From an uncultured Bacteroidia bacterium (GTDB lineage: Bacteria > Bacteroidota > Bacteroidia > Bacteroidales > Prolixibacteraceae), in assembly GCA_903923905.1 (NCBI GenBank), contig CAIXZH010000026.1, positions 1 to 50,428 on the forward strand: a stretch of DNA of 50,428 nt, written 5' to 3'. Shown here piece by piece: positions 1 to 50,428 of this stretch (its first letter is position 1; every line of letters starts with the position of its first letter). Made by a program: the position numbers and the translations under genes. The notes under the pieces were generated by a model. It did no database searches. It was not told the origin of the DNA and saw only the letters and a list, made by a program, of their open reading frames with translations.

Positions 1-2
1 AA

Positions 3-680
3 AATCACCTGGATAACGTTCGTGAGGCACTTTTTGAAGCTGGTGCAGGTGAAATCGGGAATTACGACAAATGTAGCTTCAGCACTGAAGGAACAGGAAC
101 TTTCAGGGGTGGCAATGAAGCGAATCCCTATGTCGGAGAGATTGGGGAATTTCACTTTGAAAAAGAGGTGAGGTTTGAAACCATTATCCCCGGACAATTA
201 AAGAATAAAGTTATCAATGCTTTACTGAAGTCACATCCCTATGAAGAGGTGGCCTATGATATTTATCCGCTCCAAAATTTGATGCCTCAGGTCGGTGCAG
301 GGATGATCGGAGAACTTCCGGGAGCCGAAAATGAGATTGATTTCTTGTCGAGGCTCCTTCAGATATTTGGATGTAAAAGCATAAGACACACCTATTTACT
401 TGGAAAACCGGTAAAGAAGGTAGCTGTGTGCGGAGGATCAGGAAGTTTCCTCCTCCCAGCGGCCATCGCTGCAGGGGTAGACATTTTTGTAACTGCCGAT
501 ATTAAGTATCATGATTTTTTTGATGCGGAGGAAAAAATTGTAATTGCGGATATCGGACATTACGAAAGCGAACAATTCACCAAGGAGCTTTTTTATGAAA
601 TACTTATAAAAAAATTTCCTAACTTTGCACTCCGTTTATCAGAGGTAAAGACAAACCCTGTTTTGTATCTTTGTGAATGA
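3..680 (+). CDS. Nif3-like dinuclear metal centre protein, 3' part (5' end outside window)
   Basis: The reading frame is already open at base 3 and runs without a stop to 680, so the gene starts upstream of the window; the GTG at 168 is internal. The visible protein starts with HLDNVREALFEAGAG and ends with a conserved GHYESE segment. In the Nif3/YbgI/YqfO family that His and Glu belong to the dinuclear metal site. The middle part (KVINALLKSHPYEEVAYDIY and on) matches the PII/CutA-like insert domain found in the longer YqfO-type members. Members form hexameric toroids; their substrate is unsettled and they are often annotated GTP cyclohydrolase 1 type 2, without firm support. A promoter core for the next gene lies inside its last codons, so the two may be read through or separately. 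Family assignment is secure, function is not. Confidence 0.88.
   Translation, partial: NHLDNVREALFEAGAGEIGNYDKCSFSTEGTGTFRGGNEANPYVGEIGEFHFEKEVRFETIIPGQLKNKVINALLKSHPYEEVAYDIYPLQNLMPQVGAGMIGELPGAENEIDFLSRLLQIFGCKSIRHTYLLGKPVKKVAVCGGSGSFLLPAAIAAGVDIFVTADIKYHDFFDAEEKIVIADIGHYESEQFTKELFYEILIKKFPNFALRLSEVKTNPVLYLCE
666..673 (+). promoter_or_regulatory. candidate -7 element (TATCTTTG)
   Basis: TATCTTTG fits the Bacteroidota -7 consensus TAnnTTTG. It lies within the last codons of the Nif3-like gene, about 30 bases before the ATG at 705, so it could drive the zinc-ribbon gene alone. I do not see a TTTG -33 element at the usual distance. Confidence 0.45.
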
Positions 681-704
681 TTATAAAATTGTAAATTTCA
701 GATT

Positions 705-1493
705 ATGCCAGTAAATACGATCAAATCAACCGAAGGAAAAGAGGTTTCTATTCAGGAGAAGCTGAAGATGCTTTACGAGCTCCAGACTGTCGCATCAGAG
801 ATCGATAAAATCAACACCTTACGCGGGGAACTACCGCTGGAAGTTCAGGATCTCGAGGATGAGATTGTTGGACTAAAAACCCGGCTTGCCAACTTTAGTG
901 AAGAACTCAAGAGCCTTAACCTGGCTATTGGGAATAAGAAAACTGAAATTAAAGATTCAAAGGCTAAGATCGAAAAATATAAGGAGCAACAGGAAAACGT
1001 CCGTAACAACCGGGAGTTCGACTCTTTATCGAAAGAAATTGAATTCCAAACCCTGGAAATTGAGCTTTCCGAAAAGAAGATCCGGGAGTTCACCCTGGAT
1101 ATCAAAAGTAAATCGGAAGCTTCCGAAGCCTCAGAGAAACTCTTTAAAGAGCGTGAAGAGGATCTGATCCGCAAGAAAAAAGAGTTACAGGAGATTACTG
1201 CTGAAACTGCCGTTGAGGAAGAAAAACTGAAGAGCAAAGTGACCAAGATAGAGAGCCTGATCGAAGACCGATTGGTAATGGCATTCAACAGGATCCGTAA
1301 AAATGCACGGAACGGACTATCGGTCGTCACCGTTCAGCGGGATGCATGCGGAGGTTGTTTCAATAAAATTCCGCCACAACGTCAACTCGATATCGCTTCA
1401 AGAAAGAAAATTATTGTTTGCGAATATTGCGGCAGAATTCTGGTTGATAAAGATATTGCCACACCACTTGAAGAGATTGAAAATCAGATTTAA
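705..1493 (+). CDS. coiled-coil protein with C-terminal C4 zinc ribbon
   Basis: 262 residues. Residues ~15-180 are a long charged antiparallel coiled coil (E/K/L-rich heptads, many KKK and EEE runs). The C-terminus carries two CxxC knuckles, CGGC and CEYC, about 27 residues apart, which together form a C4 zinc ribbon. This is the architecture of the widespread CT398/C4-type zinc ribbon domain family (helical hairpin plus ribbon), which is often beside Nif3 as here. Proposed roles are nucleic-acid or secretion-machinery scaffolding; nothing in the sequence decides. ATG at 705 is the first start after the Nif3 stop (24-base gap). A rho-independent terminator follows. The protein family is recognised, the function is unknown. 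Confidence 0.85.
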   Translation: MPVNTIKSTEGKEVSIQEKLKMLYELQTVASEIDKINTLRGELPLEVQDLEDEIVGLKTRLANFSEELKSLNLAIGNKKTEIKDSKAKIEKYKEQQENVRNNREFDSLSKEIEFQTLEIELSEKKIREFTLDIKSKSEASEASEKLFKEREEDLIRKKKELQEITAETAVEEEKLKSKVTKIESLIEDRLVMAFNRIRKNARNGLSVVTVQRDACGGCFNKIPPQRQLDIASRKKIIVCEYCGRILVDKDIATPLEEIENQI

Positions 1494-1516
1494 GCTGATC
1501 TAATCACATATTCACT

Positions 1517-1550
1517 AAAACCCATCGGAATCCGGTGGGTTTTCTTTTTT
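1517..1550 (+). terminator. rho-independent terminator of the zinc-ribbon gene
   Basis: AAAACCCATCGG and CCGGTGGGTTTT form a 12-bp stem (one G-T wobble) with a 3-base loop, followed by TCTTTTTT. It starts 24 bases after the stop codon. Confidence 0.88.
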
Positions 1551-1811
1551 GGTAATTTACTGAAAAATGGTTGGTGAGATATCCCAATTAAGCAAAGTAG
1601 GCCGCCTCAAAAGGGCAACCGGCATCTGGCTACTGGCAGATCATAAAGAAAACATTCACCTGATCATAACCGGATTCCAAATAAAAACCAACATCCTGAA
1701 GATAACCATGCCAGCAACAAGTTGCAAAGGAAACAGCTGATTTCACTTCTCTGAGTTTTATCCAAATTAATATTTCACAACTTCTAACTGTCTATAATTC
1801 TGGCATATAGC
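1551..1811. other. intergenic stretch, no convincing gene
   Basis: A 57-codon open frame (ATG 1567, stop 1738-1740) occurs on the plus strand, but it has no recognisable domain, no clear ribosome binding site and no family I know; it may be chance. The rest is AT-rich and leads into the CG array upstream of ssb. Confidence 0.4.
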
Positions 1812-1884
1812 CGTATTTATCCGGATATAACCGGTAGTTTTCGAATTTAAACGGAAGTAACCGTCTAACATACGACTAACCGCC
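1812..1884 (+). promoter_or_regulatory. array of CG dinucleotides at 10-nt spacing upstream of ssb
   Basis: CG occurs at 1812, 1822, 1832, 1842, 1852, 1862, 1873 and 1881: six steps of 10 or 11, then one of 8. Between them the DNA is A/T-rich. Units read roughly CGNWWNTWNN. The array ends just before -7-like elements (TATATTTA at 1890, TAACTTTA at 1896) and about 60 bases before the ssb ATG. The spacing puts one CG per helical turn on one face of the DNA. A matching array is found at 23202-23290. Direct observation; its role as a protein-binding regulatory array is inference. Confidence 0.7.
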
Positions 1885-1941
1885 TATCCTATATTTAACT
1901 TTACCCGTCATGTTTTTTTATTCATTTCTAAAACTAAAACA

Positions 1942-2286
1942 ATGAATGCATTAAGGAACAGTGTAAGGCTTATCGGCTATCTGGGTGACACGCCCAAAAT
2001 CAAAAAGTTTGACGGCGAAAAATCGGTGGCCAATTTTACGATTGCCACAAATGAGAACTTTCGCGATCATGACGGCAATAAAAAGTCAGAGACCACCTGG
2101 CATAAATTGGTAGCCTGGGGGAGACAGGCCGATGTGGCCTCCAAATACCTGAAGAAAGGAACCGAAGTAGCAATCGAGGGGAAACTGACTAATCACTCAT
2201 ACGAAGATAAAAATGGTGAAACCCATTTTGTTACCGAGATTGTGGTCAACGACATTTTGGTTCTCGATAAAAAGGAAATAAACTAA
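1942..2286 (+). CDS. ssb: short single-stranded DNA-binding protein (SSB paralogue)
   Basis: 114 residues, essentially one OB fold: LRNSVRLIGYLGD at the N-terminus, TTWHKLVAWGRQAD in the middle, then KGTEVAIEGKL. These are standard bacterial SSB core motifs. It ends at VLDKKEIN and lacks both the flexible linker and the acidic tip (DDxPF type) that recruits partner proteins in housekeeping SSBs. Such short paralogues are known as auxiliary or DNA-uptake SSBs in other bacteria, so this is probably not the replicative SSB; that reading is inference. It stands alone, preceded by a 10-nt CG array and followed by convergent tex. The start is set by the ATG within AAACAATG and by homology of the first residues. 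Confidence 0.9.
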   Translation: MNALRNSVRLIGYLGDTPKIKKFDGEKSVANFTIATNENFRDHDGNKKSETTWHKLVAWGRQADVASKYLKKGTEVAIEGKLTNHSYEDKNGETHFVTEIVVNDILVLDKKEIN

Positions 2287-2304
2287 TTAAAAAACAGAAG
2301 ATTG

Positions 2305-2325
2305 GAATTTTCATTGTGAAAATTC
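2305..2325. terminator. AT-rich hairpin between ssb and tex
   Basis: GAATTTTCA and TGAAAATTC form a perfect 9-bp stem with a TTG loop 18 bases past the ssb stop. There is no clean T-run on the plus strand, so it is only a candidate terminator in this convergent gap. Confidence 0.35.
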
Positions 2326-2454
2326 GTTCCCGGTTTCAACGCTGATAATTCCGGGTTAGAACCTTATTTAATCTTTTTAAGCCTTAGTAGCCTTAATATC
2401 ACCCTAATAATTCAGAACCTTATTTCATACTTTACAATATTTTAAAATTAATCC

Positions 2455-4587
2455 CTATTCTGTCTGCTTCATCGAGAAGGCAATTCTTTTACGTGGTATA
2501 TCCACCTCAAGAATTTTCACCTTAACATGCTGATGAAGTTTCACAATTTCTGAAGGGTCACTCACAAAACGGTTGGCCAATTCACTGATATGAACCAGTC
2601 CGTCCTGCTTTACACCAACGTCAACAAAAACACCAAAACGGGTGATATTGGTAACTATCCCAGGAAGCACCATCCCTGTCTGCAAATCCTTTATTGAAAA
2701 GACTCCATCTGAGAATTCAAAAACCTTAATACCTGACCGGGGGTCAAGTCCTGGTTTGGCAAGTTCCACAAGGATATCATTTAAGGTCGGAAGCCCCACT
2801 TCATCATCCAGATATTTTTCAGCGATTATCTCCGAACGCAGGTTTTCGAGTCCGATCAGCTCCTCCACCCTGCATTTCCGGTCCGTGGCGATCTTACTCA
2901 CCAAAGGATAGCGTTCAGGGTGAACAGCCGAATTGTCTAGGGGATTGGTACCACCGGAAATGCGTAGAAAGCCTGCACTTTGCTCAAATGCTTTTGGGCC
3001 CATCCGGGGAACATTCTTCAACTCTTTCCGGGAGGTAAACGGACCATTCTCTTTGCGGAATTCCACAATATTTTGAGCCAGCAAAGGACCAAGTCCCGAG
3101 ACAAAATTGAGCAGATGGCTGCTTGCCGTATTGACATTTACCCCTACCAGATTGACGCACGATTCAACAACGGTATCAAGCCCCTTTTGCAGCAGTTTCT
3201 GATCGACATCATGCTGATACTGCCCAACGCCAATTGATTTGGCCTCTATTTTTACCAGTTCAGCCAGCGGATCCATTAACCGGCGGCCGATTGAAACCGA
3301 TCCGCGTACAGTGACATCATATTGCGGAAATTCATCGCGCGCGACTTTGGAGGCTGAATAGATAGAAGCCCCATTCTCGCTGACGACAAACACCTGCAAA
3401 GGCCGATCGAAGCTGATCTTCTTGATAAATGCCTCTGTCTCACGACTTGCCGTCCCGTCTCCAATCGCAATGGCATCTATCTTATAAGTACTCACCAGTG
3501 CAGAGACTTTTCGGATTGACTGACTCACTTCAGATTGAGGCGGATGGGGATATATTGTTTCATTATGGATCAAATTGCCCTGGGCATCGAGACAGACCAG
3601 TTTACAGCCACTTTTGTAACCGGGATCAAGGGCCAGAACCCGCTTTTGGCCAAGCGGCGCAGCGAGCAAAAGCTGCCGCAGATTTTCTGCAAAGACTCGG
3701 ATAGCCTCGGCATCGGCCTTTCCCTTTGACATGCCAAAGAACTCAGTTTCGATTGCCGGAGCCAGTAATCTTTTATAACTGTCCTTCACGGCAAGTGATA
3801 CCTGTGCTCCACTCTCATTTCGGCCTTTCACAAAATAATGATCGAGTGAATCAACAGCCTGCTCCTCATCCGGAGCGATTCCTATTTTCAGAAATCCCTC
3901 CTTTTCACCGCGGCGCATGGCAAGAAGTCGATGTGACGGACACCGTTTCAGGGGTTCGGAGGATTCAAAATAATCCCTGAATTTTATCCCCTCCTCTTCT
4001 TTGCCTTTAACCACATGCGAAGCAACCACGGCTTCTCGCGCGAAAAGATTCCGGACGATATTCCGTGCACCCTGATCTTCATTGATCCATTCGGCAATGA
4101 TATCCCGGGCACCGGCGAGGGCCTCTTCAACATCCGCGACAGCATCATTCAGGTACTTAAGTGCCCGGCTCTCCGGATCTGGCTCATACTGCTTAAAAAT
4201 GAGCTCTGCTAGTGGTTCCAATCCCTTTTCACGGGCAATGGTAGCCCGGGTCCGTCTTTTGGGTTTAAATGGGAGATAGAGATCCTCAAGCTCATTCAGA
4301 TCGTAACATTGCTCAATCTTAACCTTTAATTCAGGGGTAAGCAACTCCTGCTCGGTGATTGTTTTAAGAATAGTCAACTTTCGCTTGTCCAATTCATCCA
4401 GCTGCTCTTTTGCAGCCTGGATATTTCCGATTTGAACCTCGTCGAGGCTCCCTGTCATCTCTTTACGGTATCGCGAGATAAAAGGAACAGTTGCCCCTTC
4501 CTCAAGTAAAGCAATGGTATTAGCTATCTGTTTGATGCTGATGCCAAGCCGTTCAGCGATCAGCTGGTGGTTTTTCTGAATTGTCAT
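2455..4587 (-). CDS. tex: Tex-family RNA-binding transcription accessory protein
   Basis: 710 residues, the usual length for Tex. Order: N-terminal helical region (AERLGISIKQIANTIALLEEG, VPFISRYRKEMTGSLDE), then the YqgF/RNase H-like domain (VLALDPGYKSGCKLVCLD, ~320-450), helix-hairpin-helix segments (~500-560; LLNFVSGLGPLLAQNIVEFR is the first), and a C-terminal S1 RNA-binding domain (GMVLPGIVTNITRFGVFVDV, ~640-710). Tex is a cytoplasmic nucleic-acid-binding factor linked to transcription and to expression of toxins and stress genes. Starts at ATG 4587; a TAAATTTG -7 element lies only 5 bases upstream, so the message may be leaderless. Convergent with ssb. Confidence 0.96.
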   Translation of the reverse strand: MTIQKNHQLIAERLGISIKQIANTIALLEEGATVPFISRYRKEMTGSLDEVQIGNIQAAKEQLDELDKRKLTILKTITEQELLTPELKVKIEQCYDLNELEDLYLPFKPKRRTRATIAREKGLEPLAELIFKQYEPDPESRALKYLNDAVADVEEALAGARDIIAEWINEDQGARNIVRNLFAREAVVASHVVKGKEEEGIKFRDYFESSEPLKRCPSHRLLAMRRGEKEGFLKIGIAPDEEQAVDSLDHYFVKGRNESGAQVSLAVKDSYKRLLAPAIETEFFGMSKGKADAEAIRVFAENLRQLLLAAPLGQKRVLALDPGYKSGCKLVCLDAQGNLIHNETIYPHPPQSEVSQSIRKVSALVSTYKIDAIAIGDGTASRETEAFIKKISFDRPLQVFVVSENGASIYSASKVARDEFPQYDVTVRGSVSIGRRLMDPLAELVKIEAKSIGVGQYQHDVDQKLLQKGLDTVVESCVNLVGVNVNTASSHLLNFVSGLGPLLAQNIVEFRKENGPFTSRKELKNVPRMGPKAFEQSAGFLRISGGTNPLDNSAVHPERYPLVSKIATDRKCRVEELIGLENLRSEIIAEKYLDDEVGLPTLNDILVELAKPGLDPRSGIKVFEFSDGVFSIKDLQTGMVLPGIVTNITRFGVFVDVGVKQDGLVHISELANRFVSDPSEIVKLHQHVKVKILEVDIPRKRIAFSMKQTE

Positions 4588-4592
4588 AATCG

Positions 4593-4600
4593 CAAATTTA
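4593..4600 (-). promoter_or_regulatory. candidate -7 element of tex (TAAATTTG)
   Basis: On the minus strand TAAATTTG fits TAnnTTTG and ends 5 bases before the tex ATG. Transcription would start at or next to the start codon. Confidence 0.4.
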
Positions 4601-4642
4601 ACAAGATCGGGATAACCTCTTAAATTTTAATTGAAAAAAGTG

Positions 4643-4650
4643 TATGTTTG
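4643..4650 (+). promoter_or_regulatory. candidate -7 element of the AI-2E family gene (TATGTTTG)
   Basis: TATGTTTG fits TAnnTTTG and ends 21 bases before the ATG at 4672. It supports that ATG over the in-frame TTG at 4648, which lies inside the element. Confidence 0.45.
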
Positions 4651-4671
4651 ATAGAACTAATTTTCACAATT

Positions 4672-5799
4672 ATGGATCAACGGATTAAAAACGTCATTGT
4701 AGCTTTGGCCCTGGTACTTTTCGGATTCCTGGTGTATTATTTCAGTTATATCGTGACTTATATTCTTATTGCTGCGGTATTGTCGTTAATCGGACGTCCT
4801 GTCGTACGTAAATTCCAGCAAATTAGGATCAGGAACTACCAGATGGGAAAATCGGGCGCTGCATTCCTAACCCTGCTCACACTCTGGATTGGGCTCATCA
4901 GCTTTTTCGGATTCCTGATACCGATGGTCGTGTCGGAAGTAGACCAACTGTCGTCCATAAATATGCAGGAGGTGATGGCCTATTTGAATACCGCGATGAG
5001 TCAGTTAAAGATCAGTTTTCCACAATTTGCCTCTTCATTCCCCCAGGGCGGGAATCTTGAGGTATATCTTGAAACACAACTTAAAGGATTGCTCAATGTC
5101 GATCAGGTAAGTAGTGTCTTTGGCTCGGTTGCAACCGTGTTGGGGAATATCTTTCTGATGTTCTTCTCTGTTTCGTTCATTCTTTATTTTTTCCTTAAGG
5201 AGGAAGAGCTTTTCCGGAATTGGATACTTGTGCTGGCTCCGGTAAAGTTTGAGGAGCGTGTTTCTCATGTTATGGATAAGATAGGTATTCTGCTGAAAAG
5301 GTATATGATCGGTATTCTGCTGCAGATCTTAGGGGTAATGATCCTGGATGTTTTTGGGTTTACGATTGTTGGTCTGGGATTTGGACATGCCGTGGTTGTC
5401 GGGGTTTTTGCCGGAATACTGAATGTGATTCCGTATATCGGTCCCTGGATTGCAGCCATATTTGCACTTGTTGTTGCCGTGGCAAATAACCTGAATTCGA
5501 GCTTCACATCAGTTACGCTTCCATTAATGTGCTATGTGGTTATCGTGGTGATGGTCGTTCAGTTTATCGACAGCATGATTTTTCAGACCATTATCTACTC
5601 TCACAGTGTCAAAGCCCATGCCCTTGAGATTTTCTTCGTGATTCTGATGGCAGGTGGCATTGCAGGAATCCCGGGGATGATTCTGGCTATCCCGGTTTAT
5701 ACTGTGATCCGCGTAATTGCAGGGGAGTTCTTTTCCGAGTTTAAAATCGTTCAGCAACTGACTCCGAAGGATCGAACCATTCCTCTCTCAAACAGCTAG
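4672..5799 (+). CDS. AI-2E/PerM family integral membrane protein
   Basis: 375 residues from ATG 4672 (an in-frame TTG at 4648 adds eight residues but overlaps the promoter core). About eight hydrophobic segments, with a soluble amphipathic stretch near residues 100-150, give the pattern of the UPF0118/AI-2E exporter family. The C-terminal part has the family's GILNVIPYIGPWIAA segment and AGIPGMILAIPVYTVIRV. Members have been tied to autoinducer-2 export, Na+/H+ antiport or permease roles; substrate cannot be read from sequence. The last 12 bases overlap the convergent heme O synthase gene. Promoter core just upstream suggests a single-gene transcript. Confidence 0.9.
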   Translation: MDQRIKNVIVALALVLFGFLVYYFSYIVTYILIAAVLSLIGRPVVRKFQQIRIRNYQMGKSGAAFLTLLTLWIGLISFFGFLIPMVVSEVDQLSSINMQEVMAYLNTAMSQLKISFPQFASSFPQGGNLEVYLETQLKGLLNVDQVSSVFGSVATVLGNIFLMFFSVSFILYFFLKEEELFRNWILVLAPVKFEERVSHVMDKIGILLKRYMIGILLQILGVMILDVFGFTIVGLGFGHAVVVGVFAGILNVIPYIGPWIAAIFALVVAVANNLNSSFTSVTLPLMCYVVIVVMVVQFIDSMIFQTIIYSHSVKAHALEIFFVILMAGGIAGIPGMILAIPVYTVIRVIAGEFFSEFKIVQQLTPKDRTIPLSNS

Positions 5800-6678
5800 A
5801 TGAGGTGATATCAGGGCATTCAGAACAAGAAACAGAAAAACCACCAAAGCATAGGTATTTATCAGAATAAATGCCTTATAGATAGTTTTTGAATCCTTCT
5901 CGCCAAAAAGAAAACGGTGAAACAGGAAGATAAACCCAAAGTTCATACCAACTAACAAGGTAAGCAGCAAAGGTTTAAAACTGAATCCAAAGAAAGGGAA
6001 AAGCATCAGGAAAAGAGAGGTTATAACTCCCCAGTAGAAAACCACCGATTTGATTTGACGTTCACTCAGAGATTTAGAGATGGAAGAAAATCCCGCCATC
6101 TCGTACTCTTTGCCGTATTTAATCATCAGCAACCAGAAATGGGGGATCTGCCACAGAAAGACAAAGATCGCAACAAACATCGCGTGTGGGTGAAAAATAT
6201 AATAACCAGCTGAAGTCCAGCCAATCAGCGGAGGAACCCCTCCAACCACCGCTCCGGGAATTATCGCCAGCCAGCTGCGGGTCTTTAACGGGGTGTAAAT
6301 CAGATTATAGAATACAATGTTTGAGAGTCCCAAGACCATGGGAAGCCATCCATTCAATCCAAGCATAGCCGTTCCTAGCAAAAGCAACAAAGCAGAAACC
6401 ACCGATGCTGCAAAAAGTGAAATCTCACCGGAAGGGATTGGCCTATGATTCGTCCGTGGCATCATCCCGTCTCGACTGCTCTCCTGGATCTGGTTGAGAA
6501 CAGTAGTTCCGGCAGCCAGAAAAAAAACGCCCGCAAAAAGATAAAATACGGAAATACCAGGGGCGCTGCCAGTCAGAAAATAGCCAGTCGTGGCAGAAAC
6601 GGTAACCATCAGCGACAAGCGAATCCTTGTCAGCCTGATCAATACGTCAACACGTTGTTTAAAATTACTTTTGTCCAC
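5788..6678 (-). CDS. ctaB: protoheme IX farnesyltransferase (heme O synthase)
   Basis: 296 residues, UbiA-type prenyltransferase with 7-9 membrane spans. It transfers a farnesyl group to heme B to give heme O, the precursor of heme A for aa3-type oxidases. Family motifs visible: the first Asp-rich loop as NQIQESSRDGMMPRTNHRPIP (~62-82, with the RTxxRP signature) and the second loop near IKYGKEYEMAGF. It is the last gene of the oxidase block, its start overlapping the coxB end by 14 bases, so it is translated in the same operon. Heme A synthase (CtaA) is not in the window. The 3' end overlaps the convergent AI-2E family gene by 12 bases, leaving no room for an intergenic terminator. Confidence 0.95.
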   Translation of the reverse strand: MDKSNFKQRVDVLIRLTRIRLSLMVTVSATTGYFLTGSAPGISVFYLFAGVFFLAAGTTVLNQIQESSRDGMMPRTNHRPIPSGEISLFAASVVSALLLLLGTAMLGLNGWLPMVLGLSNIVFYNLIYTPLKTRSWLAIIPGAVVGGVPPLIGWTSAGYYIFHPHAMFVAIFVFLWQIPHFWLLMIKYGKEYEMAGFSSISKSLSERQIKSVVFYWGVITSLFLMLFPFFGFSFKPLLLTLLVGMNFGFIFLFHRFLFGEKDSKTIYKAFILINTYALVVFLFLVLNALISPHLAV

Positions 6679-7600
6679 CAGCCGTTTTAAAATAGTCTAC
6701 AATTTTATCGATATCCTCGGCTTTAAGCGTCTCCTTGTAGGACTGCATCAGCCCCTTATTAAATCCTTTTACCACATCTGCATTGGGATCCAGGATTGAT
6801 CGTTTAATGTATTCGTCGTCAGCCACCACTTCTCTTTCAGTGTTATTGGTAACCACAGTCCTCTTTGTTCCGTAAATACCTTTGAGTGATGGGCCAATAA
6901 TTTTGGTGCCATCAAGAGAGTGACAGGTTAAGCAGGCGTTGGCTTTGATGATTGCAAGCCCGGGGTGTTCAGGGCCGGAAGCAGCCACTTTCAGATCGGC
7001 CAGCCATTTATTAAATTCAAGACTATCAACTACGATAACTTTGGCCGTCATGCCGGAGTGTGCCAAACCACAATACTCAGTACAGAAGATATCAAAAGTT
7101 CCTTTAGATATAGGCCTGAACCACAGATAATTATTGTATCCAGGAATCACATCTTCCTTTACCCGGAAAGCCGGAATAAAAAGGCTATGGTTTACATCAG
7201 CTGAATAAAGGTTCATCTTCACATTTCGGTTAAGCGGAACAACCAGGTCTTTCGAAATCTTACCATTGCCATAATCAAAATTCCACTCCCACATCTTTCC
7301 GATTGCTTTGATTTGCATGGCATCTGCCGGAACTTTACGCATCGGTGAAAATCCTACCCATCCGTAATAAAACATGATTAAAACCAGGATTAGCGGAACA
7401 ACTGTCCAGATTATCTCAAGTTTCGTATTGCCTGAAAATTGCTGCGGAGATTTATTCTTCTTCCTCGAAAAATGGATCAGAATATAGATGATCAGCGCAA
7501 CTATGCCGATTAAGAAAATAAACGCGGTTGCGAAGATGAAAATAAACGCCCGGTCTACCCCTTCGGCCAAATTGGATGCTCCAGAGAACATTGTTGTCAT
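6665..7600 (-). CDS. coxB: cytochrome c oxidase subunit II with fused cytochrome c (caa3 type)
   Basis: 311 residues from ATG 7600; an upstream in-frame TTG at 7630 would overlap the preceding gene and is less likely. Two N-terminal membrane hairpin segments, then the periplasmic cupredoxin domain with the CuA site CTEYCGLAHSGM (Cys173, Cys177, His181, Met184) and His138 in DVNHSLFIP. A C-terminal mono-heme cytochrome c domain follows (CLTCH, ~223-227; GPSLKGIYG after it). The fusion defines a caa3-type oxidase, which takes electrons from a periplasmic cytochrome. Ten bases separate it from the subunit IV gene upstream. Confidence 0.95.
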   Translation of the reverse strand: MTTMFSGASNLAEGVDRAFIFIFATAFIFLIGIVALIIYILIHFSRKKNKSPQQFSGNTKLEIIWTVVPLILVLIMFYYGWVGFSPMRKVPADAMQIKAIGKMWEWNFDYGNGKISKDLVVPLNRNVKMNLYSADVNHSLFIPAFRVKEDVIPGYNNYLWFRPISKGTFDIFCTEYCGLAHSGMTAKVIVVDSLEFNKWLADLKVAASGPEHPGLAIIKANACLTCHSLDGTKIIGPSLKGIYGTKRTVVTNNTEREVVADDEYIKRSILDPNADVVKGFNKGLMQSYKETLKAEDIDKIVDYFKTAGGQK

Positions 7601-7610
7601 AGTTTGGGAA

Positions 7611-7895
7611 TTATCTGAAATAATAATCAATAAAAGTAATCACAATGATTATCGCGAACAGGAGGAATACCCCTCCAACCATCAAACGGAGAATAAGATT
7701 CTCAAATTTGAGGTGCATAAAATAGGTTAGTACAATCGTTGTCTTGATTGATGCAAGTATTAGTGCCAACGCAACAGTGTATGCCCCCAAATGGAATTTA
7801 ATTACCAAAATTGAGGTCATTGTAAGTATAAGCAGAACAAGCAGCACCTTCAGATTCAGTGCATAGCTGGTAATATGGCTGTCGTGGTTCTTCAT
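7611..7895 (-). CDS. cytochrome c oxidase subunit IV
   Basis: 94 residues with three predicted membrane spans (LKVLLVLLILTMTSILV, YTVALALILASIKTTIVLTY, LMVGGVFLLFAIIIVITFI) and the family's FMHLKFEN loop. It matches the small prokaryotic COX4/CyoD-like subunit IV that stabilises the subunit I/III core. It lies between coxC and coxB in the same orientation; 132 AT-rich bases separate it from coxC. Confidence 0.9.
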   Translation of the reverse strand: MKNHDSHITSYALNLKVLLVLLILTMTSILVIKFHLGAYTVALALILASIKTTIVLTYFMHLKFENLILRLMVGGVFLLFAIIIVITFIDYYFR

Positions 7896-8027
7896 TCGTA
7901 TATAACTTTGTAAATCAATTAATTATTACAATATAATTTCTACTTATTTCAATTCTATTTCTATTTATTTCAAAATGAAACTATCGCGTTTAACTTGAAA
8001 TGAGCTATTTTTAATACTAAGAAAAGT

Positions 8028-8648
8028 CTAAGTAATCAAATAGAGTAACGGGAAAAGGAAGATCCAGATTAAATCGACCAAATGCCAGTATAGCGCTCCG
8101 TTTTCATGCAATAAAAAATGTTCCTGGTTAATCTTACCGGACCACACCTTGAGCAGGATAATCGTTAATAAAATACCTCCAACCACCACGTGGAAGAGAT
8201 GCAATCCCGTCATTAGAAAATAGAGCCCAAAAAACATGATCTCTCCATGCGGAAGATTTCGCATCACATCAGAACCGGGATATAAATGAAGTGCGAATTT
8301 ATGACCATATTCAAAATACTTATTCATCATAAAAACTCCGGCTAAAAGCAATGTGCAAAATATCAATATCATAGCCAATTTAGGCTGATTCTTTTGAATA
8401 GCGGTTAGGGACATGGCCACAGTCATACTACTTACAAGCAGCACTACCGTATTGGTTGCCCCAATAAAGGCATTGAGTTCGAGGGCCGCATGATGGAATT
8501 CTTCCCCATATTTGGACCGCATGACTGCATAGACAATAAAAAGTCCGCCAAACAGGAAGAGCTCAGTAAAAAGGAATAACCACATCCCCATTTTACCGGT
8601 TTCGCTGTCAATGTATTCGCTATGTTCGCTGTGTTCAGTTGTCGACAT
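8028..8648 (-). CDS. coxC: cytochrome c oxidase subunit III
   Basis: 206 residues with five membrane spans, the length of the short bacterial subunit III that lacks the first two helices. Family signatures: KMGMWLFLFTELFLFGGLF near residue 20, ATNTVVLLVSSMTVAMS, GLHLFHVVVGGILL and the C-terminal YWHLVDLIWIFLFPLLYL. The His-rich N-terminus (HSEHSEY) is unremarkable in this family. It follows coxA by 26 bases in the operon. Confidence 0.95.
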   Translation of the reverse strand: MSTTEHSEHSEYIDSETGKMGMWLFLFTELFLFGGLFIVYAVMRSKYGEEFHHAALELNAFIGATNTVVLLVSSMTVAMSLTAIQKNQPKLAMILIFCTLLLAGVFMMNKYFEYGHKFALHLYPGSDVMRNLPHGEIMFFGLYFLMTGLHLFHVVVGGILLTIILLKVWSGKINQEHFLLHENGALYWHLVDLIWIFLFPLLYLIT

Positions 8649-8674
8649 AAATCAAGGTGTTTTAAGCTGAAATA

Positions 8675-10288
8675 CTATTTCGTATATGGGTTATCAAAAA
8701 CATAAGGATCACGGGTGATCACCGGTATCTCATCAAAATTTTCATGAGGAGGTGGTGAAGGGATCTGCCATTCGAGGGTAACCCCATGCCATGGATTTGC
8801 CGGGGCTATCGCACCCCTGCGTACATGGTAAATCAGATTGGAGATCATGGTAATAAGTCCTGTAAAAAGAATTATCGCCCCGATGGTCGAGATGGTTTGT
8901 CCCAGCTGAAATTTTGGATCATAATCGAAATAACGGCGTGGCATCCCCTGAATACCCATGATAAACATCGGGAAATAAAGAAGGTTAAAACCGGTGAAAA
9001 GAATTCCCCAGCCAATGTTAGCCCATCTGATATTATACATTCTGCCATAGATTTTGGGATACCAGTAATGCATACCCGCAAAAAATCCAAATCCCATACC
9101 GCCAAAAATAATATAATGGAAATGGGCAACCACAAAGTCAGTATTATGCACCTGGATATCGGTAGCAACCGACCCGAGTGTCAGACCTGTGAAACCACCG
9201 ATTGTGAACAGGAAGATAAAAGAGATCGCATACAGGAGTGGTGGCTGAAGATCGACAGAGCCTCCATACATCGTTGACAACCAGTTAAATACCTTAATTG
9301 CACTGGGAATTGCCACGAGGAAGGTCAGGAAAGAGAAAAACCATCGCGATTCATAACTCATTCCCGATGTGAACATATGGTGACCCCACACAAAATAACC
9401 AACCAGTGCAATTGCAAGACTTGAAAAGACAATCGGAAGATAACCAAAGACAGGTTTCTGGCTGAAGGTCGGGAATATTTCGGTGACCACACCCATTGCA
9501 GGTAAGATCATCACATAAACTGCCGGGTGGGAATAGATCCAGAAAAGGTGCTGATATAACACAGGGTCTCCTCCGAGAGCAGGATCAAAAAATCCGATAT
9601 GAAGGGTCCTTTCAGCGATAACCATCAACAGGGTAATCCCTACTACCGGAGTTGCAAGTAGTTGAATCCACGCCGTAGCATAAAGTGACCAGGGGAAAAG
9701 TGGCATTCTGAACCAGGTCATTCCCGGTGCACGCATCCGGTGAATGGTGACAATAAAATTCAAACCGGTAAGAATTGAAGCGAATCCAAGCGTAAATGCC
9801 GCAGTCAGGGCTATCACCACATTCGAAGAGGCTTCAGCACTGTATGGAACATAAAATGTCCAGCCCGTATCGGGTGAATGGCCATGCGCAAACTGGGAAT
9901 AGAGACCAAGGCACGCACCGGTAATATAAACATAGAAGGAGAAAAGGTTCAGCTTGGGAAAAGCCACATCCTTAGCCCCAATCATGATAGGCAGCATTAT
10001 ATTTCCAAAAACGGCGGCCAGACCAGGAATTACGACAATGAAAATCATGATGATACCATGCAGTGTGAACATGGCATTGTAAGTCTGGGCGGTCATAATG
10101 GTTTCGCCCGGAGCCACTTTCTCAATTTTCATTAAAAGTCCCAATACCGCCGCACTCAGAAAGAATGTGGTGATGGCATAGAGATAAAGTAGTCCGATCC
10201 TTTTATGGTCTGTTGAACTTAACCACGACCACAGACCGGTCTTATGATTAAGAAAATTTAGAGGAGCAGTTGGTGATGGATTGTTCAT
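8675..10288 (-). CDS. coxA: cytochrome c oxidase subunit I, A2-type
   Basis: 537 residues, 12 membrane spans. It reduces O2 at the heme a3/CuB centre and pumps protons. Visible ligands: FTLHGIIMIF (low-spin heme His), YSHPAVYVMILP (CuB His with cross-linked Tyr region), WGHHMFTSGM (CuB His pair) and VAHFHYIIFGG (heme His pair). The motif is YSHPAVY instead of the usual GHPEVY: the D-channel Glu is absent and Tyr-Ser precede the His, which defines subtype A2 of the heme-copper oxidases. ATG 10288 overlaps the SCO gene stop by 4 bases, indicating translational coupling. Confidence 0.97.
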   Translation of the reverse strand: MNNPSPTAPLNFLNHKTGLWSWLSSTDHKRIGLLYLYAITTFFLSAAVLGLLMKIEKVAPGETIMTAQTYNAMFTLHGIIMIFIVVIPGLAAVFGNIMLPIMIGAKDVAFPKLNLFSFYVYITGACLGLYSQFAHGHSPDTGWTFYVPYSAEASSNVVIALTAAFTLGFASILTGLNFIVTIHRMRAPGMTWFRMPLFPWSLYATAWIQLLATPVVGITLLMVIAERTLHIGFFDPALGGDPVLYQHLFWIYSHPAVYVMILPAMGVVTEIFPTFSQKPVFGYLPIVFSSLAIALVGYFVWGHHMFTSGMSYESRWFFSFLTFLVAIPSAIKVFNWLSTMYGGSVDLQPPLLYAISFIFLFTIGGFTGLTLGSVATDIQVHNTDFVVAHFHYIIFGGMGFGFFAGMHYWYPKIYGRMYNIRWANIGWGILFTGFNLLYFPMFIMGIQGMPRRYFDYDPKFQLGQTISTIGAIILFTGLITMISNLIYHVRRGAIAPANPWHGVTLEWQIPSPPPHENFDEIPVITRDPYVFDNPYTK

Positions 10289-11067
10289 TCTTTGATTTCT
10301 TTAGATGATTTTTTCCTTGAAGAAATTAGTAAATAAGCCACAAAAAAGAGCCCTATAATGAGCGTAAAAGCCCCCAGCAACCGGGTGAATTGAAGGGTAT
10401 ATCCGCGGCTTTGCGGATCGTATGCAAAACAATAATCGAAGATTTTTGAACTGGTTGGACGTGCCTGCCCTTTTTGAGCTTCAACAACAGCCATCTTCAC
10501 GTCGAAGGGAAGATAGGTAATGCCATATAAATAGCGGGTGATTTTCCCTTTGGGACTCAACATGATAATTGTTGATGGGTGAGCAAAATCGAGCCCGGTT
10601 GGTTTGTATCTAAAGCCGGCTGCTTCAGTTATTTTTTGAATATTCCCCAATTCGCCGGTCAGGTAAGTCCAGCTTGCGCGGTCTTTCTCCTTTATCTTCT
10701 GAACAAAATTGAGCTTCTTGATCCGTGCCTTTTCCGGCGTATCCTTGGTATTAAAACTGATCGTGATAATATCGAAATCTTTACCCAAAGACATATCCAT
10801 TTTACTGATCACATCAGCAATTCCGTCGAGCAGCGGGCTGCATAATCCCGGACAATCAAAGTAAACAAACGAAAGGATGGTGGGTTTATTGATCATACTA
10901 CCCAAACTAACCGTATCGTTCTTTTCATTAATGAATTTCAGGTCAAGCGGAATCGTTTCACCAAGCTTCTCCACAATACCAATTTCAGTTACGCGCTGAA
11001 CCGGTACTTGAGCATGGGCATTAAAACACAAAACACCTAACATTAACACTAACAATAAAAGTTTCAT
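10285..11067 (-). CDS. SCO1/SenC-family copper chaperone
   Basis: 260 residues. N-terminal signal peptide (LLLLVLMLGVLCFNAHA), thioredoxin-like SCO domain with the copper site CPGLC near residue 70 and the distal His in FAHPSTIIML (~162), and a C-terminal membrane anchor (LLGAFTLIIGLFFVAYLLIS). SCO proteins deliver copper to CuA of CoxB or keep its cysteines reduced. Its place immediately before coxA, with a 4-base overlap, fits that job. The C-terminal anchor in addition to a cleavable signal would leave the domain in the periplasm. Confidence 0.94.
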   Translation of the reverse strand: MKLLLLVLMLGVLCFNAHAQVPVQRVTEIGIVEKLGETIPLDLKFINEKNDTVSLGSMINKPTILSFVYFDCPGLCSPLLDGIADVISKMDMSLGKDFDIITISFNTKDTPEKARIKKLNFVQKIKEKDRASWTYLTGELGNIQKITEAAGFRYKPTGLDFAHPSTIIMLSPKGKITRYLYGITYLPFDVKMAVVEAQKGQARPTSSKIFDYCFAYDPQSRGYTLQFTRLLGAFTLIIGLFFVAYLLISSRKKSSKEIKE

Positions 11068-11189
11068 TCCAAAAATTTTAACAATTCTAATTTCTTTCCC
11101 TTTAAACAGCCATGCGAACTTTTGTACTTAACCGTGGCCTTTAAAGAAATGATGTTATTATCCAAACCTGGTATAAATACACCGATACC

Positions 11190-12107
11190 CTATTCAGCCG
11201 AATCGGGATCCTTTTTGCTGCCTGCCAGAAATATTGCCCTGATTTGCAGGAAAACATAGATGATAAATCCCCAGGCTCCCAGGACCGCAATCGTATAAGC
11301 CAGCAAGAGCCAGATTGGTGTCTTTGAAACGACATTCCACATCGCCCGTTGTTCATTTAATGGAGGGCGGTAAGTGGGAACCCCTATAATTAGTACTGAA
11401 TCTGCCTTAGCCTCTCCAAATATCGCTTCATTAGTCAATCTTGCAATCAGTTGGACATGCCCGGCAGAATCACCGGGAAGATCTGCAGGGAAATTAAACA
11501 AAGCATTTCCAAGTGCATCGGTCGTACGAGCTTCGTCAATCAATAGGTTACCAAAATACCGCTTTGCAAATAATTTTACCTCGGCCCCGGCTACTGGTTG
11601 ATTTACCTTATCCTTCATTGCTGATAGTGAAGCCTGAACCTGGTTCTTATCCTTTAACCAACTAATCTGAATTTTTACATTCTGTACAGAAGCACCACCG
11701 GCTTCAGAACTCTTTGAAACCTCCTGAACATATTTATCGTTGAAGCTCCTTGCATAGGAGATAACCCGCCAGACATCAGTGGCTGAAAGGGTGTTTTTAA
11801 ACGAAGGCATAGGTCCGCGACCAGCGGTCACTTTAAATTGCAGGGCGCCGTCAGAATTGCTTTGCATCTTAACAGAGGCAAAATCGGGCGGCGGCGGAAC
11901 CAATGGAATGGGATTATTTTTTCCCGGTTCCCCATGACAAGACTTACAGCTGGCATTATAAATCTCCGAACCTGCTTTACGCGAGGCATCGTCAAAGGCG
12001 AAAGGGCTCTTCCGCAACTCATTTTCAGCAGGCACCACCCAAACCTGAGCTGATAATCGCAAGGAGATCAGCACAATCAACAGCAGTGAAAAATATCTTT
12101 TAATCAT
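11190..12107 (-). CDS. membrane-anchored mono-heme cytochrome c with a beta-sandwich domain
   Basis: 305 residues. Signal peptide (FSLLLIVLISLRLSAQ), then a class I cytochrome c domain with CKSCH (~54-58) and a probable Met ligand in GRGPMPSF (~100). Residues ~145-245 look like an Ig/CNA-B-like beta sandwich (AGAEVKLFAKRYFGN), and a single membrane helix near 268-290 (IWLLLAYTIAVLGAWGFIIY) with a charged tail. It sits between the NrfD and SCO genes and is the natural electron carrier from the quinol-oxidising module to the CuA/cytochrome of CoxB. The cytochrome plus Ig plus C-terminal anchor layout differs from the ActE cytochromes of alternative complex III. Confidence 0.85.
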   Translation of the reverse strand: MIKRYFSLLLIVLISLRLSAQVWVVPAENELRKSPFAFDDASRKAGSEIYNASCKSCHGEPGKNNPIPLVPPPPDFASVKMQSNSDGALQFKVTAGRGPMPSFKNTLSATDVWRVISYARSFNDKYVQEVSKSSEAGGASVQNVKIQISWLKDKNQVQASLSAMKDKVNQPVAGAEVKLFAKRYFGNLLIDEARTTDALGNALFNFPADLPGDSAGHVQLIARLTNEAIFGEAKADSVLIIGVPTYRPPLNEQRAMWNVVSKTPIWLLLAYTIAVLGAWGFIIYVFLQIRAIFLAGSKKDPDSAE

Positions 12108-12124
12108 TGGTAATATGTTAGCGA

Positions 12125-13471
12125 TTATTCTTTGGTTTTACTATCTGTTTCGTGTTGCTCTTCAGCCACTTCCCATATTGGAATGACAGGGAAAAATTTT
12201 ACCAGGATGGTTATAATGATAACCGCCAATATTATTGTTCCTATAGTAATGGCTGATTCAACGATGGTGGGATGATAAACCATCCATGCATCCGGAACAT
12301 GTTGTTTGGGGAGGAAAGGATGGTCCTGTGTTGGCACCACGATGATAAACCGTTTAAACCAGGCGGCAATCAGCATAATAATGGAAATGACCAGCATGGA
12401 AAGCGGCTTTCTGAAAACCTTGAATAACAACAGGATAATCGGAATAATCAGCCCCAGAAGCTGAACACTCCAAAACATCATTGCATAATCCCCGACAAAA
12501 AGTTCCTTCAGATGAATCGCTTCAGCAGTTTTCATCTTAAACCCGGGAACCAGGTACTCATTGATATTAAAATAGAGGTAAACAATCGAGACAAGGACCA
12601 GCAATTTCCCCATCATATCGAAATGATGTAAAGTCAGGTACTTGTCAAGCTTATAATTGGTTCTTACAAAGTACATCACAATAACAACAGCTGCTGATCC
12701 GGCGACAAAGGCTCCGGTAAGGAAGTAGGGTCCGAAAATTGAACTATCCCAGCCAGGCCGGAGAGTAACAGCGAATAACCAGGAGGTTACCGTGTGTATG
12801 GCAAAGGCGGTCGGAATGATCAGGATCAGCATTATCCGTACCGCTTTCAGAAGTATTTTATATTGCTGTGGGGTATGAATCCAGTTAACGGAAAGTACTT
12901 CATACGTTTTCTGAAGCCATTTAGGGGTATGCCCCATACGTCCTTTGCTGATTGCCAGATCGGGAATAAGGGGAAGAAAATACAATAAAGCACTGATAAC
13001 CAAATAGGTTGTAACCACTGTGACATCCCAGATAATCGGAGATTGAATGCGACCGTATAAAAATACATAAGGAAGTCTCTCAGGACGTCCCATATCTGAT
13101 ACAATGACTAAACCGGCGATGGCAGCGAAAGCAACGGCTATGATCTCTGCAATCCGGGCAATTGGTTTTACCCATTTAAAACCGATTAATCCAAGCACTG
13201 AACTGATTAGCATCCCTACAAGGCTTGTGGCGACAAAAAATACGAAGTTTGCAATATACATTCCCCAACTCGTGTAATCCCGGAGGCCGGTCACAATCAA
13301 CCCCTTGTCCCACTGGAGATAGTAGGCATAGATGCAGGCTAAAAGAGAGATGCCCAAAAATCCCATCCAGACTATAAATCCTTGCGTAATCCCTACTGGT
13401 CTCAATATATCAGCTGCAATTGAATCGAGTTTTTTGTCGTTCAAAAAACCGGTATTTACTTCTGATGCCAT
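12125..13471 (-). CDS. NrfD/PsrC-type quinol-interacting membrane protein
   Basis: 448 residues with about ten membrane spans. Family features: GLRDYTSWGMYIANFVFFVATS near the start of the bundle, then GPYFLTGAFVAGSAAVVIV. NrfD-like proteins bind quinol at the membrane and pass electrons to an attached iron-sulfur subunit, here the gene just upstream. In alternative complex III the equivalent subunits are ActC and ActF. Only one NrfD-type gene is present. It is 17 bases upstream of the cytochrome gene and 90 bases after the Fe-S gene, with a palindromic repeat in that gap. Confidence 0.92.
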   Translation of the reverse strand: MASEVNTGFLNDKKLDSIAADILRPVGITQGFIVWMGFLGISLLACIYAYYLQWDKGLIVTGLRDYTSWGMYIANFVFFVATSLVGMLISSVLGLIGFKWVKPIARIAEIIAVAFAAIAGLVIVSDMGRPERLPYVFLYGRIQSPIIWDVTVVTTYLVISALLYFLPLIPDLAISKGRMGHTPKWLQKTYEVLSVNWIHTPQQYKILLKAVRIMLILIIPTAFAIHTVTSWLFAVTLRPGWDSSIFGPYFLTGAFVAGSAAVVIVMYFVRTNYKLDKYLTLHHFDMMGKLLVLVSIVYLYFNINEYLVPGFKMKTAEAIHLKELFVGDYAMMFWSVQLLGLIIPIILLLFKVFRKPLSMLVISIIMLIAAWFKRFIIVVPTQDHPFLPKQHVPDAWMVYHPTIVESAITIGTIILAVIIITILVKFFPVIPIWEVAEEQHETDSKTKE

Positions 13472-13518
13472 AGTTTTGGTTATTTTATTTTTAAAAATTA
13501 TTTAACGTCAATGGTGAG

Positions 13519-13546
13519 GTAAAGACGCATGGCCGTGCGTCTCTAC
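13519..13546. repeat. imperfect palindromic intergenic repeat (REP-like)
   Basis: GTAAAGACGCATGGCC overlaps GGCCGTGCGTCTCTAC: a 28-base palindrome centred on GGCC with two mismatched pairs. Elements of the form AGACGCA-GGCC-TGCGTCT recur in intergenic DNA of Bacteroidota and other bacteria as I recall. It lies inside an operon, between the Fe-S and NrfD genes, where it would form an RNA hairpin. Confidence 0.6.
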
Positions 13547-13561
13547 AGAATTAATTCTAAA

Positions 13562-14533
13562 TTATGTCGGTTCCTGAACAGGATCTTTCTCATCCTTAAA
13601 TTCAAACAACCTGTTTTTGGGCGGGAGATAATAAACGCGTGGTTTGGTCCCCAATTCTGCCATAAGCTGGTATCCTGCATTTACGCGGAGTAGTTCACTG
13701 AGACGGAAAGTCTCTTTGGTAGTACCATTCGTAACGGCATCCTGATTCTCATCACCAAAATAGTAAACTCCGTTGGGACAGGCTGATACGCAATAAGGAA
13801 GTTTCCCTTCCCGCAGACGGTCCGAACTGAAAAGACATTTGGTGATTGTACCTTTACGCTGCGGAACATTGAGCTCAATATTATAGGGTTTCCCTTTATC
13901 AGCCTCGGCCATCAATGGTTCTTCCCAATGGAATAAACGGGCAGAATAGGGACAGGCTGCAATGCAAAACCTGCAACCAATACATCGTTCATTGTCAATT
14001 AATACGATTCCATCTTGCCGTTTAAACGTAGCGTCTACCGGACATACAGCAACGCAGGGTGGATTGTCACAATGCTGACAGGGTTTTGGCATGAAATACG
14101 GGGCCGTATGCTCCGATTCCTGCATTACCAGGGTGTTAATATGGTATTCATACGGACGTAAATGGTGTGCCCCCTGGCAGGCAGAGATGCACTTGCGGGC
14201 ATTCCGGCATTTGGCAAGGTCAATGACCATTACAAAACGGTGACCTTTAAGCCCTTCTCTTCCCTGCTTCTGGAGCTTATCAACATCAACCCGGATATCT
14301 TTTATCTGATCGCGTGGGACCTCAACGATCCGATTATCAGAGGTTAAGACTTTTACAAAATCATGACCGGGTTTGGATTCTTCATACTTATAACCTGAAT
14401 AGATCGCTGCACCGCCGGCAGCAGCTACAGCGCCTAATAATCCAAAATTTTTGAAAAAAGCGCGCCTTGAATTTTGGTTATCCTCTTCCCGGCCAGAGTG
14501 ATCATGGCCGGTACTGTTACTGTTATGACTCAT
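13562..14533 (-). CDS. TAT-exported four-cluster ferredoxin-like subunit (DsrO/HybA/ActB2-like)
   Basis: 323 residues. A twin-arginine signal (NSRRAFFKNFGLLGAVAAAG, 21-40) sends the folded protein across the membrane. Cysteine motifs: I, Cys109, Cys115, Cys119 with Ala at 112 where a Cys is expected; II, Cys152, 155, 160, 164; III, Cys184, 187, 190, 194; IV, Cys233, 248, 252 with Ser at 236 where a Cys is expected. Motifs II and III would hold two normal [4Fe-4S] clusters; the intertwined I/IV pair has three Cys each, so [3Fe-4S] clusters or non-Cys ligands are possible. Paired with the downstream NrfD gene it forms a quinol-oxidoreductase module facing the periplasm. There is no molybdopterin subunit. 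Confidence 0.9.
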   Translation of the reverse strand: MSHNSNSTGHDHSGREEDNQNSRRAFFKNFGLLGAVAAAGGAAIYSGYKYEESKPGHDFVKVLTSDNRIVEVPRDQIKDIRVDVDKLQKQGREGLKGHRFVMVIDLAKCRNARKCISACQGAHHLRPYEYHINTLVMQESEHTAPYFMPKPCQHCDNPPCVAVCPVDATFKRQDGIVLIDNERCIGCRFCIAACPYSARLFHWEEPLMAEADKGKPYNIELNVPQRKGTITKCLFSSDRLREGKLPYCVSACPNGVYYFGDENQDAVTNGTTKETFRLSELLRVNAGYQLMAELGTKPRVYYLPPKNRLFEFKDEKDPVQEPT

Positions 14534-14560
14534 AAATTGGGGGATGTTTATTCAGTTTGT

Positions 14561-14929
14561 TTACTGCTTTAAGCGTAGACTATCAAGCGGAATCGATTTT
14601 ATACTGGCAAGAGCATATCCTGACGAGGTAATTGATTCCCTCATTCGGATGGTGTCTCCGATAGCAGGTACAAATTCAACATAGGCTTTTCCATTCCTGT
14701 AATTGGCCTTTACCTGTTTCACACCTTTCAGAGAACCAAGTGCTGATTGGATGGTTTGTTCACAACCGGTGCAGGTCATCCCCTGAATTGATAATTCAAG
14801 AGCTGCTACTTTCAGATTTTCCCCGACCTGGGACTTAGCCGAAGGGGAACTTTTTTGGGGGCCGCCATTGCTGCAGCCAAATGCTAATAAGAAGGAAATG
14901 ACAATCAGAAATCTCATTAGAGCAATCAT
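14561..14929 (-). CDS. HMA-domain lipoprotein (periplasmic copper-binding candidate)
   Basis: 122 residues. Lipoprotein signal: hydrophobic FLIVISFLLAF followed by GCSNGG, with Cys19 as lipidation site. Residues ~45-110 are a heavy-metal-associated fold with GMTCTGCEQTI, the CxxC copper site, and GSLKGVKQVKANYRNGKAYVEF. It resembles MerP/CopZ-like metal carriers but is membrane-tethered outside the cytoplasm. It is the first gene of the respiratory block, 27 bases before the Fe-S gene, so a role in supplying copper to the oxidase with the SCO protein is plausible (inference). ATG 14929; an alternative ATG lies four codons downstream. Confidence 0.85.
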   Translation of the reverse strand: MIALMRFLIVISFLLAFGCSNGGPQKSSPSAKSQVGENLKVAALELSIQGMTCTGCEQTIQSALGSLKGVKQVKANYRNGKAYVEFVPAIGDTIRMRESITSSGYALASIKSIPLDSLRLKQ

Positions 14930-15297
14930 TCGTTAAGTAAATTAAAATCAATAAATGGATCAGGAACTGCTACCTAAAACATTAAAATAAAACTCTTCAA
15001 CTATAAATAGATGAATGATCAGTTAGTTAAATGAAGCGTCTAAAACTACAAATATATTTCTATATTCCAACAAAATCGGTATTAACTTTTCAGATTTTAC
15101 CGGTTACAGACACAAACTTTAAAACCAAACACTTTTAAAGGAGTTCCTTAAAATTCAAAAAGGACTATTCATCCCTGTTTCAGAAAAACCGGAATGAATA
15201 ATCCAAATCTGCATTTCCCATCAACTTAGCTTAAAAACAAATTAAGAAGATGAAAAGTTCAACGGCTAAAAGAAAATATATTCAATTCTAACCGTTT
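14930..15297. other. AT-rich intergenic region upstream of the respiratory block
   Basis: No coding frame of note. It should hold the promoter for the minus-strand block. TATATTTG on the minus strand (15049-15056) fits the -7 consensus and is about 120 bases from the ATG at 14929. A TTTG lies 14 bases further upstream (15071-15074), closer than the usual spacing. Nothing else is visible apart from the pfkA terminator at its right edge. Confidence 0.4.
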
Positions 15298-15325
15298 TAA
15301 AAAAAAATCGCAGAATGACCTGCGG
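15298..15325 (-). terminator. rho-independent terminator of pfkA
   Basis: On the minus strand CCGCAG, a six-base loop and CTGCG form a stem, followed by a run of at least eight T. It begins 9 bases after the pfkA stop. Confidence 0.85.
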
Positions 15326-15333
15326 TTTGCTAT

Positions 15334-16356
15334 CTAGGAAGATAGAATCCTTATGGAGTCCAATAATTTCCGGTTCATCTCCTTGTCATATTTAATCGCT
15401 TTATTAAATGGAACCAGAGAAATCTCATCGTTTACGATACCAACCATAACACTCTGTTGATCATCGAGTAAAGTCTCAACTGCCGCTACTCCCAACCGGC
15501 TTGCCAGAATACGATCAGAAGCGGTAGGTGAACCTCCTCGCTGAATATGACCCAAAACAGTTACCCTAACATCATACTGAGGATAATCTTTCTCAACCTG
15601 TTTGGCGATATCAATGGCTCCTCCTGCTTTTTCCCCCTCAGCCACCAAAACAATTGAAGAGTTCTTACTTTGTCGGTAACCCGATTTGATCAATTTCTCC
15701 AATGTTGTCAGATCTGTATCGGTTTCAGGTATCAGAACCGCCTCGGCACCTGAGGCTATCCCGCCATTCAACGCAAGGAAACCGGCGTCACGACCCATCA
15801 CTTCAATGAAAAACAGACGTTCATGTGCCGTTGCAGTATCGCGGATTTTATCCACGGCTTCGATAATCGTATTTAGCGCTGTATCATATCCAACTGTAAA
15901 ATCGGTCCCGAACAAATCATTATCGATTGTTCCCGGAATACCTACGATGGGAATCCCAAATTCCTGGGCGAATATCCTTGCTCCGGTAAAAGTACCATCA
16001 CCACCGATTACTATCAACGCATCAATTCCGGCATTTTTAAGGTTTTGCCAGGCTTTTTCACGTCCTTCAACGGTACGAAACTCTATGCTGCGAGCTGTCT
16101 TGAGAATCGTCCCGCCAAGCTGAATCGTGTTACTTACATCTCCCGAATTCAGCGGTTTAAAATTATTTTCTATTAACCCTTTATAACCATGAAAGATCCC
16201 AACTACCTCACGACCATAAAAAATGGAAGTTCTGGTTACTGCACGTATTGCAGCATTCATACCCGGAGCATCGCCACCCGAAGTTAAGATACCAATTTTT
16301 TTGATCGGACTGTCGACATAATCATCCGGCATTGCAATCCTATTGTCCTTACTCAT
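15334..16356 (-). CDS. pfkA: ATP-dependent 6-phosphofructokinase
   Basis: 340 residues, a normal length for bacterial PfkA. It phosphorylates fructose 6-phosphate to the 1,6-bisphosphate in glycolysis. Motifs: [14 protein letters not shown] (~31-44, ATP site), [11 protein letters not shown] (the GGDG form goes with ATP rather than pyrophosphate use), [14 protein letters not shown] (catalytic Asp in TIDND), [12 protein letters not shown] and [14 protein letters not shown] (sugar-phosphate and effector contacts). A short N-terminal extension (~18 residues) precedes the first strand, as often in Bacteroidota. Monocistronic: -7 element upstream and terminator downstream. Confidence 0.97.
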
Positions 16357-16377
16357 ACTCTTTTATTTTAATCCGCA

Positions 16378-16385
16378 CAAATTTA
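16378..16385 (-). promoter_or_regulatory. candidate -7 element of pfkA (TAAATTTG)
   Basis: TAAATTTG on the minus strand, ending 21 bases before the pfkA ATG. No TTTG at the expected -33 position. Confidence 0.45.
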
Positions 16386-16572
16386 ACCGGGAATGAGGTG
16401 TGAATATGAAATTCACCGTTAAATTTACTTCAATTTTGGTGAAATTGATTATTAACGCTGTTAATTATTACAAAATGAGAATTTTACGGAATCCTTGCCA
16501 ATTTATTTATCCCTGTGTAAAGGATCGTAAATCAACTAGCTTTCTATGGGCGGGCCAATGTCGGCAACCGGA

Positions 16573-16598
16573 TCCAGGAAGTTGAGGTTGTTCCTGGA
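16573..16598. terminator. hairpin downstream of ispH
   Basis: TCCAGGAA and TTCCTGGA form a perfect 8-bp stem with a 10-base loop, 24 bases beyond the ispH stop. No T-run follows on the minus strand, so it may be a processing or decay-protecting hairpin rather than an intrinsic terminator. Confidence 0.4.
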
Positions 16599-16622
16599 CC
16601 ATTTACCTAGAGCAAAAAGAGA

Positions 16623-17501
16623 TCAAAATGCACCGTTATTTTTTATCTCCAACAGCCAAATGGCGTTTGCAACATCTTCAAGCAGTTTCCGGGGCGTTGA
16701 GGTTGCACCGCAAATCCCCACTGAATCAACCTCCTTAAACCATTGTTCATCCAGCTCTTCGATCGATGATATGAATTTACTGTTGGGATTTTCAGTCTTA
16801 CAAATATCAAAAAGCATCTTCCCGTTTGAGCTCTTGAGACCACTCACAAAAATGATCAAAGAATAAAGATGGGAAAACTCTTTAATCCCGGGAATACGGT
16901 TGGAAACCTGTCTGCAAATGGTATCATGGATCTTAAGTGAAGCCTGATTCGCTATACGTTCCAACGCATCCGCAAGCAGGTGAAACCCGTCGAGCTCCTT
17001 GGTTGTTTGGGCATAGAGCTCAATAGGGCGATCCAGATCGATCTGATCAATTTCTGCAGAACTCTCAATAACAATCGCCTGACTATCGGTCTGACCCACT
17101 AGTCCATTGACTTCAGCATGACCTTTCTTGCCAAAAATGACAACCTGCGTCCCTTTATCCTTCCCCGATTCATACCCTGAGCGGATTCGTTGCTGCAGCT
17201 TTAACACTATTGGACAGGTAGCATCAATCAGCTCAATATTATTTTGCCGGGCATATGCATAAGTCGAAGGAGGCTCTCCATGTGCACGCAGGAAAACGGT
17301 GGCATCTTTCATGGTGAAAAAACGGTCGTGGTCAATTGTGATCAACCCCATCTTCGAAAGACGTTCAACTTCTGATTCATTATGAACAATATCCCCCAGA
17401 CAATAAAGCTGGTTCTTTTTCATCAAAGCCTCCTCAGCCTTTCTGACCGCCGAAGAAACGCCAAAACAAAATCCCGAATTGTTATCGATAGCTATGATCA
17501 T
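16623..17501 (-). CDS. ispH: 4-hydroxy-3-methylbut-2-enyl diphosphate reductase
   Basis: 292 residues. Last enzyme of the MEP isoprenoid pathway, an [4Fe-4S] protein giving IPP and DMAPP. Three cluster cysteines are visible: SGFCFGV (~12), DATCPIV (~95) and ICGATSTPRKLLEDV near the C-terminus. Other family motifs are LRAHGEPPS, GKKGHAEVNGL and QTTKELDGF. ATG 17501 is 9 bases after the cmk stop, so cmk and ispH form an operon, an arrangement seen repeatedly in bacteria. Confidence 0.97.
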   Translation of the reverse strand: MIIAIDNNSGFCFGVSSAVRKAEEALMKKNQLYCLGDIVHNESEVERLSKMGLITIDHDRFFTMKDATVFLRAHGEPPSTYAYARQNNIELIDATCPIVLKLQQRIRSGYESGKDKGTQVVIFGKKGHAEVNGLVGQTDSQAIVIESSAEIDQIDLDRPIELYAQTTKELDGFHLLADALERIANQASLKIHDTICRQVSNRIPGIKEFSHLYSLIIFVSGLKSSNGKMLFDICKTENPNSKFISSIEELDEQWFKEVDSVGICGATSTPRKLLEDVANAIWLLEIKNNGAF

Positions 17502-17510
17502 ATCCTTAAA

Positions 17511-18203
17511 TCAGATTTTAGCCACCAGGTTAAGTATCCAATCAAATTGCTCTTCCTTTGTCAAATAGCTGTTATCCAGCACAATCGCATCTTCTGCCTT
17601 CCGTAATGGACTCTCTTGACGGGTCTCATCGTAATGGTCACGTTCAAGGATATTTGATCGGATCTCTTCATAACTAACCACTTCACCTTTTGAGGTTAGC
17701 TCGTCGAAGCGTCTCTGTGCCCTGACATCGGGAAGAGCTGTCATAAATATTTTCAGTTCAGCTTTGGGAAAAACAACGGTCCCGATATCGCGTCCGTCCA
17801 TCACAATCCCCTTCGACTTTCCCATCTCCTGCTGAAGCGAAACGAGCAGATGCCGCACCTGAGCAACTGCAGAAACCGGGCTGACATTTTGAGAAACCTC
17901 CAGCAACCGGATTTCATTTTCAACATTCTCCCCGTTGAGCCAGACATCGTTATTCCGGGTCCCCGGATTATATTTAAAAGAAACCCTGATCTTATCAAGA
18001 TTTGCAATTAATTTCTCCCTCCCGACAAAGCCGTTCTCGATGATATGATTTCTCAGGCAATAAAGAGTAACAGCACGATACATCGCGCCCGTGTCAATAA
18101 AGATATAATTCAATTTACGGGCAATCTCCCTGGCGACTGTGCTCTTTCCACAGGAGGAGTGACCATCAATGGCAATGACTATTTTCTTTTCGTTTCCCAA
18201 CAT
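17511..18203 (-). CDS. cmk: cytidylate kinase
   Basis: 230 residues from ATG 18203. The frame extends upstream to 18269, but a TATCTTTG promoter core lies inside that extension and the family starts near KKIVIAIDGHSSCGKST. The P-loop is GHSSCGKST, followed by DTGAMYRAVTLY and MDGRDIGTVVFPKAELKIFM, all diagnostic of (d)CMP kinase, which phosphorylates CMP and dCMP. First gene of the cmk-ispH operon. Confidence 0.96.
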   Translation of the reverse strand: MLGNEKKIVIAIDGHSSCGKSTVAREIARKLNYIFIDTGAMYRAVTLYCLRNHIIENGFVGREKLIANLDKIRVSFKYNPGTRNNDVWLNGENVENEIRLLEVSQNVSPVSAVAQVRHLLVSLQQEMGKSKGIVMDGRDIGTVVFPKAELKIFMTALPDVRAQRRFDELTSKGEVVSYEEIRSNILERDHYDETRQESPLRKAEDAIVLDNSYLTKEEQFDWILNLVAKI

Positions 18204-18223
18204 CTTCTTTTCGGTTTTCGGAA

Positions 18224-18231
18224 CAAAGATA
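18224..18231 (-). promoter_or_regulatory. candidate -7 element of cmk (TATCTTTG)
   Basis: TATCTTTG on the minus strand, 20 bases before the ATG at 18203; it supports that start over the longer frame. Confidence 0.45.
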
Positions 18232-18344
18232 ATGCAAATGATAATAGAGAGCCGAACTAAGGAGTACAAGCAAGCAGCCAGCTGAAAGTAAAGTCAGGTG
18301 AACAAATTAAATGTAGAATAATTTTTCCTGCCTGATTCCCGTGA

Positions 18345-18836
18345 TTACAGTTCTTCCTTCTTCAAATGCTCAACCACATTGTAAACAATCGGGCAGATAA
18401 CCCGGTTCCTCATTGTGAGATCAAGCAACTGATAAAACCTCCGGCGGTTGGTGTGGGGATAATCCTGACAAGCCTTGGGGCGGTATTCATAAATCATGCA
18501 ATAATTGTCGGGCATCAGAAACGGACACGGGGTTTCATTAAACACATAACACTGATCTTCATCAATATGGAGGTACCTGGTTATAAAATCAGACTCCTTC
18601 ATTTTCTGCCGGCGGGCAATCCGTTCGATATCCTTGTCAGTGATCATCGGACTTATTGATTTACAGCAATTACCACAAGTCAGGCAATTGAATTGACCCG
18701 TTACTTTATCGTGCCAACGATGGGTTAGATCGTCGAGTTGTTTCGGCTTTTTCCTTTTCAGCTTATTGAAAAAAACAGTCGTTTCCTCCTGATTCTGAAG
18801 TGCCAGCGCTTTGACGTTTTTATTATCTGCCTCCAT
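18345..18836 (-). CDS. YkgJ-family cysteine-cluster protein
   Basis: 163 residues. The core is FNCLTCGNCCKSISPMITDKD (~53-73) followed by CYVFNETPCPFLMPDNYCMIYEYRPKACQDYP. The CxxCxxCC plus CPFL plus C-x6-RPxxC pattern is that of the YkgJ/UPF0153 family, thought to bind zinc or an iron-sulfur cluster. Its function is unknown. Its start overlaps the end of the upstream DMT exporter gene by 14 bases, so the two are translationally linked. Confidence 0.88.
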   Translation of the reverse strand: MEADNKNVKALALQNQEETTVFFNKLKRKKPKQLDDLTHRWHDKVTGQFNCLTCGNCCKSISPMITDKDIERIARRQKMKESDFITRYLHIDEDQCYVFNETPCPFLMPDNYCMIYEYRPKACQDYPHTNRRRFYQLLDLTMRNRVICPIVYNVVEHLKKEEL

Positions 18837-19749
18837 CCTGTTGAATTGTTACCAGCCTTGCTATAAATTTTTTCATTTTGACCTGTGCAATAAAAAGTCC
18901 GGCAATGACTACTGCAATTCCGGTTAGCTTCCGAAAGGTAAGAGGTTCCCCAAGGATATACCATGCAAAAATAGCCGTCATAACCGGAATAAGGTTTATA
19001 AATATATTGGCATTATTCATCCCTATCTTCTTAAGACTGAAGGCATAAAAGATAAATGAAAGGCAGGAGGCAAAAAGAGCCAGCTCCGCTATTGCGATAA
19101 ATGCATGAAGATTAAAAGCAGTATTCATTAAACTTTTGCTCTCAAAAACCAGCCAGAAAGGGAGAAAATAGAAGATTCCGATCAAATTCTGGTAGGTGAT
19201 TATTGTTGAAGCATTATACTTTTTTGAAAGGTCCTTCAATACGACGGTATAGGCAATTGCAGCAAAGACAGCAAGAAATTCCAGACAGATTCCAAGTGGG
19301 GATATGATAAAGTTAACCGAATCATCAAAAACTACTATTCCGACACCAATAAACGATAGAATAATCCCAATAAAATTGCGAAATGAAAGTTTTTCATTCA
19401 GAAAATAAGAAGCTGCAATTGGTGAAAATAAAGGAATGGTTGCAATGATAATTGCCCCCATTGTACTTGAAATATATTTCAATCCAAAACTTTCACCCAT
19501 AAAATAAAGGAAGGGTTCAAAAAAGGCCAGCAAAAGGAAAAGACGGTAATCCTGTTTTTCAATTTTTAAAAGATTATTGCTGATCCATCCATAAATCAAC
19601 ATCAGAATTGTGGCGATGATGAGCCGGAAGAAAACCGCTGTCAACGGTCCATATGAAACATAAACCACTTTTATCCATACAAATGATAACGACCAGAAAA
19701 CCATGGCCAATACCAGTGCAATATAGACGATCACTTTTTTGTGCCCCAT
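18823..19749 (-). CDS. EamA/DMT-superfamily transporter
   Basis: 308 residues from ATG 19749, in preference to the upstream in-frame ATG at 19860: a TACTTTTG promoter core lies between them and the longer N-terminus is polar and unlike the family. Ten membrane spans arranged as two five-helix EamA repeats, e.g. IALVLAMVFWSLSFVWIKV at the start and GEPLTFRKLTGIAVVIAGLF near the end, typical of drug/metabolite exporters. Substrate unknown. The first gene of a pair with the YkgJ-type protein. Confidence 0.9.
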   Translation of the reverse strand: MGHKKVIVYIALVLAMVFWSLSFVWIKVVYVSYGPLTAVFFRLIIATILMLIYGWISNNLLKIEKQDYRLFLLLAFFEPFLYFMGESFGLKYISSTMGAIIIATIPLFSPIAASYFLNEKLSFRNFIGIILSFIGVGIVVFDDSVNFIISPLGICLEFLAVFAAIAYTVVLKDLSKKYNASTIITYQNLIGIFYFLPFWLVFESKSLMNTAFNLHAFIAIAELALFASCLSFIFYAFSLKKIGMNNANIFINLIPVMTAIFAWYILGEPLTFRKLTGIAVVIAGLFIAQVKMKKFIARLVTIQQDGGR

Positions 19750-19766
19750 CCCGAAATTTTGAACTG

Positions 19767-19774
19767 CAAAAGTA
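19767..19774 (-). promoter_or_regulatory. candidate -7 element of the EamA gene (TACTTTTG)
   Basis: TACTTTTG on the minus strand, 17 bases before the ATG at 19749. Confidence 0.4.
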
Positions 19775-20010
19775 GGATAAATATTCAGGGTAGGATTAAA
19801 TACCGTATATAATTGTCTGTGGGGGCAGGAAAATTGCAAGTGGCTGTTAGCGTTTGGCAACTTGCTTATTCTGCTTTAAAAAGATGCCTGTTGCCCTTCT
19901 TCCAATCCCATTATAAATGTTGAGATTAGCGGCATACCTGTTGCCAGCCGCCAGAAGCAATTCATACCATATTAATCATTTTAAACCTAAATATTCAGAT
20001 CTAAGCCAGA

Positions 20011-20826
20011 CTACTTCTTCAAAATTGCAATGAAAAACATTTTCATATCCTTCCAAGAATCCTCATCCGCCTTTTTGTTGTATTCAATCGGCATATTAAA
20101 TTTCTTGCCCGTCGCCGTACTTGACGGATTTGTAAAGGCATGTGTAGCATTTGGATAGACAATGAATTTATAATAAGCTCCAATGGAATCGAGTTGGTGC
20201 CTGAAAATTGAAATATCATTCTCAGAAATAAACTTGTCGCTACCGCCATGGCAAACCAGGATTTTTGCTTTTAATAAACCTTTGTTTGCAGGTACACCGG
20301 CAAGCCCCCCGTGAAAGCTTACCACTCCAAGGAGATCAGCACCCAGCTTTGCGGAATTCAACACTACGGAACCTCCAAAGCAATAACCAATGGCAAAAAT
20401 TTGATGGGAATCAGTCTGTTTGTATTCATTGAGTTTTGATTGAGCAGCCTCAAGGATGGATTTTGCTAGTTGAGGATCCTTGTAAAAAGGAGTTGCAAGA
20501 TCTTTAGCTTCTGTTGGATTTGCAGCAATCTTACCATTCCCATACATATCCACTGCCATTGCAATATATCCAAGTTTAGCCAATTCTTTGGCTTTCATGA
20601 TGGGATAATCTGTCAGACCCCACCATTCATGGACAACTAAGACCGCAGGTCGTTTGCCTTTCAGATTTTGATCATAAACAATCACCCCATTGAACGTTTT
20701 ATCACCGGAACGATAGGTGACCTTTTCTTCTTTAATATTTGAAGATGATGCATTTTCACCAAAACCAGAATTGATAGCTATCATGTTGAGTAAAATAAAA
20801 CAGGGAAGGCAACTTTTAAGTTTCAT
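20011..20826 (-). CDS. secreted dienelactone hydrolase-family protein
   Basis: 271 residues, alpha/beta hydrolase. An N-terminal signal (CFILLNMIAINSGFG) points to export. The nucleophile elbow is GYCFGGSV with Cys, the dienelactone hydrolase signature; Asp in GGSDKFISE and His in YPNATHAFT complete the triad. VLVVHEWWGLTDYPI near residue 60 is the family oxyanion segment. Real substrates of such exported members are seldom known; ester or lactone hydrolysis is expected. It stands alone, divergent from the VirJ-like gene with ~120 bases between. Confidence 0.9.
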   Translation of the reverse strand: MKLKSCLPCFILLNMIAINSGFGENASSSNIKEEKVTYRSGDKTFNGVIVYDQNLKGKRPAVLVVHEWWGLTDYPIMKAKELAKLGYIAMAVDMYGNGKIAANPTEAKDLATPFYKDPQLAKSILEAAQSKLNEYKQTDSHQIFAIGYCFGGSVVLNSAKLGADLLGVVSFHGGLAGVPANKGLLKAKILVCHGGSDKFISENDISIFRHQLDSIGAYYKFIVYPNATHAFTNPSSTATGKKFNMPIEYNKKADEDSWKDMKMFFIAILKK

Positions 20827-20947
20827 GACGAAGGTTTTAAGAAATATCAGAAGAACAACAAATGGGTCTGAAAATAGTTCAGGTAACAGGAATTCCTTTT
20901 ACATTCGCAAAAAATTATTTTTTTGGAGTAACCATTAAAACCCGGAG

Positions 20948-21643
20948 ATGACAAAATTCAAAAGATACCTGGGATTCAGCATGATCTGTCTGCTTTCTAA
21001 TATCGCTGTTATTAGTGCTCAGGAAGTTGATCCGAAACCGGATTTTCCCTTGCAGTTTTCAGTTTCACATGGGATTCATGATGAACTGGTAATTTATGTG
21101 ACCGGTGACGGTGGTTGGAATAGCTTTAACCAGCAAATGGTTCAGGAATTTGAACATCAAGGGTATGGGGTCGTGGCATTCAATAGCCGGAAATATTTCT
21201 GGAGTGGAAAATCCCCCGAAGATTTTGCACGTGATATCGCTCAGTTGACCGATTATTATCTGCAAGGCTGGAAAAAATCATCGGTGATTTTTGTAGGATA
21301 TTCCTTCGGAGCTGATGTGGTAAGCTTTGTGCCGAACCGTTTATCTACAGCATTGCAAAAAAAAATTAAAAGGATTGCACTGATTTCCCCTTCTGCAAGT
21401 ACCGATTTTGTAATCCGGCTGAGCGATCTGGTCGGTGAAACTGAAAATCTGAACCGCCGGTACAAAGTGAAACCTGAAATTGATCAAATTGAATTTCCTG
21501 TTGTTTGTTCCTTTGGGAAAGAGGAAGTGAAAGTTTTGAAAAGCTCCCTGAAAAGCCGAAATAACCTGACCACCATTGAATTGCCCGGCGATCACCGGTA
21601 TAACAATGATTATAGCCTGCTTCTCAAAGGAATTGGGCTGTGA
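20948..21643 (+). CDS. AcvB/VirJ-family hydrolase, secreted
   Basis: 231 residues. Signal peptide to about residue 25 (SMICLLSNIAVISAQ). Core: LVIYVTGDGGWNSFNQQM (oxyanion region, family hallmark GDGGW), VAFNSRKYFW, GYSFGADVVSF (Ser nucleophile), and GDHRYNND (catalytic His). This is the VirJ domain; in Agrobacterium and relatives AcvB/VirJ is a periplasmic hydrolase of lysyl-phosphatidylglycerol, partnered with an LpiA/MprF synthase. No MprF-like gene is in the window, so substrate is open. GGAG lies directly upstream of ATG 20948. Confidence 0.88.
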   Translation: MTKFKRYLGFSMICLLSNIAVISAQEVDPKPDFPLQFSVSHGIHDELVIYVTGDGGWNSFNQQMVQEFEHQGYGVVAFNSRKYFWSGKSPEDFARDIAQLTDYYLQGWKKSSVIFVGYSFGADVVSFVPNRLSTALQKKIKRIALISPSASTDFVIRLSDLVGETENLNRRYKVKPEIDQIEFPVVCSFGKEEVKVLKSSLKSRNNLTTIELPGDHRYNNDYSLLLKGIGL

Positions 21644-21704
21644 ATTGAAGCTATAAAAGTTTCCACAGAAAAGTAATCACGCTGTTTATTATGGTCTGCT
21701 CTGG

Positions 21705-21756
21705 TTCCTGGCTGTTGTTCTCTCCTTAAGAATCCCCCCCAGGTTACAGCCAGGAA
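21705..21756. repeat. 11-bp perfect inverted repeat between convergent genes
   Basis: TTCCTGGCTGT (21705-21715) and ACAGCCAGGAA (21746-21756) with a 30-base spacer that includes a run of seven C. It lies between the convergent VirJ-like and rsmG genes. It may act as a bidirectional terminator or be a small mobile palindromic element. Confidence 0.5.
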
Positions 21757-21853
21757 TTAAGACATTATTAAATTCTCTCATTCATTTTTATTTTTTCATC
21801 AAATAGATTAAGAAAATATGAATGACCAAATGTTGGATGGATTCAGAGTTAGA

Positions 21854-22525
21854 TTAAATGTAATTATCATTCATAGATTCGGTTACTCTTTCAATCAGGA
21901 AATTATCCAAGGGAAGGTAAACCACTTTTTTGGTCTGGAATGACGGTTCATCAAAGAACCGGGTTATTTCTTTCACTTCCACTTTTTTCTTAAACTCAAT
22001 AATTTCATCGTCGAAGCTCCCCCCTTTCAAATAGATAATTCCATTAGGTCGGAGGTTTTGAGAGTTGCCAGAGACATTTTTTTTCACAAGGCTTACCAAT
22101 TTAGGGAACGCTGCCACTGCCCGTGAAACCACAAAATCATACTCCTCAAAAATATCCTCTATCTTACAGTGAATAGCTATAACATTTTTAAGCTTGAGCA
22201 TTTCGATAGCAGCCTGAACTACACGAATCCGCTTCTGCATTGAATCAATCAGGGAGAACTGACAGTCAGGGAAAAGGATAGCCAGCGGAATACCAGGAAA
22301 TCCGCCTCCGGTACCTACATCCAATATCCTGCTACCTGCCTTAAAATGAATGACCTTGGCGATTGCCAGCGAGTGTAATACGTGTTCTTCGTATAAAGAG
22401 TCAATTTCTTTTCTGGGTAATACCTTTATCAGGGTATTCCATTGCCGGTAAAAGGAAGACAATTTATCGAAACGGCAAATCTGTTCAGACGACAAATTGG
22501 GAAAATATTTAAGGAGTATTTGCAT
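21854..22525 (-). CDS. rsmG: 16S rRNA (guanine527-N7)-methyltransferase
   Basis: 223 residues. The SAM-binding motif is ILDVGTGGGFPGIPLAILFPD (~81-101), followed by the conserved FSLIDSMQKRI and later VSRAVAAFPKLV. RsmG methylates G527 in the 530 loop of 16S rRNA; loss gives low-level streptomycin resistance in several bacteria. ATG 22525 is 19 bases after the ECF sigma stop, so they are probably co-transcribed. The C-terminus (VYLPLDNFLIERVTESMND) is slightly extended but unremarkable. Confidence 0.95.
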   Translation of the reverse strand: MQILLKYFPNLSSEQICRFDKLSSFYRQWNTLIKVLPRKEIDSLYEEHVLHSLAIAKVIHFKAGSRILDVGTGGGFPGIPLAILFPDCQFSLIDSMQKRIRVVQAAIEMLKLKNVIAIHCKIEDIFEEYDFVVSRAVAAFPKLVSLVKKNVSGNSQNLRPNGIIYLKGGSFDDEIIEFKKKVEVKEITRFFDEPSFQTKKVVYLPLDNFLIERVTESMNDNYI

Positions 22526-22544
22526 ATCCGCTTTTTTTAAAAAA

Positions 22545-23159
22545 TTAGGAGTAACTGATTTCGCTGTTTTTCAGAAGTTGACAAAGCAATTTGCGAGACC
22601 GGAATAATTGCATTTTAACGGTTCCAATGGGCAGATTCAATTCTGAAGCAATCTCCGAATAGGAGCGCTCCCCGAAATACCGCATTTCAAACGGGATTCG
22701 ATACGAGGGTTTCATACCTGAAATAAATTTGCGCAGGGTTATTTTATTTTCATCCTTAATCAATGCCTCCTCTGGATTGTCTGTATCAGAGAGAAAGTTA
22801 TCCGGGCCTGCTGATTGCCTGAATTTAGGGTCGTCAGACCTGGAAACGACATATTTGTCATCTGTATTTTTTTTGCGCAGATAATCAATAGTATGGTTAT
22901 GTGCAATTCTAAACAGCCAGGAGCCAAAGGCAAACTGTTGCTCATACTGGTGCAGGTTAATAAAAGCCTTTTCAAAGGACTCAACGGTCAGCTCCCTCGC
23001 AACCTCTTTATAATTAACCATTTTCAGGATTAAATAGAAAACAGGATCCGAATAACGGTTCATGAGTTGATCAAAAGCTCGCAAGTCACCCGAGCGAATA
23101 GCAATTACCAGTAATAAATCATGCGGTGCATTTCCATGGAGGATGGGATTCATTTTCAA
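22545..23159 (-). CDS. ECF-type RNA polymerase sigma factor
   Basis: 204 residues. Sigma-70 region 2 at ~25-95 (FDQLMNRYSDPVFYLILKM, FGSWLFRIAHNHTIDYLRKK) and region 4 at ~145-195 (PFEMRYFGERSYSEIASELN, then GTVKMQLFRSRKLL). A linker of about 50 residues separates them. No anti-sigma factor gene is adjacent; rsmG follows instead. The gene is divergent from the small zinc-ribbon gene, and the intergenic region holds the second 10-nt CG array. What it controls cannot be read here. Confidence 0.94.
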   Translation of the reverse strand: MKMNPILHGNAPHDLLLVIAIRSGDLRAFDQLMNRYSDPVFYLILKMVNYKEVARELTVESFEKAFINLHQYEQQFAFGSWLFRIAHNHTIDYLRKKNTDDKYVVSRSDDPKFRQSAGPDNFLSDTDNPEEALIKDENKITLRKFISGMKPSYRIPFEMRYFGERSYSEIASELNLPIGTVKMQLFRSRKLLCQLLKNSEISYS

Positions 23160-23180
23160 TTTTTATTAAGAAAACCAATC

Positions 23181-23188
23181 CAAATTTA
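23181..23188 (-). promoter_or_regulatory. candidate -7 element of the sigma gene (TAAATTTG)
   Basis: TAAATTTG on the minus strand, 21 bases before the sigma ATG. The CG array begins about 14 bases further upstream of it, so the array could touch both divergent promoters. Confidence 0.45.
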
Positions 23189-23201
23189 AATCATACCAGC
23201 G

Positions 23202-23290
23202 CGAAGAGTCGGATTATAAACGGTTATTTCCGTTTGTATTCGGTTTTATCCGATTATTTTCGTTTGTAAACGCTTTTAATCGGATATTTT
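23202..23290 (+). promoter_or_regulatory. second array of CG dinucleotides at 10-nt spacing
   Basis: CG occurs at 23210, 23221, 23231, 23241, 23251, 23261, 23271 and 23281: one step of 11, then six of exactly 10, with an extra CG at 23202. Units fit CGNTTNTWNN closely (T at unit position 5 and 7 in all of the last seven). The array lies between the divergent ECF sigma gene and the zinc-ribbon gene (ATG 23400). A -7-like TATTTTTTG follows at 23305. It matches the array before ssb in spacing and composition. Confidence 0.75.
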
Positions 23291-23399
23291 CCCTAATTAC
23301 TAAATATTTTTTGTATATTAGCTCAAAAGATTTAACTGATTAAAAGGTAAGTCTTTTTAGGCTAGGTTATTTTTCTATCATCCTCTCAAATTATAAATT

Positions 23400-23780
23400 A
23401 TGGAAAATCGAAAATGTCTCGAATGTTATGAGCAGCTAAGAGGTCGGGCAGACCAGAAATTCTGCAGTGATCAATGCCGGAGTGCATACAACAACAAGCA
23501 ATATCTGGCGTCACACAGTGTAATCAATTCGGTTAACCGGATTCTTAAAAAGAACTATTTTATCCTTTCGGCCCTCAGTTCGGAGGGTAAAATTACGGCA
23601 TCAAAAAGCGATTTGCAGAAAAAAGGGTTTCGATTCGATTATTTCACCTGCATAAGCACCTCTAAATCGAAAAGGGTCAATTATTTTTGTTACGACCAGG
23701 GTTTTAGAGAACTGGAAAACAACAAAATAACCCTTGTTCAACATGCGGAAAATGCAAAGCTGTCTGAACTGACTCACTAA
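23400..23780 (+). CDS. small zinc-ribbon protein of a Bacteroidota-typical family
   Basis: 126 residues. The N-terminus is a treble-clef/zinc-ribbon: CLECYEQLRGRADQKFCSDQC, i.e. CxxC then CxxxC spaced by about 12 residues, followed by RSAYNNKQYL. The rest is basic and probably alpha/beta (NRILKKNYFILSALSSEGK, LQKKGFRFDYFTCI) with no known catalytic motif. Similar proteins are common in Bacteroidota and usually annotated hypothetical or DUF2116-like. A nucleic-acid-binding role fits the ribbon and basic charge but is inference. It is preceded by the CG array shared with ssb. Confidence 0.82.
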   Translation: MENRKCLECYEQLRGRADQKFCSDQCRSAYNNKQYLASHSVINSVNRILKKNYFILSALSSEGKITASKSDLQKKGFRFDYFTCISTSKSKRVNYFCYDQGFRELENNKITLVQHAENAKLSELTH

Positions 23781-23796
23781 GGAATTAATTCTAAAA

Positions 23797-23852
23797 ATAA
23801 GCTCCTCTGGTAAGCCAGGAAACAGGCATCTTTTTAATCCAGAGGAGCTTAT
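23797..23852. repeat. 14-bp perfect inverted repeat between convergent genes
   Basis: ATAAGCTCCTCTGG (23797-23810) and CCAGAGGAGCTTAT (23839-23852) with a 28-base spacer holding GCCAGGAAACAGGC, itself able to pair weakly, and TTTTT. It sits 17 bases after the zinc-ribbon stop and 24 before the ribD stop, so it is well placed as a bidirectional terminator. Confidence 0.6.
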
Positions 23853-23875
23853 GGATAATTATTGAATTGCATTCC

Positions 23876-24934
23876 TCAATCTTTGCGGAATAAAAACATC
23901 CAACTGTCATCCAGTTCCTCGGATTTTAACATCCGACCCTTAAACACCGGTGCCTTAACGCCCCGGTGAAAGATACTTTTACCGGTAAACATACGTGCTT
24001 CATCCCAGATATCCATGCTGATAAATGAATTAAGCATCCTCTGCCCGCCCTCAACAATCAGCGACAAAATACCCCGAACATGTAAATCGGCCAGTATCTG
24101 ATTAATTTCATCCCCGTTAAAATCAATCTGCCTGAATTCCAGATTAGGCTTATCAGCAACTTTATGAGAAGTGTAGACTACTGTCGGCACCATCCCGTCA
24201 AACAGGGAAAGACCGGCAGGCAGTTTCATCTCTTTGTCGATTACCAGCCTTAAAGGGGGTTTGCCACTCCAATCACGAACTGTCAGGGAGGGATTATCTT
24301 TTCGAGCAGTATTTGTGCCGACCAAAATAGCCGATTCATCAGTCCGCATCTTGTGCACGGCGATCCGTGATATATCATTGGTGATCCACGTTGGTTGTCC
24401 GTAATGCTCCTGCGATCGGTCGATATCGATAAATCCGTCGGCCGTCTGGGCCCATTTTAAGATAATAAATGGCCTCTTCTTTTGATGAAAAGTGAAAAAC
24501 CTGCGGTTCAGCTCGATACATTTCTCTTCCAGACAACCCTGTATTACCCGGCAACCCCCTGTCCGTAGTTTTTGGATTCCCCTTCCGGCTACTTCAACAA
24601 AAGGATCAATGGCCCCAACAACCACATTTTTAATCTGATGCAAAAGAATTAAATCAGTACAAGGGGGAGTTTTTCCAAAATGGGAGCACGGCTCAAGGGT
24701 AACATAAAGCGTTGAATCCTTCAGAAGATCCAGATTTTTTACCCGATTCACCGCATTTACCTCGGCATGAGCTGTTCCAAATTGGGTGTGATATCCTTCT
24801 CCAATGATCACACCATTGTGCACGATAACACAACCAACCATCGGATTCGGGGAAACATCACCCATTCCAAGGCGGGCAAGCTCGATCGCACGTAACATAT
24901 ACTTCTCATCCACTTCAAAAAGCCGTTCTATCAT
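23876..24934 (-). CDS. ribD: bifunctional riboflavin deaminase/reductase
   Basis: 352 residues. N-terminal deaminase domain with the zinc site HAEVNAV (~54) and the TLEPCSHFGKTPPCTDLI motif (~80-97); C-terminal reductase domain from ~150 (RPFIILKWAQTADGFID, then ESAILVGTNTARKDNPSLTVR). It carries out the second and third steps after GTP cyclohydrolase II in riboflavin synthesis. ATG 24934 is used; an internal ATG twelve codons on is possible but truncates a conserved helix. Only 26 bases separate it from the divergent prmC, so there is no space for an FMN riboswitch. Confidence 0.96.
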   Translation of the reverse strand: MIERLFEVDEKYMLRAIELARLGMGDVSPNPMVGCVIVHNGVIIGEGYHTQFGTAHAEVNAVNRVKNLDLLKDSTLYVTLEPCSHFGKTPPCTDLILLHQIKNVVVGAIDPFVEVAGRGIQKLRTGGCRVIQGCLEEKCIELNRRFFTFHQKKRPFIILKWAQTADGFIDIDRSQEHYGQPTWITNDISRIAVHKMRTDESAILVGTNTARKDNPSLTVRDWSGKPPLRLVIDKEMKLPAGLSLFDGMVPTVVYTSHKVADKPNLEFRQIDFNGDEINQILADLHVRGILSLIVEGGQRMLNSFISMDIWDEARMFTGKSIFHRGVKAPVFKGRMLKSEELDDSWMFLFRKD

Positions 24935-24944
24935 CCGCTTTGTT

Positions 24945-24952
24945 TATCTTTG
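24945..24952 (+). promoter_or_regulatory. candidate -7 element of prmC (TATCTTTG)
   Basis: TATCTTTG ends 8 bases before the prmC ATG at 24961. If transcription starts at the usual distance, the leader is only a few bases or absent. Confidence 0.45.
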
Positions 24953-24960
24953 TGAAAAAA

Positions 24961-25806
24961 ATGCAGGTTACAAGAAAGTTAATCTTCGAACAGCTCTCCC
25001 CGATCTATCCGATGCAAGAGATCGAAAGTATTAGCATGCTGATCTTCGAAAAAGTTCTTGGACTATCCCGGATTCAGATCCGCCTGAATCAGAATGAAAC
25101 TGTTTCTGCTGCGAATTTAACGCAAATTAAAGAGATTATAAGCCGGTTAATCCAATTTGAGCCGATTCAATATATTTTAGGGGAGACTGAATTTTATGGA
25201 TGTACCTTTAAAGTTGACCCCTCTGTCCTTATTCCCCGGCAGGAAACAGAGGAATTGGCAGATTGGATTGTCCGCGATAACAAACATTTGAATCCGGCTA
25301 TCCTTGACATAGGGACAGGAAGCGGATGTATTCCAATTTCCCTTGTCAAAAATCTGCCCGGAGCATCTGCTGACGGATGGGATATCTCTCCTTACGCCCT
25401 GCTTATTGCCGAAGAAAACGCATTAAAAAACAAAGTGAAAGTGAGCTTTCAGTGTGTCGATATTTTAAATCCGGTCGCTGCTCGACATCATGAAAAATAC
25501 GATATCGTTGTGAGTAATCCCCCTTATATTACAATTTCAGAAAAAGCACTGATGCACAAAAATGTGATTCAATTCGAACCGCATCTTGCTCTTTTCGTTC
25601 CTGACTCCGATCCCCTGGTTTTTTACCGGGAAATAGCAGATTTGGCGGTTACGGAATTAAAACCCGGAGGGCATCTTTACCTGGAGATCAATGAACAATT
25701 TGGTAATGAAACCTTAGAATTATTAAGGATAAAGGGATTTAATCACCTCATTTTAAAAAAAGATATCAACGGGAAAAACCGGATGATTAAAGGGGCGAAA
25801 CCTTAG
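24961..25806 (+). CDS. prmC: peptide chain release factor N5-glutamine methyltransferase
   Basis: 281 residues from ATG 24961; the in-frame ATG at 24940 would put the start upstream of the promoter core. N-terminal helical domain, then the Rossmann methyltransferase with ILDIGTGSGCIPISLVKN (~120) and the catalytic NPPYI (~187) typical of Gln/N6-adenine methylases. VLIPRQETEELADWIV precedes motif I as in PrmC/HemK. It methylates the GGQ glutamine of release factors RF1 and RF2. Divergent from ribD. Confidence 0.95.
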   Translation: MQVTRKLIFEQLSPIYPMQEIESISMLIFEKVLGLSRIQIRLNQNETVSAANLTQIKEIISRLIQFEPIQYILGETEFYGCTFKVDPSVLIPRQETEELADWIVRDNKHLNPAILDIGTGSGCIPISLVKNLPGASADGWDISPYALLIAEENALKNKVKVSFQCVDILNPVAARHHEKYDIVVSNPPYITISEKALMHKNVIQFEPHLALFVPDSDPLVFYREIADLAVTELKPGGHLYLEINEQFGNETLELLRIKGFNHLILKKDINGKNRMIKGAKP

Positions 25807-25979
25807 GTATACTTGATCTTTAGATCGGATGAAACCTCATAAACTTACAACCACAAAAGGCAATGTAAAAATCAATGAGGGTTCCACAAGGATCAAGAAT
25901 CTAAATATTAGTAAGTTAATTAATATTTATAGTGTGAAATTTCAGAAGTCCATTACAGGTGGGTGACTCTCTAAATCTG

Positions 25980-27827
25980 CTATTCCAGACGGTCTGTCAG
26001 GACACATGCCATTTTAAAGTGATTCGTCCCATGTTGCAAACCGAAAAGATCGACCAAAACAATATAAATTCCCAAACCTGCAATTTGATGATTTTCCTTC
26101 GTCCCGTCCCATTCAAGCACATCCTGGGAACCAATCGATAGATTATTAGCCAATCTTCTGATTTCCAATCCATTTTCATTAAATATACGAATATTGGCTA
26201 CCCATCCTGGTTCACCGGGAGATAGCTTAATCAATAACCGGTCATTCAATCCATCGCCATTCGGGGAGAAAATCCGTGGTTCAATGGTGACCATTGTTCC
26301 TTTTCCGTTTACAATTTCAGCTGCCGAATTTCGGTATCCTGGGGTGGCATATCCAACAGTTGCAGAGGCAGAATGCCAGTTTCCCCGGTCATCAGCCGGT
26401 TTTGAAAAACTTATTCGTTCAAGAGATACCCCTTTTACCTCATTGAGCAGCGGATCATGCATCTGTTCCAGGTAATGAAACTGATCAATAATGGTCATCT
26501 CCTTATTAACCAAAACGACCCAACCTTCATCCAGATTGTAAGCAGGAAATTTAGCCATCCCGAAAATACAATCAGGACATAGTGTATTATAATTGGCTAA
26601 TAGAATGGCGGGATTGGAAGTAAAAGCTGCATATTGGCCTTCCTGCAATGCATCAAATTGAGTAGACAATGGATATATCTCCTTTATTTTATGAGTGTTA
26701 TCAATTGATGCCAGGTATAAATCCTCAAGATGAATTTTAAGTCCAGAATGATTAAAGATCTCAACAAAATCGACACCTCCCGGTAAAGGGTTAAAAAGCA
26801 CCTCGCTGATCAGCAAATCACCTGGCTTCGGGAGATAATACCAGAATTCATGATGATCAGCTGCTGCCCTGTTTCCACATTCATCCGTTAATCCATTACT
26901 TATCAAATCATAATATACTCCGCTGGACATAGAACCAACCGGAAAATAAACAGAATATTTTTTGAGAATAAAGTTGAAACGAACGCTGTCAGGTGGAGGT
27001 AGTGAAGGTATAAAAGTAAAGACAGAGCCGGAGAGTGAGGCGATATCAGGTATTTCAGAAACAATAATTTCAAGTAAATCAGGAGATGCCACACCGACAG
27101 AAAGAACTTCAGGTGGCTTGGTATCAGGATTATTGCCAAATACTGAGTTATCAGTTCCTGGTGTTCCACCATTTTCAGAAATCGACGTTTCCCAGTTGGA
27201 TTCGGCACCACACCACCTGTGAGGGTCGATCCGCTCTAAAGAATACCCGCCGTTTGCAAATCCTGTACGTTGCATGGTTGGCGAGTAATTCAATGAATCA
27301 ATCAGCACTTTTTCTGCAGAAAACAGTTTTAGGCTAAAGCCGTCATTTGCGAGTGTAAAGCCCGAGATTTCAACATTTGCACCATATTTAGCCCAAAGGG
27401 TATTTCCACCTGTTCCCGACAGAATCAGAAAACTGTCAGCTCCAATCAATTGATCAGGGAGCATCTTTTGTTTTCCGTTCACTGCCAAAATCCAATTCTT
27501 AACATTAATCGGAGAACCTGATACATTTTTCAGCTCAATAAACTCAGCATTAGGCAACTTAACTACCGGAGTTGGATCAGCCATAACCTCATTAAAAACC
27601 AGATCTCCGAAATGATATAAGGGATCGATTGAACCATCTTTATAATTAACTGATTTATAATTGTTTATTGTGACAGGTGAATTTTTATCACGATCCGGAT
27701 TTCTGTTGGTCTCGGCACCGAAAACTTGATTTTCCCCGAACCTATTAATGAACATAAATCGCGGATAACTTTCATTTAATGTTAAATACGCGACATATAA
27801 AATAAATCCGTAAATAATTTTATCCAT
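25980..27827 (-). CDS. lamin-tail-domain surface protein with gliding-type C-terminal domain
   Basis: 615 residues. A hydrophobic N-terminus (IIYGFILYVAYLTLN) may be a signal peptide. Two lamin-tail domains are visible: VFNEVMADPTPVVKLPNAEF (~77-96) and LISEVLFNPLPGGVDFVEIF (~360); between them is an Ig-like region. The C-terminus has IFSPNGDGLNDRLLIKL and a WDGTKEN segment, the FlgD/CHU-C Ig-like domain found on exported Bacteroidota proteins and often used for outer-surface sorting. Function is unknown; adhesion or an extracellular enzyme accessory is possible. It has no operon partner. ATG 27827 is the only upstream start. Confidence 0.8.
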   Translation of the reverse strand: MDKIIYGFILYVAYLTLNESYPRFMFINRFGENQVFGAETNRNPDRDKNSPVTINNYKSVNYKDGSIDPLYHFGDLVFNEVMADPTPVVKLPNAEFIELKNVSGSPINVKNWILAVNGKQKMLPDQLIGADSFLILSGTGGNTLWAKYGANVEISGFTLANDGFSLKLFSAEKVLIDSLNYSPTMQRTGFANGGYSLERIDPHRWCGAESNWETSISENGGTPGTDNSVFGNNPDTKPPEVLSVGVASPDLLEIIVSEIPDIASLSGSVFTFIPSLPPPDSVRFNFILKKYSVYFPVGSMSSGVYYDLISNGLTDECGNRAAADHHEFWYYLPKPGDLLISEVLFNPLPGGVDFVEIFNHSGLKIHLEDLYLASIDNTHKIKEIYPLSTQFDALQEGQYAAFTSNPAILLANYNTLCPDCIFGMAKFPAYNLDEGWVVLVNKEMTIIDQFHYLEQMHDPLLNEVKGVSLERISFSKPADDRGNWHSASATVGYATPGYRNSAAEIVNGKGTMVTIEPRIFSPNGDGLNDRLLIKLSPGEPGWVANIRIFNENGLEIRRLANNLSIGSQDVLEWDGTKENHQIAGLGIYIVLVDLFGLQHGTNHFKMACVLTDRLE

Positions 27828-28037
27828 TTTTCGTGAATTATTAAGAATAATGAATATTTTTGCCCTGTCAAACCACCGGAATTATCCCGTTAATGGTTTG
27901 CATGAATAAAGTTAATAAAATTAACGCAGAAACAGAAGGGTCTGGAGAAGATTAAAAGCCTGGTTATTATTAAATGAAATCCCTGTGAGTCGGAACATTT
28001 GGTAGATAAGATTTCTACCTTTAAGGGTTTCCTTCCG

Positions 28038-28045
28038 TATATTTG
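28038..28045 (+). promoter_or_regulatory. candidate -7 element of asd (TATATTTG)
   Basis: TATATTTG, ending 20 bases before the asd ATG. Confidence 0.45.
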
Positions 28046-28065
28046 GGATTAAAAACTGTATAGAT

Positions 28066-29076
28066 ATGAGAATAGCAATTGTTGGAGTTAGTGGAGCCGT
28101 AGGACAGGAATTCCTGCGGGTATTGGATGAACGCAATTTCCCGCTTGACGAATTGATCATCTTTGGTTCGGCCCGAAGTGCCGGCAAAGAATACACCTTC
28201 AGGGATATAAAATTGATTGTCAAAGAATTACAGCATAACGACGATTTTAAGGGAATCGATATCGCACTGGTATCAGCCGGAGCTGGTATATCGAAAGATT
28301 TTGCCGGAACGATCACCAAATTCGGAACAATTATGATTGACAACAGTAGTGCTTTCCGGATGGAAAATGATATTCCGCTGGTGGTTCCTGAAGTAAATGC
28401 CGAGGATGCCAAAAATATGCCGCGTAAAATCATCGCAAATCCCAACTGTACTACGATTCAGCTGGTTGTTGCTTTAAAACCCATTGAAAACCTGTCGCAT
28501 ATAACAAGAGTACATATAGCTACCTATCAAAGTGCAAGTGGTGCCGGAGCATCAGGGATGGATGAATTGGAAGCGCAGACCAAACAGGTGGCAGACGGAG
28601 AAGAGCCTACGGTTGCTAAATTCGCCTATCAGCTGGTCCAGAACCTGATTCCACATATTGATGTTTTCACTGACAATGACTATACCAAGGAGGAGATGAA
28701 AATGTTCCATGAGACACGTAAAATTATGCATTCCGATGTCATGGTAAGTGCCACTGCAGTGCGGGTTCCGGTACTCCGGGCTCATTCGGAAGCAATATGG
28801 GTTGAAACGGAAAGTGAAATCACGCTGGAAGAGGCCAAATCAGCCTTTGAAAATGCAGATGGGGTCATTGTCATTGACAAGCCTTCAGAAAAACAATATC
28901 CCATGCCATTGTACCTGGCCGGTCGTGATGAGGTTTTTGTCGGAAGGATTCGCAAGGACATCACCAATCCGAAGGGACTCGCCTTCTGGACAGTTTCGGA
29001 TCAGATCAAGAAAGGGGCAGCTCTAAATGCCGTACAAATTGCAGAATATCTTGTTAAAGAAGGGGTTGTAAAGTAA
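28066..29076 (+). CDS. asd: aspartate-semialdehyde dehydrogenase
   Basis: 336 residues. Converts aspartyl phosphate to aspartate semialdehyde for lysine, diaminopimelate, threonine and methionine synthesis. [20 protein letters not shown] is the NADP-binding glycine loop; NPNCTTIQ carries the catalytic Cys (~128); [15 protein letters not shown] is the following family motif; [10 protein letters not shown] holds the conserved His. Length and spacing match the Gram-positive/Bacteroidota Asd subgroup. Monocistronic by context: promoter core upstream, convergent hflX downstream. Confidence 0.96.
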
Positions 29077-29080
29077 GGTA

Positions 29081-29146
29081 GAAGGCAGAAGGGAAAAGAC
29101 TGAAAGCATAAGTTAAATTGAAATCAACTTCTGCCTTCAGTCTTTT
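29081..29146. repeat. interleaved inverted repeats between asd and hflX
   Basis: GAAGGCAGAAG (29081-29091) pairs with CTTCTGCCTTC (29128-29138), and AAAAGACTGA (29094-29103) pairs with TCAGTCTTTT (29137-29146). The arms are in the order a', b', a, b, so the two stems interleave like a pseudoknot or exclude one another. Located in the 78-base gap between convergent genes; probably the terminator region. Confidence 0.6.
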
Positions 29147-29154
29147 GCCTGAGT

Positions 29155-30366
29155 TTACTCTTCATCAAAAACCTGATAAAGGAAATCGTTAAAAGGAAAC
29201 CGCCTGATATGAATATCCTTAACCTGTTCGTAGATCACCTTTTTAAACTCTTCAATATTTGTTTTTTCTTTTGCTGATATGAAAAGTGAAATATTTTCAT
29301 GCTTTCCCATCCATGAATGTTTCCAGTCCTCAAGATTCATGTTCTCTTTAGTTGAGGGCAACAAATCATCTTCCTCTTTTTCAACATAGGTAAAGGCATC
29401 TATTTTATTGAAAAGATAAATCATTGGCTTATCCGCCGCGCCGATCTCTTCAAGAGTTTTATTCACCACTTCCACCTGAGACTCAAATCCGGCATGTGAA
29501 ATATCAACAACATGAATCAGCAGATCAGCCTCACGAGTTTCGTCCAGTGTCGATTTGAAAGACTCTACCAGGTGATGGGGCAATTTTCGGATAAAGCCGA
29601 CGGTATCGGTAAGCAGGAATGGCAAATTCCCAATGACAACCTTTCTGACAGTGGTATCCAATGTTGCGAATAGTTTGTTCTCTGCAAAGACATCTGATTT
29701 GCTGATCAGATTTAAGATAGTCGATTTACCTACATTAGTGTATCCAACAAGTGCCACACGTACCATCTTTCCCCGGTTACGCCGTTGAACCATCATTTGA
29801 CTGTCTATCTTTTCGAGCTGAACTTTTAGAAATGATATTCTGTCCAGAATGATCCGCTTATCTGTTTCGATCTGCGATTCACCTGGCCCCCGGGTGCCGA
29901 TGCCCCCTTGCTGACGCTCAAGGTGGGTCCATAAGCGGGTTAGTCGTGGAAGCATATATTTACATTGTGCCAGTTCAACCTGGGTTTTGGAATGGGCAGT
30001 TTGCGCCCGTTTTGCAAATATATCGAGGATTAGGTTTGTCCGGTCAAGAATTTTGCATTCCAGTGCAGGTTCAATATTTCTTATTTGTGTAGGTGTCAAC
30101 TCGTCGTCGAAGATCACTGCATCAATGGCATGAACTCTAACAAAATCAGCAATTTCCTTCAATTTTCCCGTGCCTACAAATGTGGCAGTATTGGGATTTT
30201 CCAATCGCTGGCTAAACCGTTCCCAAACCTCTGCTCCTGAAGTATCTACCAGGAATTCAAGTTCGTCAAGGTATTCATTAGCCAGTTTTTCATCCTGCCG
30301 GCCTGTTATCAGGCCAACAATCACTACTTTCTCTTTTTGAACAGATGTATCATGTAATTTCACCAT
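29155..30366 (-). CDS. hflX: ribosome-associated GTPase HflX
   Basis: 403 residues from ATG 30366; the frame reaches 30411 but that extension covers the promoter core. N-terminal HflX domain (ELEFLVDTSGAEVWERFSQR; VIFDDELTPTQIRNIE), glycine-rich loop RQQGGIGTRGPGESQIETD, then the G domain: GYTNVGKSTILNLI (G1), DTVGFIRKLPHHLVESF (G3), LFNKIDAF (G4). HflX binds the 50S subunit and splits stalled ribosomes under stress. The asd and hflX genes converge. Confidence 0.96.
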   Translation of the reverse strand: MVKLHDTSVQKEKVVIVGLITGRQDEKLANEYLDELEFLVDTSGAEVWERFSQRLENPNTATFVGTGKLKEIADFVRVHAIDAVIFDDELTPTQIRNIEPALECKILDRTNLILDIFAKRAQTAHSKTQVELAQCKYMLPRLTRLWTHLERQQGGIGTRGPGESQIETDKRIILDRISFLKVQLEKIDSQMMVQRRNRGKMVRVALVGYTNVGKSTILNLISKSDVFAENKLFATLDTTVRKVVIGNLPFLLTDTVGFIRKLPHHLVESFKSTLDETREADLLIHVVDISHAGFESQVEVVNKTLEEIGAADKPMIYLFNKIDAFTYVEKEEDDLLPSTKENMNLEDWKHSWMGKHENISLFISAKEKTNIEEFKKVIYEQVKDIHIRRFPFNDFLYQVFDEE

Positions 30367-30370
30367 ACTG

Positions 30371-30378
30371 CAAAAATA
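30371..30378 (-). promoter_or_regulatory. candidate -7 element of hflX (TATTTTTG)
   Basis: TATTTTTG on the minus strand ends only 4 bases before the ATG at 30366, implying a leaderless or nearly leaderless transcript. Confidence 0.4.
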
Positions 30379-30508
30379 GTACATTAAATAATAATATTTG
30401 TGCTTATTCAAACCCTGAGGGAAATGTGGAAACTTTTAAATCGAGCGACCTGTTCAATAGGAATTGTATTCTTGCAGTCTGACTATAAAATTGACTTACG
30501 CACAGGTA

Positions 30509-30532
30509 ACTACTTACCAAAAGGTAATTAGT
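30509..30532 (+). promoter_or_regulatory. palindromic operator upstream of the pirin gene
   Basis: ACTACTTACC, AAAA, GGTAATTAGT: a 24-base inverted repeat with 9 of 10 pairs matching. A -7-like TAATTTTG follows at 30556-30563, so a bound protein would cover the -33 region. The TTACC-AAAA-GGTAA form resembles operators I associate with HxlR-type regulators in Bacteroidota; no such gene is adjacent. Confidence 0.6.
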
Positions 30533-30555
30533 ATATTTTAGATAGTGGATTGTAT

Positions 30556-30563
30556 TAATTTTG
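30556..30563 (+). promoter_or_regulatory. candidate -7 element for the pirin transcript (TAATTTTG)
   Basis: TAATTTTG fits TAnnTTTG and lies 23 bases after the palindrome and about 135 bases before the pirin ATG. The long leader contains a short broken frame beginning at ATG 30595. Confidence 0.4.
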
Positions 30564-30699
30564 CATAATCAATACAATAAATATTAAAACTTGCATGTCG
30601 GGCAAACACCAACACGGATGAGGATGAACGCAGTGGAAATTGCGATGCAAAACTCTCCCATGCGAGTTCTTTTAAGTCAATTAAAAAAATCAATTAACG

Positions 30700-31566
30700 A
30701 TGAAAAAACAAATCAGTTTCTCAGGAGCAGGACAAAGAGCCGATATTGGCGAAATGAAGATCTTTCGAATTTTGCCCAACAGGTATGCAGATGCTGTTGG
30801 ACCCTTTGTATTTCTTGACCATATAGCCCCAACGTTACAAACATCATCAAATAAAGGGACCGGCGCACATCCTCACCGGGGAATTGCCACTCTGACTTAC
30901 GTGCTGAACGGGGAAGATGAACATTTTGATAGTGCGGGAAACTATGCCACGGTAAATTCGGGTGGCGTTCAATGGATGAAAGCCGGTAGCGGAATTATCC
31001 ACGATGAAAGCGTGTCAGCTGATTCCAAATCAGACAATAAACTGATTCACGGGTTTCAGTTTTGGATCAATCTGCCAGCTAAGAATAAAACAGAAAAACC
31101 AGAGTATATTGCTGTTCAAAGCGATTCCGTTCCCCGAAAATCATTGATCAACGAAAGCGGTTGGATAAAAATCATAGCGGGAGAGTACGAAGACCGAAAG
31201 TCGGTGATCCCCCAATATTCCGAACAATTTATCTTTCATATTCATCTGAATCCGGGCAAACAATTCACATTAAACAATTTGGATAACCTCGAAACAGCCG
31301 CCTTTTTACCTTTGGAAAATGCATTTCTCAACGACAGGGAATTTCAAAAAGGTGAGTTTATCGAATTTGAAACCGGTGATGGCACTATAGAAATCAAAAA
31401 TAACGGAGAAATAGCCACGGATATCATCCTGTTTGGAGGAGAAAGATATCCTGAACCCATCGTTGCTCAGGGACCATTTGTGATGAACTCTCACCAGCAA
31501 ATAGCTGAGGCTTACAAAGATTTTTATGCAGGGAAATACGGAGAAATCAAATCAGGGATTCATTAA
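30700..31566 (+). CDS. pirin-family bicupin protein
   Basis: 288 residues, the full pirin length. N-terminal cupin: GPFVFLDHIAPTL, then AHPHRGIATLTYVLNGEDEH with the metal-binding His-x-His, and GGVQWMKAGSGIIHDES with the family's glycine turn and further His/Glu ligands. C-terminal cupin lacks metal ligands, as usual (ILFGGERYPEPIVAQGPFVMN). Bacterial pirins have quercetinase or redox-sensing roles; which applies here is unclear. A palindromic operator upstream suggests control by a redox- or electrophile-responsive repressor. cbpA follows 68 bases on. Confidence 0.92.
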   Translation: MKKQISFSGAGQRADIGEMKIFRILPNRYADAVGPFVFLDHIAPTLQTSSNKGTGAHPHRGIATLTYVLNGEDEHFDSAGNYATVNSGGVQWMKAGSGIIHDESVSADSKSDNKLIHGFQFWINLPAKNKTEKPEYIAVQSDSVPRKSLINESGWIKIIAGEYEDRKSVIPQYSEQFIFHIHLNPGKQFTLNNLDNLETAAFLPLENAFLNDREFQKGEFIEFETGDGTIEIKNNGEIATDIILFGGERYPEPIVAQGPFVMNSHQQIAEAYKDFYAGKYGEIKSGIH

Positions 31567-31634
31567 TATTTGTTTGGTAATCGACATTTAATTTTTAACT
31601 TTACATCTGCTGCACAATGTAGACTCTTCTATTG

Positions 31635-32519
31635 ATGAATTTTATAGACTATTATAGCATTCTTGGTGTTGATAAATCGGCATCTCAGAAGGAGATCAAA
31701 ACTGCTTTCCGAAAATTGGCAAGGAAGTATCATCCCGATTTAAATCCCAATGACCCTAATGCAAAAAAGAACTTTCAACAGATTAATGAAGCAAATGAAG
31801 TATTAAGTGATCCCGAAAAACGGAAGAAATATGATCAATACGGGAAAGACTGGCAACACGCTGAACAATTTGAAAACGCAAAGCAATACCAGGAACAATC
31901 TGCAGACAAACATGATACAAGCTATTCAGAGACCCATTTCCAGGGCGATTTTTCTGATTTCTTTGAATCAATGTTTGGCCAGGCTGGCCCCGGCAGGAGC
32001 AGACAGGTAAAATTCAGGGGTGAAGATTACAATGCGGAATTGCACCTGAACCTGACAGATGCCTATAAAACTCAAAAGCAAACATTAACAGTAAACGGGA
32101 AAAACATACGCATTACGATCCCTGCCGGAATTGAAAATGGTCAAACTATCAAAATTCCCGGACATGGAGGGCCGGGAATAAATGGCGGACCCAATGGCGA
32201 TCTGTATATAACCTTCTCAATAACCAATCATCCCAAATTTAAACGACTGGGGAATAATATATACACTACAGTCGAGTTAGATTTGTATACAGCAGTCTTA
32301 GGCGGAGAAATCACGATTGATACCCTGGATGGGAAAGTAAAATTAAGAGTAAAGCCCGAAACTCAGAATGAAAGTAAAATAAAACTAAAAGAGAAAGGGT
32401 TTCCCGTCTATAAAAGTGAAGGACAATTTGGAGATCTGTTTATTACCTATTCAATAAAAATCCCTACAAATTTAACGGCGCAGCAAAAAGAGTTATTTTT
32501 CCAACTGTCAAAATTGTAA
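31635..32519 (+). CDS. cbpA: CbpA-type DnaJ co-chaperone
   Basis: 294 residues from ATG 31635. J domain at 1-70: [27 protein letters not shown] with the HPD tripeptide, [17 protein letters not shown] Gly/Phe-poor linker follows, then the DnaJ C-terminal beta domains ([37 protein letters not shown]). The four CxxCxGxG zinc repeats of DnaJ are missing, as in CbpA. It stimulates DnaK ATPase. Paired with cbpM 16 bases downstream. Confidence 0.95.
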
Positions 32520-32535
32520 TCGAAATTGATGCCCC

Positions 32536-32829
32536 ATGCACACAGAAAATTTAATACCGGTCAGTGAATTTTGCCTAAATCATAATATTGAAATTTCTTT
32601 TGTAAGATTGTTACAGGAAACGGGATTAATAGAAATTACAACCTTTGAAGAAAGGCTGTTCATTGATATTGGTCAGCTTCAGCATCTGGAGAAAATTTCC
32701 CGGTTATATTATGATCTGGATATTAACCTGGAGGGTATTGATACGATAATTCATTTACTGAAACGGATAGATTCTTTGCAGGATGAAATAGTTTTTCTCA
32801 AAAACAGGCTCAGGTTATATGAATCGTAA
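32536..32829 (+). CDS. cbpM: chaperone modulator CbpM
   Basis: 97 residues. N-terminal MerR-like winged helix (LIPVSEFCLNHNIEISFVRL, ETGLIEI) and C-terminal helical coil (KRIDSLQDEIVFLKNRLRLYES), the CbpM layout. CbpM binds the J domain of CbpA and blocks its action on DnaK. The adjacent cbpA-cbpM order is conserved in many bacteria. Confidence 0.9.
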   Translation: MHTENLIPVSEFCLNHNIEISFVRLLQETGLIEITTFEERLFIDIGQLQHLEKISRLYYDLDINLEGIDTIIHLLKRIDSLQDEIVFLKNRLRLYES

Positions 32830-32959
32830 CACAGAGTAATTGTTTTACATAGCACTATTTACTGAATTCGGAATGAATCGCAAACTCCCTAGTCAATCGT
32901 TAAATTCCCGCAACATATTAATTCGGTTACTTCAGGTTTAATTTATTTAAGAAAATTTC

Positions 32960-35900
32960 TCAGTTCTCATCAAAAAAGCCAAGTCCGTCAAGCATTCCGA
33001 TCAGTTTGATCGAGTAATCATCACTAGCAAGTGGCCAGCGGATTCCATTTTTATAGAGGAGCGTGGTAGTAAAGTCATTTTTGTCAGGCATCTCGACCAA
33101 TTTATCGCCAACAGTGTAATGCAGAAGGCCTGATAAATACACACTCTTTCTGCGATCTTGCATTAATTCGTCGAAGCGCAATTTGAATACCTTATCCGAA
33201 ACCAATGAAATCCCAAACCCGTACTGTTGCATCGCAAAAATCACATTTGCCATATTGAGCCTGTAATTGTTGTAGGCATGAAGTATCGTAACCTCTGGAG
33301 TTGTTTTGGAGAGAGAAACTACAGCCTTCGCGGTGCAATCAACAGGTGATATTTCGAGAGGTGAAATCAATTGACTCAGTGGGAACATTCCCATCACTTT
33401 GTAAGATTTCAGCATATTTACAAAGGCATTGCTTCTGAAATTGATTTGAAACTCTCCGTCAGAATGACGTCCCATCAGATTGCCTACGCGCATGATCTTG
33501 CCGTCCATCCCTTCACAAACAGCTTGCAATAAATAGCGTTCAGCCTTAAACTTGGTCAAAACGTATTTATTGTCGATTTTCTGTCCCAAATAAAGCTTTG
33601 ATTCATCTATCAAAGTTTGATTATCAAGTTTGGCAGTTTCAACAAGGCCAAAGGTGCTTCTGGTTGAGATCTGTATCAGACGGGCTCCTTCATCTTTACA
33701 AAAGCTAATTAAATTGACTACCCCTCCTATATTTATTTTGTCCAGTTCATCACCGGTTTCATAATGCTTAACACTTGCTGCGCAATTAAAAACTGTGCTG
33801 ACTCCTTTACCCTTCAGCGACTTTAATGTTTCAACATTGGTTATATCCCCATCCACCGGAATAATTCTCGAATCGAAGGTTTCATCGAAAGTCTTGGAAA
33901 AATAATACATCAACTGAGATTTCATTCGTTGCATTGGGGTCAACGATCCTTTGGAACGAACCAGACAATAGATCTTTCCTGACTCATTGTCGATGAGTTC
34001 TTTAAGAATGTGGATTCCAAGATATCCCGTTGCGCCGGTCAGCAGCACATCGCCTAAATCGCGCATGTGAAAGTTTTCCCATAAATCAGGCTTATTTTTA
34101 TCAAGAAGCTGATTGATTGATGAATAATTATAATCACAGAGATCCTCTAATTCAACCTTATCCATAATGTCCCCATTACCCTCATGATCTGATAAAAACT
34201 TAGCAACTGCCTGTGGATTCTTTAGTTTGAAGAGATCGCCGTATTTAATATTATATCCCAGGTTTATGATCTGAATGACCGCTCTGATTGCGGACATTGA
34301 AGATCCGCCAATCTCAAAGAAATTATCAAGAATACCCACTTTCTCAATTGTCAATACATTGGAATAGATGTGACAAATAGCCTCCTCAGTCTTACTCGTA
34401 GGAGCGATATATTCTGCTTTGCTTCCCGTTTCCGGAGTCGGGAGAGCTTTTCGGTTGACTTTTCCGTTATTTGTAAGTGGAAATTTCTCCAGCTGAATAA
34501 AGGTTGCCGGCACCATAAACTCCGAAAGGCTTTCCCTCAGATAACCCTTTAGCATCAGCACATCAATCGCAGTTTTCGCAGTATAATATCCAATTAAATG
34601 CTCTATTCCTCCGATCATTTTCACATCTGTAACCGCTGAAGATATTCCTTCGAAACCTGATATGGCATTCTCGATCTCCCCAAGTTCAATTCTCAGTCCG
34701 CGAAGCTTGACCTGATTATCAAGACGGGTGATATATTCAATCTCACCCGATTCATTATACCGTGCAAGATCTCCGGAACGATAGAGCTTCTCCCCCTTCC
34801 ACACAATAAACTTTTCCTTATTTAGGTCATCCCGGCTCAGGTATCCCCGGCCGACACCAGCACCACCAATGCACAATTCCCCCGCAACACCCACAGGAAG
34901 CAGTTGAAGTTTCTGATCCATAATGTAATTCGATACATTACTTAATGAGTGACCAATGACTGAACTTTTGTAGTCACTTTCGATGTTATAGAAAGTAGAA
35001 TAGAGTGTGCATTCTGTCGGACCGTATCCGTTGTAAAACCGGTATGGCGGTTTTTTGGTTGGACTCAAACGCTCGCCTCCAATTGAAAGAAGTCTTAATG
35101 AATGGTTCTCAATATCCTCTGCAAACTGCCGTCCAATCTGAGTTGTCATAAAAGCGATAGTCAGCCCGTTTTTCCCCATATAATTGTTCATTCTTATCAG
35201 ATCCATTCGCATCTCTGAAGGTAGAATATAGACCGATGCGCCGACGGTAAGCATCGGAAAAATATCCATCATGTGGGCATCGAATGCAAAGTTCGCATAT
35301 GCCACACTTCTGTCCTGATGCGTGATATTAAAATCTTCAACGTACCATTTGCAGAAATTGACGATATTCCTGTGTTCGAGAACACAACCTTTAGGTGTGC
35401 CGGTTGATCCGGAAGTATAGAGCAGAACAAACATATCATCCGATGCAGGTTTAGGAAGGACAATGTCATTATTTATCACTAAACCAGAAATTTCCCCGAT
35501 ACAAATAATTTCCCCTCTGAAATCAGGGATGGAATCACGAACCAGCGAATCTTCGGTAAGTAAATGATCGGCTGCCGCATCTTTTAGAATAAAATTCAGA
35601 CGTTCCGGTGGCATTTGCAAATCCAATGGCATATAGGCTCCGCCGGCTTTCATAACCGCCAATGGATAAATCACCATGTATTCGCTCCGGTCGATAAAGA
35701 TTCCAACAACCTTTTCTCGCCGCACCCCTGATGAAATGAGCTTTTTTGCAAGCTTATCAGTGATCAGATCCAACTCAGAATAAGTCAATTTCCGCTCTTC
35801 AAATACGACCGCAATACTATCTGGACTCTTTCTGACCTGTTCTCTGAAAAGATCGACCAGAGTGAGACTTCTGTCGTAATCCAGTTCCTTTCCCCTGGAT

Positions 35901-38900
35901 ATTTTAATAACCTCATACTCCTTTTCTTCCTCCACAAGACTGATTTCCGATATCGATTTATAGGCATTTTTTGAGATGCGATTTGCCAGCTCAACAAAAA
36001 TGTCTCCAAATCTTTTGATATCAGTCTCCTGATATAGGGAATCATCAAACTCCAAAGAGACTGAATAGCCTCCCTGAACAGGGAAAATCATTACCCCGAA
36101 TGGAAATTTAACTTTGTCGGTGTTGAGGAAATTTAGGGTAGCACACTCATCTCCCAGGTATAAATCCTGCTCAACGCCCCCTTCATAGACATAATTGATT
36201 TGAGGTACCAAACCATATTTCTCAGCCATCCTGGTAAATGGGAAAATATCCTGTTCCATAGTGATAAACATCCGATTTTGGACCTCTTTGATCATCTCTA
36301 TTACAATATCTTCCTGGATATTAATTGCCACCGGAAGCGTCTTCACAAACATTCCAATCAGATTCGAAAGTTTGGTGTCTGCACGTCCACTCGATACTGT
36401 AGTAAGTGTTATTTGGTCCTCCCTGGTATAACGACTTAGTTCCAGCGCGAGAACGCCAAGGAAGAAGTTACTTTCGGTAATGCCATTAGATCGGCAAAAT
36501 TCAGGAATCCCGTCTGAAACAATATCAACATTTATCATTTTGGCCTTTCCAGAACCCTGGTGCGGTGCCGGGAATGGGAATTCGGTTAAAGATGAATGTC
36601 CAACCAAATTATCAAAATAAGCTTCTGCCTCCAAATACTTTTCAGACCCTGATTGAGCCTCCTCCTCCAATGCGTGGTCAAAAGCAGTAAACACTTCCCG
36701 GGCCAGGGTTTGTCCTTTAAAGGCCTCCTCCAAATCATTAAAGAGAACATTCATTGATCCACCATCAAAAATCAGGTGATGAATATCGAACAGAAAGTAG
36801 GTATAACATTCTGTCTGATGAATTTCAACGCGATAGAGACTATCACCGAACAGGTTGAAGGGGCGCACAAAGGATGAAAGGACAGAATTCATCTCCATCT
36901 CGATATTCTCTTCGACAAGGATCTCAACCGGCTGATTGTCCCTGCGTAATTGTACAATGGCATTGTCTCGAAATGCTAATGTAGTCTTAAGATAAGGATG
37001 AGCATCAATTACAGTATTTACAGCATCTTTCAACTTTTTGACGTCAATCTGATCAGAGAAACGTAATGAGGCACCAATATTGTACTGTAGGGCATCCGGA
37101 TTCTTTTCCCATTCACAGTAAATGCCCATCTGATTCTCACTCAGCGGATAAAAATCTCTGATCTCCACAACAGGAATCGTCCCTGGCGGGGTCGTTCCTG
37201 CAGCTTGTGCTGCAATCCGGGCTATATGTTGAAGAGTTTTGAATTTCAGAATATCTTTTGTCTCTACGATAATCCCCAACTTTTTCCGGATAGTGACAGA
37301 AAGTTTAATGGCAAGGATTGAGGTTAGTCCGAGCGAGAAAAGATTCGTACTGACACCAAAATCGTTTGTCCCGAGTATCACCGAAACAATATCGAATAAA
37401 TTTTTCTCCATTGGAGTGGCAGGCGGAATAATTTCCGCTATTAATATTTGCGGATCCGGCAACAATTTGCGGTTGACTTTTCCATTGTTGGTAAGAGGGA
37501 ACTGCTCCATCTGAATTAATGCAGTAGGCACCATATACTCTGCAAGGCTTGTTCTCATAAAATCTTTCAACACCCGGGTCTCAATCCGGCTTTTCGCCGT
37601 AAAATAACCGCAGAGGTGCTGAACTCCACCAAACTCCTTCACATCCACAACTACCGAAGTTATATCTTCATACCCTGACAGGACATTCTCGATTTCCCCA
37701 AGCTCAATTCTCAAACCTCGAAGTTTGACCTGGTTATCGAGGCGGTTGAAATATTCAATCTCACCCGATTCATTATATCTGGCAAGGTCTCCGGTACGAT
37801 AAAGCTTTTCCCCTTCCCACTCAACAAATTTTTCCTTATTCAGGTCATCCCTGTTCAAGTACCCCCGACCGACCCCCGCTCCGCCTATGCATAATTCTCC
37901 CGCAACACCGATTGGAAGGAGCTGCAGATTATTGTCCATAATATAATTACAGACATTACGCACAGGATGTCCGATCACTGAGCTGGAATAATCGTTCCTG
38001 ATATTATAAAAAGTGGAATAAATGGTACATTCGGTTGGACCGTATCCATTGTAGAAACGATATGGTGGCTTCCTGGTGGGAATGAGCCGTTCTCCGCCAA
38101 CTGAGAGAAGTCTTAATGAGTGATTTTCAATATCCTCAGCAAATTGCCTTCCAATCTGGGTAGTCAGAAAGGCAATAGTCAACCCATTTTCCTCCATATA
38201 CTGGTTCATTCTGATCAGATCAATTCTCATGTCTGATGGCAGAATATAAACCGATGCGCCAACGGTAATCATCGGATAAATATCCATCATATGAGCATCG
38301 AAAGCGAAGTTCGCATAAGCAACACTCCGGTCCTGTGGAGTTACATTAAACTCGTCGATATACCATTTGCAGAAATTGACAATATTCCTATGCTCAAGAA
38401 TACAGCCCTTAGGGGTGCCTGTGGATCCGGAAGTATAAAGAAGAACAAAACTATCCTCAGGTCCAGATCGAGGCAGATCATAATCATCGTTCATTTGTTG
38501 GATTATGATATCCTCCTGGTTTATAACAACTCCTTTAAATCCGGGAAGGGTGTCAGCCACACGCGAACCCTCGGAAAGAATATATCCGGCTCCTGCATCC
38601 CTGATCATAAAACTCAAACGGTCAGCAGGCATAGTAAAGTCCAATGGCATATAGACTCCGCCAGCCTTCATTATTGCCAATGGATAAATCACCATAAATT
38701 CACTTCTGCCAATCATGATCCCGACAACCTTCTCACGCCTTACTCCTAACGAAGCGAGTTTTTTTGCAAGGTTATCGGTAATCAGGTCCAACTCTGCATA
38801 AGTCAACTTCACTTTTTCAAACACAACGGCAACACTATCAGGGCACTTTCGAACCTGCTCCCTGAATAGATCGACCAGAGAAACTGTACGATCATAATCA

Positions 38901-40189
38901 AGTTTCATTCCTGTAGATTGAATTCGAACTTCCGCTTCCTGTTGTTTTGAGAGAATTGAGATATCACTGAAAACCCTGTATTCATCTGCCATCATATTCA
39001 AAACCGTATTTTTAATGCAGGAACTGAATCTTTTAATGTACTCTTGACTATAGAGACTATCGTTGTATTCACATCGAATCTCATAGTGGTGCATTTTCTG
39101 AATAATATAGATAACCAGACTTTCATTAGTCCTTGCTGTACTTAACTTCGTAATATGAACCATTCCTCCTTCCATCCCGAAATCTTCAGCCAATCCTTTC
39201 TGAAAGGTATATACAACCTCCATAGATGCTCCAAATTTTTTCACCATTTCGAAAAACGGAAAGCTTTGCTTACTCCAAAGCTCTAACAAATCGGTGCGAA
39301 TGTCTGCCAGATAATCAACTACTTTCTGGTTCGGAAGCACTTTTATAACCACAGGCAAAGTCTTGACAAACATTCCCACTTTGTTAAGTAATCGCTCATC
39401 AGTGCGGCCATGATGTACAGTACAAAATGCGATTTCCTGTTCCCTGGTAAAGCGATTCAAGCATATGCCGATTGCACCGGCAAACAGGTTGTTTGGTGAT
39501 ATTCTAAGTTTGGTGCAGAATTCATTTACCAGATCCTGATCAATAAATTCCGACAACAGTTGCTTAAATCCGACTTCATTCTTCTTGTTATTAATGGTTG
39601 GGACCCTGGTCATAGTAATCCCGCTAAGTCTTTTCTCAAAATAGGACTCAGCCTCAAGATATTCTGTATCTCCTTTCCTACTGTATTCCAGATCTGCGTA
39701 ATCATATTCGGTAAAATACTCCTTGGTCAGTACTTCCCCTTCATAAGCACGTACAAGATCCATGTTGAATATCTCTACCGAAGATCTGTCGAATAGGATA
39801 TGATGAATGTCAAAAAGTACATATACTTTTTTTTCTGTCTGATAGAGCTCAATCCGGTAAAGCGCAGACCCTATCAAATCAAACGGACGAATGAACCTGG
39901 AAATAATACCTTCCATCTCCGACTCCCTGACATTCTGAATGTTGATCTCTACGTGATCTTCCTCCAAGAAATATTGGACCACCTCCTCTCCTTTCATCCC
40001 TAGTTTTACTTTAATGATAGGATGGGCGTTAATTACATTTTCGAAAGCATTTATTATTCTTTCGGAGTCTATCGACACTGGAAAGTCGTACAGGAAGGCT
40101 AAATTATATTGGGTAAGAGATTTATCTTTCTCCCACTCGTAATAAATACCTTTCTGACTGTCAGATAAAGGATAAAACTTGGTTTCCAT
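32960..40189 (-). CDS. two-module nonribosomal peptide synthetase with terminal reductase
   Basis: 2409 residues. Order: C1 (~5-430; HHILFDR at ~129), A1 (~440-910; SGSTGTPKG ~588, FDAHMMD ~630, GYGPTE ~716, NRKLLPDP ~908), PCP1 (Ser in LGLTSIL ~955), C2 (~1010-1440; HHLIFDG ~1137), A2 (~1450-1925; SGSTGTPKG ~1592, GYGPTE ~1721), PCP2 (Ser in GGSSMS ~1961), reductase (~2045-2409; LLTGATGYLG, YVLTK ~2210). The C-terminal domain is a NADPH-dependent thioester reductase, so release should give a peptide aldehyde or alcohol, which can cyclise to a pyrazinone. The two A domains read nearly the same specificity residues (D-A-M-F-S-G-G-I/L-Y). The lead C domain could accept an acyl or aminoacyl donor. 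Preceded by its own PPTase; no transporter or tailoring gene. Confidence 0.94.
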   Translation of the reverse strand: METKFYPLSDSQKGIYYEWEKDKSLTQYNLAFLYDFPVSIDSERIINAFENVINAHPIIKVKLGMKGEEVVQYFLEEDHVEINIQNVRESEMEGIISRFIRPFDLIGSALYRIELYQTEKKVYVLFDIHHILFDRSSVEIFNMDLVRAYEGEVLTKEYFTEYDYADLEYSRKGDTEYLEAESYFEKRLSGITMTRVPTINNKKNEVGFKQLLSEFIDQDLVNEFCTKLRISPNNLFAGAIGICLNRFTREQEIAFCTVHHGRTDERLLNKVGMFVKTLPVVIKVLPNQKVVDYLADIRTDLLELWSKQSFPFFEMVKKFGASMEVVYTFQKGLAEDFGMEGGMVHITKLSTARTNESLVIYIIQKMHHYEIRCEYNDSLYSQEYIKRFSSCIKNTVLNMMADEYRVFSDISILSKQQEAEVRIQSTGMKLDYDRTVSLVDLFREQVRKCPDSVAVVFEKVKLTYAELDLITDNLAKKLASLGVRREKVVGIMIGRSEFMVIYPLAIMKAGGVYMPLDFTMPADRLSFMIRDAGAGYILSEGSRVADTLPGFKGVVINQEDIIIQQMNDDYDLPRSGPEDSFVLLYTSGSTGTPKGCILEHRNIVNFCKWYIDEFNVTPQDRSVAYANFAFDAHMMDIYPMITVGASVYILPSDMRIDLIRMNQYMEENGLTIAFLTTQIGRQFAEDIENHSLRLLSVGGERLIPTRKPPYRFYNGYGPTECTIYSTFYNIRNDYSSSVIGHPVRNVCNYIMDNNLQLLPIGVAGELCIGGAGVGRGYLNRDDLNKEKFVEWEGEKLYRTGDLARYNESGEIEYFNRLDNQVKLRGLRIELGEIENVLSGYEDITSVVVDVKEFGGVQHLCGYFTAKSRIETRVLKDFMRTSLAEYMVPTALIQMEQFPLTNNGKVNRKLLPDPQILIAEIIPPATPMEKNLFDIVSVILGTNDFGVSTNLFSLGLTSILAIKLSVTIRKKLGIIVETKDILKFKTLQHIARIAAQAAGTTPPGTIPVVEIRDFYPLSENQMGIYCEWEKNPDALQYNIGASLRFSDQIDVKKLKDAVNTVIDAHPYLKTTLAFRDNAIVQLRRDNQPVEILVEENIEMEMNSVLSSFVRPFNLFGDSLYRVEIHQTECYTYFLFDIHHLIFDGGSMNVLFNDLEEAFKGQTLAREVFTAFDHALEEEAQSGSEKYLEAEAYFDNLVGHSSLTEFPFPAPHQGSGKAKMINVDIVSDGIPEFCRSNGITESNFFLGVLALELSRYTREDQITLTTVSSGRADTKLSNLIGMFVKTLPVAINIQEDIVIEMIKEVQNRMFITMEQDIFPFTRMAEKYGLVPQINYVYEGGVEQDLYLGDECATLNFLNTDKVKFPFGVMIFPVQGGYSVSLEFDDSLYQETDIKRFGDIFVELANRISKNAYKSISEISLVEEEKEYEVIKISRGKELDYDRSLTLVDLFREQVRKSPDSIAVVFEERKLTYSELDLITDKLAKKLISSGVRREKVVGIFIDRSEYMVIYPLAVMKAGGAYMPLDLQMPPERLNFILKDAAADHLLTEDSLVRDSIPDFRGEIICIGEISGLVINNDIVLPKPASDDMFVLLYTSGSTGTPKGCVLEHRNIVNFCKWYVEDFNITHQDRSVAYANFAFDAHMMDIFPMLTVGASVYILPSEMRMDLIRMNNYMGKNGLTIAFMTTQIGRQFAEDIENHSLRLLSIGGERLSPTKKPPYRFYNGYGPTECTLYSTFYNIESDYKSSVIGHSLSNVSNYIMDQKLQLLPVGVAGELCIGGAGVGRGYLSRDDLNKEKFIVWKGEKLYRSGDLARYNESGEIEYITRLDNQVKLRGLRIELGEIENAISGFEGISSAVTDVKMIGGIEHLIGYYTAKTAIDVLMLKGYLRESLSEFMVPATFIQLEKFPLTNNGKVNRKALPTPETGSKAEYIAPTSKTEEAICHIYSNVLTIEKVGILDNFFEIGGSSMSAIRAVIQIINLGYNIKYGDLFKLKNPQAVAKFLSDHEGNGDIMDKVELEDLCDYNYSSINQLLDKNKPDLWENFHMRDLGDVLLTGATGYLGIHILKELIDNESGKIYCLVRSKGSLTPMQRMKSQLMYYFSKTFDETFDSRIIPVDGDITNVETLKSLKGKGVSTVFNCAASVKHYETGDELDKINIGGVVNLISFCKDEGARLIQISTRSTFGLVETAKLDNQTLIDESKLYLGQKIDNKYVLTKFKAERYLLQAVCEGMDGKIMRVGNLMGRHSDGEFQINFRSNAFVNMLKSYKVMGMFPLSQLISPLEISPVDCTAKAVVSLSKTTPEVTILHAYNNYRLNMANVIFAMQQYGFGISLVSDKVFKLRFDELMQDRRKSVYLSGLLHYTVGDKLVEMPDKNDFTTTLLYKNGIRWPLASDDYSIKLIGMLDGLGFFDEN

Positions 40190-40200
40190 AGTTTAATTTT

Positions 40201-40806
40201 TTATAGACTATTCCTGCAAATTGAAATGTAAAAATCTCCGGTTTTAATATAGTGGCTGGAGATTTGATAGCCTTGACCAGGAATATCCGGAGAATTGTCC
40301 TGTAATATTTCACGCGGGTCACAATTCAATCCTGTGCCACGCCATTTTACGACACTTTCCTTCCGGGTCCAGAGCTCAGTAAAATTTTTCGCCTGTATAT
40401 TAGGGTCTGAAGACCAGCTAACCCTAAGGTATTCGGGATCACTGCATACAGACTTTGCCAGTGCGTCATCATACGGAAAGACTGTCTCAACATCCACACC
40501 AACTTCTCGATCCGAAAGAATACAAACCACCACATTCCTGCAATGGCTTAAATTGAAATAAATATCCTGATAGTTTGACAAGAAAGGCTTTCCTTCAGTA
40601 CGATATCCAAACTCCGGCAAGGCATAAAAGACACCCTCCTTTTTCAGAGCATACACTAGGATCAGATAAGCGAGAGCACATAATTTTCTGTCAGACGGAA
40701 GGCGGTATGCCATCATTTGATCCAGCCGCCATTTTGGCAAAAAGCAACTGCATGTTCCTATAAAATCATCAGGTAATTGATCAATCCCTTTAAAAACATA
40801 TAGCAT
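40201..40806 (-). CDS. 4'-phosphopantetheinyl transferase (Sfp type)
   Basis: 201 residues. Contains VGVDVETV (the GVDVE magnesium/CoA site, ~98-105) and FTELWTRKESVVKWRGTGL (~142-160), the two diagnostic motifs of Sfp/Gsp-type enzymes; RTEGKPFLSN near residue 69 is the upstream motif. It attaches phosphopantetheine to carrier-protein serines, here the PCP domains of the NRPS. Its stop is 11 bases before the NRPS start, so it is the first gene of a two-gene operon. ATG 40806 is the first in-frame start. Confidence 0.94.
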   Translation of the reverse strand: MLYVFKGIDQLPDDFIGTCSCFLPKWRLDQMMAYRLPSDRKLCALAYLILVYALKKEGVFYALPEFGYRTEGKPFLSNYQDIYFNLSHCRNVVVCILSDREVGVDVETVFPYDDALAKSVCSDPEYLRVSWSSDPNIQAKNFTELWTRKESVVKWRGTGLNCDPREILQDNSPDIPGQGYQISSHYIKTGDFYISICRNSL

Positions 40807-41110
40807 ATCATTCCTTTAATTTAGTTTTATCCCAACCAAATCACCTTAGGCACGGAGGCAAACAGACAGTACATCTGCGGATCAAGGAAGTTGAATTATC
40901 AACGTTTTATTCAATCGATTATAGGAATGAAAATTACAAAAAAATTGAACATATTTTAAAGTTATAAAGCCTTCATTTTTAAATAGGCATGGATCATACT
41001 ATCTTCCCGGGGTTCTATTACAACAAACCGGAGATTTAGATTCCTGCCGGATTTTAATATTTAAGATTAATTTTTCAAGGAGGTCAACCCGAAGTGGATT
41101 AAAATATTTA
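40807..41110. other. intergenic region between the PPTase and tRNA-Ala
   Basis: About 320 AT-rich bases with no coding frame. It must hold the promoter of the PPTase-NRPS operon, but I see no clear TAnnTTTG on the minus strand near 40806. A small palindrome, GTTGA-ATTA-TCAAC (40890-40903), lies about 85 bases upstream of the PPTase and could be an operator. Confidence 0.3.
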
Positions 41111-41118
41111 TATATTTG
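41111..41118 (+). promoter_or_regulatory. candidate -7 element of tRNA-Ala (TATATTTG)
   Basis: TATATTTG ends 11 bases before the tRNA-Ala 5' end, the expected place for a tRNA promoter. Followed by CACCC. Confidence 0.55.
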
Positions 41119-41129
41119 CACCCTTAATC

Positions 41130-41203
41130 GGGGGATTAGCTCAGTTGGCTAGAGCGTTTGACTGGCAGTCAAAAGGTCATCGGTTCGATTCCGATATTCT
41201 CCA
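41130..41203 (+). tRNA. tRNA-Ala, anticodon GGC
   Basis: Acceptor stem GGGGGAT with ATTCTCC (G3-U70 pair, the alanine identity element), D arm GCTC-GAGC, anticodon arm TTTGA-CTGGCAG-TCAAA with GGC, T arm ATCGG-TTCGATT-CCGAT. Discriminator A at 41203; the CCA tail is not encoded. Confidence 0.95.
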
Positions 41204-41212
41204 CAGAAAATC

Positions 41213-41248
41213 AAAGAGTTGCAAGTCAGATTGTGGCTCTTTTCTTTT
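41213..41248 (+). terminator. terminator after tRNA-Ala
   Basis: AAAGAGTTGCAA (41213-41224) and TTGTGGCTCTTT (41231-41242) pair over 12 bases with three G-U wobbles, 6-base loop, then a T-rich stretch. The same AAAGAGTT(G/A)CAA stem follows the tRNA-Gln pair at 50339. Confidence 0.75.
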
Positions 41249-41514
41249 GGCCAAATAACTCAAGGTACAATTTGCTCCGGACCTGCCAATTGCGCAATTG
41301 TTCTAAACAAAGTCAATCCCCCCATTTTCTGTTAATCTATATAGTCTACATTCAGGCGAGTTATATTTCCATTCTTGTTTTCGTAAACTAAATACAGGAT
41401 ATTGGTATAATTGGGGTCTTATTTAGGTATCTTTGTATCAACTCACCCTAAATCAGTTTTCAAGAGCGAGGAAAGCGAAAGCTCCAAAGTTAAATTAACA
41501 TAATTCTTGAAGCT
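41249..41514. other. intergenic region after tRNA-Ala
   Basis: No gene seen. TATCTTTG at 41428-41435 fits the -7 consensus and could serve the small membrane ORF at 41515, about 80 bases downstream. GAGC and GCTC near 41465-41482 could form a small hairpin. Confidence 0.35.
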
Positions 41515-41622
41515 ATGGAAAATTCAAAATTGAATAAAAGAGTTTTGATAATCTTTTTAATAATCTTTGCTTTGCTTATTATAATCGCTTTGATCGGGAT
41601 AATGATCCAACCTCGCATCTAA
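41515..41622 (+). CDS. 35-residue single-span membrane peptide, possibly a gene remnant
   Basis: ATG 41515 to TAA 41622. The peptide has a polar, basic start (MENSKLNKRVL), one strong membrane helix (IIFLIIFALLIIIALIGIMI) and a short QPRI tail. It has a promoter core upstream. It could be a genuine small membrane protein, but the damaged receiver-domain remnant begins 23 bases later. It is then equally likely to be the surviving N-terminus of a membrane-bound hybrid histidine kinase whose middle was deleted. No clear Shine-Dalgarno. Confidence 0.45.
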   Translation: MENSKLNKRVLIIFLIIFALLIIIALIGIMIQPRI

Positions 41623-41644
41623 TTCAGAGATTAAAGCCTTCTAA

Positions 41645-41910
41645 TCATTGAACGCATATTTCGGAGAAAATCTTAATACAATTAATATAACGCCGGAAGA
41701 GATTGGTCAATTATCAAAGAGAATTAAGATTTTAATTGGTGAGGACGATACAGAATCGGTAATATTTTTCAAGTGTGATTAGATTAATTACCAAGACTGC
41801 TTATGCGCTTTCCGGTGACCGGAAAAAAGCTATTGCTACAGGCAAGTAATGGTAATATTACAAAACCCATTAAGAAAGATCAATAAATCACATTTATTCA
41901 AAAAAACTTC
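41645..41910 (+). pseudogene. decayed response-regulator receiver domain (hybrid kinase remnant)
   Basis: Three frames together spell a receiver domain. Frame one (41645-41782) reads SKRIKILIGEDDTESVIFFK, i.e. beta-1 with the acidic EDD, then a stop. Frame two (41775-41849) reads LITKTAYALSGDRKKAIATG, the beta-4/alpha-4 region. Frame three (41845-41886) reads NGNITKPIKKDQ, with the conserved Lys of beta-5, then a stop, then ITFIQKNF (alpha-5). About 60 residues with the phosphorylatable Asp are missing between the first two. Two frameshifts, one deletion and one in-frame stop make function impossible. The linker before beta-1 is typical of the C-terminal receiver of hybrid sensor kinases. Confidence 0.75.
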
Positions 41911-42004
41911 TGCGGAAAAATCAAGATCAAAGCTGATCAAGCTTGCCCCTTAACTCAAAATATATAACTTTGATCTAGCTATATTAATCCTAAATAAACC
42001 CCCA

Positions 42005-43129
42005 ATGAAGATAAAAAAGAGCGGGCCAAAGTCAGCCGAACGATTGCAATCGCTGGATGTATTGCGTGGTTTTGACATGCTATGGATCGTAGGCGGCGGA
42101 AGCCTGATTGAAGCCTGGGCAAAAGAGACAAAATGGGGTTGGGTTCAGTTTATCGCTGATCAGATGGAACATGCGAATTGGGAAGGATTTCATTTTGAAG
42201 ATCTTATTTTCCCATTGTTTATGTTTATTTCCGGAGTCGCAATTCCTTATGCTATTTCAGCAAAAACCGGGCAAGGGGTTAAAAGAAAGACCTTGCTTAG
42301 TAAAATTGTTAGACGAGGACTTATGTTGGTGCTTCTTGGCATATTCTACAGCGGGGTATTGAAGAATGGATCTCCCCATCTTCGGTTTACAAGTGTACTC
42401 GGTCAGATTGGTCTTGGTTATTTATTTGCTGCAACGATAATCCTCTATACAAAATCACTAAAAACACGAATAGTATGGCTGATAGGTATACTGGCAGGTA
42501 TTGCCATTCTTCAGCTGGCAGTCCCTGTTCCTGGTCATGGGGCCGGGCTTTTGGATCGCGAGTGGGGTATGAATGCCTGGATCGATCGGATGTTTTTGCC
42601 TGGCAGACTATTTGGCGGCACCTTTGATCCCGAAGGGTTATTGTGCATCGTTTCAGCAATAACCGTTACCTTGATGGGTTCACTTGCGGGATCAGTCTTG
42701 CATGATAAGTTGCCCGCCACACTAATAAAAGCTTCAACCCTGGCTATTGGGGGGACAATTCTGGTGATAATCGCCCTGGTTCTTTCGCCAGTTTATCCAA
42801 TCATTAAATCGGCCTGGACCGTTCCGTTTAATCTTCTCGCGGCCGGGATCAGTTCAATATTATTATCCCTGTTTTATTTTATGATTGATATTAAGGGTTG
42901 GACACAGGGGTTTCTTTCCTATATAATCCTTTTCTTTAAAGTAATTGGAATGAATTCAATAACCATTTACATGGCCTATCGGATTGTAGATTTCGAAGGA
43001 ATCTCCGATTTTTTCACAGGCTGGCTTGTTGCTCCATTTGGCGCCTGGGTTGTAATTCTAGGTTCAATTCTACTTGAATGGTTACTTCTTTACTACCTGT
43101 ACCAAAAGAAAATCTTCCTCAGAATTTAA
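42005..43129 (+). CDS. HGSNAT/DUF5009-type membrane acyltransferase
   Basis: 374 residues, about ten membrane spans. Starts RLQSLDVLRGFDMLWIVGGG, the family signature (LDxxRGxxM), and continues HFEDLIFPLFMFISGVAIPY, where the His/Asp region aligns with the heparan-alpha-glucosaminide N-acetyltransferase family. Bacterial members (DUF5009, NagX-like) are thought to acylate sugars at or across the inner membrane; donor and acceptor are unknown. It lies upstream of the FAD oxidoreductase but 215 bases away, with its own start. Several carbohydrate-related genes follow (fucosidase, deacetylase), which fits a glycan role. Confidence 0.88.
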   Translation: MKIKKSGPKSAERLQSLDVLRGFDMLWIVGGGSLIEAWAKETKWGWVQFIADQMEHANWEGFHFEDLIFPLFMFISGVAIPYAISAKTGQGVKRKTLLSKIVRRGLMLVLLGIFYSGVLKNGSPHLRFTSVLGQIGLGYLFAATIILYTKSLKTRIVWLIGILAGIAILQLAVPVPGHGAGLLDREWGMNAWIDRMFLPGRLFGGTFDPEGLLCIVSAITVTLMGSLAGSVLHDKLPATLIKASTLAIGGTILVIIALVLSPVYPIIKSAWTVPFNLLAAGISSILLSLFYFMIDIKGWTQGFLSYIILFFKVIGMNSITIYMAYRIVDFEGISDFFTGWLVAPFGAWVVILGSILLEWLLLYYLYQKKIFLRI

Positions 43130-43308
43130 TGCTGATAAATTTAGATTGCAAGTTTCATTGAACAACGGAGTGTCTGATATTCAAGTATATCAAGGTGAAT
43201 TTGAATATCGTATACGTTCGTATACATCTACAGGATTGCCAGTTGAAAAAATATTAAAATTAAACGTTCATGTAGCCCTAAATTGATGTGGATTTTACGA
43301 AATATAAT

Positions 43309-43337
43309 TTTGAGATATGAATCAGATTGTATCTTTG
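43309..43337 (+). promoter_or_regulatory. promoter of the FAD oxidoreductase gene
   Basis: TTTG (43309-43312), 17 bases, TATCTTTG (43330-43337): both Bacteroidota promoter elements. The -7 element ends 7 bases before the ATG at 43345, so the leader is very short or absent. Confidence 0.6.
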
Positions 43338-43344
43338 ACAAATC

Positions 43345-44406
43345 ATGATCGACTTTCTAATAATTGGCCAGGGATTATCTGGCAGCCTGCTGGCCTGGGA
43401 ACTGATTCAACGTGGTTGTTCTGTTGTCATTGTGGATAATGGGATTGAGAATGCTTCGCAGGTTGCGGCGGGCCTGATAAATCCGGTTACCGGTAAGCGA
43501 CTGGTAAAATCGGCCGATGCAGGGAGACTTCTAACTACATCCAGAAATTTCTATTCCTATTTGGAAGATTTTTTTCACCAAGAGTTTTTCAGGACAAAAC
43601 CGATGTTGCGGATCTTCAGAAGTGAAAAGGAATTAAATGAGGCAGAAAGACGATATATAAATCCAGATTATGCCGGTTATATCAATAATATCCAAACGAG
43701 CGAAAATCATATTGGTAATCTCACAACACCATTTGGTTATATGGAACAAACCAATGCCGGACATTTGTTAACGTTGTCAGTGTTGGATTGCCTGAAAACG
43801 TTTTTTATTTCCAAAAATTGTTACCGGCAGGCTTCTATAGAATATCGGGATATTCTGCTTGAACCGACTCTGCACTGGCAGGACATTTATCCAAAACAAG
43901 TCATTTTTTGTGAAGGACACTTTGCGACACAAAATCCCTGGTTTTCGTGGCTTCCCTTTCAACCGGTTAAGGGAGAGATTTTAACGCTTCAACATGAGAC
44001 CATTTTGCCAGATAAGATCCTCAACTACGGCAACTGGCTTATCCCGCTAAGTTCCAATCAAATCAGAATCGGTGCCACATTTGACAGGGTGAATCTGGAT
44101 ATTCAAGCTACCGAAGTTGGGAAAAATAGGTTACTGGACGAGGTTAAAAAGCTTTCTCCCGATTTAAGGAACTCTATAATTATCAAGCATCAGGCAAATA
44201 TCCGTCCCTGCACATTAGACAGAAATCCCTTTATCGGCCACCATCCTGTGCACAATCAACTTGGGATTTTCAATGGTTTTGGGGCAAAAGGGAGTCTGCA
44301 AATACCATGGTACTGCAAACATTTTGTCAATCATCTTTTAGAAGGAAATCTACTATTATCAACCTGCAATATCGGTCGTTATTATCATAAACATATTAAA
44401 GATTGA
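43345..44406 (+). CDS. FAD-dependent oxidoreductase, DAO/glycine-oxidase-like
   Basis: 353 residues. N-terminal dinucleotide-binding fold FLIIGQGLSGSLLAWELIQRG followed by an acidic VIVDNG end of beta-2 and QVAAGLINPVTGKRLVKS, the DAO-family substrate/flavin segment. The C-terminal IRPCTLDRNPFIGHHPVHNQ and FNGFGAKGSLQIPW match the flavin-contacting end of the family. Members oxidise amines or amino acids such as glycine or D-amino acids, or act on tRNA (MnmC); the substrate here is unknown. Usual family length 350-400. Confidence 0.86.
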   Translation: MIDFLIIGQGLSGSLLAWELIQRGCSVVIVDNGIENASQVAAGLINPVTGKRLVKSADAGRLLTTSRNFYSYLEDFFHQEFFRTKPMLRIFRSEKELNEAERRYINPDYAGYINNIQTSENHIGNLTTPFGYMEQTNAGHLLTLSVLDCLKTFFISKNCYRQASIEYRDILLEPTLHWQDIYPKQVIFCEGHFATQNPWFSWLPFQPVKGEILTLQHETILPDKILNYGNWLIPLSSNQIRIGATFDRVNLDIQATEVGKNRLLDEVKKLSPDLRNSIIIKHQANIRPCTLDRNPFIGHHPVHNQLGIFNGFGAKGSLQIPWYCKHFVNHLLEGNLLLSTCNIGRYYHKHIKD

Positions 44407-44515
44407 TGATGTTATAAACAGAATTCGAAATAGGCTTTTCTCATCAAAACATTTTTGGATTACTTTAAATTACAGTTTTCCTATCAATGAATAAAAATCA
44501 TTTCCACGCGAAAAG

Positions 44516-45892
44516 TCATCGACGTTCGTTATATACCCCAAGCTCAGCAATTGTCGGATTTGCCGTGAAACTGTCAAACAGAATCCTGATTTTGCTCCCC
44601 CAAACACGGTTGAAGCGGTGAATTTTCACGATATGGGAATTGCTCCCCTCAAAAACCGTTTCCCATTGCCCATGCGTAAAATATTGAATCCGGTATTGTT
44701 TGATACCTTTCTTTGCCTCAGTAATTACAACCATATTAAATGGTTTTTCAGTACCCAAGTCCACTCCATACCACGGATTCTTCACATGTATATTCGATTC
44801 CCAATAAGTTTTAAAATCATCATCATTCCCAAGGTCAGAAATCTGCATGTCCCAACTCCAGGAAGAATCTGCAGGCTTGTGTTTGGCTATATTGGTTGAA
44901 ATTACCGGAGATTCGCTAATGTCAAACCGGGCCACTGGACCCTCATTTTTCCATAAGGCACCTATCTTTTTCAAAAGGCCGAGGGCATTATCGTCAATCA
45001 ACCCCTCCTGGTTAGGCGCTACATTAAAAATAAAATTACAAAATGCCCGATTTAAAGGAATAATATTCTCATTTACAATATATCCGGCATCCTTTACAGG
45101 GCTGGTCGGAAAATCTTTCTTCCAGAACCATTGGCTATTAATGGGCAGGCATGACATAGAAGGTAATAGATTATTTTCCTGGTCCATTTTTTCTCCGGCA
45201 TTTTGTTCATATGATTTGATATCACTATAGAATAAAGCCGAGGCTGGATACTTTGCCGCGTTTAAATCCATTACCAAACAATTTGGCTGAAGCGATTTGA
45301 TCAGCAAATAAATATCTTCGAAAGGGATTTCATCATAACTTATCCGTGCCCAGGGGGATTCCCACCCATCGATGAAAAGTGCAGTGATCTCTCCATAATT
45401 GCTAAACAACTCCCGGATTTGTTCTTTTACCATTTCCACATGTTTTTGGGTAATATGGCTAGGCCGAAGGTAATGGTGGGTATCGAGAATGGAATAGTAA
45501 AGCATAACTTTTAAACCTTTGGCACGAAAGGCATCAACATATTCCTTGACAACATCCCGTTTTAATGGACTGTTCATCACATTATAATCGGTCGATTTGG
45601 TATTCCACAAGCAAAAACCGCTGTGGTGTTTGGTTGTCAGACAACCATAACTCATATTTGCCGATTTTGCTGCAGTTGCCCACTGATTGCAATCTAACCT
45701 GGTTGGGTTGAAGACCGTTATTGGCGTATTTGGATCGGGCCAATCGTCAGTTGAAAAGGTTGGAATATTGAAATGGATGAACATTCCGAATCTTAAGTCT
45801 GCAAATTCCTGTTGCAGAGTATGCAATGACTTTTGTGCATACAGGTTCAGACAAAGTAATAGCGCAATAAGAGAGGCGACAGCTTTTTTCAT
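44516..45892 (-). CDS. secreted GH29 alpha-L-fucosidase with C-terminal discoidin-like domain
   Basis: 458 residues from ATG 45892; the frame extends to 45937 but the signal peptide begins MKKAVASLIALLLCLNLYAQ. Catalytic domain ~20-340: ADLRFGMFIHFNIPTF, KHHSGFCLWNTKSTDYNV and the nucleophile Asp175 in ITALFIDGWESP. This matches the shorter, broader-substrate GH29 subgroup. The last ~110 residues (NPWYGVDLGTEKPFNMVVI onwards) look like an F5/8 type C / CBM32-like module. The enzyme should remove terminal alpha-fucose from extracellular or periplasmic glycans. It is not in a recognisable polysaccharide utilisation locus: no SusC/SusD pair nearby. Confidence 0.9.
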   Translation of the reverse strand: MKKAVASLIALLLCLNLYAQKSLHTLQQEFADLRFGMFIHFNIPTFSTDDWPDPNTPITVFNPTRLDCNQWATAAKSANMSYGCLTTKHHSGFCLWNTKSTDYNVMNSPLKRDVVKEYVDAFRAKGLKVMLYYSILDTHHYLRPSHITQKHVEMVKEQIRELFSNYGEITALFIDGWESPWARISYDEIPFEDIYLLIKSLQPNCLVMDLNAAKYPASALFYSDIKSYEQNAGEKMDQENNLLPSMSCLPINSQWFWKKDFPTSPVKDAGYIVNENIIPLNRAFCNFIFNVAPNQEGLIDDNALGLLKKIGALWKNEGPVARFDISESPVISTNIAKHKPADSSWSWDMQISDLGNDDDFKTYWESNIHVKNPWYGVDLGTEKPFNMVVITEAKKGIKQYRIQYFTHGQWETVFEGSNSHIVKIHRFNRVWGSKIRILFDSFTANPTIAELGVYNERR

Positions 45893-45959
45893 AAACTTTA
45901 TCCATTTTTTAAAAAAAAAGGTCCCCTTTCTTTTCAATTTCTTTGGTAAGAAACCCTTT

Positions 45960-46670
45960 TTATGCCCAATGGCTCAATTGGCGAAGGTTGTTTCGGAATC
46001 GGCGAATTCGTTGAATAGCAGGCGAATAGTAAAGACGGCGAACTTTTGGGAATTCAATTTTACTAAATTCGTACCCTTCAGCCTTTAATGCCTTTATTGC
46101 ACGGGGAAGTACCCAATAGAGGTGGCTTGCTGCTTTTTTTGAATCATGAAAGGTAATGATGCTTCCGGCTCGGGCAAAATCCAATACATTCTGCAAAACC
46201 TCTTCCTTGGTAATGTTCTGGTTATAGTCACAGGAGATCACATCCCACATCACTATTTTATACCTGCCGGAAAGGTAACGATATTGAGCTCTCTTCAGCC
46301 ATCCATGCGGCGGACGGAAAAGATTCGATCCAATTAGCCTATCGGCCTGAACGATATCCTTATAATAAGTAAGATTATCCGATTTAAGTCCTTGCAGATG
46401 GTGGTAAGTATGATTTCCAACAGCATGACCTTCATCAACGATCTGTTCAAAAATTTCAGGATACCTGAAAACATTCTCTCCAACAGCAAAAAAAGTTGCT
46501 TCAATGTTGTTTTTACGTAGCAGATCTAATACCCATGGCGTTACCTCAGGAATAGGACCATCATCAAAGGTAAGATACACCGTTTTTGAATTTTCGGGCA
46601 TCCGCCAAATGGCTAGTGGAAACCATTTGGTAATATACTGTGGAAGGTGAACCTGAAGTTTAAATCTCAT
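45960..46670 (-). CDS. polysaccharide deacetylase family protein (NodB domain)
   Basis: 236 residues from ATG 46670; a TTG at 46694 would add eight residues. NodB homology domain with all motifs: TVYLTFDDGPIPEV (catalytic base Asp and metal Asp), NHTYHHL (metal His pair), RPPHGW (motif 3), MWDVISCDYNQNI (motif 4) and ITFHDS (motif 5). There is no signal peptide. Family members remove acetyl or formyl groups from chitin, peptidoglycan or lipid-linked sugars; this short cytoplasmic type resembles enzymes of glycan-lipid modification. Substrate unknown. Confidence 0.91.
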   Translation of the reverse strand: MRFKLQVHLPQYITKWFPLAIWRMPENSKTVYLTFDDGPIPEVTPWVLDLLRKNNIEATFFAVGENVFRYPEIFEQIVDEGHAVGNHTYHHLQGLKSDNLTYYKDIVQADRLIGSNLFRPPHGWLKRAQYRYLSGRYKIVMWDVISCDYNQNITKEEVLQNVLDFARAGSIITFHDSKKAASHLYWVLPRAIKALKAEGYEFSKIEFPKVRRLYYSPAIQRIRRFRNNLRQLSHWA

Positions 46671-46748
46671 TCCCTGGATTATCAATCGACCCAATTTTTG
46701 CTACTAAGGGTCAAAAGTATATAATTCTATTCAGAATAAACAAATAAT

Positions 46749-49700
46749 TTATTCTTTTAATCTCTCGCCGGCTAAATCAGGCTGATAAATCACCAATAAA
46801 TTATTTAATCTAGTGGCAATATCATCACTGAGTGCCTTCTCTCCATAGTGTCTTGAAACGTTACTCAACTCCCGCATGATATAAAATGAACGTTGCAGCT
46901 CATCCTGAACCGATGCCCGGAATCGCGGCTCAAGGGTGAAATAGTATTTCAACTCCTCCTCACAATTTCGGGCCATGACTTTCGCCACCTCATTCCCTTT
47001 TGAGCTAGCTGCAGGGAAAGTAGTGATCCCTAAAGATAAACTGTCGGTAGTGGCACTTTTTATTAGATTGTGGGCTGCCCTGTAATAGGATTCCACCATC
47101 AGCAGGTTAAAGTAATTATAGGTCACCTTCGAATTGGGAACTAATTCATTACAACGATCAAGTACGGCAATGGCAGAATCTCGTTTCCCCTGATCAAGCA
47201 ATCCATTGGCTAACTTAACGAAACTGTTCCGCACATTCATTGCCATGCGAATATTGTTCTCATCGAGGTAAACCTTTGGATCATTCATGTTACCCCATTT
47301 GAACTTACGGATGATGTTATTGTACATTACATCGGAACGTATACCTCCAACCTGACCGCTCTTTAAAGGTGTTTTAATCGGAACGAGCCGGTAAGCAAAT
47401 CCTTCTGTCTGAAAATATTCCTGCAAATTCAGGTATTTCTCCCTCCCGACGGTTATGGCAAAATAGATTGGTCGCTTCCAGTTGTTGTTGGCAATCATGT
47501 CCAGAATCATCAGCTCATCCTTGGTTACATAATTCCCGGTTAACTTTATCTCCATCTGGGAAACAATCTTGTCGGCATCCTTCGGGTCTATCACATTGTT
47601 GGCGAGAACGGCACCCTTGTCAACCGGATAAACCAACTGTTTGGAGGGGATAAAAGAGGCGTTATCCGCTTGTTGTAATTTAGTCCCTGCATCGTCGGAG
47701 CGGACAAAGTCCATCGCCTCCTTTAAATTCACCGGTCGTTTGATCTGATCCAGCACATAAATGACATCGCGGGTTCCCTGTACATACTGGTTATGCTCAA
47801 ATTTAATAGGAAGCGGATCTGATTCATAAGCCTTTCGCTTCATCTGATCAACATACCAGTCGGTTTGAAAATAGCTTAAATTACATACCCGAACGTCAGT
47901 TCTGACCCCTTCGACCATCTGGGCATACCATAAAGGGAATGTATCGTTGTCCCCATTGGTAAAGATGATCGCATTCGGGGCACACGACTCGAGGTAGTCA
48001 CGTCCGAGATCACACGTTGTATACCTACCGGAACGATCATGGTCATCCCAGTTTTGATTCGCCATCAGACATGGAACGGCAATAAGGGAAAGGGCAGTGG
48101 CCACAATGGCGCTGGTCTTGGCAGCCGACACTTTCATAAAAAGCTGGAACAACGAAAGGACTCCCAGCCCAATCCAAATTGCAAAGGCATAGAAAGAACC
48201 TGCATAGGCATAATCCCGCTCACGGGGTTGAAGCGGTTCCTGATTCAGGAAAACCAATATTGCAAGACCTGTCATAATAAACAAGGTCATCACGACCCAG
48301 AAATCCTCTCTCCCTTTATGCCCTGCATTAACCTGAAAAAACAAACCAAGTAATCCGAGTATTAATGGGAGCATAAAATATTTATTTTTTCCTCTGTTTT
48401 CGGCCAGGGTCTTCGGCAGATGGTTCTGATCACCCAACCGGATAGAATCAAGGAAATTAAATCCGGTGATCCAGTTCCCGTTTAATATATCGCCATACCC
48501 CTGGTTATCATTCTGGCGTCCGGAAAAATTCCACATGAAATATCGCCAATACATCCAGTTAATTTGGTAAGAGAAGAAAAAGCTGAGGTTCTCCATGAAT
48601 GTCGGTTTCATAATCTGCTGGGGCTCACCTTCCCTGTTGGTAACCTGGATAGGTGTCCCTTTTATATTTGCCCAGTTCTTATACTCTTTGACATGATCCG
48701 GAGTCGAGCTGTACATTCTGGGGAAGAAAGTCATGAACCGACTGTCGTAATTTGGAGCTTGTTTATAATCAGCAATTTCATATCTTCCATTACGTTCAAC
48801 ATAGTTGGCACTTCCCTTTGAATAAGGGTTCTCTGTATCAAGTGGGGCATTAAAGTATTGGCCATATAATAATGGAGTAGATCCATACTGGTCTCGGTTA
48901 AGGTATGATAGCAATGAAAAGACATTGTCAGGATTATTCTGATCCATAGGAGGATTGGCTATCGACCGTATCATAATTAATGCATAGGAGGAGTAACCTA
49001 TTAACATAACTGCTAAACCCAGAATGATGGTATTGGCAATTACCTTTTTCTTTTGGATAGTATATTTTACTCCCCAGACAATCAAGGCAATTAGCAGTAG
49101 CATATAGATAATCGTGCCGGTGTTGTAAGGAGCACCAATCCCATTTACAAATAGGAGTTCAAACCGTTGAGCCAGGATTAAAACTCCCGGAATAAAGAGA
49201 TATAACACAAAAGCGACTAATAAAATCGAAATTGTTACTGCAATGACTACACCCCAGGGAGTCGTTTTATATTTTCGGAAAAAGTAAACCAGAACAATAG
49301 CAGGAATAGCCAATAGATTCAATAAATGAATACCAATGGAGAGTCCAATCAGGTAACTGATAAGGATAAGCCAACGGTTCGCAAACTTATCATCAGCCTC
49401 GTTTTCCCATTTCAGGATGCACCAGAGTACAAGGGCCGTAAACAAGGAAGACATGCCATAAACCTCCGCCTCAACAGCTGAGAACCAGAAGGTATCGGAG
49501 AAGGTATAGGCAAGAGCTCCCACAGCTCCGGCACCCAAAATAGCAATTAATTGCGGCAGGGTAGGATCAGAATCCTTCACTCCTATTATTTTGTGGGCCA
49601 TATGAGTGATAGTCCAAAAAAGAAACAGGATAGTAAAGGCACTTGCCAAAGCAGTTAATATGTTACACATCAGTGCAACATGAGCAGTATTATTGGCAAA

Positions 49701-49904
49701 CATGGTAAAAATACGACCCATAATCATAAACAGGGGTGCGCCCGGAGGATGACCCACCTGAATGGAAAAGGCAGTTGTGATGAATTCGGGACAGTCCCAG
49801 AAACTGGCCGTCGGTTCAATAGTACTCAGGTAAACAATAGCTGCAACCAGAAATATAAACCACCCAACAACAGTATTATAATACTTATATCCTTTTATAT
49901 TCAT
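46749..49904 (-). CDS. DUF2723 multi-spanning membrane protein, probable GT-C-type glycosyltransferase
   Basis: 1051 residues from ATG 49904 (a TTG two codons upstream is in frame). The N-terminal ~600 residues hold about a dozen membrane spans and the family start TIEPTASFWDCPEFITTAF followed by QVGHPPGAPLFMIMGRIF. The loop acidic residues after the first span are the usual GT-C catalytic place. The C-terminal ~450 residues are soluble with helical repeats that may be TPR-like (KRDSAIAVLDRCNELVP). DUF2723 proteins are universal in Bacteroidota and related to TMEM260, a eukaryotic protein O-mannosyltransferase, so protein O-glycosylation is the leading hypothesis. It stands alone. Confidence 0.9.
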   Translation of the reverse strand: MNIKGYKYYNTVVGWFIFLVAAIVYLSTIEPTASFWDCPEFITTAFSIQVGHPPGAPLFMIMGRIFTMFANNTAHVALMCNILTALASAFTILFLFWTITHMAHKIIGVKDSDPTLPQLIAILGAGAVGALAYTFSDTFWFSAVEAEVYGMSSLFTALVLWCILKWENEADDKFANRWLILISYLIGLSIGIHLLNLLAIPAIVLVYFFRKYKTTPWGVVIAVTISILLVAFVLYLFIPGVLILAQRFELLFVNGIGAPYNTGTIIYMLLLIALIVWGVKYTIQKKKVIANTIILGLAVMLIGYSSYALIMIRSIANPPMDQNNPDNVFSLLSYLNRDQYGSTPLLYGQYFNAPLDTENPYSKGSANYVERNGRYEIADYKQAPNYDSRFMTFFPRMYSSTPDHVKEYKNWANIKGTPIQVTNREGEPQQIMKPTFMENLSFFFSYQINWMYWRYFMWNFSGRQNDNQGYGDILNGNWITGFNFLDSIRLGDQNHLPKTLAENRGKNKYFMLPLILGLLGLFFQVNAGHKGREDFWVVMTLFIMTGLAILVFLNQEPLQPRERDYAYAGSFYAFAIWIGLGVLSLFQLFMKVSAAKTSAIVATALSLIAVPCLMANQNWDDHDRSGRYTTCDLGRDYLESCAPNAIIFTNGDNDTFPLWYAQMVEGVRTDVRVCNLSYFQTDWYVDQMKRKAYESDPLPIKFEHNQYVQGTRDVIYVLDQIKRPVNLKEAMDFVRSDDAGTKLQQADNASFIPSKQLVYPVDKGAVLANNVIDPKDADKIVSQMEIKLTGNYVTKDELMILDMIANNNWKRPIYFAITVGREKYLNLQEYFQTEGFAYRLVPIKTPLKSGQVGGIRSDVMYNNIIRKFKWGNMNDPKVYLDENNIRMAMNVRNSFVKLANGLLDQGKRDSAIAVLDRCNELVPNSKVTYNYFNLLMVESYYRAAHNLIKSATTDSLSLGITTFPAASSKGNEVAKVMARNCEEELKYYFTLEPRFRASVQDELQRSFYIMRELSNVSRHYGEKALSDDIATRLNNLLVIYQPDLAGERLKE

Positions 49905-50114
49905 AATCAATTACTTGTATGTCACATTTTAAAGCTGTCATCCTAAAGCCGGAGCCACTCAATTCTCAAAAAAGCTTACGAAGATATTAATAATCCTTTT
50001 AGACCTACCAAAGTTATGCTTAACATTACCATAAATTAACTTTTGGAACATTGAAACTGTCATTATGGAAATAAACAAATAAACCGAATGTTTCTATTTT
50101 TTATTGCCAATCAG
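49905..50114. other. intergenic region upstream of the tRNA-Gln pair
   Basis: No gene seen. It should contain the promoter of the DUF2723 gene on the minus strand; I find no strong TAnnTTTG there. Confidence 0.3.
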
Positions 50115-50143
50115 TTTGCAACAAAAAAAAATTAGTACTTTTG
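50115..50143 (+). promoter_or_regulatory. promoter of the tRNA-Gln operon
   Basis: TTTG (50115-50118), 17 bases, TACTTTTG (50136-50143), about 30 bases before the first tRNA. Same 17-base spacing as the promoter at 43309. Confidence 0.6.
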
Positions 50144-50174
50144 CAGCCGTCTTAAATAATAAGACTTTATAGAT

Positions 50175-50250
50175 TGACCCGTGGTGTAATTGGCAACACG
50201 TCTGGTTTTGGTCCAGAAGAGTTCAAGTTCGAGCCTTGACGGGTCAACCA
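50175..50250 (+). tRNA. tRNA-Gln, anticodon TTG
   Basis: Acceptor TGACCCG with CGGGTCA, D arm GTGT-ACAC, anticodon arm TCTGG-TTTTGGT-CCAGA with TTG, T arm CAAGT-TCGAGCC-TTGA region. Discriminator A at 50247; the encoded CCA (50248-50250) follows. Confidence 0.93.
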
Positions 50251-50256
50251 TTAATC

Positions 50257-50329
50257 TGTCCTGTGGTGTAATTGGCAACACGTCTGATTCTGGATCAGAA
50301 GAGTTCAGGTTCGAAACCTGACAGGACAA
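50257..50329 (+). tRNA. tRNA-Gln, anticodon CTG
   Basis: Acceptor TGTCCTG with CAGGACA, D arm GTGT-ACAC, anticodon arm TCTGA-TTCTGGA-TCAGA with CTG. Six bases after the first tRNA-Gln. CCA is not encoded (the discriminator A is followed by CT). Confidence 0.93.
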
Positions 50330-50338
50330 CTGAAAATC

Positions 50339-50370
50339 AAAGAGTTACAAATATTTTGTAGCTCTTTTTT
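50339..50370 (+). terminator. rho-independent terminator of the tRNA-Gln operon
   Basis: AAAGAGTTACAAA (50339-50351) pairs with TTTGTAGCTCTTT (50355-50367), one G-U pair, 3-base loop, followed by T-rich sequence. Confidence 0.85.
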
Positions 50371-50376
50371 ATTTCT

Positions 50377-50415
50377 GTACAAACATTGTACAAACAAGTT
50401 GGCCTAAAGTACAAA
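50377..50415. repeat. three GTACAAA repeats downstream of the tRNA-Gln operon
   Basis: GTACAAA at 50377, 50388 and 50409: spacings of 11 and 21, about one and two helical turns. The location just beyond a tRNA operon is a usual integration site for genomic islands, so these may be integrase-binding or att sequences. The window ends before any integrase gene could be seen. Confidence 0.45.
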
Positions 50416-50428
50416 AAACCCTCCTAGT

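Follow-up and report, generated by a model that had tools for sequence, protein, structure and literature searches.

A helically phased CpG array at the promoters of a short ssb and a small zinc-finger gene in Bacteroidia

Two arrays of CG dinucleotides, found in a 50,428-nucleotide stretch of DNA from an uncultured member of the Prolixibacteraceae (referred to here as the window), represent a promoter element that, on sequence comparison, is real, is widely conserved in Bacteroidia and has an exact geometry at ssb. One array lies before a gene for a short single-stranded-DNA-binding protein (ssb2) and the other before a gene for a small zinc-finger protein, termed z. We read the arrays as cooperative operators which would take one protein subunit per helical turn, are probably bound by z and are positioned to activate ssb, and we give this reading slightly better than even odds (a probability of about 0.52).

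Results

The two arrays and their genes in the window

The array at the ssb promoter (1812..1874, array orientation on the minus strand) has seven CG dinucleotides, at 1812, 1822, 1832, 1842, 1852, 1862 and 1873, with five steps of 10 and one of 11, and its edge CG is at 1873-1874. The array at the z promoter (23210..23282, plus strand) has eight, at 23210, 23221, 23231, 23241, 23251, 23261, 23271 and 23281, with a step of 11 followed by six of 10. A preliminary description of this DNA had assigned eight CGs in register to each array, which stands for z; at ssb, however, the eighth CG (1881..1882) is 8 bp from the edge and off the conserved register, the edge being 1873, reached by the 11-bp step. 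The positions and spacing given in that description were reproduced, and the last seven units of the z array all match CGNWWNTWNN when read by eye, as had been stated. Additional CGs occur near the z array at 23200 and 23202, and the weight-matrix match of this array reaches 23300.

Shuffled sequence did not yield arrays of this kind. Chains of exact 10-nt spacing have lengths of 6 in the ssb array and 7 in the z array. Markov-1 shuffling of the whole window never gave a chain longer than 4 (reached in 9 of 100 shuffles), and the longest chains were 4 and 5 when the local regions were shuffled 20,000 times per array. With a 4-unit weight matrix, whose training set of upstream regions included the window's own z array, only the two array sites score at least 20 in the window (31.9 and 38.0), and 50 shuffled windows contained no site at that level (maximum 13.1). 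The concern that such arrays might arise at random frequency in AT-rich intergenic DNA was therefore not borne out, as shuffles of both the window and the local regions fall short.

The ssb and z genes had been described as unlinked, which is incorrect, as they are on one contig, 21 kb apart, and several relatives have them side by side and divergently transcribed, with a single array in common between them. The ssb array of the window is reversed in orientation compared to the z array, and relative to ssb its orientation is the same as in the relatives. From this gene order ssb and z look like an ancestral divergent pair and not unrelated loci. The orientation of the ssb array is the one that a divergent ssb-z arrangement would predict, and we therefore infer that a divergent promoter region was split and duplicated and that the two arrays in the window are its halves.

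The short ssb and the zinc-finger protein

The ssb2 gene (1942..2286, plus strand) encodes a 114-aa protein in which the SSB OB-fold domain is present (PF00436, 3.6e-32; TIGR00621, 1.1e-35). An acidic C-terminal tip is the hallmark of the replicative bacterial SSB. The ssb2 protein has no such tail and ends in ...NDILVLDKKEIN, and eight aligned relatives are likewise short.

The z gene (23400..23780, plus strand) encodes a 126-aa protein with an N-terminal, treble-clef-like CxxC...CxxxC zinc site, a long helix and a C-terminal alpha/beta part. The best Pfam matches were DUF2116 and zf-FCS, each below its own cut-off, there was no match in NCBIfam, and neither library gave a MerR-like or HTH_17 match at E up to 0.1. 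A family without an assigned function was matched at 3e-5 in PHROGs, and RPA12 at E 0.056 among PDB sequences. When 60 z proteins were aligned, C6, C9, C22, C26, R16, R27, N52, Y98 and G101 were among the invariant residues. The AlphaFold model (mean pLDDT 87.6) has the zinc site at the N-terminus, a long helix at residues 36-61, and then a strand, a helix and four strands; from the secondary structure of this one model, the C-terminal part is read here as winged-helix-like. A Foldseek comparison of z with the PDB returned no match at E below 1. A phage origin was rejected, as 13 relatives of z were found in viral contigs and none has an array at a score of 22 or above.

Architecture of the repeat unit

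The unit has the consensus CGGTTATAAC and a 10-bp period, is present in about 5 to 9 copies per array, and contains a CpG and a TpA that are 5 bp apart. The recurrent form recovered by a cyclic hidden Markov model often has one 11-nt step and then 10-nt steps, with edge-specific units, CGGTTA at the array start and CGGATAA at the array end. The pattern first proposed for the unit was CGNWWNTWNN; the unit proved to be dyad-symmetric, its matrix agreeing with its own reverse complement at 0.97-0.98 about the CpG and at about 0.80 about the next best centre. The array models A2 and A4 were built on 32 of 48 and 32 of 54 candidate stretches, respectively. There was no array at a threshold of 24 in 8 of 60 fetched stretches, nor at a threshold of 20 in 2 of 20 and 3 of 40 further ones, and some of the fetched stretches had been chosen for z and not for an array.

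Three of the four strands of the window arrays fold better as single strands than their dinucleotide shuffles (z-scores of -3.8, -4.6 and -5.3; the fourth is at -1.6). Across 45 arrays the mean z-score against shuffles was -1.7, compared to -0.9 for synthetic arrays generated from the unit matrix, and against permuted unit order it was -0.43, with 5 of the 45 arrays below -2. No consensus structure was found in the 32 aligned arrays of A4, and a scan with Rfam gave no match on 1700-2300 and a single chance hit (E 0.73) on 23100-23800, which together speak against a structured RNA leader. As regards folded RNA or single-stranded DNA more generally, the strong hairpin z-scores of the window come largely from the palindromy of the unit, with the small excess over synthetic arrays remaining; that excess also remains with respect to an integron attC or similar single-stranded hairpin site, for which a conserved folded strand was not seen.

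Conservation of the array in the genus, the family and the class

The z gene was present in 41 of 101 genomes, including that of the window, and was matched in 16 of the 17 other genomes of the same genus, with G003 having only fragments with stops. An array is upstream of z in all 16 loci read in the genus (L001-L016, the window's own included), the weakest having HMM scores of 12.5-13.8. Named relatives (Mariniphaga, Draconibacterium and a Prolixibacteraceae MAG) put the window in or close to Prolixibacteraceae, and Draconibacterium sediminis (L035) is among those in which ssb and z share an array. A scan of genome contigs, from which 80 loci of at least 577 were kept, contributed to the material, and 110 z loci, not all distinct (L031 and L032 have the same arrays as L011 and L010), were compared. 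An adjacent, divergent ssb is present at 34 of these 110 loci, and 33 of the 34 have an array with a score above 3 (L057 has 2.0), according to an HMM trained on these same loci. At 11 loci where genes are present between ssb and z, the array remains on the ssb side.

The spacing of the CG dinucleotides is conserved as well. Pairs at a lag of 10 are in excess in the 16 genus loci (z-score 24), and at the 30 adjacent loci outside L001-L016 there were 55 such pairs compared to 8.3 expected (z-score 18), with peaks in the lag spectrum at 10, 20, 21, 30, 31 and 41. An excess at lag 10 was also sought at 64 z loci without an adjacent ssb, and none was found (37 against 32.6 expected). An odd value in this last set is that of lag 12 (54 against 33).

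In the class as a whole, 196 of 376 sampled genomes of Bacteroidia match the array model at E <= 1e-3. The array is most often upstream of a short second ssb. Among the best 30 arrays of a sample of the phylum, 27 adjoin ssb, 7 adjoin z and 3 adjoin a recombinase (these categories overlap), and the class sample provided 16 more loci, of which 14 are next to ssb and 8 next to z. The arrays are thus kept at the ssb and z genes of relatives, and the suspicion that they would be missing from orthologous promoters did not hold.

Spacing to the ssb and z promoters

In the window, a predicted -7-like TTTA of the ssb promoter (1900..1903, plus strand) is 30 bp from the edge CG at 1873-1874, and the transcript of ssb2 is predicted to begin just downstream of 1905. 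Of 113 ssb promoters, 102 have TTT[AG], to which the motif was widened after the TTTA of the window had been seen, at a distance of exactly 30 nt from the edge of the array, and the number is 99 when TTTG alone is counted; the 113 were drawn from 157 ssb upstreams, with 44 left out as they were below the array threshold. There was no box at 30 nt in 11 of the 113. The next best distance was shared by 8 promoters, and a random-anchor control gave at most 8. These loci are related by descent, and hence similar upstreams were grouped for a recount, in which the box was at 30 nt in 76 of 87 groups. An earlier pass over 121 loci had placed it at 30 nt in 56 and at 51 nt in 40. The spacing is not circular, because the -7-like box lay outside the array model.

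On the z side, TATATTAG (23314..23321, plus strand) is predicted as a possible -7-like element of z, with 37 nt from the last CG to its TTAG. The distance from the last CG to the z start codon ranges from 11 to 274 nt, and is under 60 nt in most of 66 loci. TAnnTT[TA][GA] was present within 60 nt in 41 of these, scattered from 8 to 48, and absent in 25, and its TT was at 15-20 nt in 16 of the 66. A fixed spacing of 16-19 nt, which had been proposed by eye, was dropped owing to this scatter.

Co-occurrence of array, z and short ssb

Genomes of the phylum sample (296) and the class sample (376), some of which are in both, were searched with thresholds of E <= 1e-3 for the array model and E <= 1e-6 for z. 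In the phylum sample the array was found in 59 genomes and z in 67, and when the lists were compared by reading all 59 array genomes had z. The z match of G144 is short (E 1.4e-10). In the class sample z was found in 270 genomes, 193 of them also having the array; 3 had the array only, 77 had z only and 103 had neither, an association with a Fisher p of 3e-38, uncorrected for phylogeny. Two of the array-only genomes, G448 and G466, are in about 460 and 410 contigs, and the third, G444, is 99% complete in about 90 contigs, with an array at E 1.1e-4 and no z match. Six of the z-only genomes were examined: in five of them a short ssb is accompanied by a weaker array (scores of 18.7-30.2), and in the sixth there is no array even at a low threshold. 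The z gene is often distant from the array or on another contig, as in G175, where they are about 1.2 Mb apart.

Two genomes, G237 and G360, lack both z and array within genera that have them, and contain only ssb frames of 124-165 residues, mostly weak matches; G348, also without z and array, has kept a 123-residue ssb-like frame (5.5e-23). By their distribution, z, the short ssb and the array form, for the most part, one module, in support of a functional link. The co-occurrence shows a module and not binding by z, because the short ssb is also missing in G237 and G360.

Other genes beside arrays

A common regulon, which had been suggested from the two arrays alone, is supported by arrays that precede other genes in the same genome and in relatives. 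The genome of the window has two more strong arrays, one (C89) before a gene with a DUF559 end and one (C95) between a PAS-domain gene and a gene for a large secreted protein, as well as weaker ones, including one (C12) before the gene of a 160-aa unknown protein. N-terminal similarity shows the pairing of a PAS-type gene with a large protein on the opposite side at seven loci, which are spread over six genomes of the genus; a 246-aa unknown protein is repeated in 4 genomes and the 160-aa protein in 3.

Tyrosine recombinases adjoin arrays in eight genomes (G217, G293, G277, G202, G206, G297, G571 and G097). Four recombinases were scanned with NCBIfam and were best matched by XerA-type and integron integrase models, one of them above the curated cut-off; those of G293, G297 and G097 were called by similarity to the scanned ones and that of G571 by Pfam. 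A recombinase also adjoins ssb in G289, and no array was found there in the stretch read (L262). G202 and G206 each have a second copy of z, and in G097 a single z was found; immediately upstream of each of these genes is an array with a recombinase on its other side, and judging from gene order this is the ssb-z arrangement repeated with a different partner.

Elsewhere the neighbours of arrays include RecQ, a UvrD-like helicase, a 3'-5' exonuclease, a Y1 transposase and ComM, each of which was recorded in a single genus or genome. G409 has 46 array matches counting both strands, and in G409 and G545 several arrays are between convergent genes; single neighbours in array-rich genomes therefore mean little. 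A general natural-competence regulon was rejected after the regions upstream of comM, dprA and comEC were searched in 30 genomes chosen from the array-bearing ones. Arrays were found at dprA in 0 of 30, at comEC in 3 of 30 (two from one genus, located where the preceding gene ends, and one weak, 17.7) and at comM in 2 of 30, both from a single array-rich genus; the comM reading frame of G148 is disrupted close to its start, which makes the search upstream of it a poor test. By eye, the two comEC-side arrays of the one genus precede an apparent terminator.

Discussion

A proposed mechanism

With about 10.5 bp per turn in free B-DNA, a run of six exact 10-bp steps would drift out of phase by about 3 bp unless a protein holds the DNA or flexes. 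In the mechanism that we propose, a protein would occupy the units cooperatively, one at each helical turn and always on the same face of the DNA, with a subunit or a dimer to every 10.0 bp, and would polymerise along the array while keeping the DNA close to 10.0 bp per turn; some of the drift may be made up by the 11-bp step. At ssb the array edge is near -37, where an activator could touch RNA polymerase and replace the -33 box, and this position suggests activation of ssb. At z the array often ends a few tens of bases from the start codon, so binding may shade the z promoter, although such autorepression by occlusion is a guess and the weakest step of the mechanism.

That the binder is z itself is a less certain part of the proposal. 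It would be a small treble-clef protein encoded divergently from its target, and a regulator divergent from its own target is the usual arrangement. It is the candidate because z is constant while the divergent partner changes, because second copies of z carry their own arrays and because nearly all genomes with the array have z; the variable spacing on the z side and the exception of G444 lower our confidence in operators bound by z slightly. The recurrent targets would be ssb2 and z, joined in several lineages by a tyrosine recombinase that most resembles XerA and integron integrases, with others added in single lineages, and the theme of such a regulon may be the handling of single-stranded or incoming DNA. 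A promoter operator does not account for the arrays between convergent genes in G409 and G545.

Comparison with known systems

Searches of an open-licence library listed no title or abstract that describes the array or z. For the site this agrees with the earlier remark that no described element of this form was known; the kind is already known, as ArcA and BldC also read helically phased repeats. What is new here is the undescribed site and, perhaps, an undescribed family of regulators.

The sites of ArcA, a response regulator of the OmpR/PhoB family, are reported to consist of two to five direct repeats, mostly 11 bp centre-to-centre (PMC3798270). With those ArcA sites that have three to five repeats the array shares a long promoter operator made of helically phased elements of about 10 bp in variable number, and the two differ in that the array steps by 10 bp after one 11, has a dyad-symmetric unit with a strongly conserved CpG and reaches up to 9 units. 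The 11-bp direct repeats of an ArcA/OmpR-type operator are not seen here, as lag 10 is the main peak, 11 nt is mostly the first step and the unit is dyad-symmetric.

BldC of Streptomyces is described as a small winged-helix protein that oligomerises on repeated sites and distorts promoter DNA, with one DNA turn between molecules at the smeA promoter, a consensus of AATTXXXX(C) in 9-bp repeats and weak sequence dependence at long sites (PMC5859096; PMC11963761). Our reading of the array resembles it in having phased, repeated and cooperative sites; however, the features of the BldC repeat are absent from the array, and z has a zinc site and no MerR-like or HTH_17 match. Membership of z in the BldC family (MerR-like winged helix-turn-helix) was rejected on the library searches at E up to 0.1, a result that speaks only about z.

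The SOS system of the LexA type in Bacteroidetes also has ssb among its targets and belongs to the same phylum, and its operators are GGA-N5-TCC or CTAA-N5-TTAG dyads (PMC8565304). Compared by reading, these published motifs differ from the unit CGGTTATAAC and its 10-bp period, and a SOS/LexA operator was rejected.

Alternative explanations

Chance spacing of CGs in AT-rich DNA can be practically discounted, as it is contradicted by the shuffles and by the conservation and nothing was found in its favour. A more serious alternative, which we regard as plausible if somewhat improbable, is that the array is the operator of another regulator, for example a response regulator of the OmpR/ArcA type or a BldC-like winged-helix protein, and that z is only a target which acts downstream with SSB. 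The up to five direct repeats of ArcA sites and the filaments of BldC show that known families are capable of this, z belongs to no recognised DNA-binding family and G444 has an array without a z match; furthermore, with z, the short ssb and the array lost jointly in G237 and G360, a third protein could go with them. This is countered by the constancy of z across the array while its partner switches between ssb2 and a recombinase, by the arrays that second z copies have of their own, and by the dyad-symmetric unit with its 10-bp step.

It is quite unlikely that the array is a purely mechanical element, in which bendable CpG and TpA steps at half-turn phase let a general nucleoid protein wrap the DNA or ease promoter opening with no dedicated regulator. 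The 5-bp offset of CpG and TpA within a 10-bp period fits such an element, as do the arrays that G409 and G545 have between converging genes, but the exact 30-bp spacing at ssb and the frequent 11-bp first step call for specific recognition, and the edge-specific units and the link to z-bearing genomes also argue against it. Less likely still is a recombination site, or a folded single-strand site of the attC kind, for the neighbouring tyrosine recombinases or Y1 transposase. Recombinases and one Y1 transposase do adjoin arrays, three of the four window strands fold better than shuffles and the mean over 45 arrays goes beyond that of the synthetic ones; however, the mean against permuted unit order is small, the 32 aligned arrays have no consensus structure, and a fixed spacing to the -7 box is unexpected of a recombination site.

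Significance

The distance of the array from the ssb promoter is fixed to the base pair, and the array is, to our knowledge, among the longest helically phased operators known. It also lends itself to a cheap test of the idea that promoter DNA can be kept by a protein at 10.0 bp per turn. The libraries searched assign no function to the zinc-finger family of z, and the array gives a direct handle on this family and on the short SSB paralogue. More speculatively, and in our view doubtful as a whole, z may be the founding member of a novel group of small zinc-finger transcription factors, which would form a filament with one dimer per turn at 10.0 bp per turn and activate a dedicated SSB protecting single-stranded DNA and, in some lineages, an integron-type integrase; this would amount to a class-wide Bacteroidia regulon for acquiring or recombining single-stranded DNA.

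Further genes and loci in the window and its relatives

Relatives of z, the gene for a zinc-finger protein that is a candidate binder of the array, are present in metagenome-assembled genomes labelled Deltaproteobacteria and Chlorobiota (loci L040 and L085), which points to either mis-binning or transfer. Among the 64 z loci without an adjacent ssb, a distance of 12 between CG dinucleotides was in excess (54 observed vs 33 expected). Divergent tyrosine recombinase genes were found opposite z, with an array between the two, at L288:1804-3473, L289:2608-3930 and L218:493-2411, and in several array-side recombinases of this group an additional N-terminal part of approximately 100 residues precedes the SAM-like domain.

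Dozens of array matches per genome were detected in G409 and G545 (loci L315-L326), two small genomes of one genus. Several of these arrays sit between convergent genes, and the reading of the array as a promoter operator leaves these unexplained.

In two genomes, tandem duplicate short ssb genes adjoin a single array (L454 in genome G163, and G257:C11:371110-371861). Two further array-adjacent protein families, of 246 aa (L161:2162-2902) and 160 aa (L213:3167-3649), produced zero matches in a Pfam search. The window itself carries a 2409-residue open frame on the minus strand (32960-40189). An array flanked by a PAS-type gene and the gene of a very large, secreted-looking protein (L212:4427-7598, plus six similar loci) is an arrangement which recurs across species of the window's genus.
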